Of a stretch of 64,000 bases of DNA, positions 1 through 64,000 are shown in pieces (positions within the stretch are counted from its first letter, which is position 1; every line of letters begins with the position of its first letter). The notes beneath the pieces were generated by a model. It had not been told where the DNA came from, searched no databases, and saw only the letters and a program-made list of their open reading frames with translations. The stretch comes from Marivirga aurantiaca. GTDB lineage: Bacteria; Bacteroidota; Bacteroidia; Cytophagales; Cyclobacteriaceae. Where the stretch lies: positions 310,001-374,000 of the forward strand of contig NZ_JAEQBW010000003.1 in the NCBI RefSeq assembly GCF_016679925.1. Direction: 5' to 3'. Both the position numbers and the translations under genes were made by a program.

Positions 1-85
1 CTGTACGGCTGAAATAAAAAGCAAAATGCAGATTGATAGGTGTTTAAGTATACGTATCATCAGAATTATTTTTTTATAAAATTAA

Positions 86-282
86 CCTGAGTTCGACTAT
101 TAATGATAGCGTCATGCCGCAAAATTAAGACTTACTTTTTTAAAAAGTCTTAATTTATGCGGTATCTCATACTATATACACTGAGATTACGGATAATTTT
201 CTTTTTTATAAAAAATGTAAAAAGAAAATTTCCGAAATGACGTTCTAATGAGTTTTTACGCAAATTTAAAATCGAACTCAGG
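86..282. mobile_element. Fold-back (MITE-like) element with terminal inverted repeats
   Basis: CCTGAGTTCGA at 86-96 is the exact reverse complement of TCGAACTCAGG at 272-282. Between them are two strong hairpins: 117-133 pairs with 145-162 (AAGACTT arms, T/A-rich loop), and 190-206 pairs with 220-234 (AATTTTCTTTT arms). The inner flanks (about 100-115 and 236-250) also pair partly, so the whole 197 bp can fold into a multi-branched structure. It has no coding capacity. No clear target-site duplication was seen. It could be a non-autonomous transposable element or a structured RNA; the sequence does not decide. Confidence 0.5.
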
Positions 283-372
283 TAATATAGGTAAAGATAA
301 GTTTTATAATTTTATTAAAATCCCCCTAAATGAGTGATTCTAATTGTTCTTTAATTTCACTCTTTTACATCA

Positions 373-1005
373 ATGTTAAATATGGCGGTAATTTTCTTTA
401 GATTTTCATTTATCCTTTTGTCTGCACTGTTAGGCGGGGATTTCCATCATCCGGAAAAGGAACAGCCAATCCACATTCTTTTTGTAGGAAACAGCCTTAC
501 CTACGCCAACGACTTGCCCGCGCTTTTTAAACAGGAGGCGAGGGAGAATAAAATTAAAGTGAAGGTGAAAACTTTAGCCAAACCTAATTATGCATTGGAG
601 GATCATTGGCTGGACGGAACATTGCAATTGGAAATTGCAAAAGGAAAATATGACTATATCATCCTTCAGCAAGGACCCTCTTCCCGGCAGGATGGCAAGG
701 ATATGTTACTAAACTATGGTAAAAAAATAAAGGAATTATGTGAGCTGAATGACTGTAAGCTTGCCTTTTTTATGGTGTGGCCTTCCAGACAATATTATTC
801 CAGCTTTCCGGGAGTGATCAGTAATTATGAGTTTGCTGCGGAACAAACGGATGCCATTATCTGCCCGGTTGGTAAAGAATGGAAAACACACTTTGACCGA
901 ACCGGTGATTTCTCATTTTTAAGTGAAGATGGCTTTCATCCATCACTTAAAGGAAGTAAGTCAGTCGCTAAAATTATTTTTAACTACCTGGGACTCTCTA
1001 AATAG
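373..1005 (+). CDS. SGNH/GDSL-type hydrolase, exported
   Basis: This is a 210-residue protein with an N-terminal hydrophobic segment (about residues 6-22) that looks like a signal peptide. The SGNH-fold blocks are visible: GNSLT at 39-43 is the block I variant of GDSL with the nucleophile Ser, ILQQGPSS at 97-104 is a middle block, and DGFHP at 186-190 supplies the Asp and His of the block V catalytic pair. Members act as esterases or lipases, often on acetylated glycans or lipids; the substrate here cannot be told. It stands alone between a fold-back element and a repeat block. The start is the first ATG of the open frame and lies directly before the signal segment. Confidence 0.75.
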   Translation: MLNMAVIFFRFSFILLSALLGGDFHHPEKEQPIHILFVGNSLTYANDLPALFKQEARENKIKVKVKTLAKPNYALEDHWLDGTLQLEIAKGKYDYIILQQGPSSRQDGKDMLLNYGKKIKELCELNDCKLAFFMVWPSRQYYSSFPGVISNYEFAAEQTDAIICPVGKEWKTHFDRTGDFSFLSEDGFHPSLKGSKSVAKIIFNYLGLSK

Positions 1006-1188
1006 GGTACTCTTGATAAATACTCCAATGTTCGAAAACCAAATAATATCCCGATGCACCGGGACAAGGTTTGCTCGAGAAAGCGGGCGGGAGGACAAAA
1101 AGGCGGGGAGCGCGTGGAATTGCAGCGTGGAAGCATCTTTTTGTCCCGAGGACTCGGGACAAAAGATGAAGAATAAAATTTGGTTTAA
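1004..1188. repeat. Dispersed repeat D, left-part copy
   Basis: This segment matches 50661-50857. Shared words include TTGATAAAT, GAAAACCAAATAA, GCTCGAGAAAGCG, GGAGGACAAAAAGGCGGGG, GCGTGGAAGCATCTTTTTGT and AAGAATAAAATYTGGTTTAA. It contains a short CCCGAGGACTCGGG palindrome. Apparent open frames here on both strands have no family likeness and are treated as spurious. Confidence 0.7.
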
Positions 1189-1260
1189 TCGGTGGCGCAC
1201 CGACCATCTCTCTCAAATAGCTATCTTTTCTGCTTTCGATCGGTGAGCCACCGACCGAGG
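1189..1260. repeat. REP-like palindromic repeat A, copy 1
   Basis: Two inverted arms (TCGGTGGCGCACCGACC and GATCGGTGAGCCACCGACC) flank a conserved spacer containing CTCAAATAGCTATCTTTTCTG. The same unit recurs at 1407-1587 and 17884-17965. Confidence 0.8.
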
Positions 1261-1406
1261 GCTAACTACATACGAGATTTCTCCCCTCTTTCCTTGGGAG
1301 AGAGGAGAAGATTTGTCGAAGACGAATCAGGGGTGAGTCTAAAAGGCGGCTTAGCAACTGGCCATCAGCGCTAGTTATATAGTTGACAAAAGATTAAGAG
1401 TATCTG

Positions 1407-1587
1407 ATTCCATGGTCGGTGGCGCACCGACCATCTCATTCAAATAGCTATCTTTTCTGCTTTCGGTCGGTGAGCCACCCAATGCTATTAAGTTAAGACA
1501 ATTTTCCTTCTCTCTTTGGAGAAGGATGCAAGGTTGAGGTTTGAATAAAAGCTTGACTTAATAGCATTCTTGAGCCACCGACCGGGG
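1407..1587. repeat. REP-like repeat A, copy 2, interrupted by a 91-bp insertion
   Basis: The left arm GGTCGGTGGCGCACCGACC is at 1414-1432 and is preceded by GATTCCAT, as in the copy at 17884. The right arm starts at 1465 (GGTCGGTGAGCCACC). It is broken after 1479 by the element at 1480-1570 and resumes at 1571 with a duplicated TGAGCCACC followed by GACCGGGG. Confidence 0.8.
1480..1570 (+). mobile_element. 91-bp miniature inverted-repeat element (MITE), copy 1
   Basis: The ends are inverted repeats: AATGCTATTAAGTTAAG on the left and CTTGACTTAATAGCATT on the right. The core has a CCTTCTC/GAGAAGG hairpin. It is flanked by a perfect 9-bp direct repeat, TGAGCCACC at 1471-1479 and 1571-1579, which reads as a target-site duplication because the uninterrupted repeat A copies contain the word once. 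A second copy in inverted orientation is at 26607-26697. It has no coding capacity, so it would need a transposase in trans. Confidence 0.85.
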
Positions 1588-1696
1588 CAAACTATCATTT
1601 CTCATAATTTCCCTAAGCAAGCCACAATCAAGTTCCCCCAAAATAGGGGAGCGCTTATTGATTTCTTTTTCGCATTTTTAACAAAAAAAATATCTT

Positions 1697-3721
1697 ATGC
1701 GCAGCATTCTTTCTTTACTATTCATCTTCAGTTTCCTATCTCTTCAGGCACAAACTTTCCAATCGCATTTCAAGGAAGCTTCCTCAGCTTATAAGGCGGA
1801 AGACTATCCGCAAATGCTGGTAGAAATCAAAAAAGCGCATGCGCTACGACCGCAGCATCAAACGCTCATTTATTATTTGGCTATTGCGCATTCACTCAAT
1901 AACCATGTCGATTCAGCAAATTATTGGTTGAGGAAAGTCGTAAGCATTGATTCCAAAAATTATGACATTGATAAGCCTGATTTTGAAAATTTACTGGCTT
2001 CGGAAGACTTCAAAAGAATCAAAGATTATCAAATATTCATGACGGAAGCTAAAGTGCGCTCCGATACAGCACTGGTCATTCCTGACACAGAGCTTCATAT
2101 TGAGGGTGTGGCTTTTGATCCTTTCAAAAGAAGGATTTTGTTCAGCAGTATTAATCAAAAGAATATTTTTTCAGTGGAGGAAGGCATGCTGAAACCACTT
2201 TTCAAAAAGAAATTTCCTCTGGGTATCACGGGAATGGCAGTGCAGGACAGCATACTTTGGTTTACGGGAGCAGGTTTTGCAGAAGCAGGCCTGGCTGAAG
2301 ATGATCCGGAGTATGAAAGCTCAAAACTTTACAAAGCAGATTTAAAAAATGCCATACTTCTGGATAGCTTTACCGTTGCCGATCAGCAGGCTCATATTTT
2401 CGGTGATGTGATCCTTTCCCCGGAGAACAAGTTGCTGATTTCTGATAGTAAAACAAACACAGTTTACCGGCTGGAAAACAAGAAGTTAATAGCATGGATT
2501 ACAACAGAAAGCATTTTGTCCTTGCAGGGAATAGCCCAAATGGGGCAAAAAGTGTTTTTGGCTGATTATGCCGGTGGCTTGTTTAGTTATGACCTATCTA
2601 ATCAAACTACCCAAGAAATTATTGCACCGGCAGATCTTTCCTTAAAAGGGATTGATGGACTCTATACCTACAAGAATGGATTAGTCACCATTCAAAATGG
2701 AGTGACTCCTCACCGCATTACTTATTTACAGTTCAATCCGCAATATGACCAGGTGGAGCGCTTTCAATATCTTGAAAAGAACCATCCTGCCATGGGTGAG
2801 CCCACCTTGGGGTTTATTGCCAATCAGCATTTGTACTATGTAGCCAATAGCTTTTGGGGTTTGAATGATAAAGGACAGATCAATAATCCTGAAAAAATCA
2901 AACCGCTTATTCTTCGCCTGCCTTTACCGGAGCCTATTCCTGCCACTACACAAATGGCGGTGCTGGATTATGTGAAAATACTAGATGGTCGTGAAAAGGA
3001 GGCACTGTATTTCTATGAAAATAATTGGGCGTCCTTCAGAAAATATGCCATGCAACATGGGGATATTGAAAACTACAAAATAATGCGCCTCACAGCTCAT
3101 CCTGAATACGATTTGATTTTAGAAACTGTTTATAAAGATTCCTTACAGTACAGCCAGATTGAAGAAGTCTTTCAAAAATGGAGGAAACAATCGGGAGGAG
3201 ATTTCTTGAATGAGCTTAAACCGAATGATTTCCGAAAAAATGTAAAAATGGAAATAGTAAAGACTTACATAAGCAGTGAAGAGCTGGTAAGCGTGGAGGG
3301 TAGATGCAGCGGATCATCTTACCGGGCATTTGATTTTTGGCTGGGAGAGTGGGAGGTTTACAGCCGGGATGGCCGATATCTGGGGCATAACCGTGTGGGG
3401 CTGATACAAAATGGCTGTGGCTTACAGGAAAACTGGCAGTCGGCAAATGGTGCTTACAAAGGAACAAGTTATAATTTTTATAATGCAACAGCCGGCCAAT
3501 GGCACCAGAGTTGGGTAGATAACCAGGGAGGCAGCTTACAACTCAATGGAAGCTACGAAAACGGGCAGATGCAAATGCAATCCGATCCGGAAAAGCAAGA
3601 TCAAAGCCGCATCAGCTGGAAGCTATTGGAGGACGGCAGCGTGACTCAGTTGTGGGAACAAAGCCGGGACAAAGGCAAAAGCTGGCAGGAGGTGTTTTTT
3701 GGCGTATATAAAAAGCAATAA
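1697..3721 (+). CDS. Secreted TPR / propeller-like protein with C-terminal DUF1579-like domain
   Basis: This 674-residue protein starts with a signal peptide (about 1-19, ending LQAQ). Residues about 25-110 look like TPR helices (ALRPQHQTLIYYLAIAHS). About 120-420 form a beta-rich region of SMP-30/NHL-propeller type with recurring GIDGL- and ADYAGGL-like strands. About 425-520 is mixed helical. The C-terminus (about 540-674) has a FWLGEWEV motif and a beta-barrel-like pattern ending KSWQEVFFGVYKK, as in DUF1579/THAP4-like domains. The function is not known; a periplasmic or surface role in binding small molecules or sugars is a guess. Repeat block A lies just upstream and repeat C just downstream. 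Confidence 0.6.
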   Translation: MRSILSLLFIFSFLSLQAQTFQSHFKEASSAYKAEDYPQMLVEIKKAHALRPQHQTLIYYLAIAHSLNNHVDSANYWLRKVVSIDSKNYDIDKPDFENLLASEDFKRIKDYQIFMTEAKVRSDTALVIPDTELHIEGVAFDPFKRRILFSSINQKNIFSVEEGMLKPLFKKKFPLGITGMAVQDSILWFTGAGFAEAGLAEDDPEYESSKLYKADLKNAILLDSFTVADQQAHIFGDVILSPENKLLISDSKTNTVYRLENKKLIAWITTESILSLQGIAQMGQKVFLADYAGGLFSYDLSNQTTQEIIAPADLSLKGIDGLYTYKNGLVTIQNGVTPHRITYLQFNPQYDQVERFQYLEKNHPAMGEPTLGFIANQHLYYVANSFWGLNDKGQINNPEKIKPLILRLPLPEPIPATTQMAVLDYVKILDGREKEALYFYENNWASFRKYAMQHGDIENYKIMRLTAHPEYDLILETVYKDSLQYSQIEEVFQKWRKQSGGDFLNELKPNDFRKNVKMEIVKTYISSEELVSVEGRCSGSSYRAFDFWLGEWEVYSRDGRYLGHNRVGLIQNGCGLQENWQSANGAYKGTSYNFYNATAGQWHQSWVDNQGGSLQLNGSYENGQMQMQSDPEKQDQSRISWKLLEDGSVTQLWEQSRDKGKSWQEVFFGVYKKQ

Positions 3722-3749
3722 AATTAAGTTTTTGATCTTTTTAGACCCC

Positions 3750-3936
3750 TTTCCCTCATTTTAGTGCAAGAAGTACTACCTACATATAGGTATTTTGCCA
3801 TGCTATTCGATGAAATATTAGGATTAGATAAGGCAACCTTTTATGTTCAACATTTGAATACAGTAACCGGCATAAAGCTGTGTATAAATGTTTGTAAGCG
3901 TTTACAGGCGTTTGATGTCGGTTAATTAAAAATATA
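3750..3936. repeat. Dispersed repeat C, copy 1
   Basis: About 187 bp matching 11131-11318 at high identity, beginning TTTCCCTCATTTTAGTGCAA and ending GGTTAATTAAAAATATA. It contains the palindrome TACCTA-CATA-TAGGTA. Both copies end about 38 bp before a GTT core that begins a run of cassettes (3974 and 11357). The reading frames inside are not conserved between copies, so it is not a shared protein. It might be an array-entry or regulatory element, but that is inference. Confidence 0.75.
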
Positions 3937-3973
3937 GCGGATATAATGACAACTTTTGTGTTATTGTTCGCTT

Positions 3974-3981
3974 GTTAGCGG
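3974..3981 (+). repeat. First cassette boundary core (R'-like)
   Basis: GTTAGCGG marks the start of the first recognisable cassette. Its exact reverse complement CCGCTAAC is at 5145-5152, at the other end of the same cassette. Confidence 0.6.
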
Positions 3982-4011
3982 TCAGGCAACATCGATAATC
4001 TAAATACTTAA

Positions 4012-5094
4012 ATGAAATCATTAACATTTATTATTATAACATTTTTGACTCCAACTCTGTTTGCACAAGAAAATGCTCTTGTCGTTCTGGAGAAATATTA
4101 TAGTGCTATTGGTGGACAAAATAATATCAGCAAGATTGATAACATTTATTCATTTGCCGATTGTTCCGGACCAAACGGAAAATACCAAACTGAAGTATTT
4201 TCAGCCAAAGGATTCAAAACTTTTTTCAGACAGATACGAGAAAACAGACCAGATTATATTGGCATCGTTAATGGAAAAATCTATTGGACAAAAGGAGCAG
4301 ATGTTGCCATTTCTGACAAAAACACAGCATCAATGTGGCGTTCACACGAACTTCAATGGCTTGCAACTCATCTGACGGAAAGATTTCGGGAATATAAGTT
4401 TGAAGGAATTGAAGAATTTGCGGGGAAGCAGGCTATTAAACTTTCGGTTGTTGATGAACTAAGCAAAACAGCATATCTATACTTTGACAGTAACTCCTAT
4501 CTGTTTCAAGGCTTCACCATTTCAAATCCAGTTAGTAAAAATCCTGAGCTTATCCAGATGGTTATAAACACATGGGAAAAGGTTGACAAGCTTATGCTGC
4601 CAACTAATGTAACTTTCAGGGATAAAAATGGTGAGTACATTTTAAACTTTCATACCATAAAAATCAATCAGACTGACCCACGTGTTTTTGATATTCCCGA
4701 TAAAATTATTGCAATTCAAAAATTGCTTGAAATACACGAATTGCAACGCACGGCACATTTCAATCGCGATGCCAAATTATTGGTTTCCATCATGGTAGAA
4801 AATTTCACAGAAATCAGTAATGGAAAAATCAATTCACCTAAAAAGGAGGATCTTATAAAGAGATTTGAAAATTATTTTGATGCAGTTACATTCATCGAGT
4901 GGGATGATATAAACCCACCCATTATTAAAATTTCTGACGATGTTTCCATGGCGCATATGTATGTAAGCAAAAGAGTTAAGTTAAGAACTAAAGACCAGAC
5001 TGAAGAATTAACAACTTTTGCCTGGACATCAACTTTTCAGAAGGTAAACGGTAATTGGTTAATGACAAGTATAACATCCACTGTTGCTAATTAA
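4012..5094 (+). CDS. Exported two-domain protein, LolA-like N-half and SnoaL/NTF2-like C-half
   Basis: The protein has 360 residues with a signal peptide (1-18, ending LFAQ). Residues about 20-235 resemble the LolA/outer-membrane-lipoprotein-sorting type of beta-rich domain found in many Bacteroidota exported proteins (YYSAIGGQNNISKIDN, then many short strands). From about 245 to the end it resembles a DUF4440/SnoaL NTF2-like domain (RDAKLLVSIM, then WTSTFQKVNGNWLMTS). The ligand or reaction is unknown. It is the sole gene of the cassette bounded by GTTAGCGG at 3974 and CCGCTAAC at 5145. The start is the first ATG, 30 bp after the core. Confidence 0.5.
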   Translation: MKSLTFIIITFLTPTLFAQENALVVLEKYYSAIGGQNNISKIDNIYSFADCSGPNGKYQTEVFSAKGFKTFFRQIRENRPDYIGIVNGKIYWTKGADVAISDKNTASMWRSHELQWLATHLTERFREYKFEGIEEFAGKQAIKLSVVDELSKTAYLYFDSNSYLFQGFTISNPVSKNPELIQMVINTWEKVDKLMLPTNVTFRDKNGEYILNFHTIKINQTDPRVFDIPDKIIAIQKLLEIHELQRTAHFNRDAKLLVSIMVENFTEISNGKINSPKKEDLIKRFENYFDAVTFIEWDDINPPIIKISDDVSMAHMYVSKRVKLRTKDQTEELTTFAWTSTFQKVNGNWLMTSITSTVAN

Positions 5095-5144
5095 ACATAA
5101 CAGAAGAGACAATCAAAATACTATGATACTCCTAAAAGCCCGAA

Positions 5145-5218
5145 CCGCTAACAACGCATTACTTTTGATTAATTATTTTTTAGGAATAAAAGTAATGCTT
5201 TATAGCCAAGCGTTACAC
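5145..5218 (+). repeat. attC-like site 1
   Basis: It begins CCGCTAAC (complement of the cassette start at 3974) and ends AAGCGTTACAC. Internal arms GCATTACTTTT and AAAAGTAATGC are perfect inverted repeats, and AACAACGC and GCGTT extend the stem with an offset. The order of complementary outer core, bulged stem, loop and GTT core is that of integron attC sites; the cores depart from the classic RYYYAAC/GTTRRRY. Confidence 0.65.
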
Positions 5219-5227
5219 GGCATAAGT

Positions 5228-5971
5228 ATGCGAATATACTTTATAATATTATTTTTAATCATTTCACTTTCCTGCAATGGTCAGACAAATGAAAATGACT
5301 CACTTATTAAGGAGTATAACAAATTATCTCATGAAATAGATAATATTGAAAGAATCCTTATGGAACTTTCAAGAAAGGATGATTCTATTTACAACTTGAT
5401 AAGACGCAAAGAAACTAGAGTTAATAAAATCAATCCAGATTTTAATTATTCAGAGTACAAGGCTGCATATACCTTGTTTATTCAGAAATACCAAAATTAC
5501 ATCAAGAATGGAAACTTTCCTTCCTCAATACCAGTCGATATTTCTGATATGAGACAAATAATTGGTTATGGTGAAAAGATTCATCCAATTCTAATAAGCA
5601 CACGGTTTCACACGGGAATAGACATACCTTCTCCCAAAGGAATTCAAATTAAATCAACAATTAATGGAGAAGTAGAAGCTATTAAAAACGATTTTGGTGG
5701 ATTTGGAAAACATATTATTATTAAAAATTCACAGGACATAGAAATTCTTTATGCTCATTTAGACTCGATTTATTTAAAAGAAGGTCATAAAATTAAAATA
5801 GGAGAAGTCATTGGGACTGTAGGAAGCTCAGGAAGTACAACCGCTACAGGCCTTCACTATGAGATAAGAGTAAATGATAAACATATAAATCCGATATTTA
5901 CTTTCTCAGAAAGTCTTTCAGAAGAAGATTTGAAATATATATGGGATGTCAAAGAGCAAAGTTTAGATTAA
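5228..5971 (+). CDS. M23 (LytM) peptidase, lipoprotein
   Basis: I start this 247-residue protein at the ATG at 5228 because it places a lipoprotein signal (IISLSC, Cys16) at the N-terminus; the longer frame from 5084 would read through attC-like site 1 and is not credible. Residues 30-65 are helical and coiled-coil-like. The M23 domain covers about 110-228 with zinc ligands HTGID (His128, Asp132) and LHYE (His210), plus His177 in YAHL. All catalytic positions are present, so it should cut peptidoglycan peptide cross-links in the periplasm, or act on competitors if released. It is the only gene of its cassette. Confidence 0.85.
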   Translation: MRIYFIILFLIISLSCNGQTNENDSLIKEYNKLSHEIDNIERILMELSRKDDSIYNLIRRKETRVNKINPDFNYSEYKAAYTLFIQKYQNYIKNGNFPSSIPVDISDMRQIIGYGEKIHPILISTRFHTGIDIPSPKGIQIKSTINGEVEAIKNDFGGFGKHIIIKNSQDIEILYAHLDSIYLKEGHKIKIGEVIGTVGSSGSTTATGLHYEIRVNDKHINPIFTFSESLSEEDLKYIWDVKEQSLD

Positions 5972-5976
5972 TACTA

Positions 5977-6105
5977 TTTACAACACGAGGTTAAAAACAA
6001 TGGCGATTTTGCAGGTAGTGAGATATTTTCGCATTTTGTTACCTTTATTTATGGCCGACATATAGGGCTTTTAGTCCGCCACAGTTTTTGACCCAATCGT
6101 TACCT
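5977..6105 (+). repeat. attC-like site 2
   Basis: The site begins TTTACAACACGAGGTT and ends AATCGTTACCT. The left arm AACACGAGGTTAAAAACAATGGCG pairs imperfectly with TCCGCCACAGTTTTTGACC...CGTT, with extrahelical bases. Its left arm is nearly identical to that of attC-like site 5 at 13015. Unlike most units, its outer core does not complement the start of its own cassette (GTTACACGG at 5212). Confidence 0.6.
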
Positions 6106-6117
6106 GTAATTTAAGAC

Positions 6118-6615
6118 ATGACTCCGAAAAAAAAAGCTCTTTTGATAAGTACCGTTTTCTTAATTTGCATAATTGGAGCATTTTATTCGATTCTGAACTG
6201 GGGCTATCTACCGTTTCAAAATTATGATTACGGAACTTCATTTAACGAAAAACGGCTTACATTAGGACAACCAATCATCGAGGATTATTTCTATGATAAA
6301 ACTCCAAGTTGGGACGTAAGAAAAGTATGGCTGACACCAGACTCATTAAAAGGTAGGTATATACACTTCAGTAAGCTATATTGGACAGAAAAAGGCAAAA
6401 TTACATTGGAGAAAGACTTTTACGACCCAATTGATGAAACACCAATTGACACTGTCCTAATAAGAAATTATTACTATTTGAATGACTCAGTAGGCTATCA
6501 AATAACAGCAAGTAAAGACAGGATAACAATATTTAGTGATACACTATCAATAGACCAGTTTGACAGTGTAAAGAATGCTTGGACTGGAAAATTAACAGGT
6601 AATACTAGGCTATAA
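6118..6615 (+). CDS. Membrane-anchored hypothetical cassette protein
   Basis: I do not recognise this 165-residue protein. It has a Lys-rich start, one membrane segment at about 8-27, and then a polar domain rich in Tyr, Asp and Thr that should lie outside the inner membrane. It is followed after only 3 bp by a second membrane protein. Both are enclosed by a perfect 12-bp inverted pair, GTTACCTGTAAT at 6099-6110 and ATTACAGGTAAC at 7191-7202, so they form one two-gene cassette. The start ATG is 7 bp after the core sequence. Confidence 0.6.
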   Translation: MTPKKKALLISTVFLICIIGAFYSILNWGYLPFQNYDYGTSFNEKRLTLGQPIIEDYFYDKTPSWDVRKVWLTPDSLKGRYIHFSKLYWTEKGKITLEKDFYDPIDETPIDTVLIRNYYYLNDSVGYQITASKDRITIFSDTLSIDQFDSVKNAWTGKLTGNTRL

Positions 6616-6618
6616 ACA

Positions 6619-7185
6619 ATGTACGAACTTTACCTTGATAAAATTAGCATTAAAGAGAGCAAGCAGAAAGAACGACTTGTATACAAAAAACATGATTGGT
6701 TAGACGATTTAAATATTCCTATTCTCATCCTAATTTCCCCAATTATTTGGTTCTCAAAAGTTCTTTATGAAAGAACAGGATTAGTAAATAATGAAATTTT
6801 GATTCATATAGTAGCATTGCTATTATTATTTATTGGTTTAATATCATTATATAGAAATCTTTCAAAAATTTGGGAGCTCAAATCCATTGAGACAAAGTCT
6901 CCAAAAGAAATTAATAGGCAGAAAATTTTAAGTATTTCGGAGGAACTTGGTATTGAAATATATAAGAATAATAGAGATTTTTTTATTGGCGTTCATAACA
7001 AATCCTCTCCCTTTTCACAAATCATTACAATCATATATTCTAAAAACAAGATATTATTTAACGCTCGAAATAATTGTATCGGATATAATGGAAAACTAGG
7101 TAGACCTCCATTCGGTCTTAATTTAGCAAAGAAGTTATTTGAGGTTTATAGAAAAGAGATAGAATCAAAAGTATTAGGTTCATAA
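6619..7185 (+). CDS. Hypothetical membrane protein, second gene of a two-gene cassette
   Basis: An unrecognised protein of 188 residues. A short N-terminal cytoplasmic stretch is followed by two hydrophobic segments (about 30-50 and 58-80), then a basic soluble C-terminal half of about 100 residues with short strands. It follows the preceding gene after 3 bp, suggesting co-translation and a shared task. The gene ends 6 bp before ATTACAGGTAAC, the right core of the cassette. Confidence 0.55.
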   Translation: MYELYLDKISIKESKQKERLVYKKHDWLDDLNIPILILISPIIWFSKVLYERTGLVNNEILIHIVALLLLFIGLISLYRNLSKIWELKSIETKSPKEINRQKILSISEELGIEIYKNNRDFFIGVHNKSSPFSQIITIIYSKNKILFNARNNCIGYNGKLGRPPFGLNLAKKLFEVYRKEIESKVLGS

Positions 7186-7190
7186 TAATG

Positions 7191-7202
7191 ATTACAGGTA
7201 AC
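7191..7202 (+). repeat. Right core of the two-gene cassette; attC-like site truncated
   Basis: ATTACAGGTAAC is the perfect complement of the cassette start at 6099-6110. The rest of an attC stem is not evident because the shared upstream module of the eCIS-type cargo gene begins about 5 bp later. Confidence 0.55.
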
Positions 7203-7207
7203 ATCAG

Positions 7208-7371
7208 CTATGAATGGGGCTTCATCAGTTAGGAAAGTTTGGTGGCATTTGCAAAGTCAGCTACAATGTGTAAATTTATTCCGATAGGCTGTCGGAATGC
7301 TGTGGCTGTGAACGGATGGAAGCTTGGTGCTCATCATAGCAAGCGTTACCAAAACCTAAAAAGAAAGAACT
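7208..7371 (+). promoter_or_regulatory. Conserved upstream module of eCIS-type cargo genes, copy 1
   Basis: About 160 bp nearly identical to 8258-8424 and largely to 19466-19672. It runs from CTATGAATG..TTCATCAGTTAGG through a TTCCGATA..TCGGAA hairpin to AAAAGAAAGAAYTATG. Identity continues into the first 40 codons. Such strong non-coding conservation points to a shared promoter or leader RNA, or to a recombination tract. Antisense open frames here are shadows. Confidence 0.7.
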
Positions 7372-8208
7372 ATGAATACTTACGCTGACAAAACGAAAGA
7401 GAATAAAAGTCAATCGGTTTCTGCCGTGAACTCGCAGATTCAGAGCAGCAGTGAGTCTACTTTTCAGTTTGTAGATAATAGACCTGAAGCTGCTCAACTT
7501 CGGAAGTTACAAACTTTGATGAAGCCCAATATCGAAAATAATTCAAGTAGAGTAACTCAATTAACTCGTATGCTCCAAGTACAAAAAATCCCTGATGAAG
7601 AAGACAAGAAACTGTTTAAACAAGGTCTTAAGAAATTTGGGGCTACCCAGATAGTAAATTATACAAAACGTGATCCAACTATTAAAGATGATGAGACCAT
7701 AATCCTGGTTGCGCATGGAAACACTAATGAAGTTGGTGATGAAGAAGATCAAGAAGGTAGTTTAAGTTATAAACCAGATGAAATTGCTAGGATGTTAAAT
7801 ACTATTGTTCCTGATACTTGGCATGGTGAATTCATACTAAGGTCATGCGATGCAGCGGTTACACCAGTTGGCGGAAGTTCATTTCTTCAAAGAGTAAGAG
7901 AAAGCTTCCTACAATTACGACCACACCATCAAGGTGTCATGAGTGGGCCAGCGGGCACCATAGATTATAAAATGACTCAGAATGCTAAAGTTTTAATGGA
8001 ACGATTCAAAGGGGACGAAGAAGATAGCCGAGATGTTCCTTATAAATCTGCCATGGTTAAGTTTCATCCTGGAGGGGCCTCTAGTTTTCCTGGTAATCAT
8101 GTTGATGATGATTGGACTAACACCATGTCAAGTAATGAACTTAGAGCATGGTGGAATCGCGCCAAAAGTGGAGAAGGTGTCAGAGTTCAACCCGACCACA
8201 TGAAATAA
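7372..8208 (+). CDS. Putative eCIS cargo: leader plus caspase/CPD-like His-Cys domain
   Basis: The 278 residues open with the leader shared by three genes in the window: a polar Ser/Gln-rich stretch, then [12 protein letters not shown] at about 29-40 and a KLQ segment. There is no signal peptide. The C-terminal part (about 80-278) has ILVAHGN (His115) and LRSCDAA (Cys159) after predicted strands, the order found in the caspase-fold peptidase C80/CPD group, with SSFLQRVRE afterwards. A proteolytic effector or self-processing role is therefore likely but not proven. DUF4157 is absent. The shared leader suggests loading by a contractile injection apparatus encoded elsewhere. The start follows AAAGAAAGAACT, where all three copies agree. 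Confidence 0.55.
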   Translation: MNTYADKTKENKSQSVSAVNSQIQSSSESTFQFVDNRPEAAQLRKLQTLMKPNIENNSSRVTQLTRMLQVQKIPDEEDKKLFKQGLKKFGATQIVNYTKRDPTIKDDETIILVAHGNTNEVGDEEDQEGSLSYKPDEIARMLNTIVPDTWHGEFILRSCDAAVTPVGGSSFLQRVRESFLQLRPHHQGVMSGPAGTIDYKMTQNAKVLMERFKGDEEDSRDVPYKSAMVKFHPGGASSFPGNHVDDDWTNTMSSNELRAWWNRAKSGEGVRVQPDHMK

Positions 8209-8240
8209 GCCACAATACAGAGGAAATTAAAATTAGAAAT

Positions 8241-8249
8241 GCCTATAAC
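8241..8249 (+). repeat. Isolated attC-like left core
   Basis: GCCTATAACA followed by CTGTATGC matches the left end of attC-like site 4 (GCCTATAACAATGTATG at 9848). Directly after it the next cargo-gene upstream module begins, so only the left half is present. Confidence 0.4.
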
Positions 8250-8257
8250 ACTGTATG

Positions 8258-8424
8258 CTATGAATGAATGGAATTTCATCAGTTAGGAAAGTTTGGTGGC
8301 ATTTGCAAAGTCAGCTACAATGTGTAAATTTATTCCGATAGCTGTCGGAATGCTGTGGCTGTGAACGGATGGAAGCTTGGTGCTCATCATAGCAAGCGTT
8401 ACCAAAACCTGAAAAGAAAGAATT
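8258..8424 (+). promoter_or_regulatory. Conserved upstream module of eCIS-type cargo genes, copy 2
   Basis: Nearly identical to 7208-7371 with a few substitutions and one-base differences, including the TTCCGATAGCTGTCGGAA hairpin and the AAAAGAAAGAATTATG ribosome-binding region. Confidence 0.7.
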
Positions 8425-9759
8425 ATGAATACTCACGCTGACAAAGCACAAGAGAATAAAAGCCAATCGGTTGCTGCATCTAGTTCTCAGATACAGAGCA
8501 GCAGTGAGTCTACTTTTCAGTTTGTAGATAATAGACCTGAAGCAGTTGCTCAAAGAAAGCTACAAGAAATGGCTAACAATAGCCCTCAAGCCAAACAAGC
8601 AGCTCAATTGCAGGCAATGGCTGATAACTCTTCTTTGCAACAAAGACAAGCCATCCAAAAGAAAGTAAACAATACAGGCTTACCTGACAACCTAAAATCT
8701 GGGATTGAAAACCTTTCTGGTTATTCAATGGATGACGTAAAGGTGCACCGTAATTCTGATAAACCTGCGCAGTTGCAAGCTCATGCCTATGCACAAGGCA
8801 CTGATATTCATTTAAGTCCGGGGCAAGAAAAACATTTACCTCATGAAGCCTGGCATGTGGTGCAACAAAAGCAAGGACGAGTGAAACCTACCATGCAATT
8901 GAAAGGGAAAGTGAATGTAAATGATGATGCTGGATTAGAAAAAGAGGCGGATGTGATGGGAGCCAAGGCACTTCAGGAAAATTCTAATACCTCGTCCAAA
9001 ATAAGCGATAAATATCTCGAAAATGAAGGAGTTCAGCAATTGATGTCACCATATAAACCCAACAGCTTTAATATTCCAATTGTACAACGCGAGGTGAAGT
9101 TCTATTGGGATCCAAGGATAAATCATTGGGGTGCATTTGAAGATGAACAAGAACCAGTTGGTTATGCCGTTCATAGAACTGGAGAACAAATTGAATTCGA
9201 TTTTACTCGTTGGTACACTGATCAAGTCTATTGGCAATGGTGGCAAGATCAAATGGGCGATGCTCCTGAAGAGTACAGACAGGAGGTGCCTGATGTTGTT
9301 CCAGCTGTTCCAGCTGTACCAGTTGTCGCACCCGAAGAAGAACAAGAAGTAGCAGCTCCTGCTCTTGCGGCAGTTGCTCAAGCGCCAGTTCAGGCAGCTC
9401 TTGTTTTTAATGCTCCCGTCAACATCGAGGGCGGCTATTCTCAAATTACCGCTACAGCTGGGGGAGTAGTTGTAGGTCGCGCTAATTATAGTAGGGGAGC
9501 AACCGCTATTCCAGGAGGGAATGGAGAGACGGGCATCGAACTATCAGAAGTATTTGTTGATCAGAATTATAGAGGTAGTGGTTATAGCACTCAAATCTTA
9601 GAGCATACAATTGGAGTGATTGGTTTTGCAACAACAATATGGCTTGATGCTCAATCACATGGTGGCTTAAATCAAGCTAATCTTTCTAATTGGTATGGAC
9701 GTCATGGGTTTGAAGCTACAGGGCATGGAAGCATCATGAAGACGGTTCCTTTCATGTAA
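8425..9759 (+). CDS. Putative eCIS cargo: leader, DUF4157 and GNAT acetyltransferase domain
   Basis: The 444 residues read as four parts. Residues 1-50 are the shared leader with [10 protein letters not shown]. About 40-80 hold short Gln-rich repeats ([20 protein letters not shown]). About 85-182 are a DUF4157 (eCIS core) domain with HEAWH at 140-144 followed by VVQQ, the zincin-like motif of the family. Then comes a divergent segment with many Trp, a Pro/Ala/Val-rich linker (about 288-325), and a C-terminal GNAT fold with motif A at NYRGSGYS (381-388). The GNAT part would acetylate a target amine and is the likely toxic or modifying unit. DUF4157 proteins are known associates of eCIS loci; no eCIS structural gene is present here. 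Confidence 0.75.
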
Positions 9760-9847
9760 TGGTCTGTCTTATAATTATGCGGCAAATAAAGCCAAGATTA
9801 GATTCTAAAAGGTAGCGAGAGTGAATATGGCTATACAAACAACAAGA

Positions 9848-9903
9848 GCCTATAACAATGTATGTACGGCATTAAAACGACCGTTTATACCAATCGTTAA
9901 CGG
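9848..9903 (+). repeat. attC-like site 4
   Basis: It begins GCCTATAAC and ends ATCGTTAACGG. AACAATGTATGTACGG pairs with CCGTTTATACC..AATCGTT around a loop CATTAAAACGA, with bulges. It is the shortest site of the array. Confidence 0.6.
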
Positions 9904-9933
9904 TCAGGCTAAAAACGATATAATGGAATTGAT

Positions 9934-10287
9934 ATGACACCAAAAGATGTTTTACTAAAATGGATTGACGCATTTAACAAGGCGGATTTAGAAACAATTT
10001 CAGATTTGTATGCTGATAATGCAGTCAACCATCAAGTAGCAAACGACCCCGTTGTTGGCAAACCTGCAATCATGGAAATGTTTAAAGGAGAATTTGAGAC
10101 AGCCGAAATGACGTGTATTCCTGAAAACATATTTGAAGATGGTGAATGGGCAATTTTAGAATGGAAAGACCCAAACGGACTACGTGGGTGCGGATTTTTT
10201 CAGATAAAAAACGATAAGATTGTATTTCAACGTGGCTATTGGGATAAACTCTCATTTTTAAAACTCCACAATTTACCGATTGAATAA
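9934..10287 (+). CDS. SnoaL/NTF2-like small protein
   Basis: A 117-residue cytosolic protein without a signal. The sequence (WIDAFNKADLETISDLYAD, then NHQVANDPVVGK and a FQIKNDKIVFQRGYWD end) is typical of the SnoaL-like branch of the NTF2 fold, in which a cone-shaped barrel binds a small ligand or catalyses a ring or hydration reaction. The precise reaction is unknown. The cassette begins with GTTAACGG at 9896, but the matching right core is missing: after the gene come the direct repeats at 10313 onward, so the downstream end of the cassette appears to have been replaced. Confidence 0.7.
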   Translation: MTPKDVLLKWIDAFNKADLETISDLYADNAVNHQVANDPVVGKPAIMEMFKGEFETAEMTCIPENIFEDGEWAILEWKDPNGLRGCGFFQIKNDKIVFQRGYWDKLSFLKLHNLPIE

Positions 10288-10312
10288 GGATATGAATATT
10301 AAGTTTATTTAT

Positions 10313-10434
10313 CATGTCGGCACCTCAAAGAGGTCAGACATATTTAAGTACTAAAAGAGGTTTGGCTAAGGAATTAAACTGGCTTTGTGCTAACCTGAGA
10401 TGTCTGACGTTTTCAACGTTCCGACATCGGTTGA
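10313..10434. repeat. 120-bp direct repeat E, copy 1
   Basis: Matches 10579-10698 almost exactly. Each copy contains inverted words ATGTCGG..GTCAGACAT and ATGTCTGAC..GTTCCGACAT and so can form hairpins. A further related word (GGTCAGACGGTAGTCAGACC) lies at 10459-10478 between the copies. No coding capacity. Confidence 0.85.
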
Positions 10435-10578
10435 ACATAAAGCCAGTAGATACTTAGGTCAGACGGTAGTCAGACCGGAAATGGGCTATAAAACACTATT
10501 TTCTACAGGGATGGGGTAAAACTTTCCAAATTGCAAGGGATTAGACTATTCAAATGTCTTCAAAAATAATGCATCCTC

Positions 10579-10698
10579 CATGTCGGCACCTCAAAGAGGT
10601 CAGACATATTTAAGTACTAAAAAGGTTGGCTAAGGAATTAAACTGGCTTTGTGGTAATCTGAGATGTCTGACGTTTTCAACGTTCCGACATCGGTTGA
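10579..10698. repeat. 120-bp direct repeat E, copy 2
   Basis: Second copy of 10313-10434, 266 bp downstream in the same orientation, with small deletions (AAAAGG for AAAAGAGG). Confidence 0.85.
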
Positions 10699-10776
10699 AG
10701 CTGAGTGCGGGCTATTCCCTTACAGAAGGGAATTTTTTCATTTAAACCCGTGGTTTAAATATTTCCAACCACCAAA

Positions 10777-10805
10777 AAACCACCAAAGCATGCCTCTGGT
10801 GGTTT
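10777..10805 (+). terminator. Strong hairpin, possible terminator
   Basis: AAACCACCA and TGGTGGTTT form a perfect 9-bp stem around an 11-base loop. Another palindrome (TTTAAACC-CGT-GGTTTAAA, 10741-10759) is just upstream. There is no long T-run after it, so the terminator role is uncertain. Confidence 0.4.
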
Positions 10806-10846
10806 GTTAACAATGTCAGACATTTAGATGCTAGTTATAACTCTCT

Positions 10847-11030
10847 CCCGGGCGAAATTCAGGCTTCCCGGGGCACCTTTGGTGCTTCCCGGGAGCCGGG
10901 AGTACTGTAAATTCACCCGGGACGGGTATATATTCACCCGGGAAAGGTTCCAACTTACCCGGGAAGCCTGCTAACTCTCCCGGGAAGGGTAACATTGAGC
11001 CGGGAGGCTTAACAATTTACCCGGGAGGGT
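10847..11030 (+). repeat. Tandem array of ~21-bp CCCGGG units
   Basis: CCCGGG or GCCGGG starts at 10847, 10867, 10888, 10895, 10916, 10937, 10958, 10979, 10999 and 11020. The steps are 20, 21, 7, 21, 21, 21, 21, 20 and 21. In the + frame the units read as Pro-Gly heptads (PGTGIYS, PGKGSNL, PGKPANS, PGKGNIE), but two or three one-base shifts break the frame and no start codon gives a continuous protein. It is either a decayed heptad-repeat gene or a non-coding array of palindromes spaced two helical turns apart. Confidence 0.85.
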
Positions 11031-11130
11031 TTTTAATCCTGAAATAGCTTTGCAGTGCCCCCTCATTTTCAGAAGATTAATTGAAAAGTAAGATGCCCTT
11101 GGATGTCAGGGGAAATTGCTTTTTTGACAC

Positions 11131-11318
11131 TTTCCCTCATTTTAGTGCAAGAAGTACTACCTACATATAGGTATTTTGCCATGCTATTCGATGAATATTT
11201 AGGGTTTGATGCAGGAATCACTTATGTTCAACACTTTGATTACAGTAACCGGCATAAAGCTGTGTGTAAATGTTGGTAAGCGTTTACACTCGTTGGATGT
11301 TGGTTAATTAAAAATATA
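11131..11318. repeat. Dispersed repeat C, copy 2
   Basis: Same element as 3750-3936, ending 39 bp before the GTTGGC core that starts the next cassette. Includes TACCTACATATAGGTA. Confidence 0.75.
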
Positions 11319-11387
11319 AGGCAAATATGTGTACCGGGAGGTACACTTAGCCGGATGTTGGCCTGAATTATAAAACCACAAGCATAA

Positions 11388-12425
11388 ATGGAAAATAACG
11401 ATACAAAAGTCTTAAACCTCTATCCTATAGATTACCCTTTTGAAACATTGGTTGGAAGGGTCAACTCTAAACCTCCGAAGTTAATCTTGAATCCTGATTT
11501 TCAAAGAAAATACAAATGGGATAAAGAAGGTTGGGAGCGCGCCTCACGCTTCATTGAATCTTGCTTAATGCGAATACCGCTTCCTGCCTGTTATTTTGCT
11601 GAAACTGATGATGGGAAACAACTTGTAATTGATGGAGTGCAGAGGATTACAACAATCAGTAAATTTTTCAATGATGAATTTGCATTGGAAGGGCTATCAA
11701 CATTCAAAGAACTCGAAGGGAAAAAGTTTTCCGAGATTGGAGACTATCAAAATGAATTAGAAAGCACAACAATAAGGTGCATTATTCTTAGGAAAGAAAA
11801 TCCTAAATTCCTTATTCAGGAAATTTTCTCTAGACTTAATCAAGGTGCTGTAAGTCTTTCTAATCAAGAAATTAGACATGCAATATACCAAGGTAAGTTA
11901 GATGATTTGCTTTCAGAGTTAGCTAAAACAAATTTAATCAAGGAGTTTGGAATTGGTCAAAACAGCCAAAGAGAAAAAAACAGTTTGGAAGGAGAAGAAC
12001 AGGTGTTAAGGTTTTTTGCTCTTCAAGAAGACTTAAGTGAGTATCAAGACAAGCTAAATAAGTTTCTTGATAAATACATGGAACAAAATCAAAACCCATC
12101 AGAAGAAAGAATATCTGAGCTAAGGGAGTTGTTTAACTCATCACTTCAACGGGTACTTACTGTATTTGGAGATGAAGCTTTCATAGATGTCAATAAGGAC
12201 AGAAAAAGACAGAGTATGGTTTACTATGACCTTTTGATGTGGAGTTTCTCTGAAAAATCAGATAAGTTTATTGAATTGAATAAATCTGAAATTAGAGAGA
12301 AATTTAAAGAATTATGTGCTAATGAAGAACTTCAAAGAACCTTATCTGGTGGATTACAGAATAAATCATCAATTTTGAAAAGAAGAGAATTGTGGGAAAA
12401 TAAATTGGATGAAATTGATGGCTGA
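11388..12425 (+). CDS. DUF262 (GmrSD N-terminal-like) protein
   Basis: This 345-residue cytosolic protein has the DUF262 hallmarks: NPDFQRKYKWD at 35-45 and DGVQR at 82-86 (family DGQQR), followed by a helical region. DUF262 has a ParB/Srx-like nuclease or NTPase fold and forms the N-half of type IV restriction enzymes such as GmrSD. Here the DUF1524 HNH half is absent and the protein ends in a helical domain. It overlaps the next gene (HEPN-like) by 17 bp, implying translational coupling. The pair fills one cassette between GTTGGC at 11357 and GCCAAC at 13017. A defence or toxin role is inferred from the partner domains. Confidence 0.75.
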   Translation: MENNDTKVLNLYPIDYPFETLVGRVNSKPPKLILNPDFQRKYKWDKEGWERASRFIESCLMRIPLPACYFAETDDGKQLVIDGVQRITTISKFFNDEFALEGLSTFKELEGKKFSEIGDYQNELESTTIRCIILRKENPKFLIQEIFSRLNQGAVSLSNQEIRHAIYQGKLDDLLSELAKTNLIKEFGIGQNSQREKNSLEGEEQVLRFFALQEDLSEYQDKLNKFLDKYMEQNQNPSEERISELRELFNSSLQRVLTVFGDEAFIDVNKDRKRQSMVYYDLLMWSFSEKSDKFIELNKSEIREKFKELCANEELQRTLSGGLQNKSSILKRRELWENKLDEIDG

Positions 12426-13011
12426 ATCAAGTATATATTCTGACTATAGTAGTCAACTTGAGAAGCTAAAAGATATAGTTGACAAAACCAGCACTAAAAG
12501 TGTTATTGAAAGTCCTGATCCCTATTTTGGGGATAACATAAATTTTTTCACAAAATCATTTTTAGTAAATATCTGTGCCTATTTGGAGTCCTTTATCAAG
12601 GATGTAACATTTTCCTGCATAGAAAATATAAACACAAGAATTGAATCAAGTAAAATTCCTCATAACCTCATTCTATGGGATTTGAACTATGACAAGGAGA
12701 TTAAAGAAAAGTCCTACAGCTTCAGTAATTTGAAGGTCCGTATCAAGAAAAAAGATTTAGATGAACATATTTCGGGAAGCCCTTTTAGAACTATAAAGTT
12801 ATTTAGAAATATTGGAATAAATCTTGAAACTAATGCTGACTTTAACAGCTGCAAGGAAAGAATAAATATGATAGTTGTAAAACGGAATAAGATACTTCAT
12901 CACAATGATGATGCGTCAGACATTTCCTTCTCCGACATTATGCAGTACATAGATGAGATTGATAAATACATGAAAACATTAGATAAATGTATTGAAGAAA
13001 TGAAAAAATAA
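12409..13011 (+). CDS. HEPN-like (RiboL-PSP-HEPN / MAE_28990 type) protein
   Basis: The 200-residue, almost wholly helical protein has a HEPN RNase motif Rx4H at 159-164 (RNKILH, followed by HN), in the usual place before the last helices. An upstream helix with YLESFIKDV (about 58-66) fits the RiboL-PSP-HEPN pattern. HEPN domains with this motif are metal-independent RNases in toxin-antitoxin and abortive-infection systems. It starts inside the end of the DUF262 gene; ATG at 12418 is an alternative start with an 8-bp overlap. The two products probably work together. Confidence 0.7.
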   Translation: MKLMAESSIYSDYSSQLEKLKDIVDKTSTKSVIESPDPYFGDNINFFTKSFLVNICAYLESFIKDVTFSCIENINTRIESSKIPHNLILWDLNYDKEIKEKSYSFSNLKVRIKKKDLDEHISGSPFRTIKLFRNIGINLETNADFNSCKERINMIVVKRNKILHHNDDASDISFSDIMQYIDEIDKYMKTLDKCIEEMKK

Positions 13012-13014
13012 CAG

Positions 13015-13149
13015 ATGCCAACACGAGGTTAAAAACAATGGCGGTTATGCAGTTAATGGAAATATTATAGCTTTTTGCTACCTTTATCAAGGGCGGAAAG
13101 TGAAGTGCTATTAATCCGCCAAAGTTTTTTAGCCATATCGTTGTGGCAC
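13015..13149 (+). repeat. attC-like site 5
   Basis: It begins ATGCCAACACGAGGTT, where GCCAAC complements the cassette start GTTGGC at 11357, and ends ATCGTTGTGGCAC. AAAAACAATGGCGG pairs with CCGCCAAAGTTTTTT, and CAACACGAGGTT pairs with AGCCATATCGTTGTG. It is closely related to attC-like site 2. Confidence 0.7.
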
Positions 13150-13161
13150 ATATAAAAAAAG

Positions 13162-13659
13162 ATGACGAATAAGATTTGGTATGAAATGACTAACATAAAG
13201 TACGGAGAAATTTATCTGACTAAATATCTCGGACTTCAACGTACTTTGAAAAAAGTATTTCAAATTTTGACACTTATCGTCTCTTTGAGTGGAATACTCG
13301 GATGGAAATATTTTGAGGATTATGTTTGGATTGCTTTTATTCTTATAGCTATTGTTCAGCTTTTGTTGCTTATTGAGAATCAAATAATCCGTTCCGATAA
13401 AGAAATTGAGGAGATTTCTAATTTGAGAATGATGTACACAAGATATTTCAATAAACTTGAACGCCTTTGGACTAAATATCACTACGACCAAATAAAAGAC
13501 AATAAGGCAATGGATAAATATTTCGAGCTTCGACAGTCCGATTGGGAGAATATCGAAGAACTTGATTGCAAATTGAGTATCAAGCGATATAAAAAACTGA
13601 TTGAACATACAGAAATTGAAACAAATCATTATTTAAATAAATATCATATCAATGGCTAA
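13162..13659 (+). CDS. Hypothetical membrane protein of a cassette
   Basis: An unrecognised 165-residue protein. After about 35 polar residues there is a hydrophobic stretch of two closely spaced membrane helices (about 36-54 and 60-77), then a soluble helical tail rich in charged residues that may be a coiled coil (KEIEEISNLRMMYTRYFNKL). The tail should be cytoplasmic. It overlaps by 8 bp a small Pro-rich gene, so the two are probably translated together. The cassette starts GTTGTGGCACAT at 13140 and ends ACGTGCCAACAAC at 13891; the two are complementary apart from one inserted base. Confidence 0.6.
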   Translation: MTNKIWYEMTNIKYGEIYLTKYLGLQRTLKKVFQILTLIVSLSGILGWKYFEDYVWIAFILIAIVQLLLLIENQIIRSDKEIEEISNLRMMYTRYFNKLERLWTKYHYDQIKDNKAMDKYFELRQSDWENIEELDCKLSIKRYKKLIEHTEIETNHYLNKYHING

Positions 13660-13786
13660 ACAAGAGAGACCAAGCAAACCTCAAGGAATACCGAGAAATA
13701 ATCCAGGAGGCGGAGAACCAAAACCAAAAGGGCAAGTCCCTTCAATGAGAAATCCACCACCACCTCCACCAAAGAAAAAAGACTAA
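13652..13786 (+). CDS. Small proline-rich protein, 44 residues
   Basis: ATGGCTAAAC starts inside the stop region of the previous gene and the frame runs 44 codons. The product is basic and Pro/Lys/Gly-rich, with PQGIPRNNPGGGEPKPKG and a terminal PPPPPPKKKD, so it should be unstructured. No family is recognised. The 8-bp overlap with the membrane protein gene and its place within the same cassette argue that it is real. It might be a ligand or regulator of its partner; that is a guess. Confidence 0.5.
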   Translation: MAKQERPSKPQGIPRNNPGGGEPKPKGQVPSMRNPPPPPPKKKD

Positions 13787-13890
13787 GGCGGGCTTGGCGG
13801 ATTTTGCATTCTCGGAACACCAAATTCAGATTTACACCTTTGACAGGTTCGATTATCTGAAATTCAATGACCGAAGAAAAAACAAAAAAT

Positions 13891-14029
13891 ACGTGCCAAC
13901 AACGGGTATTGCAAATGCGGGTTTATGTCTTAAATTCATAGTTTCTCGTATTTAATTAAAGTTATTGCGGGCTGACAGTTACGAGTTTCAAAATCCCGTA
14001 CTTGCCATAGCCCAGATCGCTATATGCTA
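13891..14029 (+). repeat. attC-like site 6
   Basis: It begins ACGTGCCAACAACGGG and ends ATCGCTATATGCTA. AACGGGTATTGCAAATGCGGG pairs with CCCGTACTTGCCATAGCCC, with bulges. The expected GTT core at the right end reads GCT (14019), a mutated core. Confidence 0.6.
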
Positions 14030-14061
14030 TTTGAAGCCGATACATAAACAGAAATCGAAGT

Positions 14062-14712
14062 ATGGAAAAAGGACTTTTTGAAAAGATATTTATGGGCAAT
14101 TTGAATAAGAATTTTCAAAGCCGTTCCAAATATTTTGATTTTGAATTTTATGTATTTAGTGAATTAGGAGGAATTGTATTTGAAATCAACAAATGCTTAA
14201 TTCTCGAATTTCACAGAGCTTCAATCACTTTGACGAATAATTTGCTTGAAAGACTTTTAAAACTATCATTAATTTATGACGAAGCTGGGATTGGACCAAA
14301 ACCTGTTGAAGACTGGGGTGCTACTTTTGCGGGACCGAATAAAAAATACAGTTCAATTTCATTAGGAAACTCGATTGAAAAATGTAAGAAACTTGACTTA
14401 GTAACAGAAAAGGAGAAAGCATTTCTTTTCGACACAATTCGAGAATTAATGAGAAACGGTTTCTCTCACGCAGACTCAAGTAAAATTTTAAATGGAATAC
14501 CTGACGAAACGACAATGTTTCAAGGCAGTTTTTCAAACCCGACAGAAATTAAACCTGTGACGGTAAACCAGAAAATAATTCCGTTTATGCAGGCAGTACA
14601 TATTGAGAATTTCGCAAAAGAAAATGCTGCGAACTATTTCGACTACGTATTTGAACTAATAAAAAAAATAGACCAACGACTAATTGACAGAAATAAAAAA
14701 ACTAGCATATGA
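14062..14712 (+). CDS. Hypothetical helical cassette protein
   Basis: I do not recognise this 216-residue soluble protein. It is mainly helical. The middle (LLERLLKLSLIYDEAG at about 68-83) and a later helix with RNGFSHAD (about 132-139) recall the general layout of HEPN/DUF4145-like proteins, but the catalytic Rx4-6H spacing is not clearly met, so I leave the function open. It is the only gene of its cassette (GCTATATGCTA at 14019, TAGCATATGAC at 14703; 9 of 11 bases complementary), and its stop codon overlaps the right core. Confidence 0.5.
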   Translation: MEKGLFEKIFMGNLNKNFQSRSKYFDFEFYVFSELGGIVFEINKCLILEFHRASITLTNNLLERLLKLSLIYDEAGIGPKPVEDWGATFAGPNKKYSSISLGNSIEKCKKLDLVTEKEKAFLFDTIRELMRNGFSHADSSKILNGIPDETTMFQGSFSNPTEIKPVTVNQKIIPFMQAVHIENFAKENAANYFDYVFELIKKIDQRLIDRNKKTSI

Positions 14713-14840
14713 CAGCAGCGACTCCAAAGTGGCGGTTCAGTGGTTAAATCAAGCTTTATGCTTCTATCAAAGTTTCTGCTTGGCTGACAGTGAAGTGCTT
14801 CGAAATCGGTACCTTCGGGTAGCTGCAAACCGTTATATTC
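14703..14840 (+). repeat. attC-like site 7
   Basis: It begins TAGCATATGACAGCAGCG and ends ACCGTTATATTC. GCAGCGACTCCAAAG can pair with CTTCGGGTAGCTGC through G-T pairs; the stem is weaker than in other sites. Confidence 0.45.
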
Positions 14841-14848
14841 AATAACCT

Positions 14849-15514
14849 ATGAAAACTATTCTCATTGCCTTACTTTTTATAGTCCCTTTATTAGGAAGAG
14901 CACAGTTTAGTTTTGAACCCAATTCTGACACAACAATATTCGATACTCCGCAAGATACTTCAGCTATATTTCAATACAAATTTATAGTGGCTAGTGCTTG
15001 GCACTTTTCTTCATACCTTGAGCTTACTTATAATCAAGATAGCACTTGGAGCTATAGCCGTACTGTTATCAGTAACATTGATAGTAAGCGAATTGAACTC
15101 CCACCCATCGATCCGCCTGTTAATGTAGATAAACTATGGAAGGAATTGATCAATGTAGAATTCTTAAATTTAAAAACAGAGGATGAGATCACTTATATAG
15201 TAACTAAAGACGGGAAGTACGTTGAACTACCTTTTGAAAAGTACCAAATGATGGGAGCTACTGATATGTCAAATTATGTATCTGAATTTTATAGTAAATT
15301 AGGCATCAGAACAATTATGCACTACGCCCCTATCGAAATGATGAGTAAGCTCCATCAATCTGATCAAACGTGGTATGTTCCTGAATTATATAAAGCAACC
15401 TTCTGCTACACACTAATACAGAACAAATTTCATTTTACAGATTATAGAAATGCATTCGCTGAATATTTTAAATCAATTAATGAAGATAAGTCGAAGAGAA
15501 AAAAAAGAAGATGA
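14849..15514 (+). CDS. Exported hypothetical protein
   Basis: A protein of 221 residues with a clear signal peptide (1-18, ending GRAQ) and no recognised domain. The mature part alternates short beta-strands and polar loops up to about 140 (NQDSTWSYSRT, ELPPIDPPVNVDKLW), then becomes helical, ending in a very basic KSKRKKRR tail. It is probably periplasmic. It starts 9 bp after the GTTATATTC core of its cassette. The right core (AGTGTTTAAC near 15541) complements the left one only over GTTA. Confidence 0.5.
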   Translation: MKTILIALLFIVPLLGRAQFSFEPNSDTTIFDTPQDTSAIFQYKFIVASAWHFSSYLELTYNQDSTWSYSRTVISNIDSKRIELPPIDPPVNVDKLWKELINVEFLNLKTEDEITYIVTKDGKYVELPFEKYQMMGATDMSNYVSEFYSKLGIRTIMHYAPIEMMSKLHQSDQTWYVPELYKATFCYTLIQNKFHFTDYRNAFAEYFKSINEDKSKRKKRR

Positions 15515-15540
15515 CATTCAGTATGAAATCATAGCTGATC

Positions 15541-15660
15541 AGTGTTTAACGACACTTTGCCCGTTGTAGAAAGCCCATCAATCCTGCGAATTGCCATAGT
15601 ATTAAACTGAAATTTTTGTACATTTAAAATAGCCAAGCTTCATACAGTGGCGTTAGCATT
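15541..15660 (+). repeat. attC-like site 8
   Basis: AACGACACT (15548-15556) pairs with AGTGGCGTT near the right end, which closes with GTTAGCATT at 15652. The middle of the stem is poorly paired. Confidence 0.45.
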
Positions 15661-15673
15661 AATATAGAGTACA

Positions 15674-16270
15674 ATGAGAGCAATCATATTAGTTTTTCAT
15701 TTGTTTTTAGCTATTATTTCTAGCTGTGGACAGACAACACAGAACGAAAAGCCTCCATTATCTAAAAATCCAAAAACTTTAGTCCCAGAGGTTCCCAAGA
15801 ACTCTTCCGACAAGATCAATTCTAAAGTACAAGTTTATGAGATTCTTCCCCGTGAATTAAACCTTGAGTATGTTAAAAAAGCAGATATAAACCTTGATGG
15901 CTATACGGATGCTATCGTTGTTTGCTCAAGAAAAGATTCTTTAAATTCAACCAGACCAGTTGTTATTTTCTATGGAAATTCTGAAGGAGACTATGACTAT
16001 ATAGAAAGGAATGACCATATTATATGTGATGGTTTTCAAAAAATAGTTGTAACCAAAAACTATTTCACATTCGAAAGTAGGATTGGAACAAAGATGGATT
16101 ACAGTCTGATATACAAGACTTTTATTGTAAAAGAAGATAGTATTTATTTCCATCGTTATGATGAAGAAATATATTCGGTTTACGACTACGACAAAGGAGG
16201 TAAATTAGATGAAAAAATAACGAAAAGAGCAGAAGAGTATGATTATCCTAGCTTCAAAGAATATAAATAA
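15674..16270 (+). CDS. Lipoprotein with a VCBS/FG-GAP-like segment
   Basis: The 198 residues begin with a lipoprotein signal (AIISSC, Cys18) and a Pro/Lys-rich linker to about 55. Then follows KADINLDGYTDAIVV (about 75-89), a Ca-binding FG-GAP/VCBS-like turn with DxNxDGxxD, and further beta-strands. The domain is only a single repeat, so it may be a degenerate or minimal form. No enzymatic motif was seen. The cassette is cleanly bounded by GTTAGCATTA at 15652-15661 and its exact complement TAATGCTAAC at 16268-16277, which overlaps the stop codon. Confidence 0.6.
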   Translation: MRAIILVFHLFLAIISSCGQTTQNEKPPLSKNPKTLVPEVPKNSSDKINSKVQVYEILPRELNLEYVKKADINLDGYTDAIVVCSRKDSLNSTRPVVIFYGNSEGDYDYIERNDHIICDGFQKIVVTKNYFTFESRIGTKMDYSLIYKTFIVKEDSIYFHRYDEEIYSVYDYDKGGKLDEKITKRAEEYDYPSFKEYK

Positions 16271-16514
16271 TGCTAACATATAATAAAACCCATTTGCTCA
16301 TCACCTTGTAGCAAATTGACTGCTAAATAGCCCGTAATTTATGCTTGCTTTTCATAGCTGGCAACCACAGATTGTGCTTTGGTCAAGTATAGTGTTTAAT
16401 TATTCTACGCTTTTGCAATTAATGAAGTGTATCTATTTGCGGAGAAAGCATAAATCACTACTTTCAGTATTTCATAGCCTAGTAAAACAAACGGGTTTTA
16501 TGTAGGCGTTATGC
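16267..16514 (+). repeat. attC-like site 9
   Basis: The long site (about 248 bp) begins ATAATGCTAAC and ends GGCGTTATGC. Near the base AATAAAACCCATTTG pairs with CAAACGGGTTTTAT; GCAAATTGACTGC-like words lie in the interior. No gene was found inside. Confidence 0.6.
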
Positions 16515-16531
16515 CTCGTATAAAAAAATCA

Positions 16532-17605
16532 ATGATGAAAAAGGTATTCCTATCTATTATTATCCTGCCCATTCTTTTACAATCCTGCAGTGGACAGACC
16601 AACAAAGGTGATTTACGAAATAAAGCCTCACAAAAGGAAATTGAAAAAAACAACACTTTAACTCAAAGTGATTTTAATGTTTTTCCAGGCACAAATGTAA
16701 ACGACCAAATAAGCCAGGTTGTAAGGACAATTTTTCAAGACAGCAAAGGGAATTTTTGGTTTGGAACACAAAACGGAGCATTTAGACTTACAGATAAATC
16801 ATTAACTCATATTGATAAAATCATTGGTGAGTCGGGAAAAGGTGTAACAATAAAAAAAATTACAGAAAGCAAGGATGGTAAAATATGGTTAGGACATTCA
16901 GATGGAATAAGCAGTATTGATGGAAATACTGTGACAAATTATTATGAATCTGATGGATTAATTAGCAATGATGTTTGGTCTATTGCTGCTGATAAAAATG
17001 GCAGGATATGGATTGGAACTATAGCCGGTGTTTGTGTTTTTAATGGTCAGGGGTTCACGGAATTTGTGCTTCCGGAAGGACAAGTAGATTCTACCTTGGG
17101 TGTTTCAAGTACAAAAATGGTTCATAGTATATTCGAAGATAGTAAGGGCACACTATGGTTTAGTTCTAATGCTGGTCTGTTTTCATACGCCAATAATTCA
17201 CTTATAAATGTTTCTAAAAAAGCAGGAATTCAAACGAATTTTGTCAATGAAATATTCGAAGATAAAAATGGTGAATTATGGGTATCAACAAAAAATGGAC
17301 TCTATCATTTAATCAATAATAAGGGAGAAAATATTACAAAAGGGAAAATTGAAACAGGAAAAGGGATAGGAAGCATAGCAGAAGACAAAGACGGTAATAT
17401 ATGGTTTGTTTCCAATCAACACCATTTATATTCTTATGATGGAAATGAACTCATCAAATTCCAAAAATCAGAATATAATAAAGGCCCGGGAGTTTTTCAA
17501 ATCTTTAAAGACCAGGACAATAGGCTTTGGTTCGTTGGATTTGGTGGTGCTTTTAGATTAGAAAACGGTATATTTATTAATGTAACTAAGAATGGACCAT
17601 GGTAA
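16532..17605 (+). CDS. Lipoprotein with two-component-regulator-type beta-propeller
   Basis: Starting at 16532 (MMKKVF) puts the lipoprotein signal at the N-terminus (LLQSC); the upstream ATG at 16511 sits inside the cassette core and adds seven odd residues. The rest is a propeller of Reg_prop repeats with the usual pattern IxxDxxGxxWFGT..G(V/L)xxxDG: DSKGNFWFGTQNGAF, SKDGKIWLGHSDGI, DKNGRIWIGTIAGV, DSKGTLWFSSNAGL, DKNGELWVSTKNGL, DKDGNIWFVSNQHH and DQDNRLWFVGFGGA. Seven blades form a complete ring. No Y_Y_Y, membrane or kinase part follows, so it is a free-standing surface or periplasmic ligand-binding lipoprotein. Cassette cores: GTTATGC 16508, GCATAAC 17616. Confidence 0.8.
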   Translation: MMKKVFLSIIILPILLQSCSGQTNKGDLRNKASQKEIEKNNTLTQSDFNVFPGTNVNDQISQVVRTIFQDSKGNFWFGTQNGAFRLTDKSLTHIDKIIGESGKGVTIKKITESKDGKIWLGHSDGISSIDGNTVTNYYESDGLISNDVWSIAADKNGRIWIGTIAGVCVFNGQGFTEFVLPEGQVDSTLGVSSTKMVHSIFEDSKGTLWFSSNAGLFSYANNSLINVSKKAGIQTNFVNEIFEDKNGELWVSTKNGLYHLINNKGENITKGKIETGKGIGSIAEDKDGNIWFVSNQHHLYSYDGNELIKFQKSEYNKGPGVFQIFKDQDNRLWFVGFGGAFRLENGIFINVTKNGPW

Positions 17606-17613
17606 AATTGCGA

Positions 17614-17733
17614 ACGCATAACAGTACCTATACGCAAGCAGGGCTTAAGTGCTTCTATGAAAGTGAAGTGCTAAATCCAAGCTTTGTACTTTTAATGAAG
17701 TTCAGTGCTAAAACTCCCACTTGCGTGTTCTTT
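17614..17733 (+). repeat. attC-like site 10, last of the array
   Basis: It begins ACGCATAAC, complementary to GTTATGC at 16508. TACGCAAGCAGGG pairs with CTCCCACTTGCGTG at 17713-17726, followed by GTTCTTT. No further cassette follows; repeat A copy 3 comes next. Confidence 0.5.
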
Positions 17734-17883
17734 TTGTCTTGTTCAGATAGCTATCGGAATTCAATCTTTTGTATTCCTGTCCCGAATTTTCATCGGGAAA
17801 GTCATCGCAATCTTTGGGCTGACTTCAAAATAGATAAAAGGTTGTTACATAGTAGCAATTATTAAAAGTGGCTAAAGCACAAT

Positions 17884-17965
17884 GATTCCATGGTCGGTGG
17901 CGCACCGACCATCTCACTCAAATAGCTACCTTTCTGCTTCCGGTCGGTGCGCCACCGACCGGAGG
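17884..17965. repeat. REP-like repeat A, copy 3
   Basis: GGTCGGTGGCGCACCGACC at 17892-17910 and its perfect reverse complement at 17942-17960, with the spacer CTCACTCAAATAGCTACC. This is the most intact copy of the family. Confidence 0.85.
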
Positions 17966-18024
17966 GCTGGCTTTTGGAGCTTAGATAACCAAGGCTCAAA
18001 AGAAACAGGTAATTTCTTGTTATA

Positions 18025-18206
18025 TAGTAGACAAAAGATGAAGAATAAAATTTGGTTTAAAAATGCATGAAATTTAAGTTAAACCTTAATATTAAATGAA
18101 ATTCCTGTTTTCTGAGGTTTAGTACTTTGATTTAAATTTAAAGAAACACTAATAAAAGCAAGGATACCCAGTTTATAGGTGAAATTTATTTTTCATGAGG
18201 AGCCTA
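18025..18206. repeat. Dispersed repeat D, right-part copy
   Basis: Matches 50829-51006 at high identity (AAGAATAAAATYTGGTTTAA, TTAAATGAAATTCCTGTTTT, AAACACTAATAAAAGCAA, TTTTTCATGAGGAGCCTAA). No gene. Confidence 0.75.
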
Positions 18207-18315
18207 AGTACAAATGGCTTAATCTTAACACTTTAATAAAACGTTAGTCAGAATTTGAAAAAACCACTAACTAATTTTTAATGACTCTTGACATAAGGTT
18301 GTCACTTGTCGGATA

Positions 18316-18323
18316 TATGTTTG
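18316..18323 (+). promoter_or_regulatory. Candidate Bacteroidota -7 box for the epoxide-hydrolase-like gene
   Basis: TATGTTTG fits TAnnTTTG, 28 bp before the start codon. A TTG at 18299-18301 is possible as a -33 element though spacing is short. TTGTCAC is repeated at 18299 and 18321. Confidence 0.4.
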
Positions 18324-18351
18324 TCACAATTAATCTTTAAAACACGTAAAA

Positions 18352-19317
18352 ATGACAAACGTAACTAAGTCAACTCTTAATGAAGCGGAATTTCCAAAGC
18401 CTACTTTGATTTCAGTCAATGGTGTAGCACTCGAAGTCTTTGAAGCAGGTCGACAAAATGCAGGAAAACCTATTGTTCTCTGTCATGGTTGGCCTGAGAA
18501 TGCATTTTCCTGGCGTTATCAAGTACCCGCACTTGTCGAAGCGGGCTACCACGTCATAGTTCCCAACCAGCGAGGCTATGGTAACTCATCATGTCCGGCA
18601 GAAGTAACAGCCTATGACATTGAACATTTGTCGGGCGATCTTATTGCACTGCTCGATCATTATGGATACAAGGATGCCACTTTTGTAGGTCACGACTGGG
18701 GAGCAAATGTCGTGTGGGGATTAACCTTATTGCATCCGGGTCGTGTAAATGGAGTTGTCGCTCTGGCCTTACCTTATCAATTGCGCGGAGAAAAACCCTG
18801 GATTGAGTTCATGGAAGAATTTTTTGGCAGCGATCACTATTTTGTCCACTTCAATCGACAACCAGGCGTTGCAGACGTAATATTGGATGAGAATACAGCC
18901 CGGTTTCTTCGCAACATTTTCCGTAAGAATGTTCCCCAAAAAGCACCAGAGCCTGGTATGCTAATGATCAATCTTGCCAAAGCAGAAGAACCACTTGGTG
19001 AGCCTGTAATGAGCGACAGCGAATTAGCTGTTTTCGTCTCGGCTTTCGAAGCAACAGGCTTTACAGCTAGCATAAATTGGTACAGGAATCTTGACCGCAA
19101 TTGGCACTTATTAGCGGATGCAAATCCCATCATCCACCAGCCTGCGCTCATGATCTATGGCGACCGAGACATGATCCCGAAGTTTGAAAGATTACCGGAA
19201 TTCGTACCCAATGTGGAAGTAGTCAATCTGGATTGTGGCCATTGGATTCAGCAGGAACTTCCAGAGGAAACGAACGAAACGATCTTAAAATGGCTGGAAC
19301 AACAGAATAATTCTTAG
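18352..19317 (+). CDS. Alpha/beta hydrolase, epoxide hydrolase-like
   Basis: A 321-residue cytosolic enzyme. HGWPE at 45-49 is the oxyanion-hole motif of epoxide hydrolases, GHDWGA at 113-118 carries an Asp nucleophile (Asp115), and His297 in DCGHWIQQ is the catalytic base; the acid would be the Asp in YGDRDMIP. An Asp nucleophile excludes ordinary esterases and leaves epoxide hydrolase or haloalkane dehalogenase; HGWPE and a cap region with many aromatic residues favour the former. It stands alone in a repeat-rich zone and is slightly richer in GC than its neighbours, which would fit acquisition by transfer. Confidence 0.8.
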   Translation: MTNVTKSTLNEAEFPKPTLISVNGVALEVFEAGRQNAGKPIVLCHGWPENAFSWRYQVPALVEAGYHVIVPNQRGYGNSSCPAEVTAYDIEHLSGDLIALLDHYGYKDATFVGHDWGANVVWGLTLLHPGRVNGVVALALPYQLRGEKPWIEFMEEFFGSDHYFVHFNRQPGVADVILDENTARFLRNIFRKNVPQKAPEPGMLMINLAKAEEPLGEPVMSDSELAVFVSAFEATGFTASINWYRNLDRNWHLLADANPIIHQPALMIYGDRDMIPKFERLPEFVPNVEVVNLDCGHWIQQELPEETNETILKWLEQQNNS

Positions 19318-19465
19318 GTTCCGGTTCTTTTAAAGTCCGGCATAGATATTCATTCCTGAAAAATTATTAATTTTAGTTTTCATAAGTCCTTGCTCCTTTC
19401 TTTTTATTTTTGCTTGCAAATCCTAATTTAAGAATTTAGCTGTTAGGGACTTATGCTTTTACATA

Positions 19466-19672
19466 GGGGCTATGAATGAATGGGGTTTCATCAGTTAGGG
19501 AAGTGTACTGGTGGTTGGAAAGTCAGCTACAATGTGTAAATTTATTACGATAGCTATCGGAATGCTGTGGCTGTGAACGGATGGAAGCTTGGTGCTTTCT
19601 CCCATAGGGGTGCCTTTGGCATAATCCCCGCTCATCATAGCAGGTGTTACCAAAACCCGAAAAGAAAGAATT
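19466..19672 (+). promoter_or_regulatory. Conserved upstream module of eCIS-type cargo genes, copy 3
   Basis: Same order as 7208-7371 and 8258-8424, more diverged. It carries an extra stretch of about 33 bp after GGAAGCTTGGTGCT (19594-19630, TTTCTCCCATAGGGGTGCC and onward) before rejoining at CATCATAGCAGGTGTTACC. Confidence 0.65.
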
Positions 19673-20683
19673 ATGTATACTCACGCTGACAAAGCACAAG
19701 ATAATAAAAGCCAATCGGTTTCTGCATCTAGTTTTCAGATACAGAGTGGTAGTGAGTCTACTTTTCAATTTGTAGATAATCGACCTGAGGCTATTGCTCA
19801 ACGAAAGCTACAAGAGATGGTTAATAATAGTCCTAAAGCAATACAGTTTAAAGCTTTTCAGGACATGGCTAACAATAATCCAGAGGTAGTACAACTAAAA
19901 AAGTTAGCCAATGATAAACTTAATGTAGTTGGCGAAAACCATGACGAATCCAAGGAACGAAGAGACCTGGAAATAAGCTTTTCTAAAAGTAAAACTGGCG
20001 GTGAATATTGGGAAGAACACGACTTCAAACCTGAACAAGGAAAGTTTGGTGACAACCCATTTTTACTCTTGCTTGGTACTTCATCGAATACATTAGGAAA
20101 CTTCGAGCCTGCCTTCATTATTTTCAATAATGAAATTAAAAATAAAGGGGAACAACAAGCAGTCTCTAAATTTATTGAAGACGGTGTAATACTTCTTGAG
20201 AAAAGTCTCGTCCTTATGAAGGATCACAGTCTAAAATTTTATCCAATCCTTTCTGGAGAGGAAAAAATTAGCATAGGCCATGCTTACCTAAAGACAAAGA
20301 CAATAATGATTCCATTTGCTAAAGAACTGAAAAATCGTCTCAAGCATTTTGCAGATAATTCAGATACAACTGAAGAAGAAAAGCAACGTGGACTACAAGA
20401 TATTTCTCGAATTTCTAGATTTATTATTCAGCAATTAAAAACTATTTCAGAAAATCTGAGCTTTGATGAAGTTGCAGAAAAAAGATCAGACCATATGAAT
20501 CAAATTGCTAATACCTACAAACATCTTAAAGGGGTTTGGAAGGTTGGACAAAAACATGTTGATGACATTAACAAAAAAGACGATATAACACCTGATTATT
20601 CGCTAATCTCTCAAAATGAATTTAATGCTGAATACAAGGAATGGCTTGAAGAAAATCAAGAGAATGGTGTTGGTGGTACTTAG
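19673..20683 (+). CDS. Putative eCIS cargo: leader plus GENH domain of unknown function
   Basis: The 336-residue protein opens with the shared leader ([20 protein letters not shown] at about 29-48) and two Gln/Asn-rich short repeats (KAFQDMANNNPE). From about 82 it changes to a domain starting LNVVGENHDESKERR (GENH 87-90), followed by charged helices and loops with no further motif I know. The GENH-His and RR residues recall hydrolase-like or heme-uptake ChaN-like motifs, but this is weak. DUF4157 is absent and there is no signal peptide. By leader and upstream module it belongs with 7372 and 8425 although it lies 10 kb away, beyond the cassette array. Confidence 0.55.
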   Translation: MYTHADKAQDNKSQSVSASSFQIQSGSESTFQFVDNRPEAIAQRKLQEMVNNSPKAIQFKAFQDMANNNPEVVQLKKLANDKLNVVGENHDESKERRDLEISFSKSKTGGEYWEEHDFKPEQGKFGDNPFLLLLGTSSNTLGNFEPAFIIFNNEIKNKGEQQAVSKFIEDGVILLEKSLVLMKDHSLKFYPILSGEEKISIGHAYLKTKTIMIPFAKELKNRLKHFADNSDTTEEEKQRGLQDISRISRFIIQQLKTISENLSFDEVAEKRSDHMNQIANTYKHLKGVWKVGQKHVDDINKKDDITPDYSLISQNEFNAEYKEWLEENQENGVGGT

Positions 20684-20872
20684 ACTTCTAAATATGGTTA
20701 ACTGATATTCTAATTCTAAATTGAGGATATAGTTAAAAGTAGTGCCAGCCACTGAATAAATTCTGGAAGTAACTCTATTAATTGATTAGAACATAAAAAT
20801 CCACAAAGAAAACAGCCTAAAACATCAAATAAATATCATTATAGCGGGGGATTATTCAACCGCTATAGATAA

Positions 20873-21442
20873 ATGAAATTTAAAAGAAAACTTCAGGTAT
20901 CAAAAAGTAAGAAATATAAAGGGTATCTAACCCTGATACTTCTTACTTGGGTTCTTTGTGTATTGACTTATGGCTTTTTAACTCATACTTATCTTGCAAA
21001 CGATAACTATAAAAATTTCATTGAATAACTATTCTTTAGGTGAAGAATCTCCTTCTATAAAAATATTGCTAAATGATAAATTGATTTATCACGCCCATCA
21101 TACTACGATACGTTGATTTATAGGCTACCTAAGGGAAAGCATATTGTGGAAGTTTCTACCCTAGATGAAGTTTATCCAAAAGTAGATACAATCCAAATCG
21201 AGAATGAGAGTCATCAATATTTACTTAATATAAGTTATAAAAGCATCAATATATTTAAAAGAAATATGTTAAATCGATTATATAATGATGCGGTTGAAAG
21301 CAATCTTATAACTGACACTTTAACAAAAGTCAAAACTCGAGAGGAATTAGAAAATAAAATTAATAATATGTTTGACACCTTAGAAATAGATAAACACTTT
21401 TCTATAAGTGTAATAAATGTATCAAAGGCGGTAATTGAATAA
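20873..21442 (+). pseudogene. Frameshifted membrane-anchored protein
   Basis: Three open stretches on the + strand join into one plausible protein. The first, 20873-21028 (51 codons), has a membrane helix (LTLILLTWVLCVLTYGF) and ends NYKNFIE-stop. The second, in the +1 frame from about 21027 to 21113, reads NYSLGEESPSIKILLNDKLI. The third returns to the first frame and reads IYRLPKGKHIVEVST through to 21442, with a helical end. The phrase ILLNDKL...YRLPKGKHIVEV is like a PEGA-type beta domain. Two compensating one-base shifts therefore break a protein of about 190 residues; sequencing errors are an alternative. Confidence 0.55.
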
Positions 21443-21606
21443 ATACAGCTGGTAATAAAAAGTAAATGCAACAGACGACACAAGCTGCCTTAAAATTAAT
21501 TGATGTAAAAAATGACACAAGACAAGCGAAATAAATGAATGTGAAAGCCTACTTTTAGAAGCACTGAAAACTGACGACATCAAAGTTCTTACTCATACAC
21601 TTTTCA

Positions 21607-21614
21607 TAAATTTG
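21607..21614 (+). promoter_or_regulatory. Candidate -7 box for the arsenic cluster
   Basis: TAAATTTG fits TAnnTTTG and lies 47 bp before the first gene of the 21662-24134 cluster. No convincing -33 element was seen. Confidence 0.35.
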
Positions 21615-21661
21615 CAAAATTTCAAATAAGAATTAGTATAAAATCGGAAATAACATATTCA

Positions 21662-22528
21662 ATGAAAAACGCAGATAGAATAATATCATTTAATCGTTTT
21701 ATTCCTTTTGTTCCCTTACCAGCAACAATTTTGGGAGTTTATACAATGATATATTTTGATGTGCCCACTAATATTTGGCTATTAAACTTAACTTTTGTTT
21801 GCCTTGGCGTTTTCATTGCACTATTATTTTTAAAGAAGCCAATCCTGCTAAATAACATTAATCCGTTTATTGTTTTAGCTGTTTCAATAATTTTACTGTT
21901 AGGTACTTTTTACGACAGTGGAATTATGAATGTGCATCGTTGGATAAATTTCAATTCATTGCAAATAAACATAGGCTTAATAGTTTCACCTTTAATATTG
22001 ATACAAATTTCAAGGATTACCAACCGTACCATAGCTATTACATTTAGCGCTATAACAACAATTATTTTTTTATTACAACCAGATGCCTCCCTGGTGTCAG
22101 CATTTTCTATTTCAATTTGTGTTTTCTTGTTCAGAAAATATAAAGCCACACTTATTAACATATCATTCTTGTTTTTCAGCTTGTGTATGATTGGCTATTC
22201 CTGGTACAACTTAGATAATCTGGAACCAGTTGGATATGTAGAAAACATCATTAATTTAACAAAAGAAATTTCATTGGCTTTATTTTTCTCATCAATGATT
22301 TCATTGCTTTTATTAATGTTTCCATTTATATATTCTTATTCTAAGAAAGATGACTTATCCATTTCTCTGGGCATCTATTTCTTCATTTTATTACTTGCCA
22401 CATTCATTGGACATTTCCCTGTTATGCTTATGGGATATGGAATCTCACCAGTAATTGGATATTTTATTGGTTTAATTTGGCAAATTAATACTAATAGTAA
22501 CACCACAGAAGCATTTGCGTCCTTTTGA
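21662..22528 (+). CDS. Polytopic membrane protein, distant FtsW/RodA-like
   Basis: The 288 residues hold about eight membrane helices. The loop NVHRWINFNSLQINIGLI (about 84-101) and LLQPDASLVSA (about 138-148) resemble the FtsW/RodA motifs GxxRWIxxGxxxxQPSE and QPDLGT, but the protein is shorter than FtsW (about 380) and the catalytic Asp region is not evident. It may be a derived relative used for something other than septal glycan synthesis. The next gene, a SigZ-like sigma factor, starts 45 bp downstream, and arsM follows, so it may belong to an arsenic-responsive operon. Confidence 0.5.
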   Translation: MKNADRIISFNRFIPFVPLPATILGVYTMIYFDVPTNIWLLNLTFVCLGVFIALLFLKKPILLNNINPFIVLAVSIILLLGTFYDSGIMNVHRWINFNSLQINIGLIVSPLILIQISRITNRTIAITFSAITTIIFLLQPDASLVSAFSISICVFLFRKYKATLINISFLFFSLCMIGYSWYNLDNLEPVGYVENIINLTKEISLALFFSSMISLLLLMFPFIYSYSKKDDLSISLGIYFFILLLATFIGHFPVMLMGYGISPVIGYFIGLIWQINTNSNTTEAFASF

Positions 22529-22573
22529 AAATCTCACCGTCATGCAATTGGACAAAGTAAATCTGAATAAAAT

Positions 22574-23122
22574 ATGACAAGCGAAGTAACCACAATATGG
22601 ACTGATTTTCACAAAGAATTGAAAGCGTTTATTCTCAACAAAACACGAAATTCGGCTGACAGAGACGATATTTTACAGGACGTCTTTATTAAAATCATTC
22701 GCAACATAGACAAAATAAACCAGGCTGAAAATGTAAGGCATTATTTGTATGGAATAGTTAGAAATGCAATCAACGACTATTTCCGAAACAGAAAACAAAC
22801 AGTAAACGACTCTGAAATAGTAGAAAAATTAACAGAAGAAGACACCCAATCTTTAAACACAACAATTGCCGAATGTTGTATAAAGCCATTGATCAATAAG
22901 TTGCCCGAAAATTATAGAGATGCGTTGTTGCTCACAGAATTTCAGGACATTTCACAAAAGGATTTAGCTGAAAAATTAAACATTTCCTATTCAGGTGCAA
23001 AATCAAGGGTGCAGCGTGGAAAGGAAAAATTAAAAGAACTTATATTAGATTGTTGTGCCTATCAAAGCGACAAATATGGAAATCTGATGGATACCGAAGA
23101 TGAAAATTGTGGGTGTGCATAA
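22574..23122 (+). CDS. sigZ: SigZ-like ECF sigma factor
   Basis: A 182-residue sigma-70 family protein: region 2 at about 10-80 (DRDDILQDVFIKIIRNID, then YLYGIVRNAINDYFR) and region 4 at about 100-160 (LPENYRDALLLTEFQDISQKD, LNISYSGAKSRVQRGKEKL). The C-terminus is unusual: LDCCAYQSDKYGN and a final ENCGCA give Cys pairs that could bind metal or arsenite, a trait of SigZ-type factors. No anti-sigma gene is adjacent, so the Cys tail may serve as the sensor itself (inference). It sits directly before arsM. Confidence 0.75.
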   Translation: MTSEVTTIWTDFHKELKAFILNKTRNSADRDDILQDVFIKIIRNIDKINQAENVRHYLYGIVRNAINDYFRNRKQTVNDSEIVEKLTEEDTQSLNTTIAECCIKPLINKLPENYRDALLLTEFQDISQKDLAEKLNISYSGAKSRVQRGKEKLKELILDCCAYQSDKYGNLMDTEDENCGCA

Positions 23123-23195
23123 ATTTGCGTCTTTTTTCAAGTGTTCAAGTGTTACTATCAAATGGCGATGTTGCCATTTATAAAAAAGTAAAAAA

Positions 23196-24134
23196 ATGAA
23201 TGCAGAAAAAATTAAATCGGAAATCAAAAAATCCTACGGAGACATTGCAAAAGGAAATATTCAGGCAGGCTGTTGTTCAACAGACACAGGTTGTTGCACA
23301 ACGGATGAGTTGAGCACTTCTATGACAGAAGATTACACTAATGTTGAAGGTTATCAAAAGGAGGCAGACCTTTTACTGGGTTGTGGGCTCCCCACTGAAA
23401 TAGCCAATATTCAAGAAGGCGATACCGTTATTGACCTCGGTTCAGGTGCAGGAAATGATGCGTTTATTGCCCGTAGAATTGTTGGGGAAAGCGGGAAAGT
23501 AATTGGTATTGATATGACACCGGAAATGGTAATTCGTTCCTTACAAAACACTCAAAAATTAGGCTACAAAAATGTAGAATTTCAATTAGGCGAAATTGAA
23601 AATATGCAAAGCATTCCCACAAATACAGCAGATGTTGTAATTAGCAATTGTGTGATGAACCTTGTGCCCGATAAAGAAAAAGCATTTAAAGAAGTAAATA
23701 GAGTGTTAAAAGTGGGTGGACATTTTAGTATTTCCGACATAGTGTATAGTGGAACCTTACCAAACGGAATTTTGGAAGCTGCGGAAATGTATGCAGGCTG
23801 CGTTGCAGGAGCAAGTGAAAAAGGAGCATATTTAGGAATAATAAAGTCGGTGGGTTTCAAAAACATTCAAATAAAAAAAGAACGACTGATTGAATTACCA
23901 GACGACTTGCTTTTGAAATATATAAGCACAGAAGATTTGGAAGATTTTAAAAAATCGGATTCAGGAATTTATAGCATCACACTTTATGCTGACAAATTAG
24001 AGGAAGGTTCTTGTTGCGATACGACAGACAATGAATGTTGCGGAAGTGAAATCGAAAAAACTGACAAAGCAGCAGAAAAAACTTCTTGTTGCGGAGCGAC
24101 TTCAAATAGTGAAGTTTCAAGTTGTTGTGGATAA
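23196..24134 (+). CDS. arsM: Arsenite S-adenosylmethionine methyltransferase
   Basis: The 312-residue enzyme methylates As(III) with SAM. The SAM motif is DLGSGAGND (80-88). The three Cys needed for As(III) binding are present: Cys63 in LGCGLP, Cys152 in SNCVMNL and Cys202 in AGCVAGA. A Cys-rich N-terminus (QAGCCSTDTGCC, 24-34) and a Cys-rich tail (CCDTTDNECC and a final SSCCG) extend the family core and may hold extra arsenite. It is the last gene of the cluster with the FtsW-like protein and SigZ, and is followed by a strong terminator. Confidence 0.92.
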   Translation: MNAEKIKSEIKKSYGDIAKGNIQAGCCSTDTGCCTTDELSTSMTEDYTNVEGYQKEADLLLGCGLPTEIANIQEGDTVIDLGSGAGNDAFIARRIVGESGKVIGIDMTPEMVIRSLQNTQKLGYKNVEFQLGEIENMQSIPTNTADVVISNCVMNLVPDKEKAFKEVNRVLKVGGHFSISDIVYSGTLPNGILEAAEMYAGCVAGASEKGAYLGIIKSVGFKNIQIKKERLIELPDDLLLKYISTEDLEDFKKSDSGIYSITLYADKLEEGSCCDTTDNECCGSEIEKTDKAAEKTSCCGATSNSEVSSCCG

Positions 24135-24177
24135 ATAGCACGCCACTAGCACTAAGTCTAAAAAGTGAAATGCCCTC

Positions 24178-24219
24178 AAAAAAAAGCCTGAACGGAAGAT
24201 GTCGTTCAGGCTTTTTGTC
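24178..24219 (+). terminator. Intrinsic terminator after arsM
   Basis: AAAAAGCCTGAACG and CGTTCAGGCTTTTT form a 14-bp perfect stem around GAAGATGT, followed by a T-rich tail. Confidence 0.92.
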
Positions 24220-24317
24220 TTGCCTGTCCGGCAACAGCAGGGATTTTCCCCAATGTGGATATAACAATGCTTGATTTTTTGTAAATTGTTAGGCATTAAA
24301 AGACCCAAACAAAATAG

Positions 24318-24674
24318 ATGATGAGAAAATCTCAAGAGGAACAAGTTCAAAATTTTCTAAACGGCATCAATCTAATGGACAGTGAAAAAGCTCAACCCCT
24401 GATTGACATCCGTGAAATTATTTTAGAGACCTACCCTGAAGCAAAGGAAAAAATAATGTACGGTGGCATAGTATTTTCTCTGAACAATGAATTGTTTAGC
24501 GGGATCTTTCTCAACAAAAACCATATCACTATTGAGTTTTCTAACGGATATCTTATGAAAGATCCTAACGGCCATCTTGAAGGTAAAGGAAAATACCGCA
24601 GACACTTAAAAGTAATGAAAAGAGAAGATGTGTTGAGTAAAGAAATAGCCTATTTTGTAAAACAAGCAGTATAA
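24318..24674 (+). CDS. DUF1801 family protein
   Basis: A 118-residue cytosolic protein of the DUF1801 (YdhG-like) family. Signature features are IREIILETYPEAKEKIMYG at about 35-53, LFSGIFLNKNHITIEF at about 61-76 and GKYRRHLKV near 93-101. The family has an alpha/beta fold, and some members are described as iron chaperone-like; the biological task is not settled. It is a single gene with no operon partner. Confidence 0.75.
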   Translation: MMRKSQEEQVQNFLNGINLMDSEKAQPLIDIREIILETYPEAKEKIMYGGIVFSLNNELFSGIFLNKNHITIEFSNGYLMKDPNGHLEGKGKYRRHLKVMKREDVLSKEIAYFVKQAV

Positions 24675-24726
24675 ATCATAATTATCAATAACAACCTGAG
24701 ATAGATCACTTACTCATGGACGAGAC

Positions 24727-24760
24727 CGGTCAGGACGGTTCCAAACCGTCAGAACGGTGG
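24727..24760. repeat. REP-like repeat B, copy 1
   Basis: GACGGTTCCAAACCGTC is a near-perfect palindrome, flanked by GGTCAG and AGAACGG. Related copies are at 27373, 27543, 34724 and 35645. Confidence 0.6.
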
Positions 24761-24942
24761 TTATTGTACCCAAAGCAAAATCCGGTGCGACTTACCTAAA
24801 TGCTTTGCTTGCCCGCATCAAAAGAAATCTACATTATCTACTTTTAAGACATTTTTTGTAAATTTATTAATCAGGATGGCTTTGAAAAGATACTTAAGCA
24901 TTGCCTGCAAGTGCGAAAAAAGACAAACAAAAATAATTCGGG

Positions 24943-25452
24943 ATGAAAAATATTTTATTAATTACCTTAGGTTTTGGAAGCGCTTTATTATTCGGATTTT
25001 ATCCTAATAATATTTCCAAAGAGCAAAGAGAAAATAATGTAATAGCAGCAAGTGAAATATTAACCAGTAAAGGAGAAAACATGAAATTAGGAGCATTTTC
25101 AGTAAGTCTTAGCGTCAAAAATATAGAGACTTCAAAGCAGTTCTATGAAAACCTTGGGTTTACCATTCTGGCAGGAGATATTGAGAAAAAGTATCTCATT
25201 ATGAAAAACGAAAATTCCTTAATCGGATTATTTGAAGGCATGTTTGAAAATAACATACTGACTTTTAATCCAGGTTGGGATGAAAATGGAAATAATATTG
25301 AGCCCTTTAATGATATTAGGGAAATTCAAAGTCAGTTAAAAAGCAAAGGAATTAAGATTGACAATGAAATTGATCCTGCAACTACAGGGCCAGCCAGTAT
25401 GATGGTAACCGATCCGGATGGGAATGTGATATTATTTGACCAACACCGTTGA
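24943..25452 (+). CDS. Glyoxalase/VOC family protein with N-terminal export signal
   Basis: 169 residues. The first about 22 look like a signal or anchor segment. Residues about 48-169 form a VOC domain of two beta-alpha-beta modules (FSVSLSVKNIETSKQFYENLGF, then MMVTDPDGNVILFDQH). Metal ligands are incomplete at a glance: His is absent from the first strand and only Glu/Asp-type candidates are visible, so it may be a resistance- or binding-type member rather than glyoxalase I. A second in-frame Met at residue 47 (25081) would give a cytosolic form matching a standalone VOC protein. Confidence 0.75.
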   Translation: MKNILLITLGFGSALLFGFYPNNISKEQRENNVIAASEILTSKGENMKLGAFSVSLSVKNIETSKQFYENLGFTILAGDIEKKYLIMKNENSLIGLFEGMFENNILTFNPGWDENGNNIEPFNDIREIQSQLKSKGIKIDNEIDPATTGPASMMVTDPDGNVILFDQHR

Positions 25453-25995
25453 GAGTTACATTACCCACTTGAAAAATACCTGCAAGCTCACTTCGGTTAG
25501 CGAAAATACCGCTTCATTCATCTATACCCTTACAGGTATATTAGGTAATATTTATTCGATAATCATACCCGAAGAGGTATAAGGCTCCGGAATAGCTCCA
25601 AAAGTAATCGATAATATTTTCCAAAAATTCCAAAAACTAATCCCTACATGGTTCGCTTATATTGATAAAAGTTTTTTACCGGTTTCAACTATTCATGGGT
25701 ATAAAGAATTAATAGAACTAAAAGCAAAACAAATAGAAATAAACTAGCTACCAATTCTGAACAGTATTAAAATAAAGTTTAACTTAATCATTGGAACAAC
25801 CCATTTTGGACTTAATTAACTTTAGTTGGCAACTGAAAATAATCATGTAAAATTACGTTTAACTACTAATAGCATGGAATTAGCAATAATTTAAGCTTAG
25901 AAAGCTTATAAAAAAGATAGTGCAATTGAATTAGCTATAGAACTACAAAAAGAGAATACCAAACCTTCAATATAACTTTACAAACTAACTACCCA
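25453..25995. other. Gene-poor stretch with degraded coding remnants
   Basis: The stretch holds a HipA-like remnant (25583-25747) and, near 25874-25975, a stop-broken frame with AYKKDSAIELAIELQKE-like wording that I cannot assign. GGTATATTAGG- and GAGGTATAAGG-like inverted words lie around 25530-25582. No intact gene. Confidence 0.5.
25583..25747 (+). pseudogene. C-terminal remnant of a HipA-like kinase
   Basis: The open frame (54 codons) reads GSGIAPKVIDNIFQKFQ, then IPTWFAYIDKSFLPVS and HGYKELIELKAKQIE before a stop. This is the pattern of the HipA C-terminus, where SFLs-x-x-Kx-x-Y precedes the last helix. There is no start codon, no kinase core and no HipB partner, so it is a decayed fragment of a toxin-antitoxin locus. 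Confidence 0.45.
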
Positions 25996-26463
25996 ATGAA
26001 AAAAACACTGATTCCCTTCATTTCAATTTTACTGTTTTTGTTTCTGACCAATAGAAGTAATGCACAGGAAAAGATATTAACACATAAAGATTCCTTAAAC
26101 GCAATTCTTAAAGAGTATTATGATCTTAATCTGAAAATTTTCCAGACAGGCTCTAAGGTTGAAGATATTGATGATTTGTTCAGCTTATTTACAGAGGATT
26201 TCATTTATGTACATCCGAAATATGGTGGAAATTACAGTCGCGAAGATTTATATAACGGTTATAAAAACAACCAGTCCAATGGTAGGTACAACGGCAAAAT
26301 AGCAGATATAAAAATAGAGAATAAAATTGTCGGACTGAATGCTATAGTGGTCGAAAGAAGATTTGTGAAGAAAACAGGGGATGAAATGAATGAAGGGGAA
26401 GTTCAAATGACTCTTTTCGAATTTAAAGAAGGTAAGATATCTCGCATCATGGAGTATTGGTAA
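25996..26463 (+). CDS. Exported DUF4440/SnoaL-like protein
   Basis: 155 residues with a signal peptide (1-23, ending SNAQ). The mature part is an NTF2-fold domain: LNAILKEYYDLNLKIFQ helix, DLFSLFTEDFIYVHPKYGG (about 56-74), then strands ending EFKEGKISRIMEYW. The cone-shaped pocket probably binds a small ligand; catalytic residues are not obvious. It stands alone between decayed remnants and the miniature element at 26607. Confidence 0.7.
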   Translation: MKKTLIPFISILLFLFLTNRSNAQEKILTHKDSLNAILKEYYDLNLKIFQTGSKVEDIDDLFSLFTEDFIYVHPKYGGNYSREDLYNGYKNNQSNGRYNGKIADIKIENKIVGLNAIVVERRFVKKTGDEMNEGEVQMTLFEFKEGKISRIMEYW

Positions 26464-26606
26464 AAATAAAAAAAGATGCTTTAGCTGAATAACATTTCTA
26501 CTGGAGTAGGGGAGAAATCAAATCATACTGATTTATCGCTGCAGGTTATATCTTAAAGAGATTCTTTCGGGAGAATTCATAATAAAGATTTTTGCCAGAA
26601 GCAGGT

Positions 26607-26697
26607 CAATGCTATTAAGTTAAGTTTTAATTTATACCTCAACCTTGCGTCCTTCTCCATAGGGAGAAGGAAGTTCGCCTTAACTTAATAGCATTGA
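26607..26697 (-). mobile_element. 91-bp miniature inverted-repeat element (MITE), copy 2
   Basis: The same element as 1480-1570 in inverted orientation: AATGCTATTAAGTTAAG and CTTAACTTAATAGCATT ends, CCTTCTCC/GGAGAAGG core. It is flanked by GAAGCAGGT at 26598-26606 and 26698-26706, a 9-bp target duplication (10 bp if the preceding A is counted). Both copies are 91 bp. Confidence 0.85.
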
Positions 26698-26895
26698 GAA
26701 GCAGGTAAGCTATCAGACGCTTAGTTGAAAATTCGCTCGGAATTTTTAATGCCGATTTCATGTGTATATGTTCATTTTAAGTTGCCACATGGAATAACCT
26801 GAACAGAATTCTCTTGTGGAATGAACGTTTTGTGTCCAAATATTCATCCTCGGTTGGTTCCGAGTGCTCGGGATGGTTATTTCATATATTTCCCT

Positions 26896-26903
26896 TACAT
26901 TTG
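26896..26903 (+). promoter_or_regulatory. Candidate -7 box for the MarR gene
   Basis: TACATTTG fits TAnnTTTG and ends 21 bp before the start codon. Confidence 0.4.
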
Positions 26904-26924
26904 TTGTTATACTAATTATTTTAA

Positions 26925-27362
26925 ATGCAAGAAGCACAAAAATATAGCAGATATTCCTTTTTGCTGGATCGCACGGCAAGGCGGGTAAAGCAATATGCGA
27001 AGCAGCGGTTTCGTGAATTGGGCTGGAGCATCACGGTAGATCAGTGGACAGTGCTCAAGCAATTATTTGATAGGGGAGAGTTGAACCAGCGGGAATTGGC
27101 TGATCTTACTTTCAAAGATCATCCCACCATGACACGTATTATTGATCTACTTTCCACTAAAGAGCTGATCATCCGCAAAGCCCATCCTGATGACAGGCGC
27201 AGCTTTAAAATTGCCCTCACCCAAAGTGGTCAACAATTAGTGGAAGAATGCCTGCCTGAAGTGCAGAGTATTAGAATGAAAGCCTGGGAAAACCTTTCTG
27301 AATCCGATTTTAAAGAATTCAAGCGCATCCTCGACAGCATTTATGACAATTTGAGTTTGTAA
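26925..27362 (+). CDS. MarR family transcriptional regulator
   Basis: 145 residues with the MarR winged helix: helices around ITVDQWTVLKQLFDRGELNQRELADLT (36-62), recognition helix HPTMTRIIDLLSTKELI (65-81) and wing with RKAHPDDRRSFKIALT (83-98), where DDRR is the family hallmark. N- and C-terminal helices form the dimer arm. Such proteins bind palindromic operators and release them on ligand binding or oxidation. No obvious target gene is divergent to it, so it may act at a distance or on itself. Confidence 0.9.
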   Translation: MQEAQKYSRYSFLLDRTARRVKQYAKQRFRELGWSITVDQWTVLKQLFDRGELNQRELADLTFKDHPTMTRIIDLLSTKELIIRKAHPDDRRSFKIALTQSGQQLVEECLPEVQSIRMKAWENLSESDFKEFKRILDSIYDNLSL

Positions 27363-27372
27363 TATACAGAAA

Positions 27373-27454
27373 GCCGGTCAGGATAGTTTATAGCCTTCTG
27401 AAGTTTGTCGGGGCAGAAAGGCGTCAGACGGTTTGGAACCGTCAGAAGCCTGAT
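27373..27454. repeat. REP-like repeat B, copy 2
   Basis: GGTCAGGATAGTTTATAGCCTTCTGAAG, then GGGGCAGAAAGGCGTCAGACGG and TTGGAACCGTCAGAAGCCTG form nested inverted repeats. The unit recurs at 34724 and 35645. A shortened relative is at 27543-27578. Confidence 0.7.
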
Positions 27455-27623
27455 AGCTAAAGCAACCTCAAAATTTTATTCCCATTTAGATTCATAAAAG
27501 TCCCTGACTTCCTCAAGCTTTCTAAAGTTCATTTTTCTCAAAAGGTGTCTGATGGCTTGGAGCCTTCTGACCCCTGGTCACTTTATTTTTCATGAGGAGA
27601 CCCAACAACAAGAGTTATAAAGT

Positions 27624-28853
27624 TCAAAAACTTTGTATGAATTCTGTTAAATTAACAGTGTTTTCCAGCCCTAATTTTTTCTTAAGCCGGTTTCTGTTAA
27701 CCCTAAGGCTTTCCATTTTTATCGATTTGATCCTTGAAATCTCGGAAGATGCCATTCCTAATTTTATAAATGCCAGGTGTTGTAACTCATTGCAGGTTAA
27801 GTGAGGAAACCTGGTAGTTATTTGATTATAAAACTCAGGATGTATTTTTTCAAACCTGATAAGAAAATCTTCTATTTCATCTACAAATTTTAAAGTTTCT
27901 TTAATATAGTTCAATACACTTCTTAGTTCCTCTCTGGCGATGGGTTCCACCTCTAAAACCTTATCTTTCACTTTTTTCATCAGGACCTTTTTCTTTTCTA
28001 ATAAAATAGAGGAGCTTAAAAGATTTTGCTGTATTAATTCTCGTTCCTTCCTTTCCATTTCAGCCATTTTCCGTTCCTGAATATTTCTTGTACAACTTAG
28101 CATCAGGATTACCTCTCCTTTCCTGTTGAGAATTGGAGTGCTATAGCCTTCAAACCATTGATATGAATTGTCTTTTTTCCTAAACAAAAGTTCAAGTTTC
28201 TCAGGAAATGTATTTTCACCGTGTTGGGTATTCACTAAATTATTTGAAAGGATTGAAAAATGATCAGGATGTATAAAGTCATACGGCACCTTACCTTCAA
28301 GATCTTTTGAAGTATAACCCATAATTTTTTCAACTGAGGGGCTGGCATAAAGATACCTGCCATTGGAAGGATGATGTAAACAAATTACATCATTGATGTT
28401 TTCGGAAATCAATTTTAGTTTGTCGATTTCCTCCTCATTTAGCAAGCGTGCTAATGTATCTCCGTCCAGGTCAGTGTCTTTTTCAAGGAGCTTAAGCAGT
28501 TTTTCCGTTTCCCCCTGTGAGGTTTGGTTTTTTATTTTCGTGCCTAAAAGTATAAGATGGTTAAATCCTGCAATTTCTAAAACTTCAAAAGTTGTTTCAA
28601 CGCTATCTTTTATTGCTATTTCAAACACATTTTCGGATGGGTTCTTTTTCCAATTTGCCATGCCTGCTTCTATCGTATTCTGCAAAATAACTTCTTCACT
28701 AATATTTTCCGGATCGAAGCGATTCATAAATAATAATCCTGCCGCCTTATTCATTTTGATTACCTTATTATCTGTACTCACCAAAAGAATGGGATTCTCA
28801 ATCTTATTAAAAAGCACATTAAAGGTAGTTTTATTGTGTAATAGCTCTTTCAT
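27624..28853 (-). CDS. PAS-PAS transcriptional regulator with LuxR-like HTH
   Basis: 409 residues without a membrane segment. A first PAS-like domain is at about 10-120 (ENPILLVSTDNKVIKMNKAA), a second at about 150-265 (LYASPSVEKIMGYTSKDLEG and FRKKDNSYQWFEGYSTPI, ending NIQERK). Then comes a coiled linker (about 265-340) and a C-terminal HTH (about 345-409: FPHLTCNELQHLAFIKLGM, SSEISRIKSIKMESLRVNRNRLKKKLGL). That HTH is the GerE/LuxR-type form common at the end of Bacteroidota PAS and Y_Y_Y regulators. It is cytosolic and probably senses a ligand or redox signal. No kinase domain is present. Confidence 0.8.
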   Translation of the reverse strand: MKELLHNKTTFNVLFNKIENPILLVSTDNKVIKMNKAAGLLFMNRFDPENISEEVILQNTIEAGMANWKKNPSENVFEIAIKDSVETTFEVLEIAGFNHLILLGTKIKNQTSQGETEKLLKLLEKDTDLDGDTLARLLNEEEIDKLKLISENINDVICLHHPSNGRYLYASPSVEKIMGYTSKDLEGKVPYDFIHPDHFSILSNNLVNTQHGENTFPEKLELLFRKKDNSYQWFEGYSTPILNRKGEVILMLSCTRNIQERKMAEMERKERELIQQNLLSSSILLEKKKVLMKKVKDKVLEVEPIAREELRSVLNYIKETLKFVDEIEDFLIRFEKIHPEFYNQITTRFPHLTCNELQHLAFIKLGMASSEISRIKSIKMESLRVNRNRLKKKLGLENTVNLTEFIQSF

Positions 28854-29201
28854 TTCGAAATTTTAGGCTGGTTTTTATATGAGGATATACCACAAAATAG
28901 AGAAAATGATAGTAAAGTTAAAAGAATTTTTGACTGAGTTAACGTTTTGTTAACGCTTTGAAATGAATGCATTTGCTTAGGATTTTTAAAGATGGCAGCT
29001 TTGGAGATTCCAATCTTGAGTTATTCATTTTGATTGAATTCAATACGTATAAACTATAATAAATAACATATGAACACAATTGCATGACTTTCATCTCATG
29101 TGCTTCTGATGAGAAATACCGGAACAACTAGCTACATAATAAGTGGAGACCTAACTATTTGGTGAAGAATATTCAAAAAAATAGATCTTAAAAACGAACT
29201 T
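28854..29201. other. Divergent intergenic region between PAS-HTH and AraC genes
   Basis: AT-rich and without an open gene. A palindrome-like AAATGAATGCATTT occurs at about 28962-28975. Divergent promoters for both flanking regulators must lie here, but no convincing TAnnTTTG was seen. Confidence 0.4.
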
Positions 29202-29969
29202 GTGAATTATAAAGTAATACCCCCTCGCGATGAACTGAAAGAGATAATCAGCTATTTTTGGGTAGGTACGTTGAATGTAGAAACTCAATCACCCAGTGAT
29301 TTGTACTACATTATTGCAAATACTTTAACAGAGATTACATTCGCCTTTAGTGGGACCGAAAAGAATGACGAATTGCTTTTTTCAATTGTACAAGGACATA
29401 CGCAAACTCCTTTACAATTGCATGTAAATGGATTTTATCATGTGATTGGTGTGTCACTTTATTCATATGCTGTCCCAACACTGTTCAACCTTTCCGCCTT
29501 TGAATTAAATGAGGAGTTTATTTCTTTAACCACCTTCCTAGGAAAAGATGGACATATGCTCAATGAGAAAATAGCACAGGCTTCAACCACTGAAGAGCGT
29601 ATTGAGATCCTTTCGGATTACTTCATATCTCTTCTAAAGAATCAGAATTCACATGATAAAAGGATGATAACAGCCGTCCAAGAGATTAAAAAGTTCAATG
29701 GCAATCCAAAAATAATTGATCTGGCCAGTAATTCCTTTCTTTCACATAAACAATTTAATAGACGCTTCAAAGAGTTTTCAGGTTTTAACCCCAAGATGTA
29801 CGCAAGGATTATAAGACTTGAATCTGCTATTAAAAATTTTCCTCAATTCTCAAGTTTAACAGAGGTAGCACATTATACCGGGTATTATGATCAAGCACAT
29901 TTTATTCGTGAATTTAAAGAATTAACAGGTTTTAGTCCAAGGAACTTCTGGAAATTAAGCGAAGTATAA
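29202..29969 (+). CDS. AraC family transcriptional regulator
   Basis: 255 residues. The N-terminal about 130 residues (YFWVGTLNVE, YYIIANTLTEITFAFSG) resemble the DUF6597 sensor domain of Bacteroidota AraC proteins. The C-terminus is the double HTH: FLSHKQFNRRFKEFSGFNPK (about 185-204) and VAHYTGYYDQAHFIREFKEL with GFSPRNFW at the end, the family signature. The start codon is GTG at 29202; no earlier in-frame ATG fits. It lies just upstream of the ASH/LRR lipoprotein gene and may control it. Confidence 0.88.
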   Translation: MNYKVIPPRDELKEIISYFWVGTLNVETQSPSDLYYIIANTLTEITFAFSGTEKNDELLFSIVQGHTQTPLQLHVNGFYHVIGVSLYSYAVPTLFNLSAFELNEEFISLTTFLGKDGHMLNEKIAQASTTEERIEILSDYFISLLKNQNSHDKRMITAVQEIKKFNGNPKIIDLASNSFLSHKQFNRRFKEFSGFNPKMYARIIRLESAIKNFPQFSSLTEVAHYTGYYDQAHFIREFKELTGFSPRNFWKLSEV

Positions 29970-30108
29970 TTCCAGAATGTCCATTTTATACAAGTTTAAA
30001 TAAGCCAGAAGAGACAATTTTGTAGTTGAGGATTTGCTCAAATTCTATTATATATTTTTAACAAGGAAAACAATGATTATTAAACAACATTTACATAAAA
30101 CTAGAAAT

Positions 30109-32106
30109 ATGAGAATAAAGATAGGTATTGGTACATTACTACTTCTGTTTATTTTATTATCAATTGTATCCTGTAAGGAAGAATCGGAAGAGCCTGTTGC
30201 TGAGTTTTCTATTAGTTCAGAGGAAGTTAATTTTGGAGAGATTGAAATTTCGAAACAGCTGGAATTAAATTTAAGTGTTACTAACACTGGCGGAGCTGAT
30301 TTGATTTTGGAAAGCTTTAATATTTCCGGTGCTAATGCTAATCAATTTGACTTAGAAGTTGAGGATATAGAGGAAAGTGTAAAAGCTAATACCACTTATG
30401 AATTTTCTATAATTTTTAGACCTGATCAGGAAGGTCAGAAAGCTGCGTTATTAACAATTTTCACCAATATTGGTGATTATGAGGTTGAACTTAAAGGTGT
30501 TGCCCTCCCCGAACCAGTGGGAATTCTGGTCATTGATCCGGAGGTAAAGGATTTTGGGGAAGTTGAAATTAATTCTACATCAACAGCGGTTTTCACTCTA
30601 ACCAACACAGGTAATGCCCAGATAACGGTTGCAGAAATAGTTTTGCAAGGGAATGATATGGATAGTTATCAAATAAATCCAGATGTTCAAAGTTTAGCAC
30701 CTGAAGAATCTTATAATGTTGAAGTGACATTTGCTCCTGAAATAGTGGGCTCCAAAAATGCATCAGTTATGATTAAAACCAATATTGGTGATTATGAAAT
30801 GGAACTTACAGGCATTGCTATTCCTGAACCAGTAGGAATTCTGGTCATTGATTCGGAGATGAAGGATTTTGGGGAAGTTGAAATTAATTCTACATCAACA
30901 GCGGTTTTCAACCTTAGCAATGTTGGAAATGCAAATTTATCTATTTCAGAAATAGTTTTAAATGAAGGGGATATATCAGATTTTCAAATGAACCCAGATA
31001 TTCAAAGTTTAGCACCTGAAGAATCTTATGATTTTGAAGTAACATTTGCTCCTGAAACAAGTGGAGATAAGTCAGCTAAAATTTCAATAGTTACTAATAT
31101 TGGAAGTTACAATATTGATTTACAGGGTAATGCAGTTTTTCCAGAACCAGTAGTCAATTTTTCGGATGCAGCCTTCAAAGCAAGTCTTTTAGAGCACGGA
31201 CTAAGCATAAGTGGTGAAGGTATAAGTAAAATTGATACAAATAATGATGGAGAGATACAATTAAGTGAAGCGGAGTCTTATAATGGAACTATCAAGTGTC
31301 ATGACGCAGGAATAAGCAGTTTATCCGGCATTGAGGCTTTTAAAAATATAACACGACTAAGTGTTCTGGGCAATAATTTAACAAGTTTTGATATATCCCA
31401 TAATACAGCTTTAGTATTCCTAAATTGTAGTGCCAATCAATTAACTAGTTTAGATGTTTCTAACAATACAGCTCTTGAGACTATATACTGTTCTAACAAT
31501 GAATTAATTAGTTTGGATCTTACGCAAAACGTATCTCTTAAGGGACTATATTGCAATAATAATAAGCTAACTCACCTTAATATTCAGCAAAACGTAGGTC
31601 TTGAGCATTTGTATTGCCAGGCCAATCAATTAACTCTTTTAGAGGTCTATCAAAATATTAACCTGATCAACTTAAGATGTCAGCTAAATCAATTGAACAG
31701 CTTAGATATTTCAGAAAATGTGAATTTAGATTTTGTAGATTGCAGTAGTAATCAGTTGTCAGTTTTAAATATTACTCAAAATACTAAACTAAAAACTCTC
31801 GTCTGTAGCTTCAATAAGTTGAAAAAAATAGATCTTTTGCAAAATAAGGAATTGGAATATTTGTATTGTGACAATAATCAGTTGACAAATTTATATGCTA
31901 TTGAAAATTCTAACCTTAAAACTCTTTGGTGTCATTCCAATCAGTTAAATTATCTCACCCTGTCAAATGGTAATAATAGTATATTAACTCAAATGAAAGC
32001 TCATTACAATGATAATTTGTACTGTATCCAAATTGATCCTGACTTTAACCCTCCAAGCACCTGGTCAAAGCCTGCTGCAGCTTCCTATAGTACAGGCTGT
32101 CCCTGA
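30109..32106 (+). CDS. Surface lipoprotein with ASH-like domains and leucine-rich repeats
   Basis: I choose the ATG at 30109 because it sets a lipoprotein signal (LLSIVSC) at the N-terminus; two earlier in-frame starts add about 25 polar residues. The 665-residue protein has three ASH/choice-of-anchor-D-like domains of about 105 residues (VNFGEIEISKQLELNLSVTN, KDFGEVEINSTSTAVF twice), the second and third nearly identical. Next come a dockerin/EF-like turn (DTNNDGEIQLSEAE) and about ten leucine-rich repeats of 21 residues (LTSLDVSNNTALETIYCSNN type), and a short Cys-containing end. A surface adhesion or binding role is likely. Confidence 0.8.
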   Translation: MRIKIGIGTLLLLFILLSIVSCKEESEEPVAEFSISSEEVNFGEIEISKQLELNLSVTNTGGADLILESFNISGANANQFDLEVEDIEESVKANTTYEFSIIFRPDQEGQKAALLTIFTNIGDYEVELKGVALPEPVGILVIDPEVKDFGEVEINSTSTAVFTLTNTGNAQITVAEIVLQGNDMDSYQINPDVQSLAPEESYNVEVTFAPEIVGSKNASVMIKTNIGDYEMELTGIAIPEPVGILVIDSEMKDFGEVEINSTSTAVFNLSNVGNANLSISEIVLNEGDISDFQMNPDIQSLAPEESYDFEVTFAPETSGDKSAKISIVTNIGSYNIDLQGNAVFPEPVVNFSDAAFKASLLEHGLSISGEGISKIDTNNDGEIQLSEAESYNGTIKCHDAGISSLSGIEAFKNITRLSVLGNNLTSFDISHNTALVFLNCSANQLTSLDVSNNTALETIYCSNNELISLDLTQNVSLKGLYCNNNKLTHLNIQQNVGLEHLYCQANQLTLLEVYQNINLINLRCQLNQLNSLDISENVNLDFVDCSSNQLSVLNITQNTKLKTLVCSFNKLKKIDLLQNKELEYLYCDNNQLTNLYAIENSNLKTLWCHSNQLNYLTLSNGNNSILTQMKAHYNDNLYCIQIDPDFNPPSTWSKPAAASYSTGCP

Positions 32107-32182
32107 AAATCTTAACTAATTAGATTAATTTTCTAATCACTTAAATGAAATACAATCTAAAAATCTCTAATTTACTTTGCCT

Positions 32183-33061
32183 ATGAAGAATTTAAGAATT
32201 AGTACTCATGCTCTTCCTGTTATTAAATGGAGGAATAGTTTATTGGTAGTTATCATTTTGGTAATTAATACTCATTTATCTTTTGCAATTGATCCGGATA
32301 AGGAATACATTCTTACACCCGATTCCCTTAACTGGGAGTATGAGGAGTTATCCATCTTAACCAAAGATAATATTGAAATTAACACCTGGATATATTCACC
32401 CGATAAATCCAGAGATAATAAAACAGTATTAATATTAGCTGGTCCTGATGCTGGTAATATGTCGTATTTGGTTTACCATTCCTACACATTAGCTAAGGCA
32501 GGCTTTACTGTTGTAACATTTGATTACAGAGGGTTTGGTAAAAGTTCAGATTTTAGCATTAATAAAGACTTCTTATACTATACGGAATTTTCCAATGATT
32601 TGGAAGCGGTAGTTAATAAGGTCTCACAAAACTTTAAGGACTTTGATATTGGGATTTGGGCACTTTCCATGGGAACCACAATAACTACTTTAACCTATCC
32701 CAGCATTGAAAACCAGATTGATTTTATAATTGGAGAAGGGTTCGTAACAAATACAGCTATGGTTGTTGAACGAATCAAAGAGCAAAAAGGTAAGGATATT
32801 ATACTGCCTGAATCAGCTGTGCCATATTCTCAGCTAATTAATAAATATGATCTGCCGATTTTAATTTTTTCAGCTTCAAATGATACCATTACTACCACCT
32901 CTGATGCATATAAACTTAAAGAGAAAATGGGAGAAAAATGCCATATAGTTGAATATGAAGGCAATCATTTAAGGGGATTTCAAGAATGGCCGGAGAAACC
33001 ATTTGGGACAGGATATTTGGAAGCTATTGATAGTTTTTTAATTAAATATAAATTCAAATAG
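32183..33061 (+). CDS. Exported alpha/beta hydrolase (S33/DUF1749-type)
   Basis: 292 residues from the ATG at 32183; a TTG two codons earlier is less likely. A hydrophobic segment at 18-34 acts as signal or anchor. The nucleophile elbow is ALSMG (Ser162), the strand-loop TFDYRGFGKSSDF (112-124) is typical of the fold, and His near the C-terminus in YEGNHLRGFQE is the base; Asp in ASNDTITT is the acid. The substrate is unknown; peptidase, esterase or lipase are all possible. It stands alone downstream of the ASH/LRR lipoprotein. Confidence 0.75.
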   Translation: MKNLRISTHALPVIKWRNSLLVVIILVINTHLSFAIDPDKEYILTPDSLNWEYEELSILTKDNIEINTWIYSPDKSRDNKTVLILAGPDAGNMSYLVYHSYTLAKAGFTVVTFDYRGFGKSSDFSINKDFLYYTEFSNDLEAVVNKVSQNFKDFDIGIWALSMGTTITTLTYPSIENQIDFIIGEGFVTNTAMVVERIKEQKGKDIILPESAVPYSQLINKYDLPILIFSASNDTITTTSDAYKLKEKMGEKCHIVEYEGNHLRGFQEWPEKPFGTGYLEAIDSFLIKYKFK

Positions 33062-33092
33062 CTACTCTTGGTTTAGAAAATAAATCGATAAC

Positions 33093-33818
33093 ATGAAAAT
33101 ATTAGTATTAGGAGCCAGTGGAGCCACAGGAAAGCTGTTAGTTGATCAACTGCTTGAATTAGGCCGGGATGTTAAGGTAATTGTGCGCGCTTCCTCCTCC
33201 ATTCCCCAATCGTGGGGTAACAACGAGCAGGTTGAGATTATACAGTCAAACATTCACGAAATGACAGTCGGTGAAATGGCCAATCACCTGAAAGACGGTA
33301 GCGCAGTGGCTTCTTGTCTGGGGCACAACCTCAGTTTGAAGGGAATGTATGGCGAGCCAAAAAAGTTAGTTAAAGATGCTGTTCGCTTAGTTTGTGAAGC
33401 GTATTTAAAAAGTACGCCCCTAATGCCGCTGAAAATTGTTTTAATGAACACAGCAGGTAACAGCAACAGAGATTTAAACGAGCCCGTATCATCGAGCCAA
33501 AAGATGATGCTCGCATTAATCAGAACCCTTTTACCGCCCCATCGTGACAACGAAGAAGCTTCTGATTATTTACGGTTAATGATTGGCCAAAACCATCCAT
33601 CTATTCAGTGGGCAGTAGTGCGGCCTGACACCCTGATCGATGAAGATAAGGTCTCTGAATATTCACTGCACGCTTCCCCTACAAGAAGTGCCATTTTTAA
33701 TCCGGGAAAAACAAGCCGTATCAATGTGGGGCATTTTATGGGCTCTCTTATTGTCGAAGAAAAATTATGGAATAAATGGAAAGGACAGATGCCGGTGCTA
33801 TATAACCTTAATGCATAA
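33093..33818 (+). CDS. NAD(P)-binding Rossmann protein, atypical SDR
   Basis: 241 residues starting MKILVLGASGATGKLLVDQL, the GxxGxxG dinucleotide motif of the NmrA/SDR-a5 type. The following RASSSIP fits NADPH binding. The usual YxxxK is absent, as in most atypical members, which often act as flavin reductases or redox-sensing regulators. The end (VVRPDTLIDEDKVSEYSL) matches the NAD(P)H-binding family. It lies 32 bp after the hydrolase and may share its transcript. Confidence 0.8.
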   Translation: MKILVLGASGATGKLLVDQLLELGRDVKVIVRASSSIPQSWGNNEQVEIIQSNIHEMTVGEMANHLKDGSAVASCLGHNLSLKGMYGEPKKLVKDAVRLVCEAYLKSTPLMPLKIVLMNTAGNSNRDLNEPVSSSQKMMLALIRTLLPPHRDNEEASDYLRLMIGQNHPSIQWAVVRPDTLIDEDKVSEYSLHASPTRSAIFNPGKTSRINVGHFMGSLIVEEKLWNKWKGQMPVLYNLNA

Positions 33819-33924
33819 ACGCATCGCAGAAGAGCTGAATGTCTCTTTTATACAATTTTCATTCAGGCGAATTTAGTTGATTTGTATCAAAGTATTGAGA
33901 TAATCAATTTAAGTAATAGCCTAA

Positions 33925-34620
33925 ATGAAAAGAATGAAAATCAGACTGGTAGGGATACTTATGCTACTTAGTATGTTAGTTGGGATTTTTAGTGTCTCAC
34001 CTGCTATTGATTCAGCGGCCTATTTAACAGAAGCAGCAGCAAATTCAAATCAAGTGATTTTAGCTGCAGTTTATCAGTTTGTTTTGGCATTAATATATGT
34101 AGCAATAGCTTTACTACTTTATCCGGTTATTACGTATGTGGATAAAAATTTAGCCATTGGTTTTCTTAGTTTTAGAATAATTGCTTCTACATTGATGGTA
34201 GTTGGTACAGTATTCTTATTATCTATTTTATCGCTAAGCCAAGGGCATTCAAGTACATTAAACCATAATACAGCTACACTAGAAATTATTGGTAATATGC
34301 TCAAATATACCCGTGATTACTTTAATCATGTATTCATGGTTTTAGTTTTGGGAGTAAGTAATGTAATTCTTTATTATCTCCTCTTCAAATCAAAACTAAT
34401 TCCCAATTGGATGTCTATAGGGGGCTTTATTGCTACTTTCTTATCGATTTTTGCCAGTATTTTACTGTTATTCCAGGTAGTAGAAGTTATTACCCTGGAA
34501 TATTTAATTCTGAATGCTCCAACTGCATTAATTGAACTAATATTAGGGATATGGTTAATAACTAAAGGGCTTAATTATTCAAATATATCAGGAGTTAATA
34601 ATCACGCAGGTGAATTTTAG
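33925..34620 (+). CDS. DUF4386 family membrane protein
   Basis: 231 residues with about six membrane helices. The order of a first helix with GILMLLSMLVGIFS, an AAYL loop, VLALIYVAIALLLYPVI, and a later LLFKSKLIPNWMSIGGFIAT and ILGIWLITKG is that of DUF4386, a Bacteroidota/Firmicutes membrane family of unknown function. No partner gene is adjacent. Confidence 0.85.
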   Translation: MKRMKIRLVGILMLLSMLVGIFSVSPAIDSAAYLTEAAANSNQVILAAVYQFVLALIYVAIALLLYPVITYVDKNLAIGFLSFRIIASTLMVVGTVFLLSILSLSQGHSSTLNHNTATLEIIGNMLKYTRDYFNHVFMVLVLGVSNVILYYLLFKSKLIPNWMSIGGFIATFLSIFASILLLFQVVEVITLEYLILNAPTALIELILGIWLITKGLNYSNISGVNNHAGEF

Positions 34621-34723
34621 TGAATTCAATGAATTGAAAAACTTTTAGATTGTTCTCAATGATTCATCATGTAAAAATGATTAAAATTTACGATAAGCTT
34701 TCTTACTATCTTCAACTATGATG

Positions 34724-34787
34724 GTGCTATAGCCTTCCGAAGTCTGCCGGGGCAGAAAGGCGTCAGACGGTTTGGAACCACCTGATA
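34724..34787. repeat. REP-like repeat B, copy 3
   Basis: CTATAGCCTTCCGAAGTCTGC, GGGGCAGAAAGGCGTCAGACGG and TTTGGAACC, ending early just before the end of the DUF6090 gene. Confidence 0.6.
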
Positions 34788-34791
34788 TCAT

Positions 34792-35517
34792 TTATTGCAA
34801 ATGATCAATTAATAGCTCTGTTTTAACTTCAATTTTTGAGTAATAGACTAGTGCATTTTCCAAAGCGGCCATTTTAATGGTTAGTAATGCATTGAACCGT
34901 AAGCTCAAGTCGATGAAATCTACCTTTTCCCAGGATTGTTCGAATAGCACCCCTTGTTTAATCAAGCCTGCATGAATAGGGTAGTGTAGTAAATAAGCTT
35001 CCAATAAATTCGCATGGGATTGCAAAGTAATTTCCTGATAGTATTGTTCTTCATTCTGCAAATCCTGCAATTCATTGATTTTATTCAGTAAATCTTTGTT
35101 CAGCAAACCAATATCTCCGGTGGCTTTCATGGTTTCCAAAGTAGTGGCGTTATACCGTACAAAGGGAGGGATATTCGGATTAAACTCTGTTTTTGCTATG
35201 TGCAGAAGAGTATCAAAAGTTGTAAGAGGACTATTCAAACGTTCCTCATATGATTTAATCAATTCCAATTCACGGGAAAACCGTACTTTAGCTTTCTTTA
35301 ATTGAGTAATATCTTTTTGAAAATCAGCAATGAGCAGATTCTTATAATTGATGGTTAGTTTATTGTCTTTTCGGCTTTCGTTTAAATTATTCAGTTGAAT
35401 AGCTATTAATACACTGATAACAATTAAAAATATTTCCCCTGCTGCATATAAAAAATATTTTCGCAGCCCCTGCTTATTAAGATTTGTATTTCTGATTTTC
35501 GCAAACAACCTGAACAT
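34792..35517 (-). CDS. DUF6090 family membrane-anchored protein
   Basis: 241 residues. A basic N-terminus is followed by one membrane helix with FLYAAGEIFLIVISVLIAIQLNN (about 22-44), the hallmark of the Bacteroidota family DUF6090, then a helical, coiled-coil-like body. Orientation predicts the body outside the inner membrane. Function unknown. Repeat B copies lie at both ends of the gene (34724 and 35645). Confidence 0.75.
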   Translation of the reverse strand: MFRLFAKIRNTNLNKQGLRKYFLYAAGEIFLIVISVLIAIQLNNLNESRKDNKLTINYKNLLIADFQKDITQLKKAKVRFSRELELIKSYEERLNSPLTTFDTLLHIAKTEFNPNIPPFVRYNATTLETMKATGDIGLLNKDLLNKINELQDLQNEEQYYQEITLQSHANLLEAYLLHYPIHAGLIKQGVLFEQSWEKVDFIDLSLRFNALLTIKMAALENALVYYSKIEVKTELLIDHLQ

Positions 35518-35862
35518 GTGGTAGAATTAGATATACAATTTACTATTTCTTTATTTCATTTTAAAAGTTTTTACTGCTTGAGGTTTTTGAAAGTAACTTG
35601 CAAGATTGAGAGTTTACAGTTTGGAATTGCTATGTTTAGGGACAAGGCATCTGACGGCTTATAGCCTTCTGATGCCTGCGGTGGCAGATAGGCATCAGAC
35701 GGTTTCGAACCGTCAGAAGCCTGGATTGCTAAACTTCAGGGGCCTGCCCTGAGCTAAACTGCTGGTGACATAATAGGGAAAAGGGTTTTGGCCGCTTCTC
35801 AACCAAATTTCTTTAATATTCCTTTGTCAACTTTATAGTTATGAATCAGTCTTAAGAATTGA
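35518..35862. other. Intergenic stretch with repeat B
   Basis: Apart from repeat B copy 4 (35645-35723) nothing gene-like was found. It contains the upstream region of the DUF6090 gene and the downstream end of the MpaB-like gene. Confidence 0.5.
35645..35723. repeat. REP-like repeat B, copy 4
   Basis: GGCATCTGACGGCTTATAGCC, TTCTGATGCCTGCGGTGGCAG and GGCATCAGACGGTTTCGAACC, GTCAGAAGCCTGG: nested inverted repeats as at 27373. Confidence 0.7.
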
Positions 35863-36621
35863 TCATGCTCTGTCTAGTTCCTTAATTTCATTTTTATACC
35901 GGGATGGCAGGATCAGCCCTTTCAACAGCCAATCAATCTTCATGCTTCGACTCAGTTTATAAAGCCCAATCAAAGGGTTTAGAAGGGAAATTCTCCGGAA
36001 GCCTAGCAATTCACGTACTTTCTGTGGCACTACTAATGTTTGTGCTTCCAGTAGGATTTTATAACGTATTACCCCCAAATGTTTGCGATACTGGTTGAAG
36101 AGGTCGTCTGTATAATGACTGTGTTGAAGGTGCTGGTTCAGGTGGGCTTGTCGCATCTTTTCCCATTCTTCAAAGACTTCAGGCAAACCTTTCAACCCCA
36201 TTCGGTTACCAACCCTATTAAAAACCTCAAGAATTTCCTGCTTTTCGACTCTGCTTAACTTACGTTCCAGTACTTCAAAAGCCCTGATAGAGTAGTCGAT
36301 AAGCATGAAGAGCACATCCCGGTAGGCCCAGTCAGGAATGCTTGAGCCTCGCTTTGCTTCTACATCGGCATGTATGGCCGTCATGCTATCAATAGCTCGT
36401 ATGGCGGATTGTTTCTCTGAAAAAATGATGGCCCGGGCATAGGAAACAGTTGAGAATAACCTTCCCAGAGGATCGGCAGGAAGTTTGCCTGTAAAGTATA
36501 GCCAGTCTACAGCTTTGTTGAGTGCAAACTCCGCGGAAGCACCTGCGAATATGAAAAGTATGGTGTCACCATTCCCCCAGATCTGTCGCACCACTGATTG
36601 CTTATCTACAAAATATTTCAT
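35863..36621 (-). CDS. Oxygenase MpaB-like (DUF2236) protein
   Basis: 252 residues, mostly helical. IWGNGDTILFIFAGASAEFALN (about 14-35) and DWLYFTGKLPADPLGRLFST followed by YARAIIF match the MpaB-like/latex-clearing-protein family of b-type heme oxygenases. A candidate heme-His lies in the IHADVEAKRG region (His84-type) and HLQHSHY at about 163-169. The family cleaves isoprenoid chains or oxidises small compounds; the substrate here is unknown. It is transcribed alone. Confidence 0.75.
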   Translation of the reverse strand: MKYFVDKQSVVRQIWGNGDTILFIFAGASAEFALNKAVDWLYFTGKLPADPLGRLFSTVSYARAIIFSEKQSAIRAIDSMTAIHADVEAKRGSSIPDWAYRDVLFMLIDYSIRAFEVLERKLSRVEKQEILEVFNRVGNRMGLKGLPEVFEEWEKMRQAHLNQHLQHSHYTDDLFNQYRKHLGVIRYKILLEAQTLVVPQKVRELLGFRRISLLNPLIGLYKLSRSMKIDWLLKGLILPSRYKNEIKELDRA

Positions 36622-36723
36622 GCTTAGTTAACCAATAATTTTAACTCTATAGTTCAAAAAAAAGCATGCTGTTATACCTTCCTGTGCTGGTTTCTCATTA
36701 AATTGAAGAAACTGTTGACCCTC

Positions 36724-37011
36724 TCAATCGATCATATCTCCAAGGTCGCTAACTCCTAATGTGAACATGATAATAATTATGGCCAAAATGAATTTTACTG
36801 CCAGTGGAATTGAAAAACCGAATTTTTTTCTAAGAAATACATTAGCTGGAGGAAAATAGCTCAAAGAAAGAAGAAGGTAAACAATTCCCGGAACCAGGTG
36901 GATTAGGAACATATTTAGTAAACCAACTGTCAAAACAGCCAGGCCAAATACCCAACCGCTAATATTTCCAACAATAGGATTGGCATACATGAAATTTGAG
37001 TCGTTATTCAT
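36724..37011 (-). CDS. Small membrane protein, paralogue of 37422
   Basis: 95 residues with three membrane helices. The pattern GLLNMFLIHLVPGIVYLLLS, YFPPANVFLRKKFGFSIP and LGVSDLGDMI is shared with the protein at 37422-37745 (GLINIFWG, YFIPLNTISKKLFSFSIP, LGVGELSNKI), so the two are paralogues. It is the last gene of the three-gene minus-strand set that starts at 37745. The function is unknown. Confidence 0.6.
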   Translation of the reverse strand: MNNDSNFMYANPIVGNISGWVFGLAVLTVGLLNMFLIHLVPGIVYLLLSLSYFPPANVFLRKKFGFSIPLAVKFILAIIIIMFTLGVSDLGDMID

Positions 37012-37086
37012 AATTGTGATATTTAAAATGTGAATAATTATTAATTTTTTTAATGCTTTTACTTTCTGCTTTGGATGGTTTCTAGC

Positions 37087-37377
37087 TTAACTTTCGGCAA
37101 AGGGAGTACCAAAAATGCCGACTGCCAGTTCTGCCCAAATGAGGAAGAGTGCTATCAGAATAACAGCAATGATACCTAGCCGGTAGTCCGTATGCTTAAC
37201 CTTTCTTATTACAAGCTCACACAGGAGACCAGTACCGAATAACAGGAATCCCATGATTACAAAATCAAACAGTTTCCAGTCTACTTCATCTGTAAACTGC
37301 ATAGCTATTAGTGGTATGGATAGGATAAGTACTACAGCGAGCACAATTCCCATAAGCCTTTTGTTTTGAGTAGTCAT
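37087..37377 (-). CDS. Small membrane protein
   Basis: 96 residues with three membrane helices. The arrangement RLMGIVLAVVLILSIPLIAMQFTDEVDWKLFDFVI at the N-terminus, then LLCELVIRKVKHTDYR and a final helix, is known from many Bacteroidota small membrane proteins of unknown function. It sits between the two paralogues (36724 and 37422), spaced 44-75 bp, probably one operon. Confidence 0.65.
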   Translation of the reverse strand: MTTQNKRLMGIVLAVVLILSIPLIAMQFTDEVDWKLFDFVIMGFLLFGTGLLCELVIRKVKHTDYRLGIIAVILIALFLIWAELAVGIFGTPFAES

Positions 37378-37421
37378 AATTGTTGATTTTAAGTTATTGA
37401 TCTGTTTTTATGGGTTTGAAA

Positions 37422-37745
37422 TTAATTTAACATCATGCCGATTTTGTTAGATAGCTCACCCACTCCTAAGGCAGCCCATAAAATAAAAAGAGTTAAAAGG
37501 ATTTTAAGGAGACCAAATCGGGGTATAGAGAAACTAAATAATTTCTTTGAAATAGTATTTAAAGGAATGAAGTAGATGGATGAAAGTAATATAATGAAAA
37601 TTCCAAATCCGCCATCATTGCCCCAAAAGATGTTGATGAGACCGATGCTTAAAGCAATGAGTCCCAATAAACTACTGATAATTTTCAGCGCTACAGGCTC
37701 TTTACTAATTTTTAATGCTTCTTGAGTGTTGTGTTGTTGTTTCAT
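37422..37745 (-). CDS. Small membrane protein, first gene of a three-gene set
   Basis: 107 residues, about 22 polar then three membrane helices; a paralogue of 36724. Being the first gene it should carry the promoter, and two ACTTTG-N5-CAAAGT palindromes lie 24 and 123 bp upstream. The function is unknown; membrane stress or envelope homeostasis is a guess. Confidence 0.6.
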   Translation of the reverse strand: MKQQHNTQEALKISKEPVALKIISSLLGLIALSIGLINIFWGNDGGFGIFIILLSSIYFIPLNTISKKLFSFSIPRFGLLKILLTLFILWAALGVGELSNKIGMMLN

Positions 37746-38207
37746 TTTTTACGGATCTTAATTGAAAGCACTTTGTTTTTCAAAGTGAAAGGAGAAATTT
37801 TTTTAGATTATGTTAAAGCCTAATCACTTTTTTTCTTCTCATCGTTTTCATTTATTAAAGTTAAAAGTACTTTGTAATTCAAAGTTAAATATTATTTTCG
37901 TTTGTGCAAATTATTAATTCATTTTTTTAGAAATAGGATATTTATTTTTCAGTTAGTGAAGGATTTCGTCTTGTGTGTTTAGATTATAGTTGGTAATCTC
38001 TTTTTAGATTAAAGATGGTCACCACTAACCTTTCTTTTTTTCTTTTAGAATTTACTTCTACCCTCTATTCAATTGACTTTTTTGCAAAAAAAAAGATGTT
38101 TCTTCTTTCCGTATCCTTTTATTTGGGCATCTTTAATATTGAAATATCTAAGGCCTAATCTATCGGTTTCTAATATGTAACTCACTTGAATAAATTATTT
38201 TCCCTGA
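37746..38207. promoter_or_regulatory. Upstream region with two operator-like palindromes
   Basis: ACTTTGTTTTTCAAAGT at 37770-37786 and ACTTTGTAATTCAAAGT at 37869-37885 are 17-bp palindromes (6-bp arms, N5 spacer) 99 bp apart, placed for control of the small membrane protein set on the minus strand. The remainder of the stretch is AT-rich and holds no gene. Confidence 0.6.
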
Positions 38208-39224
38208 TTAATTCAACTCATCAATTGCGGTTTGTAATGTCTCGTCAAAACCGTTAGATAGATCAGATAATGAGTTTTTGCTATAAATATCTGGTGCTAA
38301 ACCGATGCCTTCATAAGAATTGCCATCAAACAATTCTACTTTCTGAGGAACAAGGGAATAAAACCAACCATTGGATAATTCCCTTCCTATCATTGTACCG
38401 TGTGCACCATTTGTAGTGTCGCCAACTAAAGTAACATTTGGAAGCGTTTTAAAAGCCATTACAGCGCGTTCGCCAGCACTAATTGTATACCTGTCCGTCA
38501 GCACTATAATTTGTTTATTTACATAATCCCCTTTAGGATGAATATACCATTCATGCCAGTCTGTATAGTCATTTGGTCCTGGGCCATTCTTAGTTTTGCT
38601 CTTAAATACAAAAGTTGATTGATTGGTTAATCTGCCCATTTCCGAAAAACTATAGGTAAAATCACCACCTTTATTATGGCGTAGGTCAATGATATAGCCG
38701 TCTACATCACTATATTCATTAAGGAAATCGTTCAGTTTATAAAAGTTTTCGCCTACGAAATCAAAAAATATGTAGGCTATATTTTCATTTTTAATTTTAC
38801 CATAGAAATAGCTGTTTTCCTCACCTTCTTTATATCCTGATTCAAGGTAAGTTTTCACCACTGGGATACTGAATAATTCATCGTCAATAAGCTGATCTCT
38901 TATTTCATTGGAAAAAAATATATCTCTATTGGGAGCGGTTAGGCTTACATGCCCATCATCCAATGTACCCAGCATTTGAGAAATAATATTAAACAATTCA
39001 GCATCTGTTGTACTGGAATTTACCATAGGACGATATAGATCATACATTTCATCCCAATCGACATTTCTTTCTTCAAAGGGAGCATATCCTTCATGAAAGG
39101 TGGTCCATAAATTTTCAAAAACTGCTTCAGGATTGTTGTCCTGTGGTTCAATAAATGTTCTCTCACATGCCAGATTTGGCAAAATTAATATGGAGGCAAT
39201 TAGTATTATATATAACGGTTTCAT
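38208..39224 (-). CDS. S41 family peptidase, lipoprotein
   Basis: 338 residues with a lipoprotein signal (LPNLAC, Cys20). Residues about 30-100 are the helical N-terminal domain (TLDDGHVSL at 87-95), followed by the C-terminal-processing-type catalytic part: IIDLRHNKGGD (178-188) and TISAGE with Ser249 as nucleophile, then VTLVGDTTNGAHG. A PDZ domain is not obvious, as in tricorn-core-like members. It should be an outer-leaflet or periplasmic protease. The next gene downstream of it on the minus strand is 183 bp from the small membrane set's upstream region; the barrel gene upstream ends only 3 bp before its start. Confidence 0.85.
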   Translation of the reverse strand: MKPLYIILIASILILPNLACERTFIEPQDNNPEAVFENLWTTFHEGYAPFEERNVDWDEMYDLYRPMVNSSTTDAELFNIISQMLGTLDDGHVSLTAPNRDIFFSNEIRDQLIDDELFSIPVVKTYLESGYKEGEENSYFYGKIKNENIAYIFFDFVGENFYKLNDFLNEYSDVDGYIIDLRHNKGGDFTYSFSEMGRLTNQSTFVFKSKTKNGPGPNDYTDWHEWYIHPKGDYVNKQIIVLTDRYTISAGERAVMAFKTLPNVTLVGDTTNGAHGTMIGRELSNGWFYSLVPQKVELFDGNSYEGIGLAPDIYSKNSLSDLSNGFDETLQTAIDELN

Positions 39225-39227
39225 TAT

Positions 39228-40049
39228 TTAAAATTTTAAATTTGCTGAGAGATTTATAGAATTGCGATAAGAAAGAAGGTTTCGGGCTTGACTAGAATGA
39301 ATGAATTCAAATAAGTAGGCTGCACCTAATTGCCATTTCTCATTTAATGAATACATGTATTTTATATCCAAATCAAATGATTGCCACTTATTTAAGGTGG
39401 TTAAATTGCCATCGCCCATAAAAGCCATAAATGTTTTGAATCCCGAATGTGAGCTGGTGTTTTCGATGAATTCATCATCATTCACATAATAGGGAGAGCG
39501 GGCAAGCCAGGCAACAAGTGGTAATTTTAAAGAAGTGGTTAAATTACTATTGTCATTGATTGTAAACTGATACTTACCAAACATGCCCAAACTGGTAGCA
39601 GAATAATATCCAAAGTTTCCAATTCTTCCATACACATAATTCAAGGCCTGAATATCCATTAGTAAAAGCCCACCAACTGTCAAAATTGACTTTTCTGATT
39701 CTTTTATTTTCTTCCCAATAAGATAATCGATATCTATAAGATTGAAGCTATGTGGATAAGCAGTTTTAGTTTCCCCATGAACTGAAAAATCATATGGATC
39801 AGTTGACATAGGATTAAAATTACCATAACGAAAGCTTACTCTTTGAAATACTTTTGCTTGCCTATCGTAATCTATTCCAAGGTTCAAAAGTGAAAAATCT
39901 TTATGGATTAAAGGTGAAAAAGTTAAGTCCTGACGAGTAAGTGTAGTAATCCCTAAATTTAAGGATACTGAGTGGTTTTTGGTGTTTTCTTGCGCAAAAC
40001 AACTTAATGCTGCAAGCCAAATTATAATTGATATTGATAGTATTTTCAT
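39228..40049 (-). CDS. Outer-membrane beta-barrel-like protein
   Basis: 273 residues with a signal peptide (1-19, ending CFAQ). The mature part has alternating hydrophobic strands rich in Tyr, Phe and Ser and ends in an aromatic residue (INLSANLKF), typical of an outer-membrane barrel. No named family is recognised. Only 3 bp separate it from the S41 peptidase gene, so the two are probably translated from one mRNA and may act together at the outer membrane. Confidence 0.65.
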   Translation of the reverse strand: MKILSISIIIWLAALSCFAQENTKNHSVSLNLGITTLTRQDLTFSPLIHKDFSLLNLGIDYDRQAKVFQRVSFRYGNFNPMSTDPYDFSVHGETKTAYPHSFNLIDIDYLIGKKIKESEKSILTVGGLLLMDIQALNYVYGRIGNFGYYSATSLGMFGKYQFTINDNSNLTTSLKLPLVAWLARSPYYVNDDEFIENTSSHSGFKTFMAFMGDGNLTTLNKWQSFDLDIKYMYSLNEKWQLGAAYLFEFIHSSQARNLLSYRNSINLSANLKF

Positions 40050-40138
40050 TTCTTTTTTAATTTTTTATGTTGTGTCGATTTCATAATTCTAAATCGCAAC
40101 ATTTTCTTATTCAAACAGCGGTAATAGGTATATATTAC

Positions 40139-40873
40139 TTAAGGTTTAGTTGCTATTATAGTTGTAAGACGATTGTTAATTTGATTATAAATAATTTTGA
40201 AAGCGTTGAATGTTAAAAGATTAATAATATCAGAAGTCACTAACCTGACTTTTCTATACGAACTAATCTTTTGTTTCCAACCTTCATTGGTTTTTTCTTG
40301 TAGTATGTCAGTTACATTAATGTGGTCATTATCGTACTCAAGAAAACAGGTCATTATTCTATTTTCATCACTTCTAACCGGTATAAACCTGTCTGTTCCA
40401 AATAGCGGATTAGAATAGTCTCTAAACGACAAAATGATTTTTCCATCCTTTTCCAAAACACTTGAGATATCATAGATGAAAGTTTCAACCTCCCGTTTGC
40501 TTTCCAGATGCGATAGGGTGTCGCCACCACAAACAATCAGCTCTGGACTCTTACTGAAATTTTTAAGATTCCTGATATCATCATTAATTGTTGTAATATT
40601 TAAGTTTTTAGCGTTCGAATTAAGCTCTTCCAATAGATTTTGATTAAAGTCTACTGCCATAACATTAAATCCTATCTCAGCAAGTGGAATACTCTGAATC
40701 CCATGTCCGGCACCTAGATCAATTGCAGTCTTATTAGAGTTAGGTGCAATTAGGTTTTCTCTAAGCAATTTTTTAAAATTATCTGCCCGTGACCTAAAAT
40801 CTCCCATCATCCATGAATAAATTTCCCCAAGATGATTGTCGTAGTGTTCTTTAGTAGTCATTGATTTATTCAA
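40139..40873 (-). CDS. Class I SAM-dependent methyltransferase
   Basis: 244 residues. AIDLGAGHGIQS (about 49-60) is motif I of the Rossmann methyltransferases, VMAVDFNQNLLEEL follows as motif II, ELIVCGGDTLSHL as motif III and KIILSFRDYSN as post-motif. The N-terminus HYDNHLGEIYSWM resembles small-molecule methyltransferases. Substrate unknown. It precedes the barrel/S41 pair on the same strand by about 90 bp. Confidence 0.85.
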   Translation of the reverse strand: MNKSMTTKEHYDNHLGEIYSWMMGDFRSRADNFKKLLRENLIAPNSNKTAIDLGAGHGIQSIPLAEIGFNVMAVDFNQNLLEELNSNAKNLNITTINDDIRNLKNFSKSPELIVCGGDTLSHLESKREVETFIYDISSVLEKDGKIILSFRDYSNPLFGTDRFIPVRSDENRIMTCFLEYDNDHINVTDILQEKTNEGWKQKISSYRKVRLVTSDIINLLTFNAFKIIYNQINNRLTTIIATKP

Positions 40874-41167
40874 GTTTTAGATTCTTCATTCCAAATACTC
40901 GTTTAATTAATTTTTATTTTGTCATATAATCAATAACAAATAAGTCTTCAATTATTCCCAAATCTCTGGCAAATTGCTCAAATTCCTTATGTATCGGAAT
41001 TAACCACTACTTCTTGTATAATAAACAATCCACTCCCACTAAACTTACCAACCTCATTTAGCTTAAGTTAATAGGTATTTGCTTTAAAGGCAGCTGTTAA
41101 AAGGCTATCACTTTTTTGTCCATTTGCAGTAAATATTCCTGGTAAGGAAACAAGTACTGCATTTAGT

Positions 41168-43528
41168 TTATTCACTCTTCAATGTATCCACAGGATTGAT
41201 ACGAGTGGCCTTAAATGCTTGAAAACTGACTGTAATGTAAGCCGCCATTATAATAACAAATGCTGCCAGTAAGATGTGCCACCACTCTAGACTGATGCGG
41301 AAAGCAAACCCCCCCAATATAAATTCATTGATAGCCCAGTATCCGATTATACTACCTATCGCAATGGAAAAACTAACAATAATTACAAACTCTCTGTTTA
41401 TGATTTGCAGAATGTTCATTGTTGATGCTCCTAGAACCTTTCTAATTCCAATTTCTTTTGTTTTTTGTTCTGCAATATGAGCTGATAAGGCAAATAATCC
41501 CAAGCAGGAAATTAGAATAGTTAGAATGGCAAAATAGAGTGCCAAATCCCTTAATCGTTCGTCCTGCTTATATAATTTATTTAGCTTATCATCCATAAAT
41601 GTGTAATCAAAAGGATAGTTCGGGTTCACTTCTTTAGCTTTCGAACTGATATACTCTAAGCTTCCAGCTACATCATCCGGGCTTAATTTGATAAAGCCTG
41701 CATAGGTATTTTGTGGCTGTAACATTATAATAGCAGGACCTACCTGGCTGTGTAAACTTTCGAAATTAAAATCATCTACAACACCTATTATTTCCCAATC
41801 ACCGCCCCAAATTTCTAAACTGCTGATTGAGCCATTTTCATTTTGAATGGTTTCATAAGCTGTTTTATTTATGATAACCTTTAACAAAGTGTCTGTAGCA
41901 TGTTCTCTAGAGAAGGCACGGCCCTTTATCACTTTTAATCCTAAAGAAGGTATAAAGTCATGGTCTACTCTTATAATCTCAAAAAGTACAGAAGCATCAG
42001 GATCACGCCCTTCCCAGTTTACTTCACCAGTATTACTATTTTTACTTGTTAAGTAATTAGCTGCCCGACTTACATGAAGAATTTCAGGTTTTTGTAAAAG
42101 TTCATTTCGAAAATGTTCGAAGCGCTCTGACTTTAAATCTCCTTGCAGTCTAAAACTTATGAGTTGTTCCTTATCATACCCCAAATCTTTGGATAGCATA
42201 AAATCGATTTGCTTATAGATAACTAAGGTGCCTAAAATCAAAATTGTGGCAGTAACGAATTGAAAAAGGACTAATGCTTTTCTTGTAAAATTAACCTGAC
42301 TTGAAGTTTTATGATTGCTTTTAAAGATACTTACTACTTTAATTGCTGATAGATAAAAAGCGGGATAACTACCTGCTAGTAGCCCTGTGAATAATACAAT
42401 AGAGAACAACATTAGGAAAAAGGAAGGTTGTGAATAATCGATAAATAACTCTTTTCCTGTAAGTGAATTAAATGATGGCATAACTAATTCTACAAACAAT
42501 ATTGAGAATATGGCAGCAATAAAAGTAAGAAGCATAGATTCACTAATAAACTGGCCAATAAGAGCATTTCTACCTGCACCCACTACTTTTCTTACCCCAA
42601 CTTCTTTTGCACGCTTTTGCGAACGTGCAGTTGCTAAGTTCATGAAATTGATACAAGCGATGATAAGTACAAATAAGCCAATCAAGCTAAACATGCGTAC
42701 ATATTCTATGCGGCCACCAACTAATTGTCCATTTTCATACTTCCCGTATAAATAATTTTGTGCATAAGGCACTGCAAATAAATCTACAATAGAGCCTTCC
42801 TGCCGTTCTTTGATAAATCCTTTTATTTTCTCAGAAAAGGTATCACCATCAGTGCCTTTTTTTAATTTGACTAAGGTATAGGGCCCATTATTTCCCCATT
42901 CATGCACCCATGCGTTTTCATCAAAAAAGCGCTCCATATTAATAATGAAGTCAAATTTATGACTGCTTTTTGATGAAATATTTTTCAAAACTCCACCCAC
43001 TATGTAGGTGGTTTTACTATCTATTAATATACTTTCTCCTACAACATCTGTTCGATTAAAAAGAGCCATTGCGATTTGCTCAGTAATCACTATATTTTCT
43101 CTATTTGCTAGAGCCATAGGGGCATCTCCATGTAATAATTCATGACTAACCACCTTTAGGAAATCTGATTCGGCATAAATCCCTGAATACTTCAGGTTTT
43201 TATCTTTAACAGTCATCAACTTTTCTTCACTCCAAGTATGAGCAATAGCATATTCAACTTCTGGATAATAATTCTTTAATTCTCTTGCCAAAATGCCAGG
43301 TGTATTGGCAAATGTCATGATGTTGTCTCCATAGGATTGATGACCTATTATGCGATATATTCGATCATTATCTTCAAATATTTTGTCCATTGACAGCTCA
43401 TCTTGAACCCACAGACTAATGAGAATTGCTACGCTCAAACCCAGGGCTAATCCAAAAAGATTTATAAAAAAGGTGAGCTTATTTTTTGCAAAGTTCCTTA
43501 AGGCTGATTTTATATAACTTTTCCACAT
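41168..43528 (-). CDS. ABC transporter permease, FtsX/MacB type
   Basis: 786 residues with duplicated architecture: MacB-PCD periplasmic domains and FtsX helices in two halves. WKSYIKSALRNFAKNKLTFF at the start and NLFGLALGLSVAILI form the first membrane segment; ARSQKRAKEVGVRKVVGA (about 300-317) and EQKTKEIGIRKVLGAS (about 690-705) are the FtsX loops. Such proteins work with a LolD/MacB-type ATPase in mechanotransmission rather than transport; no ATPase gene is adjacent. A sigma54-like promoter and a palindromic upstream site precede the gene. Confidence 0.9.
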   Translation of the reverse strand: MWKSYIKSALRNFAKNKLTFFINLFGLALGLSVAILISLWVQDELSMDKIFEDNDRIYRIIGHQSYGDNIMTFANTPGILARELKNYYPEVEYAIAHTWSEEKLMTVKDKNLKYSGIYAESDFLKVVSHELLHGDAPMALANRENIVITEQIAMALFNRTDVVGESILIDSKTTYIVGGVLKNISSKSSHKFDFIINMERFFDENAWVHEWGNNGPYTLVKLKKGTDGDTFSEKIKGFIKERQEGSIVDLFAVPYAQNYLYGKYENGQLVGGRIEYVRMFSLIGLFVLIIACINFMNLATARSQKRAKEVGVRKVVGAGRNALIGQFISESMLLTFIAAIFSILFVELVMPSFNSLTGKELFIDYSQPSFFLMLFSIVLFTGLLAGSYPAFYLSAIKVVSIFKSNHKTSSQVNFTRKALVLFQFVTATILILGTLVIYKQIDFMLSKDLGYDKEQLISFRLQGDLKSERFEHFRNELLQKPEILHVSRAANYLTSKNSNTGEVNWEGRDPDASVLFEIIRVDHDFIPSLGLKVIKGRAFSREHATDTLLKVIINKTAYETIQNENGSISSLEIWGGDWEIIGVVDDFNFESLHSQVGPAIIMLQPQNTYAGFIKLSPDDVAGSLEYISSKAKEVNPNYPFDYTFMDDKLNKLYKQDERLRDLALYFAILTILISCLGLFALSAHIAEQKTKEIGIRKVLGASTMNILQIINREFVIIVSFSIAIGSIIGYWAINEFILGGFAFRISLEWWHILLAAFVIIMAAYITVSFQAFKATRINPVDTLKSE

Positions 43529-43703
43529 GAGCGTTAAAATTTGATTTCTGATATCTACACAAAAATTTTATCTTTCAAATTTGATATAGTTTTTATAGTT
43601 ATTGGGTCTTTCAAGTTCTCCCTGCTTCAATTCAAACTCCAATACTTTTTATTATCTTTTTAAGCATAAAAATGCAAAATAAATTTTACTTGAATTTGAC
43701 TTT

Positions 43704-43719
43704 ACCAAAGCTGTGCCAA
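43704..43719 (-). promoter_or_regulatory. Sigma54-like promoter of the FtsX-type permease gene
   Basis: On the minus strand TTGGCAC-AGCTT-TGGT matches the -24 element of sigma54 promoters and has GT where GC is usual at -12. The same layout (TTGGCAC-N5-TGGT) precedes the kinase gene at 44918-44933. Confidence 0.5.
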
Positions 43720-43792
43720 TCAAGTAAATAGCTTAAATCGTATCAATTTGGCTGATTTTGAAATCATTCTCGTTCTTTTTTGAACAAAAGCA

Positions 43793-43804
43793 TCCGATAT
43801 CGGA
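43793..43804. promoter_or_regulatory. Candidate enhancer-binding palindrome
   Basis: TCCGATATCGGA, extended GTGTCCGATATCGGATG on the minus strand. It lies 74 bp upstream of the sigma54-like element at 43704, where an NtrC-type activator would bind. Confidence 0.5.
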
Positions 43805-44126
43805 CACCTTTCTAAATCAGTATGAATATAGTCTCCTGATTTGAATGCATTTAAATCAAAGAACCGATGTTTTAAAGTGATGAGAATTCAGATGTTTTTC
43901 TAAGCGTAGATGAAAATATAACTTTGTTTGAACTTTATTCTTATAATAGATTGGGTTTAATGTCAAACCAAAAGTAGAAATTGTCCCAGTAGAAGCTATT
44001 GTTTTTTATTTAATGTATCTGAAAGGGTAGTTCGTTTTTTTTAAGGAGTTACCCGATCATTAATAATGTGGGATTGCCAAGCTGGACGAATATTCCTTAG
44101 CCTATAAGATTTAATGAAGAAATTGA

Positions 44127-44843
44127 TTAGTAATCTTCGCATAAGACTGTTTGCTTAGCAAGCTTTCTTTTGTCTGTTCTGTTAGGTAAGTGTAAGGAAA
44201 AATGGCTTCCTTTTCCATAGTTAGAATTTACTTTCAAATGACCACCTATTTTGTATAAGGCATCTTTTACAATGTTTAGACCTAGGCCGTGACCGTCAGT
44301 ACCGATATTTATTTTATGAAACTTATCAAATATAGAATTTAACATTTCGGGATCCATACCTTGACCATTATCACCGATATCTATTATCAGTTTAGACGAT
44401 AATACCATTGCCTTGACAGTTACTATAAGTTTACGGTCTTTATGACGATACTTAATGGCATTTGATAATAGGTTATGCAATATCCTCTTAATCTCATTCT
44501 CATCTTGTACTAAATCTGTATACTGTAATACTTCAATAATGAATTGAGGTTTATTCTCAATTTCCATCCATTGCAGCATATCTATACATTCTTCTATCAA
44601 GAATTTTAGATTTATCTTTTGATTCTCTATCACTTGATGCTGTTTCATAGCTTTATCAAGCATATTTTGTATGTAACTTTCTAATGCCCCTACCGATTGA
44701 TTCATTTTATCAATCAACGCAAACCTTTCTTCCTCATTTACTAAGCGTGATAATTGAATTAACCCCTTTATGGACCTTAATGGGGCCTTGATGTCATGGG
44801 CTATACTGTACATTTTATTCATTACTTCTTCTTGCATGATCAT
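44127..44843 (-). CDS. Soluble histidine kinase without sensor domain
   Basis: 238 residues. The HisKA dimerisation helix has the phospho-acceptor at His16 (MYSIAHDIKAPLRSIKG), then the ATPase domain: N box ILHNLLSNAIKY, G1 DIGDNGQGMDP, G2 GTDGHGLGLNIVKDA, ending HFSLHLPNR. There is no membrane helix and no PAS or GAF, so the input must come from elsewhere. No response regulator is adjacent. The promoter resembles that of the FtsX-type permease gene, which suggests shared regulation. Confidence 0.85.
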   Translation of the reverse strand: MIMQEEVMNKMYSIAHDIKAPLRSIKGLIQLSRLVNEEERFALIDKMNQSVGALESYIQNMLDKAMKQHQVIENQKINLKFLIEECIDMLQWMEIENKPQFIIEVLQYTDLVQDENEIKRILHNLLSNAIKYRHKDRKLIVTVKAMVLSSKLIIDIGDNGQGMDPEMLNSIFDKFHKINIGTDGHGLGLNIVKDALYKIGGHLKVNSNYGKGSHFSLHLPNRTDKRKLAKQTVLCEDY

Positions 44844-44917
44844 ATGGATTTATATTTCCAATTAATTACTATTAGTCTGTTTTTTACCACTTGAGCAAAT
44901 TGCTTAATATTAATAAA

Positions 44918-44933
44918 CCATAAATGTGCCAAT
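44918..44933 (-). promoter_or_regulatory. Sigma54-like promoter of the kinase gene
   Basis: TTGGCAC-ATTTA-TGGT on the minus strand, 75 bp before the start codon, identical in its fixed positions to the element at 43704. Confidence 0.5.
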
Positions 44934-45004
44934 TGAAAAGAAAAGGAAAATAGAGTGCTAAGGATACCTTTTAGGTGGTAAAGTGTCCAATTTGATTTAA
45001 AAAC

Positions 45005-45020
45005 GTCCGTATTCGAACAG
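45005..45020. promoter_or_regulatory. Candidate enhancer-binding half-palindromes
   Basis: CGTCCGTATTCGAACA is an imperfect match to the TGTCCGATATCGGACA pattern, 72 bp upstream of the kinase sigma54-like element; a further GTGTCC is at 44984-44989. Confidence 0.4.
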
Positions 45021-45642
45021 CTTGAAATCTATCTAATTTTAATAAGATTCAATAGAGTTTATCAATTTTATCAATAATAAAAATTTATAAGTCATTTCAT
45101 TCCTGAACATATTCTTGAAGTGTATGAGTAGCTTAAATTGAGTGGTCACTCTAGGATTACTTAGGTTACCACTTATTGCTTTTTAATATCCTGATTTAGA
45201 TCAAGCTTATTTATTTTATACTCAATAAAGGACTTCTTTCTAAAGATTAATTTTTTTATCGCCCTCATATTTAGCTTTATATAAAAATAATAAGAAGAAT
45301 TTTAAATTTTATCGTCTTTAGTAATGGTAATACCGAGCAAATCATTTAGTAGAGACTGCTCTAAATATATCGGTCTTCAATGGTGAGTTTCTGGCTTTTG
45401 ATTGTCTTACTCAGTAGATGACGAAAAAGGAATGGATCTTTGGTAAGTTCTTGGTATGAATGGATACCGTAGTTCGATGAAGCAGAATTGCATCAGTCAA
45501 GTTTTCACAAGTTAGGTTAACTTGGAGGGCATAAAACACAAATTGAAAATTAAATAGATATTTTCAATTTAGTTAGTAAAACAACTATATTTATACGAAC
45601 TTTGTTACTTCAATGTAGTTATATCATCTGACACCTATTAAA

Positions 45643-46644
45643 ATGATACAAACAGATATTTGCATTATCGGAGCTGGTCCCGTTGGACTATTTTCAGTAT
45701 TTGAAGCCGGATTGTTAAAGCTGAGATGCCATGTGGTAGATGCTTTGCCTCAAGTAGGAGGGCAGCTCTCAGAAATATATCCTAAAAAACCCATTTATGA
45801 TATTCCAGGTTTTCCGGAAGTGAAAGCACAGGAACTGGTGGATAATCTAATGGAGCAAATAAAACCTTTCAATCCCACCTTTACTTTGGGTGAAAGACTG
45901 GATACACTGGAAAAAACCGCTACAGGTTTTCAACTGAAGACTTCTGACGGTACTGAAATAGATTGTAAAGTGGTGGTAATTGCAGGTGGATTGGGTTGTT
46001 TTGAACCTAGGAAACCACCTATTGTTGATATAGCAAAATTTGAAGGAAAGGGGGTTCACTACATGGTGAAAGATCCTGAAACTTTCAGAGATAAAAACGT
46101 GATTCTAGCGGGTGGAGGAGATTCTGCTTTGGATTGGACTATTGAACTTTCTAAAATAGCAAAGAAAATCACCCTAATTCACAGGAACGAAACTTTCCGT
46201 GGTGCACCTGATTCGGCTGAAAAAGTATTTGATTTGGCCAAAGAAGGAAAAATCAATTTGCTACTGAAGAGCAACTTAACGTCTGTTTCCGGAAATGGTA
46301 AATTAAATGCTGTAAAAGTACAGGGAGCCGATAAATCTGAATTGGAGTTGGAAGCTGATTATTTGATACCTTTATTTGGTTTAAGTCCTAAATTAGGGCC
46401 TATTGCCGACTGGGGATTAAGTATCCATAAAAACCAGATTGAGGTGAATACTACAGATTACTCCACCAATATACCCGGTATTTATGCTATTGGTGATATC
46501 AATACCTACCCCGGTAAATTGAAGTTGATTTTGTGCGGTTTCCATGAGGGTGCTTTAATGGCTCAAAGTGCTTTTAAACACATTTACCCTGACAAACATT
46601 TAAGCTTCAAGTATACTACTGTTAATGGCATTGAATCTTTCTAA
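45643..46644 (+). CDS. Ferredoxin--NADP+ reductase, TrxR-like type
   Basis: 333 residues. The FAD motif is CIIGAGPVGLFS (GAGPVG 10-15), and the NADPH domain has VILAGGGDSALDW; it ends YAIGDINTYPGKLKLI, the second FAD motif. The CxxC of thioredoxin reductase is missing, which distinguishes this type-2 ferredoxin/flavodoxin reductase from TrxR. It transfers electrons between NADPH and ferredoxin as a homodimer. The 2Fe-2S ferredoxin encoded 4 bp downstream is its obvious partner. Confidence 0.9.
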   Translation: MIQTDICIIGAGPVGLFSVFEAGLLKLRCHVVDALPQVGGQLSEIYPKKPIYDIPGFPEVKAQELVDNLMEQIKPFNPTFTLGERLDTLEKTATGFQLKTSDGTEIDCKVVVIAGGLGCFEPRKPPIVDIAKFEGKGVHYMVKDPETFRDKNVILAGGGDSALDWTIELSKIAKKITLIHRNETFRGAPDSAEKVFDLAKEGKINLLLKSNLTSVSGNGKLNAVKVQGADKSELELEADYLIPLFGLSPKLGPIADWGLSIHKNQIEVNTTDYSTNIPGIYAIGDINTYPGKLKLILCGFHEGALMAQSAFKHIYPDKHLSFKYTTVNGIESF

Positions 46645-46648
46645 AAGC

Positions 46649-46981
46649 ATGGATATGATTACAATAAAGGTTCAGGATTATTCTGGAGAAATAAAAGAGA
46701 TTCAGGCACCTACAGATATGAATCTGAGCCTGATGGAATTATTGAAAGCCAATGAATACCCTGTACTGGCTACCTGTGGCGGAATGGCTCTTTGTGCTAC
46801 TTGCCATGTAAAAGTAGAGGAAGGTTTTGAAAACCTTTCTGAGTCCGGTGATGATGAATTGGATATGATTGATACTTTGCCCAATGCGGAATTTAATAGT
46901 CGTCTGGCCTGCCAGCTACGATTAAAAGATAATATGGATGGAATGCTTGTCAGGTTAGCTGCCGATGAGCAGGATGTCTGA
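46649..46981 (+). CDS. 2Fe-2S ferredoxin
   Basis: 110 residues from the ATG at 46649, directly behind the reductase stop; an upstream in-frame ATG at 46625 lies inside the reductase gene and adds a non-conserved octapeptide. The cluster ligands are Cys43, Cys49, Cys52 and Cys88 (CGGMALCATC then RLACQL), the adrenodoxin/isc-fdx type pattern. The negatively charged loop ESGDDELDMIDTLP fits electron-transfer ferredoxins. It forms an operon with the reductase and is followed by a terminator. Confidence 0.92.
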   Translation: MDMITIKVQDYSGEIKEIQAPTDMNLSLMELLKANEYPVLATCGGMALCATCHVKVEEGFENLSESGDDELDMIDTLPNAEFNSRLACQLRLKDNMDGMLVRLAADEQDV

Positions 46982-46993
46982 AATAATTTTATT

Positions 46994-47028
46994 AGCTCTG
47001 TCGGTCCGAAATTGACAGAGCTTTTTTA
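46994..47028 (+). terminator. Intrinsic terminator of the reductase-ferredoxin operon
   Basis: AGCTCTGTC (46994-47002) pairs with GACAGAGCT (47014-47022), followed by TTTTTT. Confidence 0.9.
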
Positions 47029-47437
47029 TTAAGATACAGACAGAATCTGAAGAGAAACCAAAGTTTTGAACCTACATCCTTTATCAATTAAATAAAGGAT
47101 TGCCCTCTTTGCTCTTTAAGTACATCTCTCTTTTAATTTTAGTTTCTCCATACATAATAATTCCCGGCTTTTCCTGTTTCTGTGTTTCTGTCTGTTGTTA
47201 ATCATTATCTTAAATAGAGCCTATTAGGCAATCACACGAGAGTCATTTGTAAATAATTGAAAATAAGAATCAAATGACGAACATTGGTGTAATTTATTTT
47301 TAGAATCCATATAATAACAGCAGTAATTGTTTCTTTTAGGAGAGCTTATGTCAATGGAATGATTATTTTTGTTTAATCAGTAAGTAATTTTATTCGGGAT
47401 TTAGTAAAGCACGTTCAACTCTAAATAACAATCAAGG
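47023..47437. other. Intergenic region before the antiporter gene
   Basis: No gene. GTCATTTG at 47242-47249 and CAAATGAC at 47271-47278 form an inverted repeat with a 21-bp loop, and GCCTATTAGGC at about 47219-47229 is a palindrome. Either could be an operator. Confidence 0.4.
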
Positions 47438-49588
47438 ATGATTCTATTAAACATAATGGAGACTTCATTGCCTCTAACAAATCCGGTACTAAAATTCCTT
47501 TTGATATTGGTGATCATCCTGTTCGCACCTATTTTGCTTAATAAAATTAAAATTCCTCATTTATTGGGATTAATTATAGCAGGAGCTGTCATAGGGCCTA
47601 ACGGATTTCATTTAATGGATCGTGATAGTAGTATCATACTGTCCGGTACCGCGGGTTTGCTTTATATTATGTTCCTGGCCGGGCTGGAAATTGACCTGGC
47701 TGATTTCAAGAAAAACAGTAAAAAGAGTATTATTTTTGGTTTGTATACTTTTTTTATCCCTATGCTTTTAGGTATACCTGCAGGAATATATTTATTAGGT
47801 TTTTCAGTTCCTACTGCGGTTCTTTTGGCTAGTATGTTTGCTTCACATACCCTCATTACCTATCCTTTAATCAGTAAATTGGGAGTTGCCAAAAACAGGG
47901 CTGTAAACATTACAGTGGGGGGTACAATGATCACCGATACTATGGCTTTATTGGTATTGGCTGCCATTGTAGGAATGTCTTCCGGAACAGTAGGTCCGGA
48001 ATTCTGGATTCAACTTTCTGTTTCTGTACTTGTGTCGGGAGCAATAATTATTTTCATCTTCCCCATCATAGCCCGTTGGTTTTTTAAACGATTTGATGAT
48101 AATGTTTCCCAGTACATTTTCGTACTGGTGATGGTATTTTTGGGTGCTGTACTGGCTGAGTTGGCTGGGATTGAAGCTATTATTGGTGCTTTCCTGGCAG
48201 GGCTTTCTTTAAACCGGTTAATCCCTCGTACCTCTCCACTAATGAACAGGGTGGAATTTGTGGGGAATGCCATTTTCATCCCGTTTTTCCTGATAGGAGT
48301 GGGTATGCTGATCGATTACAAGGCTTTCTTTTCTGATTTAGATACCATCAAAGTAGCTGCTGTTATGACGGTTGTAGCCACTATTGCCAAATTTATTGCC
48401 GCATGGATCACACAGAAAACATTTCAATTTTCTGTGGATGAGCGGAGGCTGATTTTTGGACTAAGCAATGCCCAGGCAGCAGCTACATTGGCCGCTGTAT
48501 TAGTGGGATATAATATTATTTTAGGACAAAATGAAGCAGGGGAGCCAATTAGGTTATTAAATGAAAGTGTGTTAAACGGAACTATTCTAATGATTCTGAT
48601 TACATGTACTATCGCTTCTTTTGTAGCGCAAAAAGGAGCTAAGAACATTGCTTTATCAGAATCAACAGAAGAAGGGGAGTCGGATGACAATGATAATCCT
48701 GAACGTATCTTAATTCCAATTAGTAATATTGAAACAACAGATGAACTAATCAATTTAAGTGTTACCATAAAATCCCAAAAGAACAAATCCGGCCTGTATG
48801 CACTCAAGATTATCGATAACAATACAACTGACGAGGCAGCTGACAAAAAGGCAAGAGAAGTGTTGTACAAAGCATCGGTTACGGCATCTGCAACCGATAA
48901 TCATTTGAATGAATTATTAAGATATGATCTTAATATTGCCAATGGAATATCAAGTGTAGTGAAAGAACAGGGAATTACTGATTTAGTATTAGGCCTGCAT
49001 GCTAAAAGAGGTATTTCCGACACTTTCCTTGGTGATCTTACTGAAGGGCTTCTTTCACGTTGTAACACCACTACTTTAATTTACAAATCTTCACAACCCC
49101 TCTCTACCATTAAAAGGCATTTCATCATTGTACCTGAAAAGGCTGAGAAGGAAATAGGTTTTCCCTTTTGGTTGGTTAAAGTATGGAATATAGCGCGCAA
49201 CACAGGAGCAAAGTTAATTTTTTATGCCAATGATGAAACCTTAAATTATATCCGGGAAATCCAGACCAAACATCCGGTGGATTGCAATTTCACCACTTTT
49301 ACAGACTGGAAGGATTTTCTGATATTATCCCGGGATGTAAACAAGGACGATAATATGATCATAGTGCTTAGCAGAGAACATCAGGTTTCATATAATAAGC
49401 ATATGGATGAAATCCCGACTTATTTAAACAAATATTTCCAGGACAATAGTTTTATCCTGGTTTACCCTGTTCAGTCTGCTGTTGAAAATAATTCTACTAT
49501 TGATTTCAAAAACCCTTCCATTTTAGAGCCTATTGAAAAGCTGGATGAAATTGGGAAAACCATTGCCAGCTTGTTTAGGAGGAAGTGA
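47438..49588 (+). CDS. Cation:proton antiporter (CPA2) with C-terminal UspA-like domains
   Basis: 716 residues. About twelve membrane helices occupy 15-400 (LLGLIIAGAVIGPNGFHL, FLAGLEIDL, FGLSNAQAAATLAAVLVG). The KefB/CPA2 type exchanges K+ or Na+ for H+. From about 425 a soluble part with two UspA-like segments (ILIPISNIETTDELINLSV, LVLGLHAKRGISDTFLGDLTEGL, SRCNTTTLIYK) may bind nucleotides. The ATG at 47438 follows an AAGG stretch; 47456 (METSLPL) is an alternative. A terminator overlaps the end. Confidence 0.88.
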   Translation: MILLNIMETSLPLTNPVLKFLLILVIILFAPILLNKIKIPHLLGLIIAGAVIGPNGFHLMDRDSSIILSGTAGLLYIMFLAGLEIDLADFKKNSKKSIIFGLYTFFIPMLLGIPAGIYLLGFSVPTAVLLASMFASHTLITYPLISKLGVAKNRAVNITVGGTMITDTMALLVLAAIVGMSSGTVGPEFWIQLSVSVLVSGAIIIFIFPIIARWFFKRFDDNVSQYIFVLVMVFLGAVLAELAGIEAIIGAFLAGLSLNRLIPRTSPLMNRVEFVGNAIFIPFFLIGVGMLIDYKAFFSDLDTIKVAAVMTVVATIAKFIAAWITQKTFQFSVDERRLIFGLSNAQAAATLAAVLVGYNIILGQNEAGEPIRLLNESVLNGTILMILITCTIASFVAQKGAKNIALSESTEEGESDDNDNPERILIPISNIETTDELINLSVTIKSQKNKSGLYALKIIDNNTTDEAADKKAREVLYKASVTASATDNHLNELLRYDLNIANGISSVVKEQGITDLVLGLHAKRGISDTFLGDLTEGLLSRCNTTTLIYKSSQPLSTIKRHFIIVPEKAEKEIGFPFWLVKVWNIARNTGAKLIFYANDETLNYIREIQTKHPVDCNFTTFTDWKDFLILSRDVNKDDNMIIVLSREHQVSYNKHMDEIPTYLNKYFQDNSFILVYPVQSAVENNSTIDFKNPSILEPIEKLDEIGKTIASLFRRK

Positions 49589-49612
49589 TAACTTCCACTA
49601 AACAAGCCTTTT
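49569..49612 (+). terminator. Terminator overlapping the end of the antiporter gene
   Basis: GCTTGTTTAG (49569-49578) pairs with CTAAACAAGC (49598-49607) with an inner GAAGT/ACTTC stem, then CTTTTC. It overlaps the stop codon and lies between convergent genes, so it may serve both strands. Confidence 0.75.
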
Positions 49613-49627
49613 CAGCATGGTGTATTT

Positions 49628-50329
49628 TCAATATTCCACTACTTTTCTTAAGTCAAAACTATCTGTAATGTTTTGATCCCTGTTGTCGGATATGGTGAAT
49701 ATAATATCATTGTAGTCAAGGTCGCTATTTTCAGAAGGCATTTTGTCTTCAAAAGCCAGGATGATTTCATCAAATTCCTCAAGCTTGAACAATACATGTT
49801 GCTGAGTTTCTGTGTTGAAGTCAATATCGGTATAGAAAGTCTCGTTGTCATAATTCACTTCTCCGGACCATCCTTTTTTTATTAAAAAGAATCCGACCAC
49901 AGTACCTGCTGGAAATGTCCCTTTTCCTAATTGTAACATATCACCCTGGTTGAGGATATCATCACTTACATTAGGGAAAAGTATTTGCAAATCAAGGGCG
50001 GATGGATCGGATGGTTCGTTTCCTTTCTGATAGGTATAAAATCCCAGGGAATTTTTAAAACCGGCACCTTCTGAAACAAAGGTTAAATAAATTTCCGATT
50101 CCTTTGAAAGCAATATATTCTTTTCAGCACTTACCTCAAATAACTCAGGGTGCCCTGCTCTGAAATTTTCCTTCTCAGGAAACATCCTTTCAATTTCCTG
50201 CAGTACTTCATCTTTAATAACAGTAGGGACTATATCATCCGGGGTTTCAGTTATTATTTCTTCTTCCTCACAGGAAAATAAACACACGAGAAATCCTATA
50301 AATAGTAGGTTAAAAGTTATACTTTTCAT
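49628..50329 (-). CDS. DUF4114 domain lipoprotein
   Basis: 233 residues with a lipoprotein signal (LVCLFSC, Cys20). The rest is a beta-rich DUF4114-like domain: FVSEGAGFKNSLGFYTYQKG (about 87-106), AGTVVGFFLIKKGW, then AFEDKMPSENSDLDYNDIIF at the end with the typical Asp-rich Ca-binding sequence. DUF4114 occurs in surface and biofilm-matrix proteins. No partner gene is obvious; the upstream stretch is gene-free. Confidence 0.8.
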   Translation of the reverse strand: MKSITFNLLFIGFLVCLFSCEEEEIITETPDDIVPTVIKDEVLQEIERMFPEKENFRAGHPELFEVSAEKNILLSKESEIYLTFVSEGAGFKNSLGFYTYQKGNEPSDPSALDLQILFPNVSDDILNQGDMLQLGKGTFPAGTVVGFFLIKKGWSGEVNYDNETFYTDIDFNTETQQHVLFKLEEFDEIILAFEDKMPSENSDLDYNDIIFTISDNRDQNITDSFDLRKVVEY

Positions 50330-51022
50330 TTTTGATATGATTTTGGTTTAAAATATGATTATTCTATTTTTGTTGCTAGTCAATCTGAAAGTAATTCAAC
50401 TTCCTTTCAGGCATTTAGCTTACTTCTCCTTTATAGAAAAATAGATGAAGCTAGTTAATCATATAAAATAGGTGTGTTCTTATTTTATTCTCGTCTTATT
50501 TTCTCTAACGGGGAAAGAACCGATAGGGGTTAGGTTTCTGTAGAAAATATAACATAAGCAATATAAATGAGTTGTAAAGAAGGGAGTATTAAACTTATTA
50601 CTTATAGCAATAATTCAATTTTGATTGCTTTATAAATTCTAATAAAAATCAGATGTAATTAGAGAACCCTTGATAAATTCTGCTATGTCAGAAAACCAAA
50701 TAAAACTTGCTCGAGAAAGCGCGTGGGAGGACAAAAAGGCGGGGAGCGCGTGGAACTGTAGCGTGGAAGCATCTTTTTGTCTTGCCTGTCCCGCCACAGC
50801 GGGGATTTTTTGTTTCTTTTTGTTCAAGCAAAAAGATAAAGAATAAAATCTGGTTTAAAAATACTTGAAATTAAGATTAACTTTCACTATTAAATGAAAT
50901 TCCTGTTTTTTTGAGGTTTTGTACTTTGATTTAAATTTTCATAAACACTAATAAAAGCAAAGAGATCCAGTTTATAGGTAGAATTCATTTTTCATGAGGA
51001 GCCTAATTATTGTTGAGGCACA
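50330..51022. other. Gene-free stretch with dispersed repeat D
   Basis: 50661-51006 is the longest copy of dispersed repeat D; the rest is AT-rich. A hairpin word CCTGTCCCGCCACAGCGGGG at 50785-50804 recurs in part at 24222-24243. No gene is supported. Confidence 0.5.
50661..51006. repeat. Dispersed repeat D, full-length copy
   Basis: 346 bp: the left part equals 1004-1188 and the right part equals 18025-18206, so the other two copies are partial. No coding capacity and no clear terminal repeats. Confidence 0.75.
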
Positions 51023-51058
51023 AAAAAACCGGTATTTCGTGAGAAATACCGGCTTCTA
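51023..51058 (-). terminator. Terminator of the M43 protease gene
   Basis: On the minus strand AGCCGGTATTTC and GAAATACCGGTT form the stem with loop TCAC, followed by TTTTTTTG. Confidence 0.88.
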
Positions 51059-51077
51059 AAATTTGGTTTATTAGCTT

Positions 51078-53510
51078 TTATTGCTTCACTAATTTATAGC
51101 TTTCTTTTTTGCCATTAGCTTCTACAAAAACATGGTAGATACCAGCTTCCAAATCTGAAACTTCTATTGTTTCATCATGTGTACCTATAACATTTTGCAA
51201 TGTTCTTGAGTTAATTTGTCTTCCCACTGCATCATATAATGATATTTTCACATTCATTTCAGTTTCAGTATTGAACCTGATAACAGTTTGTGATCTGGCA
51301 GGGTTAGGGAATACAGTTACGTCATTTACTGCAAAAGTTTCGGCAGTTCTTGAACTTGCTGAAACATTAATGGTATAATCTTCCACTTCACCATAAGAGA
51401 AAGTCTCGCATGATGTTGCATTAGCATTATACTTCATAGTTACACGCATTCTAGTAGGACCTGAAAGTGCAGTAGTTGGAACGCTTACACTGCCACTTAC
51501 TGAGCTTACTTTCGTTCTGGTTCTGCTGTAAACTGCTTCACCTGCATCATTGAAGTCTCCATCCTGATTCCAATCGATCCATACATTATATGCTTCATTA
51601 TACTTGGTACCTGACCACTGTGGATCAATGGTGATAGTATAACTGGAACCTCTGTTAACTGTAGTGCTTAGGTTGGTAAAGTCAGCATATCCACCATTAG
51701 CACCTGTTGTATTGTTGATGCTTCCGAATTGAACTCTTGCAATCCACTCATCAGCTACGCTGTTACCTTTAGATGCGCAATAGTCAACAGACGCTTGAGC
51801 AGTTGTAAAGCTGGAAATAGCAGAATAATTGCTTGTGCTTCCTGAACAAACTGTTCTTACTCTCCACTCATAAGTAGTTCCTGCAGTAGCTCCTGTTAAG
51901 CTCTGTGAATTACTGCTTGGGCTGAAATCGCTCCATGAAGTAGATCCAGCAGTTCTTAACTGAACATTATATGACTGAGCGCCTGTAACAGCTCCCCAAT
52001 TTAAAGTAAATGTAGTGGTGGTAACTGAAGATGTTGATAAACTTGAAGGTGCATTACAAGTTGGTGCAGAAGCTCCTGTAATATTTACAGTGTAATCTTC
52101 TACTTCACCATAGCTGAAAGTTTCACAAGGAGTTGAGGCACCATTATATTTCATGCTTACTCTCATTCTTGTTGTTCCTTCCGTAGCGCTACTAGGTACA
52201 CTTAATGTACCACTTACTGTGGTGTTGCTTAACGATCCGGCATCAAATACTAATTCACCTGAATCATCAAAATCGCCATCTTGGTTAAGATCGATCCATA
52301 TTCTCCAATATTCATTATAAGCAGTACCTGAAAAACCAGGGCTTAAGCTTACACTGTTGGATGAACCTGCTGCTAAATCAACAGTAGTAGAAGTGAAATC
52401 AGCATATCCACCATTAGCACCAGTGCTCTTGTTAAGGCCTGCAACAGTAACGTTAGCAATCCACTCATCAGCTACACTGTTTCCTTTAGTTGCACAATAG
52501 CTTGGATCTACCGGATCAGGATCTCCGCCACCGCCATCTGAAACAAAGCCTTCACGGAATCCACCTGTATCAAACAGTGCAAGCATTCTGCTTTTTTGTC
52601 CGGCAGAAAACATATACATACAAGCATCATCTACATAGTCCATGTAGTTCATTGTCATGTCATTTCCAGCAGCTGAACAGCTGTTAGTAGGATAGTTAGG
52701 GCAACCATAATTTGGATTACCTGCAACAGGAGTATCACTTACATAATCATCAGCGTTACAGTTACCATCACCCCAGATGTGACGTAAATTTAACCAGTGA
52801 CCCACTTCGTGAGTAGCAGTTCTTCCTTTATCAAATGGAGCAGAAAGGAAAAATCCTGTTCCTTTATCTGAACTACCAAAATATTGAGGGCTCATTACAA
52901 CACCATCAGTAGATAAGCTTCCTCCAGGGAATTGAGCATAACCTAATATGCCTCCACCAATGTTACATACCCACATGTTGAGGTATCTTGAAGCATCCCA
53001 TGCAGCTACACCGCCTTGAGAAGTTTTCTTCATATCATCATTTGTTCCCCATGAGGTACGAGAAGATGATTTTCTTGTGATACCACTTGTAGGGTTACCA
53101 CTTGGATCAGTAGTAGCCATTACAAATTCCACTTCAATATCAGCAGCTACAGAAGCAAATTCGCTAGGAACCAAATTGGCATCACTATTCAATTTTCTGT
53201 AATCTTCATTCAATACATCAATTTGAGATTGAATTTGTGCCTGGCTGATATTTTCATTTGAGTTGCTATAAATTACATGTACTACAACAGGTATAGTAAC
53301 AACTCCATCAACTGCGCTTCGATAAGCTTCAGATTTCTCTAAAAAGCTTTGAGTTCTGGCCTCAATAGCATTCATCTTATCAAGTAATGACGGGTTTTTC
53401 TGAACTTGCTTCTCGAAGACATCCATCGTATGACAGTTCCTCTCCTGAGCTTTGGCTGAAAACGTTGCCCAACTTAGTAGAAGGACAATTGCTAGTAATT
53501 TTTGTTTCAT
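51078..53510 (-). CDS. Secreted M43 metalloprotease with T9SS sorting domain
   Basis: 810 residues. Signal peptide 1-22 (FSAKAQ). A propeptide-like region leads to the pappalysin-type M43B domain: HEVGH at 234-238 with His244 as third ligand (HExxHxxxxxH) and Met-turn MTMNYMDY near 285-292. Then come a GEVED domain (about 370-475), an FN3 domain (about 480-565), a second GEVED domain (about 575-715) and a type-A T9SS C-terminal domain (about 730-810: [42 protein letters not shown] in pieces). It should be secreted across the outer membrane and digest extracellular protein. Confidence 0.93.
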
Positions 53511-54076
53511 AATTTAAGTTTTTGGTTACAAAAGATTGTATTAAATAAAGTTTTGTAGTCTTTATCTAATTTTTCAACACGCTAATTACTAAATTATTCT
53601 AACAATATAAAATACTATGAAAATAGTTTATCATGGAATAAAATCTTACAATTATGCAATTTGCATGGTAAATTGTAGGTTTAGAAACAATAAATCAATG
53701 TTTATGTATTTTGGAGGTTCCAAAAATATCTTTAAATTTTTTTTCATTTTTTTTTGATGTAATATATGATTCATTAAATGAGATAATTTGTTCTTGGAAA
53801 TCACACAATTTTTCCAACAGATGAAAAAGCTAAAAAAGAAAAATATATCATTTTTATTTTGTTGCAAGAAGCAGACATCTTAATTAAAAATTGAGATTGT
53901 TGTTTTGAAGCAAATTAAAAATTGTCAGCCTAAGTCAGTAATAGCTTGATCAGATAGGTAGATTTATTCCAAAAGGTCTTAAAAGGAGTTTTTAAGCCTA
54001 TGATTCTGATGATTATGACTACTAATTGTCATGAACTTATTATATTGAGCTTCCGTTTAGCAAAAAAACATAATTT
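53511..54076. other. Divergent intergenic region
   Basis: AT-rich, upstream of the M43 gene (minus strand) and of 54077 (plus strand). ATGCAATTTGCAT at 53654-53666 is a 13-bp palindrome that might be an operator. No gene. Confidence 0.4.
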
Positions 54077-54562
54077 ATGTACGTACCCTTTAATGAACTT
54101 CATGAGAAAGCCAGGGTCTGGATTTATCAGGCCGATAGAAAATTTTCAGAGAAAGAGTGTGAAATAATAGAACAGGAGGGAAGAAACTTCTCTGAGGAGT
54201 GGACAGCCCATAACCAAGCTTTAAAAGCTTCAATAACTGTAAAGCACTCTCAGTTTATTATTATATCAGTTGATGAATCCCAAACGATGGCCAGCGGATG
54301 CTCCATTGATAAGTCTGTGCATTTTATACAGTTTCTGGAAAAGAAATTGTCCGTTAATTTATTGGATAAAAGCAAAGTGGCCCTCCTTATAGATGAACAA
54401 ATAGATTTAACACCTATCGGCAATATAAAGGACAAAATTGCTCAAGGCCATATTAATGAAAACAGTTTGGTCTTCAATAATTTGGTGGGGGATATTGATT
54501 CCTTTAACAATGAATGGGTTGTTCCCGCAAAAAATAGTTGGATGAATCGTTTTTTTAACTGA
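54077..54562 (+). CDS. Conserved Bacteroidota protein of unknown function
   Basis: 161 residues, no signal or membrane segment. The sequence starts MYVPFNELHEKARVWIYQADRKF and has FIIISVDESQTMASGCSIDKS (about 59-79) and a C-terminal VPAKNSWMNRFF. Relatives in this phylum often carry the name ABC-transporter ATPase, but no Walker motif is visible, so that name is not supported. It lies 61 bp upstream of the PorE-like gene, the two on the same strand, and may be cotranscribed with it. Confidence 0.7.
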   Translation: MYVPFNELHEKARVWIYQADRKFSEKECEIIEQEGRNFSEEWTAHNQALKASITVKHSQFIIISVDESQTMASGCSIDKSVHFIQFLEKKLSVNLLDKSKVALLIDEQIDLTPIGNIKDKIAQGHINENSLVFNNLVGDIDSFNNEWVVPAKNSWMNRFFN

Positions 54563-54623
54563 TCAGGTATTTTTTCTTATGATAGAACGTTATTAATACT
54601 GAACCTTTTTTATATGACATCTA

Positions 54624-56663
54624 ATGATTAAATACACCATATATATATTATGTCTTAGTTTATTTTTCACTTCATGTTCTGTTTATAAGAAAGCAGAAAA
54701 GAAATTTCGAAAGGGAGAGTATGATTTGGCCATTAATTATTATGAACAAGCCATAAAAAAAGAAGACGAAACGGCTAACGCAACTTTTTATTTAGCGGAA
54801 TCCTACCGATTGTCCAACAGGCTTGAAGTAGCTGCTCCTTATTATAAAAAAGCCATTGATTTGGGTTATGAAAATGAAATGATCCACTATAATTATGCTT
54901 TATCATTAAAGGCCAATGCCAATTATGACAAAGCACAGCAAGTGTTGGAAGAGTTTATTTTGGTGGCCACTGATCCCGATGTCAAATCCCTGGTAGAGCT
55001 TGAGCTTCAGAATTTATCTTCTGTTGATGAAATCATTAAAGATGAATCTTATTATTCTGTCAATCTGTTAAATGAAATAAATACTCCCGCTTCCGAATAT
55101 TCTCCATTTTACTACGATGGGGAATTATATTTCACATCTACAAGAGAGGATGGGCGAACTTATAAAGCCACAGGAGAGAGTTTTTCCAATATCTATAAAG
55201 TAAAATCCAAAGGAGCGATAATTGATACTACTTCAATTACCAAACTTCCTCCCATCATTAATTGGCCAGATGCCAATGAAGGTTCTGTAACCATTTCCCC
55301 CAATGGACGGACAATGGTGTTTGCACGTGGGAATACGGGGAAGAGAAAAGGTGCAAACGATGTAAACTTATATATTACGAATTATAGAAATGGTAATTGG
55401 TCTGAACCCCAGTTAATGGCGATCAATGACCCTGATGCCTGGAATTCAACCCCTGCCTTTAGTGCTGATGGCCGCACCTTGTATTTTTCTTCCAACAGGG
55501 AAGGAGGCTATGGTGGAAATGATCTTTATTCTGCTACAGTAAATAGCAGAGGGGGATGGGGCAATGTCAGAAACCTTGGTTCTCAAATCAATACCCCTGA
55601 AGACGAAATGTTTCCTGCCACCTCTCAGGATGGACGACTGTTTTTCTCATCCAATGGCCATCCTGGTTTGGGTAAGTTGGATTTGTTTTATGCCGAAAGA
55701 AAGGGAGGTAAAATATATGTAACCCATATGGGGAATCCTATGAATTCCAATAAAGATGATTTTGCTTTGTTCATGTATGCACCGGATAGAGGATTTTTCT
55801 CTTCCGACAGGCCGGGGGGAAAAGGTAGAGATGATATTTATACTTTTAAAAATGAAGACCCTAACCTGAAAATTGTTAATTATTATTTGGAAGGAACTAC
55901 TACTACCCATAATACAAAGGAGGAAGAAGTAATTCTGCCCGGAGCCAATGTAAGGTTTTTTTCAGAGGATAGTGTCCTGGTAGGGGAAGTGCTTACAGGG
56001 CAGGATGGTAAATTCAGCTTCCGTGTTTCTGAAGAAGAGGATTACTTCATCATTGCCGAGAAAGAGGATTATTTCACCACCAGAAAGCGTTTTTCCACAG
56101 TGGGTAAATCAGTTGATAAAAGTACCTTGACTCAACTTATTACCAATAAAATATTTGAAACAACTATTTTATTAGAGGAGATCATATTGGATAAAGCTTT
56201 TGAGTTAAAGAACATTTATTACGATTTTGACTCAGCCAATATAAGAGCTGATGCTGCATTAGAGTTGGATAAGCTGGTGACTATTCTAAAGGACAATCCT
56301 CCCATTAAAATTGAATTGAGTTCGCATACAGATGCAAGGGGTGAAGCCGCCTACAATCAGGAATTATCTAAAAGGAGAGCTCAATCAGCTGTTGCTTATA
56401 TTATCAGTCAGGGAGTGGCCCCCTCTAGAATCACAGCCAGAGGCTATGGTGAAAGCCAACTTATTATCCCGGAGGCAAGCACTGAGGAAGAACATGAAAC
56501 CAACAGGCGTACTGAATTCAAAGTGACAGAATATGATAAAGAGATTGCAAGGCAAATAAAGGAGCGGGAAGATGCATTATTTGAGAAGGACAATGTGGAA
56601 GTGGATGTGATTAAAGAAAAAACAGTTCCACAGGCTGCTGAAGATGAATTTGACTTTAACTAG
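54624..56663 (+). CDS. OmpA-family lipoprotein with TPR and PD40 propeller, PorE-like
   Basis: 679 residues. Lipoprotein signal LFFTSC (Cys18); TPR helices about 25-140 (FRKGEYDLAINYYEQAIKK); a PD40/WD40-like propeller about 150-410 (PAFSADGRTLYFSSNREGGYGG, DGRLFFSSNGHPGLG, FFSSDRPGGKGRDDIY); a carboxypeptidase-regulatory-like domain about 425-500; an OmpA peptidoglycan-binding domain from about 530 (YYDFDSANIRADA, SSHTDARGEAAYNQELSKRR). This order is that of PorE, the T9SS component that anchors to peptidoglycan, though Bacteroidota encode several such proteins, so the assignment to T9SS is probable rather than certain. The C-terminus is acidic and disordered. Confidence 0.85.
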   Translation: MIKYTIYILCLSLFFTSCSVYKKAEKKFRKGEYDLAINYYEQAIKKEDETANATFYLAESYRLSNRLEVAAPYYKKAIDLGYENEMIHYNYALSLKANANYDKAQQVLEEFILVATDPDVKSLVELELQNLSSVDEIIKDESYYSVNLLNEINTPASEYSPFYYDGELYFTSTREDGRTYKATGESFSNIYKVKSKGAIIDTTSITKLPPIINWPDANEGSVTISPNGRTMVFARGNTGKRKGANDVNLYITNYRNGNWSEPQLMAINDPDAWNSTPAFSADGRTLYFSSNREGGYGGNDLYSATVNSRGGWGNVRNLGSQINTPEDEMFPATSQDGRLFFSSNGHPGLGKLDLFYAERKGGKIYVTHMGNPMNSNKDDFALFMYAPDRGFFSSDRPGGKGRDDIYTFKNEDPNLKIVNYYLEGTTTTHNTKEEEVILPGANVRFFSEDSVLVGEVLTGQDGKFSFRVSEEEDYFIIAEKEDYFTTRKRFSTVGKSVDKSTLTQLITNKIFETTILLEEIILDKAFELKNIYYDFDSANIRADAALELDKLVTILKDNPPIKIELSSHTDARGEAAYNQELSKRRAQSAVAYIISQGVAPSRITARGYGESQLIIPEASTEEEHETNRRTEFKVTEYDKEIARQIKEREDALFEKDNVEVDVIKEKTVPQAAEDEFDFN

Positions 56664-56996
56664 ATTTGCTGAAAAAATGCAGATGTCAGGTGCGGGTAGT
56701 ACTTTTTAATCAAGCCCTCGCGGTTGTGGAATCGAACCCCAAAAGATGTTTTTGTGCAGTGGTCTTATCTTGAGCTAGTTATCTAGATGCAAAAGGGTTT
56801 TAGTATATTAGAAACAAAACTTTCCCAAAGTTTGAACATTTTAAAGGTGCAAAATACTCAAAACCGTTGCTGATTTAGTCAATACCAACTTTGGAAAAGC
56901 TGAATTAGATGTGAGGATCAATTCCAAGTGGAAATAAAAAAGGCTGACTTTTTTGAAGCCAACCTTTCAAGATGTTTGTTGAATGTGTATTTCAGC
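56664..56996. other. Convergent intergenic region
   Basis: No gene. GGCTGACTT..AAGCCAACC at 56942-56966 followed on the minus strand by a T-run is the probable terminator of the minus-strand gene ending at 56997. Confidence 0.5.
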
Positions 56997-57635
56997 TTAA
57001 AACATAAATCCTAAGTAAATCTGGAAAAGAGAATTTTTACCGAGGTTAGTATCTCCAAAACCAGTTTCCCAGTCTATGTCAGCTAATCCCAGATTATATC
57101 TCGCACCTACTGTTAGATTAACAAAATCAAGCCCTGCATCAGCTGAAAGTCCATAATCAAAAGTGGTGAAATTATCCCGATCAAACTCTTCCTCACCATC
57201 AAATGGACCATCATCATCAACGGCCTTTGCTCTTGCAGATACTAGCGTGGCAATGTATGGGCCTGCACCTAAATGAAAATTCTCGGTTAGGTGAAAGTTA
57301 AATATAACAGGAACTTCCACATAATCTAAATATCCCCTTACTTCACCATCAGCAAAAAAGTTATCATATGTAAATGTCGAGCCTTTTTGCGTGTAGTTAA
57401 TTTCCGGCTGAATACTAAATACATCGGAAACATATCCACGATAAAATAAACCTGCTGTAAAGCCTACTTTAACGTTTTTGTCATCAAGCTCCTCATTATA
57501 CCAATTGGATAGGTTGAGAGCCCCCTTAATACCAACTCTACTGTCAGGAGTTCCTACTGTAGTTCCTCCAATTTGAGAGAATCCGGTAAAACTTAAAGGA
57601 ATTAAAATGCCTAATAAAAAAAGTGTTTTTTTCAT
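56997..57635 (-). CDS. Outer-membrane beta-barrel protein (porin-family-like), paralogue 1
   Basis: 212 residues; signal peptide 1-20 (FTGFSQ). The barrel family PF13568-like pattern is seen: VGIKGALNLSNWY, FSIQPEINYTQKGSTF, YVEVPVIFNFHL and LGAGPYIATLVSA, ending LFQIYLGFMF with terminal Phe for barrel insertion. It shares these motifs with the protein at 57853-58458 and arose with it by duplication. Probably a small eight-stranded barrel; the ligand is unknown. Confidence 0.82.
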   Translation of the reverse strand: MKKTLFLLGILIPLSFTGFSQIGGTTVGTPDSRVGIKGALNLSNWYNEELDDKNVKVGFTAGLFYRGYVSDVFSIQPEINYTQKGSTFTYDNFFADGEVRGYLDYVEVPVIFNFHLTENFHLGAGPYIATLVSARAKAVDDDGPFDGEEEFDRDNFTTFDYGLSADAGLDFVNLTVGARYNLGLADIDWETGFGDTNLGKNSLFQIYLGFMF

Positions 57636-57793
57636 AATAATAAAAAGTTTGGTTCTTTTCTTTTCAACTTGTATAAAGCCACAGGGTTGTCTTTAAACAT
57701 CAAATGTTACATTTTTTTGTGTTTTAAACAGGTGGTGTTACAAGCTGTTATGCCTTCTTCAATTGAATGTTTTATATATCGAAAAAGGCATAA

Positions 57794-57823
57794 AAAATGG
57801 CTGGTATAAAAGCCAGCCATTTT
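57794..57823 (-). terminator. Terminator between the two barrel genes
   Basis: AAAATGGCTGG (57794-57804) and CCAGCCATTTT (57813-57823) form an 11-bp perfect stem; on the minus strand a T-run follows (TTTTTTAT). Confidence 0.85.
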
Positions 57824-57852
57824 CCTGATTTATTAATGGTTTTTAAACTTAA

Positions 57853-58458
57853 TTAGAAAGCAAAACCTACGAAAAATTGTAAAACGGAATTTTTCCCGTT
57901 CTCTAGTCCATCATTGTTGGGAGCTACCTCATTTAATCCATAATTGTATCTGACTCCGGCAGTACCTCCGGAAAAATCAAACCCAACTCCTGCCGCAACA
58001 CCGTAATCAAATGTGTTGAAATCATCCCTGTCCAGTTCCCTTACAGAATTGACAGTGCCATCACCATCCACATCTTTCACTTTTGCCGCAATCAATGCGG
58101 CAACATATGGGCCGGCTGAGAAGTACAAGCTTTCACCTACATGAAAATTGGCCAATACAGGAATTTCTATATACGATAAATTAAACCTGTACTTACCGTT
58201 CCCAAGAAAACTATTATAATTAATTTGGGAGCCCTTTAAACTGTAATTAATTTCAGGCTGGATGCTTACGACATCTGCAATATTCTTTCGGAAATAGAAA
58301 CCAACCGCAAACCCAGGTTTCATGTTTTCATCATCTACATCATCAACATACAAATTTGATAAGTTAAGAGCACCCCTGATACCTGATTGGCTTTCCTGAG
58401 CAGTTGCCTTCAAACTGAACACACATAAAACTGCGAAAAATAAAATAGTTCTTCTCAT
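57853..58458 (-). CDS. Outer-membrane beta-barrel protein (porin-family-like), paralogue 2
   Basis: 201 residues with a signal peptide (ending KATAQ). Motifs SGIRGALNLSNLY, VSIQPEINYSLKGSQI, YIEIPVLANFHV and FSAGPYVAALIAA match paralogue 1 at equivalent positions. A loop DVDGDGTVNSVRELDRDD (about 130-147) has a Ca-binding-like Asp pattern; paralogue 1 keeps only DDDGPFDGEEEFDRDN there. It has its own terminator and so is probably transcribed separately. Confidence 0.82.
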   Translation of the reverse strand: MRRTILFFAVLCVFSLKATAQESQSGIRGALNLSNLYVDDVDDENMKPGFAVGFYFRKNIADVVSIQPEINYSLKGSQINYNSFLGNGKYRFNLSYIEIPVLANFHVGESLYFSAGPYVAALIAAKVKDVDGDGTVNSVRELDRDDFNTFDYGVAAGVGFDFSGGTAGVRYNYGLNEVAPNNDGLENGKNSVLQFFVGFAF

Positions 58459-58908
58459 ACATTAAAAAATGTTTGGTTAAGCCCCTACTAACTCTTTAGT
58501 AGCTGTAAGGTTACGTTAGGGGTCTTATCGCTCTGTTTTCAAGGATGTTAAGATTTTAAAAGCCTAAAAGGGCAAAGAAAGTGTGCGGAGTTCTAAAAGG
58601 GGCAGTCACCCTCTTGTTTTAGAAGAAATTTATGTAATAAATAATATTATATATTTGAAAAATATTAAAATTTATCAGTTATGATAAATTTTGTATTTAA
58701 ATAATTGATAATCCATGAATAAACTATACTTTTGGAGATGTTCCTGCTTTACTTATTTCTTAATGAAAGAATTAATGAAGTTAAAAGTAAGTGTAAACCG
58801 ATTGGAATAGTATTTAATTGTAATAAAATAACTCATAAACCACAAATCTTGTGTAATATCGAGTTGTGAATATAAAGGCTTAGCTTTGATTTCTCAATTT
58901 AACTACAG
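58459..58908. other. Divergent intergenic region
   Basis: No gene. TAGCTTTG at 58881-58888 (TAnnTTTG) lies 20 bp before the propeller gene, and TTAGGGGTCTTATC-like words are near 58515. AT content rises from 58620 to 58700. Confidence 0.45.
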
Positions 58909-61749
58909 ATGAAAAATTTTCTTTTACCACTTATTTTCATGTTCATCAATCTAAGCTTAGGTTGGGCGCAGGAGGGACACCTTTCTCTAAGGCATTTCTC
59001 CGTTCCTTTGCCAAAGCAAGATTACGTATTCAATGATATGGCTATTGATGATCAGGGTAGATTGCTATTGGCGCACAGAAGAGGCTTATTACAGTTTGAC
59101 GGCAGAAGCTGGGAGAAAATACCTATTGGAAGTAGTCCGTTAAAATTTTTACCAATAGATAATAATCTATACCTTTTAACCAGAGAGGGTATCTCGAAGG
59201 TTCAGCAGGACATGGACTTTCAAAACAAAATAGAGTCTATATATACTCCACCTCAGTATTTGTTGGGTCAGGACATGGTAAAACATCATGATAATTTTTA
59301 CTATCTGGCAGGAGGGAAAATATTGGTTTTATCTTCCTCCTCTTTTCAGCCTGATACTGTATTTGAAAGCAAATTAGGCTTTAATGATATTTTCACCTAT
59401 CAGGATAAACTATATGCCTTTGAGGGAAATTTCCTGCTGGAATATTTTAATAATAATTGGCTTGATCTCAATTTATATGCGCCTGAAGAGACGGATTTTG
59501 TGTTTTCATGCCAAACGGATTCGCTAGTCTTTTTTGCTTATGATAATGGCGATTTTTTTGCTTTTAATGGCAAGGAGTTCAATGTTTTCTCCAATGAACT
59601 GAATGAATATCTTAAAGAGAATTATCCTGTTTCAGGTAAAATATTAGGGAATAAAATAGTGATTGCTACTCTTAATGGAGGAGCAGTTATTGTGGATATT
59701 GAGAGTAAAAAAATCTTACACACTATCCAATATTTTAATGGCTTGCCTTCTGATGAAGTGAATGCTGTCACTATGGATGATCAAAATGGAATATGGTTAG
59801 CTCATAATGCTGGTATTTCCCGTACCTCTCTTGACATCCCTATCAAAGAGTTTCAACATTATCCGGGCCTTAAAGGCATCCCGGAATCGGTATTAATTCA
59901 TAAGGATACACTATTTGTAGGAACAAACGAAGGATTGTTCTATTTAGCCCAAATAAAGGATTACGAAACATTTCAAAAGGTAATGAAAGAGCGTATTCGG
60001 ATAGAAATTATTGATGAGGAGGATAATGAAGGGGAGGAGGAAAGTGAAACATTTTTAGGTGGACTTTTTGATGGGTCCAAATCAATGGATGAGGATGAAG
60101 CATATATTGAGGAGTCACTCAATAATTATAAAAAAATATTCCGGAAGGAAGGCTATCGTTTTAAGAAATTAAAAGACAGACTGGCAGAAAAGGAAGCTTT
60201 TCTGAGAGATTCATTGTCGAAAATAAATGTAAAAAGAGACGAGGGGAATTCTACTAAAACGGTCAGCGAACCATCTAAAGATAAAAGCAAATTTAAATAT
60301 GAAACTGTTAATAAAATAGTAAATGTATCTAAGCTTAAGTCATTCCAGTTTCAATACATCCCCATAAAGCGTGTGAACAGGAAAGTGACAGATTTAATTA
60401 ATACCCCAAATGGAATCATAGCCATTACCACTTCAGGGGTTTTCCTCATCAAGGATACTACTTCTATGAAATTAAGTGATCATCGTTTTATAGAAAAAGC
60501 TTATTATGAGTCGGGAAATAATAATCTGTGGATTACAGGTGATTTTGGGCTCTACAGTATTGATTTAAGTACTAAGCCAACCAATAGTCAATTTCATTTT
60601 TCCAGGTCAGTACATGATATAGCTATTCAAAATGATCAAATGGCATTATCGGGAGAGAATGAAATCTTCACTTTTAGAGTATTGAACAATACACTCTCAG
60701 AACAAAAAACATACCCTATTAAAAATGATTTTTCAGATCGGATGTCAGTTTATTTTGATGAAAGTCAATTGAATATTCTGAAATTGGATGGACTTTATAA
60801 GTTAGATCAGAAATTAGACAGTATAGTTTTAGTGGAGGGTTATGAGGAGAATCTAAAATATTTTCTTAAGGATACGCAACAGTCATTATGGTTAACCAAC
60901 CAAAAAGACCAATGGCATATCCTCAACAAGGAAGAGTCTGCTTCAGATTTGCAATGGATGAAGATTTTGCCCTATGTGAAATATATTCACCCGGTTCCTG
61001 ATTCTTCTATATATTTTGTGGTAGAAAATAGGCTTTTAGAATTAAAAACAGGAAGAGGGGAATGGAGGGAGCCGCCTACCAGTTTTATTAATGCAGTTTA
61101 TGAACAGGACAATAAAATCTCCGATCTCGAGAATCTGGAATTGTTATATGATAATAATTCTTTACGAGTTAGTGTAAGTACTATTGACTACCTGTTTCCG
61201 GAAGGAATAAGTTACCAATATTATGTAAAAGGATTAATGGATGACTGGTCTCCCTGGTCCAAGGCGGGAGATATCGATTTTCCTTATTTGCCTTCAGGAG
61301 AATATACTTTGCAAATACGATCGAAGAGCGGATTTTCCGAAGAGATCAGTACTTTTGATTTTTCTTTTGAGGTACTTCCGCCCTATTGGAGGACCTGGTG
61401 GTTTTATTCACTGGAAATTGGCTTCTTCAGTACCTTGATATTAATCTCCCTAAAGATGAACAGGAGTAGCAGAAATACCTACTTGACTGATACAATCACA
61501 TTCCTTACTTTAATTTTGATATTGGAATTTATTGCCACTATTTTGGAGAATAATTTAGAGGGCTATGTAGAGGATTCGCCTGTTTATAGCTTTGTAATCA
61601 ATGTAGCCCTGGCTTTATTGATCACCCCTTTAGGAAAGGGGATGAATAAAATTCTTTTAGTGATGAACACAAAAGATATCAAAAGAATTACCCACGAAAT
61701 GAGAACCAAACAATTGGAGAATCTTAAAAATGAGCAGGATAAAAATTGA
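58909..61749 (+). CDS. Propeller/Y_Y_Y sensor-like membrane protein lacking a kinase
   Basis: 946 residues with a signal peptide (ending LGWAQ). A first propeller with weak Reg_prop repeats (NDMAIDDQGRLLLAHRRGLL, NAVTMDDQNGIWLAHNAGI) runs to about 340. An acidic, coiled region at about 365-470 (EEDNEGEEESETF, charged Lys/Glu) interrupts it, and propeller-like strands resume to about 720. A Y_Y_Y domain follows (about 740-820: YQYYVKGLMDDWSPW). Then come about four membrane helices (YWRTWWFYSLEIGFFSTLILI and onward) and a 25-residue cytoplasmic tail. No kinase, HTH or LytTR domain follows, so the output must pass through another protein. It overlaps the next gene by 20 bp. Confidence 0.8.
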   Translation: MKNFLLPLIFMFINLSLGWAQEGHLSLRHFSVPLPKQDYVFNDMAIDDQGRLLLAHRRGLLQFDGRSWEKIPIGSSPLKFLPIDNNLYLLTREGISKVQQDMDFQNKIESIYTPPQYLLGQDMVKHHDNFYYLAGGKILVLSSSSFQPDTVFESKLGFNDIFTYQDKLYAFEGNFLLEYFNNNWLDLNLYAPEETDFVFSCQTDSLVFFAYDNGDFFAFNGKEFNVFSNELNEYLKENYPVSGKILGNKIVIATLNGGAVIVDIESKKILHTIQYFNGLPSDEVNAVTMDDQNGIWLAHNAGISRTSLDIPIKEFQHYPGLKGIPESVLIHKDTLFVGTNEGLFYLAQIKDYETFQKVMKERIRIEIIDEEDNEGEEESETFLGGLFDGSKSMDEDEAYIEESLNNYKKIFRKEGYRFKKLKDRLAEKEAFLRDSLSKINVKRDEGNSTKTVSEPSKDKSKFKYETVNKIVNVSKLKSFQFQYIPIKRVNRKVTDLINTPNGIIAITTSGVFLIKDTTSMKLSDHRFIEKAYYESGNNNLWITGDFGLYSIDLSTKPTNSQFHFSRSVHDIAIQNDQMALSGENEIFTFRVLNNTLSEQKTYPIKNDFSDRMSVYFDESQLNILKLDGLYKLDQKLDSIVLVEGYEENLKYFLKDTQQSLWLTNQKDQWHILNKEESASDLQWMKILPYVKYIHPVPDSSIYFVVENRLLELKTGRGEWREPPTSFINAVYEQDNKISDLENLELLYDNNSLRVSVSTIDYLFPEGISYQYYVKGLMDDWSPWSKAGDIDFPYLPSGEYTLQIRSKSGFSEEISTFDFSFEVLPPYWRTWWFYSLEIGFFSTLILISLKMNRSSRNTYLTDTITFLTLILILEFIATILENNLEGYVEDSPVYSFVINVALALLITPLGKGMNKILLVMNTKDIKRITHEMRTKQLENLKNEQDKN

Positions 61750-62155
61750 TGAACCTATTATTTACTCTTTCACAGCCATTATCCATACCCGCATTACGGA
61801 TTTAAATTATGGAGGGCACGTAGGAAATGACAGGATTTTTGCTTTTATGCATGATGCCAGAGTGCAGTTTCTAAAGCATTTGGGTTATAAAAATGAAATG
61901 GACTTTAATGGATTGGGGATGATCCAGACTGATGCCGCTATTACCTACAAAGCTGAAATATTTGCCCATGAAAAAATTGAAATAGCCATTGGTGCAATGA
62001 ACCTGAATAAATATGGTTGTGACTTCGTTTACCGCTTCACCAAAGAAGATAAGCGTTTGGCATCTTTGGGTAAAACAGGTATTATTTTTTTTGATTACAA
62101 TAATAGAAGAATAGCCGAAATGCCTGATGAGTTTGCGGGAAAAATCAAATCCTAA
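61730..62155 (+). CDS. Acyl-CoA thioesterase, 4HBT hotdog type
   Basis: 141 residues of the 4-hydroxybenzoyl-CoA-thioesterase hotdog fold: HTRITDLNYGGHVGNDRIFAFMHDARVQFL (about 18-47) contains the substrate-helix DxNxxGHVxN signature, followed by strands ending GIIFFDYNNRRIAEMP. The Asp in ITDLNYGGHVGN is the likely catalytic residue. It hydrolyses short or medium acyl-CoA in the cytoplasm. Translation is coupled to the preceding propeller gene by a 20-bp overlap. Confidence 0.88.
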   Translation: MSRIKIDEPIIYSFTAIIHTRITDLNYGGHVGNDRIFAFMHDARVQFLKHLGYKNEMDFNGLGMIQTDAAITYKAEIFAHEKIEIAIGAMNLNKYGCDFVYRFTKEDKRLASLGKTGIIFFDYNNRRIAEMPDEFAGKIKS

Positions 62156-62305
62156 AGAAGCAGGTATATAGGATTTATTATTGATGTCAGCATAAATTCC
62201 TTAAGTTGATAATCCAATTAATAAAAGAACGGAAAACGTTCCTGATGATAACATTGTAAATCCCGAGATTCTGACCTAATTTTAAGGTCAAATTTGAAAA
62301 ATATT

Positions 62306-63580
62306 ATGCAGAGAGATACCGCCCTATTTGACCTTATTCAAAAAGAACAAAAAAGACAGCAAACAGGCATTGAGTTAATTGCCTCAGAAAATTTCACCTC
62401 TCCTGAAGTAATGGAAGCTATGGGAAGTGTGCTTACCAATAAATATGCTGAAGGCTTGCCCGGAAAGCGTTATTACGGTGGCTGCGAGGTAGTGGATGAA
62501 GTGGAGAATCTTGCCATTGATAGAGTAAAGGAACTTTTCGATGCTTCTTGGGCCAATGTGCAACCTCATTCCGGAGCTCAGGCCAATGCCGCTGTAATGC
62601 TGGCTTGTCTGCAACCCGGTGATAAAATATTAGGTTTTGACCTTTCTCATGGCGGACACTTAACACATGGCTCTCCTGTGAATTTCTCCGGCAAATTTTA
62701 TAAGCCTAGTTTTTACGGGGTGGAGAAAGAAACCGGTTTGATTGACTGGGACAATGTGGAGGTAATTGCCAGGAAAGAAAAACCAAAAATGATTATTTGC
62801 GGTGCTTCTGCCTATAGCAGAGATTGGGACTACGAGCGTCTCAGAGAAATAGCTGATGAAGTAGGAGCTATATTGTTAGCGGATATATCTCACCCAAGTG
62901 GATTAATTGCCCGCGGAATTCTCAATGATCCTCTGGATTTTTGCCACATAGTAACTACTACTACCCACAAAACCTTGAGAGGCCCAAGAGGTGGCTTGAT
63001 TATGATGCGTGATGATTTTGAAAATCCATTTGGTGTTAAAAACCCAAAAGGTGAATTGCGCATGATGACACAACTATTGGATTCAGGTGTATTTCCTGGT
63101 ACTCAGGGTGGGCCTTTGGAACATGTGATTGCTGCGAAAGCAGTTGCTTTCGGGCAATGCCTTACAGATGAATATTTCAACTACATTCTTCAGGTGCAGA
63201 AAAATGCCGAAGTAATGGCCAAAGCTTTTATGGATAGAAATTACCAAATTATATCCGGTGGTACAGATAACCACATGATGTTAATTGATTTACGTTCAAA
63301 GGGAATTACTGGTAAACAAACAGAGGCAGTTTTGGGTCAGGCAGATATTACTATCAATAAAAATATGGTGCCTTTTGATGATAAATCTCCATTTGTAACA
63401 TCGGGTATGAGGATAGGAACGGCTGCAATTACTTCCCGTGGGTTGGTTGAGCAGGATATGGAAAGAATTGTGGAATACATTGATACCGTAATTACCAATC
63501 CTGAGAATGAGCAGAAGATTGGTGCAGTAAAGAAGGAAATTAACGAATGGATGGCGAACTTCCCTTTATTTAAAGCATAA
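62306..63580 (+). CDS. glyA: Serine hydroxymethyltransferase
   Basis: 424 residues from the ATG at 62306 ([10 protein letters not shown]); a TTG at 62294 adds four residues without support. SHMT converts serine and tetrahydrofolate to glycine and methylene-THF with PLP. The hallmarks are [19 protein letters not shown] near 20-40, [14 protein letters not shown] [13 protein letters not shown], the PLP lysine in [14 protein letters not shown] and the final [10 protein letters not shown]. Every catalytic element is present. It is followed after 2 bp by tatC, suggesting one transcript. Confidence 0.97.
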
Positions 63581-63582
63581 AC

Positions 63583-64000
63583 ATGCCTGCAGATCAACCA
63601 CAAGCAGAGATGAGTTTTCTGGATCATCTGGAAGCATTTCGTTGGCATATTGTACGCTCTTTTGCGGCAATAGTAGTTTTGTCGGTAGTAGCTTTTGCTT
63701 CTAAGGAATTTGTTTTTGGAACGCTGATTTTAGGGCCTTCCAGAGCTGATTTTTGGTTTTATCAGATGGCTTGTCAATTCGGAAAAACAATAGCTAATTC
63801 TACTGCTTTCTGTATAGAGGAATTGCCTTTTATTATCCAGAGCAGGAAAATGACAGGGCAGTTTACCATGCATATTACCTCCTCCATTGTAGTAGGTATT
63901 ATAGTGGCGTTCCCTTATTTTTTCTGGGAAATGTGGCGTTTTATTAGTCCTGCATTATATAAGAATGAAAAACAATATACCAGAGGAGCTACTTTTTTTG
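63583..64000 (+). CDS. tatC: Twin-arginine translocase subunit TatC, partial
   Basis: The open frame begins ATGCCTGCAGATC at 63583 and runs off the window after 139 codons. MSFLDHLEAFRWHIVRSF is the TatC start with the conserved Glu and Arg, FVFGTLILGPSR the first periplasmic loop, and FTMHITSSIVVGIIVAFPYF, FWEMWRFISPALYKNEKQY the second helix and P3 motif. TatC forms the receptor core of the twin-arginine protein-export complex in the inner membrane. The remaining four helices lie beyond the window. Confidence 0.95.
   Translation, partial: MPADQPQAEMSFLDHLEAFRWHIVRSFAAIVVLSVVAFASKEFVFGTLILGPSRADFWFYQMACQFGKTIANSTAFCIEELPFIIQSRKMTGQFTMHITSSIVVGIIVAFPYFFWEMWRFISPALYKNEKQYTRGATFF

Follow-up and report, generated by a model that had tools for sequence, protein, structure and literature searches.

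RESULTS

Two cassette arrays in the window

The window, a 64,000-nucleotide stretch of Marivirga aurantiaca DNA, very probably holds integron-like cassette arrays that lie behind their own leader and attI-like site and are likely to have been filled by a tyrosine recombinase of the sister type. We draw this assignment from the comparison of sequences. A sequence-only reading had proposed one integron-like array, from either a divergent lineage or another cassette system of Bacteroidota. The kind of system is borne out by attC-like sites that fold and by a sister recombinase encoded upstream of the same type of site. The cassettes also stand, but they form two arrays, extending from 3974 to about 9.9 kb and from 11357 to about 17.7 kb. 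Each array is headed by a leader of ~200 bp with a hairpin and GTT core at its end. All array genes of the window are oriented +, as had been claimed, and all features below are given on this strand.

Leader A (3767..3943) is a predicted promoter/operator region with the palindrome TACCTACATATAGGTA and the 10-bp repeats TTTGTANNCG. It is followed by attI-like site A (3944..3985), composed of a hairpin and the core GTTAGCGGTCAG; the homology between leaders stops at the GTT. Cassette A1 (3974..5211) contains an ORF (4012-5094) with a DUF4440 domain (Pfam) and has complementary ends (R'/R'') of 9 nt. The bottom strand of its attC (5143..5211) folds with a z of -5.7 in the circle form. Cassette A2 (5212..6098) codes for an M23 peptidase (5231-5971; Pfam). 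Its R'/R'' agree at 5/10 positions, with no match left, and its attC (5977..6098) has matches in genus genomes and is related to the site at 13011. Cassette A3 (6099..7344), with 12-nt R'/R'', carries two ORFs without Pfam domains (6118-6615 and 6619-7185) and an attC (7191..7344) with partial matches in relatives. Cassette A4 (7345..8397; ORF 7372-8208; R'/R'' 5/10) ends in an attC (8239..8397) that is 96% identical to the preceding one. Cassette A5 (8398..9895; R'/R'' 5/10) combines eCIS_core and GNAT domains (Pfam) in ORF 8425-9759 and has a putative attC (9845..9895) with attC-like arms and core recognized by eye. In cassette A6 (9896..10290), which contains a SnoaL-like ORF (9934-10287; Pfam), the closing end was not found.

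The second array is opened by leader B (11148..11324), which was identified by leader homology and is 88% identical to leader A, and by attI-like site B (11325..11368), again a hairpin with a core, GTTGGCCTGAAT. Cassette B1 (11357..13139) encodes GmrSD_N (11388-12425) and HEPN_RiboL-PSP (12409-13011) proteins (Pfam). It has 6-nt R'/R'' (7/10) and an attC (13011..13139) matched in genus genomes. Three cassettes with single ORFs follow: B2 (13140..14018; ORF 13162-13659; R'/R'' 7/10), whose attC (13892..14018) has a match in genome G045; B3 (14019..14831; ORF 14062-14712; R'/R'' 8/10, core GCT), whose attC (14704..14831) is matched over as much as 139 bp within the family and order; and B4 (14832..15651; ORF 14849-15514; R'/R'' 7/10), whose attC (15506..15651) is matched in genus genomes. 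Cassette B5 (15652..16507; ORF 15674-16270) has 10-nt R'/R'', and its attC (16266..16507) represents the common long type of the genus, with over 30 matches of at least 200 bp. Cassette B6 (16508..17730) encodes a Reg_prop protein (16511-17605; Pfam) and has 7-nt R'/R''; the end of its attC is unsure, and part of the cassette matches relatives. A leaderless attC-like copy with ORF 19673-20683 occupies 19469..20683, and pieces of it are 88-90% identical to 7201-7372. Rfam returned nothing at the gathering threshold.

Complementary cassette ends and folding of attC-like sites

A simple scan for an outer plus an inner stem gave just 3 and 1 attC hits on the two window strands, and a core PSSM scored barely above the opposite strand (63 versus 53 at score 9; 25 versus 12 at score 11). 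Because of the poor stem scan and the weak PSSM, we adopted cassette-wise complementarity instead. The GTT cores closed by their own reverse complement, as described in the sequence-only reading, are present (9 nt at 3974/5150, 12 nt at 6099/7200, 10 nt at 15652/16275, 7 nt at 16508/17620 and 6 nt at 11357/13020), and so are the near-matches at 14019/14711 (8/10) and 13140/13900 (7/10). Overall, three of the 11 window units reach 9-10/10, two reach 8, three reach 7 and three reach 5; by chance, searches over 60 positions gave 9-10/10 in 10 of 3000 cases and 8 in 132 of 3000. The units starting at 5212, 7345 and 8398 (5/10) are at chance level.

The same feature was analyzed outside the window. 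In the M. aurantiaca genome, a complement of at least 9 nt occurs within 4 kb of 10 of the 18 leader-borne GTT cores, versus 87 of 2518 random GTTs; the other eight cores are without such a partner. The 18 cores correspond to 21 leaders minus three without a GTT core (L034 and two in L046), and they include the one at L038, which has only 266 bp downstream. In the arrays of relatives, the 9-10 nt core at a cassette start is closed by its own reverse complement in 51 of 93 own pairs versus 58 of 956 other pairs. The remaining 42 own pairs have no 9-nt match, and a part of the array clusters does not consist of real neighbours. In the site sets of 20 and 15, which were selected by their own complementarity, own-pair values alone are no evidence. 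Complementary ends are thus well above controls, rather than equally common in them.

The classical core consensus is GTTRRRY. The cores found here, such as GTTACACGG, GTTATTTAC and GTTGTAGCT, do not conform to it: just the GTT is conserved, plus in most cases an R at position 4, in line with the divergence noticed earlier.

The bulged stem-loops proposed to lie between units are real. The bottom strand is more stable than the top strand in 28 of 32 folded sites, a set that includes related sites, most of them selected by their own complementarity. The sites display the bulged hairpin with a favoured bottom strand that is typical of attC. Moreover, the intergenic spacers of the window match sites between different genes in related genomes; the only coding part of the window that matched relatives in those searches was an eCIS_core-type module.

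Unit-wise movement of cassettes

Gain or loss of units at GTT had been named as a check. By sequence comparison, both between species and within arrays, we found units in new places with their edges at GTT. Cassettes of ~490-865 bp in G005 and G009 occur at two to three places, are 99.65-100% identical and have edges at GTT. A stretch of 645 bp is 100% identical between these two species. A M. aurantiaca unit shows 96.5% identity to G008 that sets in at its GTT, against about 71% in the flanking genes.

A tyrosine recombinase next to attI in relatives

The proposed search for a recombinase had a divided outcome. No intact integrase was found in the M. aurantiaca genome, only a 53-residue remnant 75 kb after the window, adjoining a hairpin of the attI type that bears a cassette core of 10 nt. 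In sister Marivirga species, however, a related tyrosine recombinase gene is directly followed by a hairpin and GTT-N7-AT in the same direction (attI) and then by long arrays. In classical integrons the integrase gene is usually divergent from the cassettes; integrase and cassettes are co-directional in the relatives' loci examined.

The first GTTN7AT behind the integrase heads a cassette in 11 of 12 loci versus 7 of 139 controls, a rule derived on these same 12 loci with a limit of 20-170 nt. Under slightly wider limits (15-220 nt), it held for 14 of the 28 best new integrase loci and failed for the other 14; this set is 30 loci minus L149 and L160, where no integrase was located, and includes L142, L145 and L146 with <250 bp downstream. 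Among further loci (limits -3 to 220 nt), it held for 6 of 21 from Bacteroidota, with 15 failures, versus 1 of 40 others; L181 and L185 were dropped of 80, and 17 of the 78 scored had <1.2 kb downstream. At L173, L187 and L231, matches of 9-11 nt also occur at other GTTs and look chance-like by eye. The earlier procedure of taking the best GTT in 260 nt is weak alone, as random windows reached at least 9 nt in 70 of 300 cases on the same strand and 84 of 300 on the opposite one. The cassette layout recurs across Bacteroidota, and a strong relative of the enzyme is present in 91 of 296 Bacteroidota genomes.

In sequence and fold, the enzyme is nearest to IntI4 and XerA, IntI4 being the best solved relative. 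It has 22 residues at the IntI-specific insertion where IntI4 has 65. With the IntI profile, the sister enzymes scored 209 and 195 bits in two pieces, below the cut-off of 265 and with the additional-domain region missing, whereas the true IntI of G034 scored 303 bits. NCBIfam NF040815 ('site-specific tyrosine recombinase/integron integrase') gave 218-219 bits, just under its cut-off of 220. In the phylogenetic tree, 12 IntI sequences, all near one Bacteroidetes IntI and hence a narrow sample, form a 100/100 clade that does not include the 26 Bacteroidota enzymes. Passages of PMC9668308 report the additional domain as necessary for integron recombination. Judged from its sequences, the system is integron-like and not a classical integron.

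Leaders and dispersed attI platforms

The leader/attI platform at the start of each array was not foreseen by the sequence-only reading. The 5.01 Mb M. aurantiaca genome has 21 leaders, with the identity of copies down to 70%. The leader was found in none of nine genus genomes at E 0.001, and its 25-nt pattern had no exact match in the genome contigs searched, a set that possibly leaves out the genome itself. We also considered the leader as a cassette in its own right and rejected this, since no R'' is seen in it by eye. Leaders look promoter-like by eye and are predicted to be promoters of the cassettes.

Integrase-less attI copies are also dispersed in four integrase-bearing species (G004, G005, G006 and G008), where they head arrays elsewhere on the chromosome. 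Several of them are 92-100% identical to the integrase-side attI over 37-62 nt, two also carry the integrase promoter palindrome, and a 9-10 nt cassette core is present at 5 of the 6 copies read and, in G008, at 4 of 9. In L246, the platform flanks are rearranged between genomes and uninformative. In the open papers searched, with preprints outside the search, we found no report of such a system, and we know of no integron in which the integrase is separated from scattered attI platforms at which cassettes dock.

DISCUSSION

In the mechanism that we propose, a cassette would be excised as a circle, the bottom strand of its attC would fold on the R and L stems, and the integrase would join the folded attC to attI, which would leave the newest cassette next to the leader, its predicted promoter. 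A single integrase would act in trans on all platforms. The arrays of M. aurantiaca, being without an integrase, are probably frozen and decaying. We give about even chances to a broader reading, a distributed integron in which one recombinase, with integron chemistry and no IntI domain, serves scattered promoter-attI platforms. The platforms would be integrase-deleted copies of the integron head that build co-regulated sets of captured genes, and the N-terminal extension of the enzyme may read the 10-bp repeats of the leader as arm-type sites.

A less probable reading, to be taken seriously nonetheless, sees the dispersed leader/attI copies as defunct remains left behind when the integron head was duplicated or inserted, with the integrase-borne attI as the only working site. 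The lack of an intact integrase in the M. aurantiaca genome, the partner missing at 8 of 18 leader cores and leader identities as low as 70% agree with it. The near-identity of several dispersed attI copies to the integrase-side attI in integrase-bearing species, and the cassette cores at most of the copies read and at 4 of 9 in G008, speak against it.

The remaining alternatives concern the system as a whole. That it is a classical integron with an unrecognised IntI is improbable: attI, attC and cassettes are alike and IntI4 is the best solved relative, but the sister enzymes stay well below the profile cut-off that the true IntI of G034 exceeds, lack the additional-domain region and fall outside the IntI clade, albeit one of IntI all near a single Bacteroidetes sequence. 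Much less credit is due to the view that XerC/XerD move the units as pdif-type modules with dif-like sites. XerC-like and XerD-like proteins are kept in the genome, but the unit edges are found at GTT, behind hairpins, and the first site in relatives directly follows a different recombinase. Least probable of all is an origin of leaders and spacers as MITE/REP-like dispersed repeats, with arrays that arose through chance insertion; the leaders are a dispersed repeat and the genome has many other intergenic repeats, yet this leaves cassette-specific complementary cores and GTT-to-GTT movement of units unexplained.

The integron-like system shares with chromosomal integrons the integrase-side attI, same-strand tandem cassettes, R and L arms in attC, the better-folding bottom strand and exchange at GTT. 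It differs in its enzyme, which lacks the IntI insertion and branches outside the IntI clade, in co-directional integrase and cassettes, in an attI with a hairpin and dispersed copies, and in a GTTN7AT core with a 9-bp cassette-specific stem. Spirochaetota integrons, in which we know of no dispersed attI, are similar in having an unusual integrase orientation. According to passages of PMC9668308, their IntI is generally in reverse orientation, but they are IntI proteins, unlike the enzyme here. Like CALIN, described in parts of PMC8618304 and PMC9024848 as attC clusters without a neighbouring integrase, the window arrays are such clusters; unlike CALIN, each window cluster examined opens with a leader and an attI-like site. 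The one complete integron that passages of PMC9024848 (IntegronFinder 2.0) name in Bacteroidetes proper, that of Salinibacter ruber M1, belongs to the same phylum in the broad sense but was found with IntI profiles. An integron-like subgroup of tyrosine recombinases has been described (PMC8138268), and the passages concerned mention neither cassettes nor attI or attC in connection with them. What appears to be new here is the dispersal over chromosomes of candidate integrase-less attI platforms, also in four integrase-bearing species.

Since the enzyme lacks the IntI domain and occurs in a major phylum, a large pool of mobile cassettes could escape IntI-based searches, and the need for this domain in integron recombination becomes directly testable. 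Scattered attI platforms, if true, would separate the integrase from the sites at which cassettes dock. Finally, an Acinetobacter plasmid carries a truncated relative 190 bp ahead of tet(X3), and other phyla may therefore have received genes from such systems.

Cassette arrays and their leaders

The window holds two arrays with all units on the + strand, and each array stands behind a copy of the same leader, a region of about 200 bp ending in a hairpin and a GTT core. Leader A (3767-3943, + strand) heads the first array and leader B (11148-11324, + strand) the second; the two are 88% identical, and the GTT cores behind their hairpins lie at 3974 and 11357 (both +). The sequence-only reading had paired the start of a unit with a complementary end, and these pairs proved real on rechecking 11 window units: complementarity covers 9-10 of 10 nt in three units, 8 in two, 7 in three and 5 in three, while by chance a 60-position search reached at least 9 of 10 nt in 10 of 3000 cases. 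The array genes are mutually unrelated (M23 peptidase, SnoaL-like, GmrSD N-domain with HEPN_RiboL-PSP, eCIS_core with GNAT, Reg_prop, DUF4440), and 7 of the 14 array ORFs scanned had no Pfam match.

Three window proteins (7372-8208, 8425-9759 and 19673-20683) have a common N-terminus, and their ORFs also share about 120-165 bp of upstream DNA (pieces 88-96% identical). One of them carries the eCIS_core and GNAT domains, and the group looks as though injection-system cargo had moved in cassette form. Palindromic repeats such as GGTCGGTGGCGCACCGACC occur in the window (1187-1260, 1416-1480 and 17890-17965). Intergenic repeats of other kinds (L248, 5954-6298) are widespread in the M. aurantiaca genome and its relatives. 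By eye, a direct repeat at about 10310 and 10577 (within 10308-11040) is followed by a CCCGGG-rich stretch immediately before leader B.

Throughout the M. aurantiaca genome (5,010,637 bp, 36 contigs, 99.98% complete), leader A has 20 matches at 19 places. A leader profile applied to the window and 16 fetched loci gave 26 hits, 21 of which are leaders in array direction and the remaining five weak and on the opposite strand. The homology spans a palindrome, TACCTACATATAGGTA, 10-bp repeats (TTTGTANNCG) and one of several hairpins, and extends up to the GTT, downstream of which the sequences are unrelated to one another. An exact 9-10 nt complement follows within 4 kb for 10 of the 18 leader cores tested, compared with 87 of 2518 random GTTs. 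At E 0.001, the leader is absent from all nine other genomes of the genus. The palindrome may resemble a 7-2-7 response-regulator operator, and the 10-bp repeats may be akin to arm-type sites or a shared operator.

Linkage of the integrase to its site

Tyrosine recombinase frames of 285-492 aa were found in the genus, family and order. At 12 loci, a GTT core lies behind hairpins 37-159 bp past the recombinase stop, in the same direction, and has a 9-13 nt complement downstream. Under a stricter rule derived on these same 12 loci (the first GTTN7AT 20-170 nt past the stop), the complement reaches 9-10 nt in 11 of 12 loci versus 7 of 139 opposite-strand control positions; four other tyrosine recombinases of the same loci reach only 7-8 nt.

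A relative of the enzyme is present at E 1e-40 in 91 of 296 drawn Bacteroidota genomes. Among the best 30 Bacteroidota loci the integrase was located in 28, where the rule holds at ≥9 nt in 14 and at ≥8 nt in 15. A survey of named loci covered at least 80, of which 78 were scored and 61 had at least 1.2 kb downstream. Among the latter as listed, 6 of 21 Bacteroidota loci follow the rule (Seonamhaeicola aphaedonensis, Aequorivita sinensis, one genome each of Rufibacter, Pontibacter and Flavobacteriaceae, and a Bacteroidetes MAG) versus 1 of 40 others, a Spirochaetota MAG. Four further Bacteroidota (Winogradskyella ursingii, Flavobacterium aciduliphilum, a Mediterranea and a Flavobacteriales MAG) show a 9-12 nt match at a different core close by.

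Several features of individual loci were recorded. The same layout is plasmid-borne in Rufibacter tibetensis (L309, 8113-8751), where GTTGGCAAAAAT lies 131 bp past the integrase and is followed after 506 bp by a closing core of 10 nt. By eye, a divergent small frame with a Cys-rich start lies upstream of the integrases in L054, L055, L063, L065, L069 and L072, separated from the integrase by a palindrome with AAACGTTT, copies of which also occur at dispersed platforms. Between relatives G005 and G009 (L084 and L087, locus start), the upstream DNA is 94% identical and BLASTN aligns only 188 bp at 71% around the integrase, as though the integrase had been swapped. Acinetobacter baylyi pJAT2044 and pHH1107 (L306, 3632-3822; L307, 4708-4898) carry an N-terminally short integrase relative (53% identity over residues 147-378) at a distance of 190 bp from tet(X3), which it precedes; 171 bp past its stop come a hairpin and GTTATGTGCCAT. 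Because no closing core for this site was found within 3.5 kb, the arrangement at most suggests a cassette origin of tet(X3).

The integrase remnant of M. aurantiaca

The M. aurantiaca genome has no intact integrase of the type carried by sister species such as Marivirga salinae; the tyrosine recombinases found there, typed by eye, are XerD-like, XerC-like, a CTn-type integrase and one fragment. This fragment, at C30:448.7k, 75 kb past the window end, corresponds to residues 326-378 of the 379-residue sister enzyme (70% identity, one stop). Directly behind it are a hairpin of a leader type and GTTATAGGC, and the first cassette after this site has a 10-nt closing core (L271). An SSB gene assigned by Pfam adjoins the remnant (L011, 9173-9508), and SSB-like frames were seen by eye immediately after integrases in two other genomes (L074, L077), a possible hint at a connection to single-stranded substrates.

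attC sites and their folding

Over 11 integrase loci, the start and end of the same cassette pair over ≥9 nt in 51 of 93 attC clusters, against 58 of 956 mismatched pairs. In 20 array sites, picked for a 9-10 nt match to their own start, the same end matches the start of the next cassette over only 3-6 nt, so that only the excised circle has a full R stem. In fifteen circle-form sites, selected in part by complementarity, 94.7% of cells are paired and double changes number 48, compared with 63% and 14 in shuffles. In 28 of 32 sites, related sites included, the bottom strand folds more stably than the top strand (Wilcoxon p 3.5e-7), and in array form it does so in 26 of 32; single folds of four sites gave z of -4.4 to -6.4. 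With at most five candidates scored per genome, the window spacers were found again over genus, family and order, and the site at 16.3-16.5 kb had more than 30 matches of ≥200 bp at 75-91% identity, most of which begin near AAC and stop at GTT or no more than some 10 bp short of it.

Relocated cassettes and dispersed platforms

Individual cassettes occur at more than one place. In G005, a cassette of about 855 bp occupies three places of one array (99.65-100% identity) with different neighbours; G009 has three cassettes, each at two or three places with 100% identity, and the two genomes share a 645-bp cassette at 100% identity. Base-by-base reading of cases from G005 and G009 placed the start of identity at the G of GTT or 1-2 bases upstream, and its end 3-4 bases past the G of GTT. 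A 718-bp match between G003 and G004 (99.2%) extends 10-15 bp beyond the GTTs. The L248 platform of M. aurantiaca lies inside a 6.1-kb stretch whose flanking genes are 70-75% identical to those of relatives; the distance between the flanks is 28-165 bp in G002, G003, G004, G006 and G009 and 566 bp in G001, and in G005 and G008 they are widely separated. A cassette within this stretch, starting at GTTGTGCACAAG, has a 10-nt closing core and is 96.5% identical to a G008 cassette.

Copies of attI are dispersed as well. In G008, whose integrase frame is intact, the attI has 13 additional matches, nine of them spanning 43-49 bp. Eight of these nine share a leader unlike that of M. aurantiaca, which carries 10-bp repeats of similar type in opposite orientation; four have a 9-10 nt closing core within the roughly 1.5 kb examined downstream, and in two ATT replaces GTT. 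Convincing copies of the genome's own attI, at E below 1e-6, lie in 6 of 12 attC-selected regions (G003-G006, G009) and 3 of 4 attI-selected ones (G005, G008); 15 of the 16 regions lack any match to the integrase. Among six copies read closely, five have a 9-10 nt closing core, two retain a piece of 86-93 bp that takes in the 3' end of the integrase gene, and in two the palindrome of the integrase promoter is present as a copy of 40-42 nt. The simplest reading is that dispersed platforms are copies of the integron head from which the integrase has been deleted.

Relationship of the enzyme to IntI

The enzyme contains PF00589 and PF13495. It scores 218 and 219 bits on NF040815 (cut-off 220), while its match to TIGR02249, the model for IntI, reaches 209 and 195 bits (cut-off 265) as two pieces that leave out the additional-domain region at about 180-240; the true IntI of G034, from the same family, reaches 303 bits, above the cut-off. 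In G034 this IntI (L092, G034:C13) coexists with one of the other enzymes (L093). The closest solved relatives are IntI4 (2a3v, 2.6e-38) and the XerA-type 4a8e (5.5e-38), and the span between the two matched pieces is 65 residues in IntI4 versus 22 in the enzyme. An AlphaFold2 model (pLDDT 83.7, pTM 0.58), for which Foldseek ranks 2a3v top, has an additional alpha/beta domain at its N-terminus (about 1-76). A tree of 44 proteins groups its 12 IntI in a single clade (100/100) that excludes the 26 Bacteroidota enzymes; this IntI sample is narrow, having come from a single search with the G034 IntI. The tree leaves the placement of the Bacteroidota enzymes relative to Xer unsettled. Tested for membership of IntI, the enzyme falls outside it.

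Judging from sequence, the enzyme nevertheless appears to behave like an integron integrase. Database annotation names such proteins 'site-specific tyrosine recombinase/integron integrase', so the resemblance has already been noted there. Searches that covered open papers in PMC, but neither preprints nor most of the subscription literature, listed no description of such a system, so priority is not assured.

Proposed mechanism

A cassette would pass through a circle intermediate, with the folded bottom strand as the probable substrate, and its gene may be expressed from a promoter predicted in the leader. Dispersed platforms could be served in trans, and arrays would be frozen once the integrase is lost.
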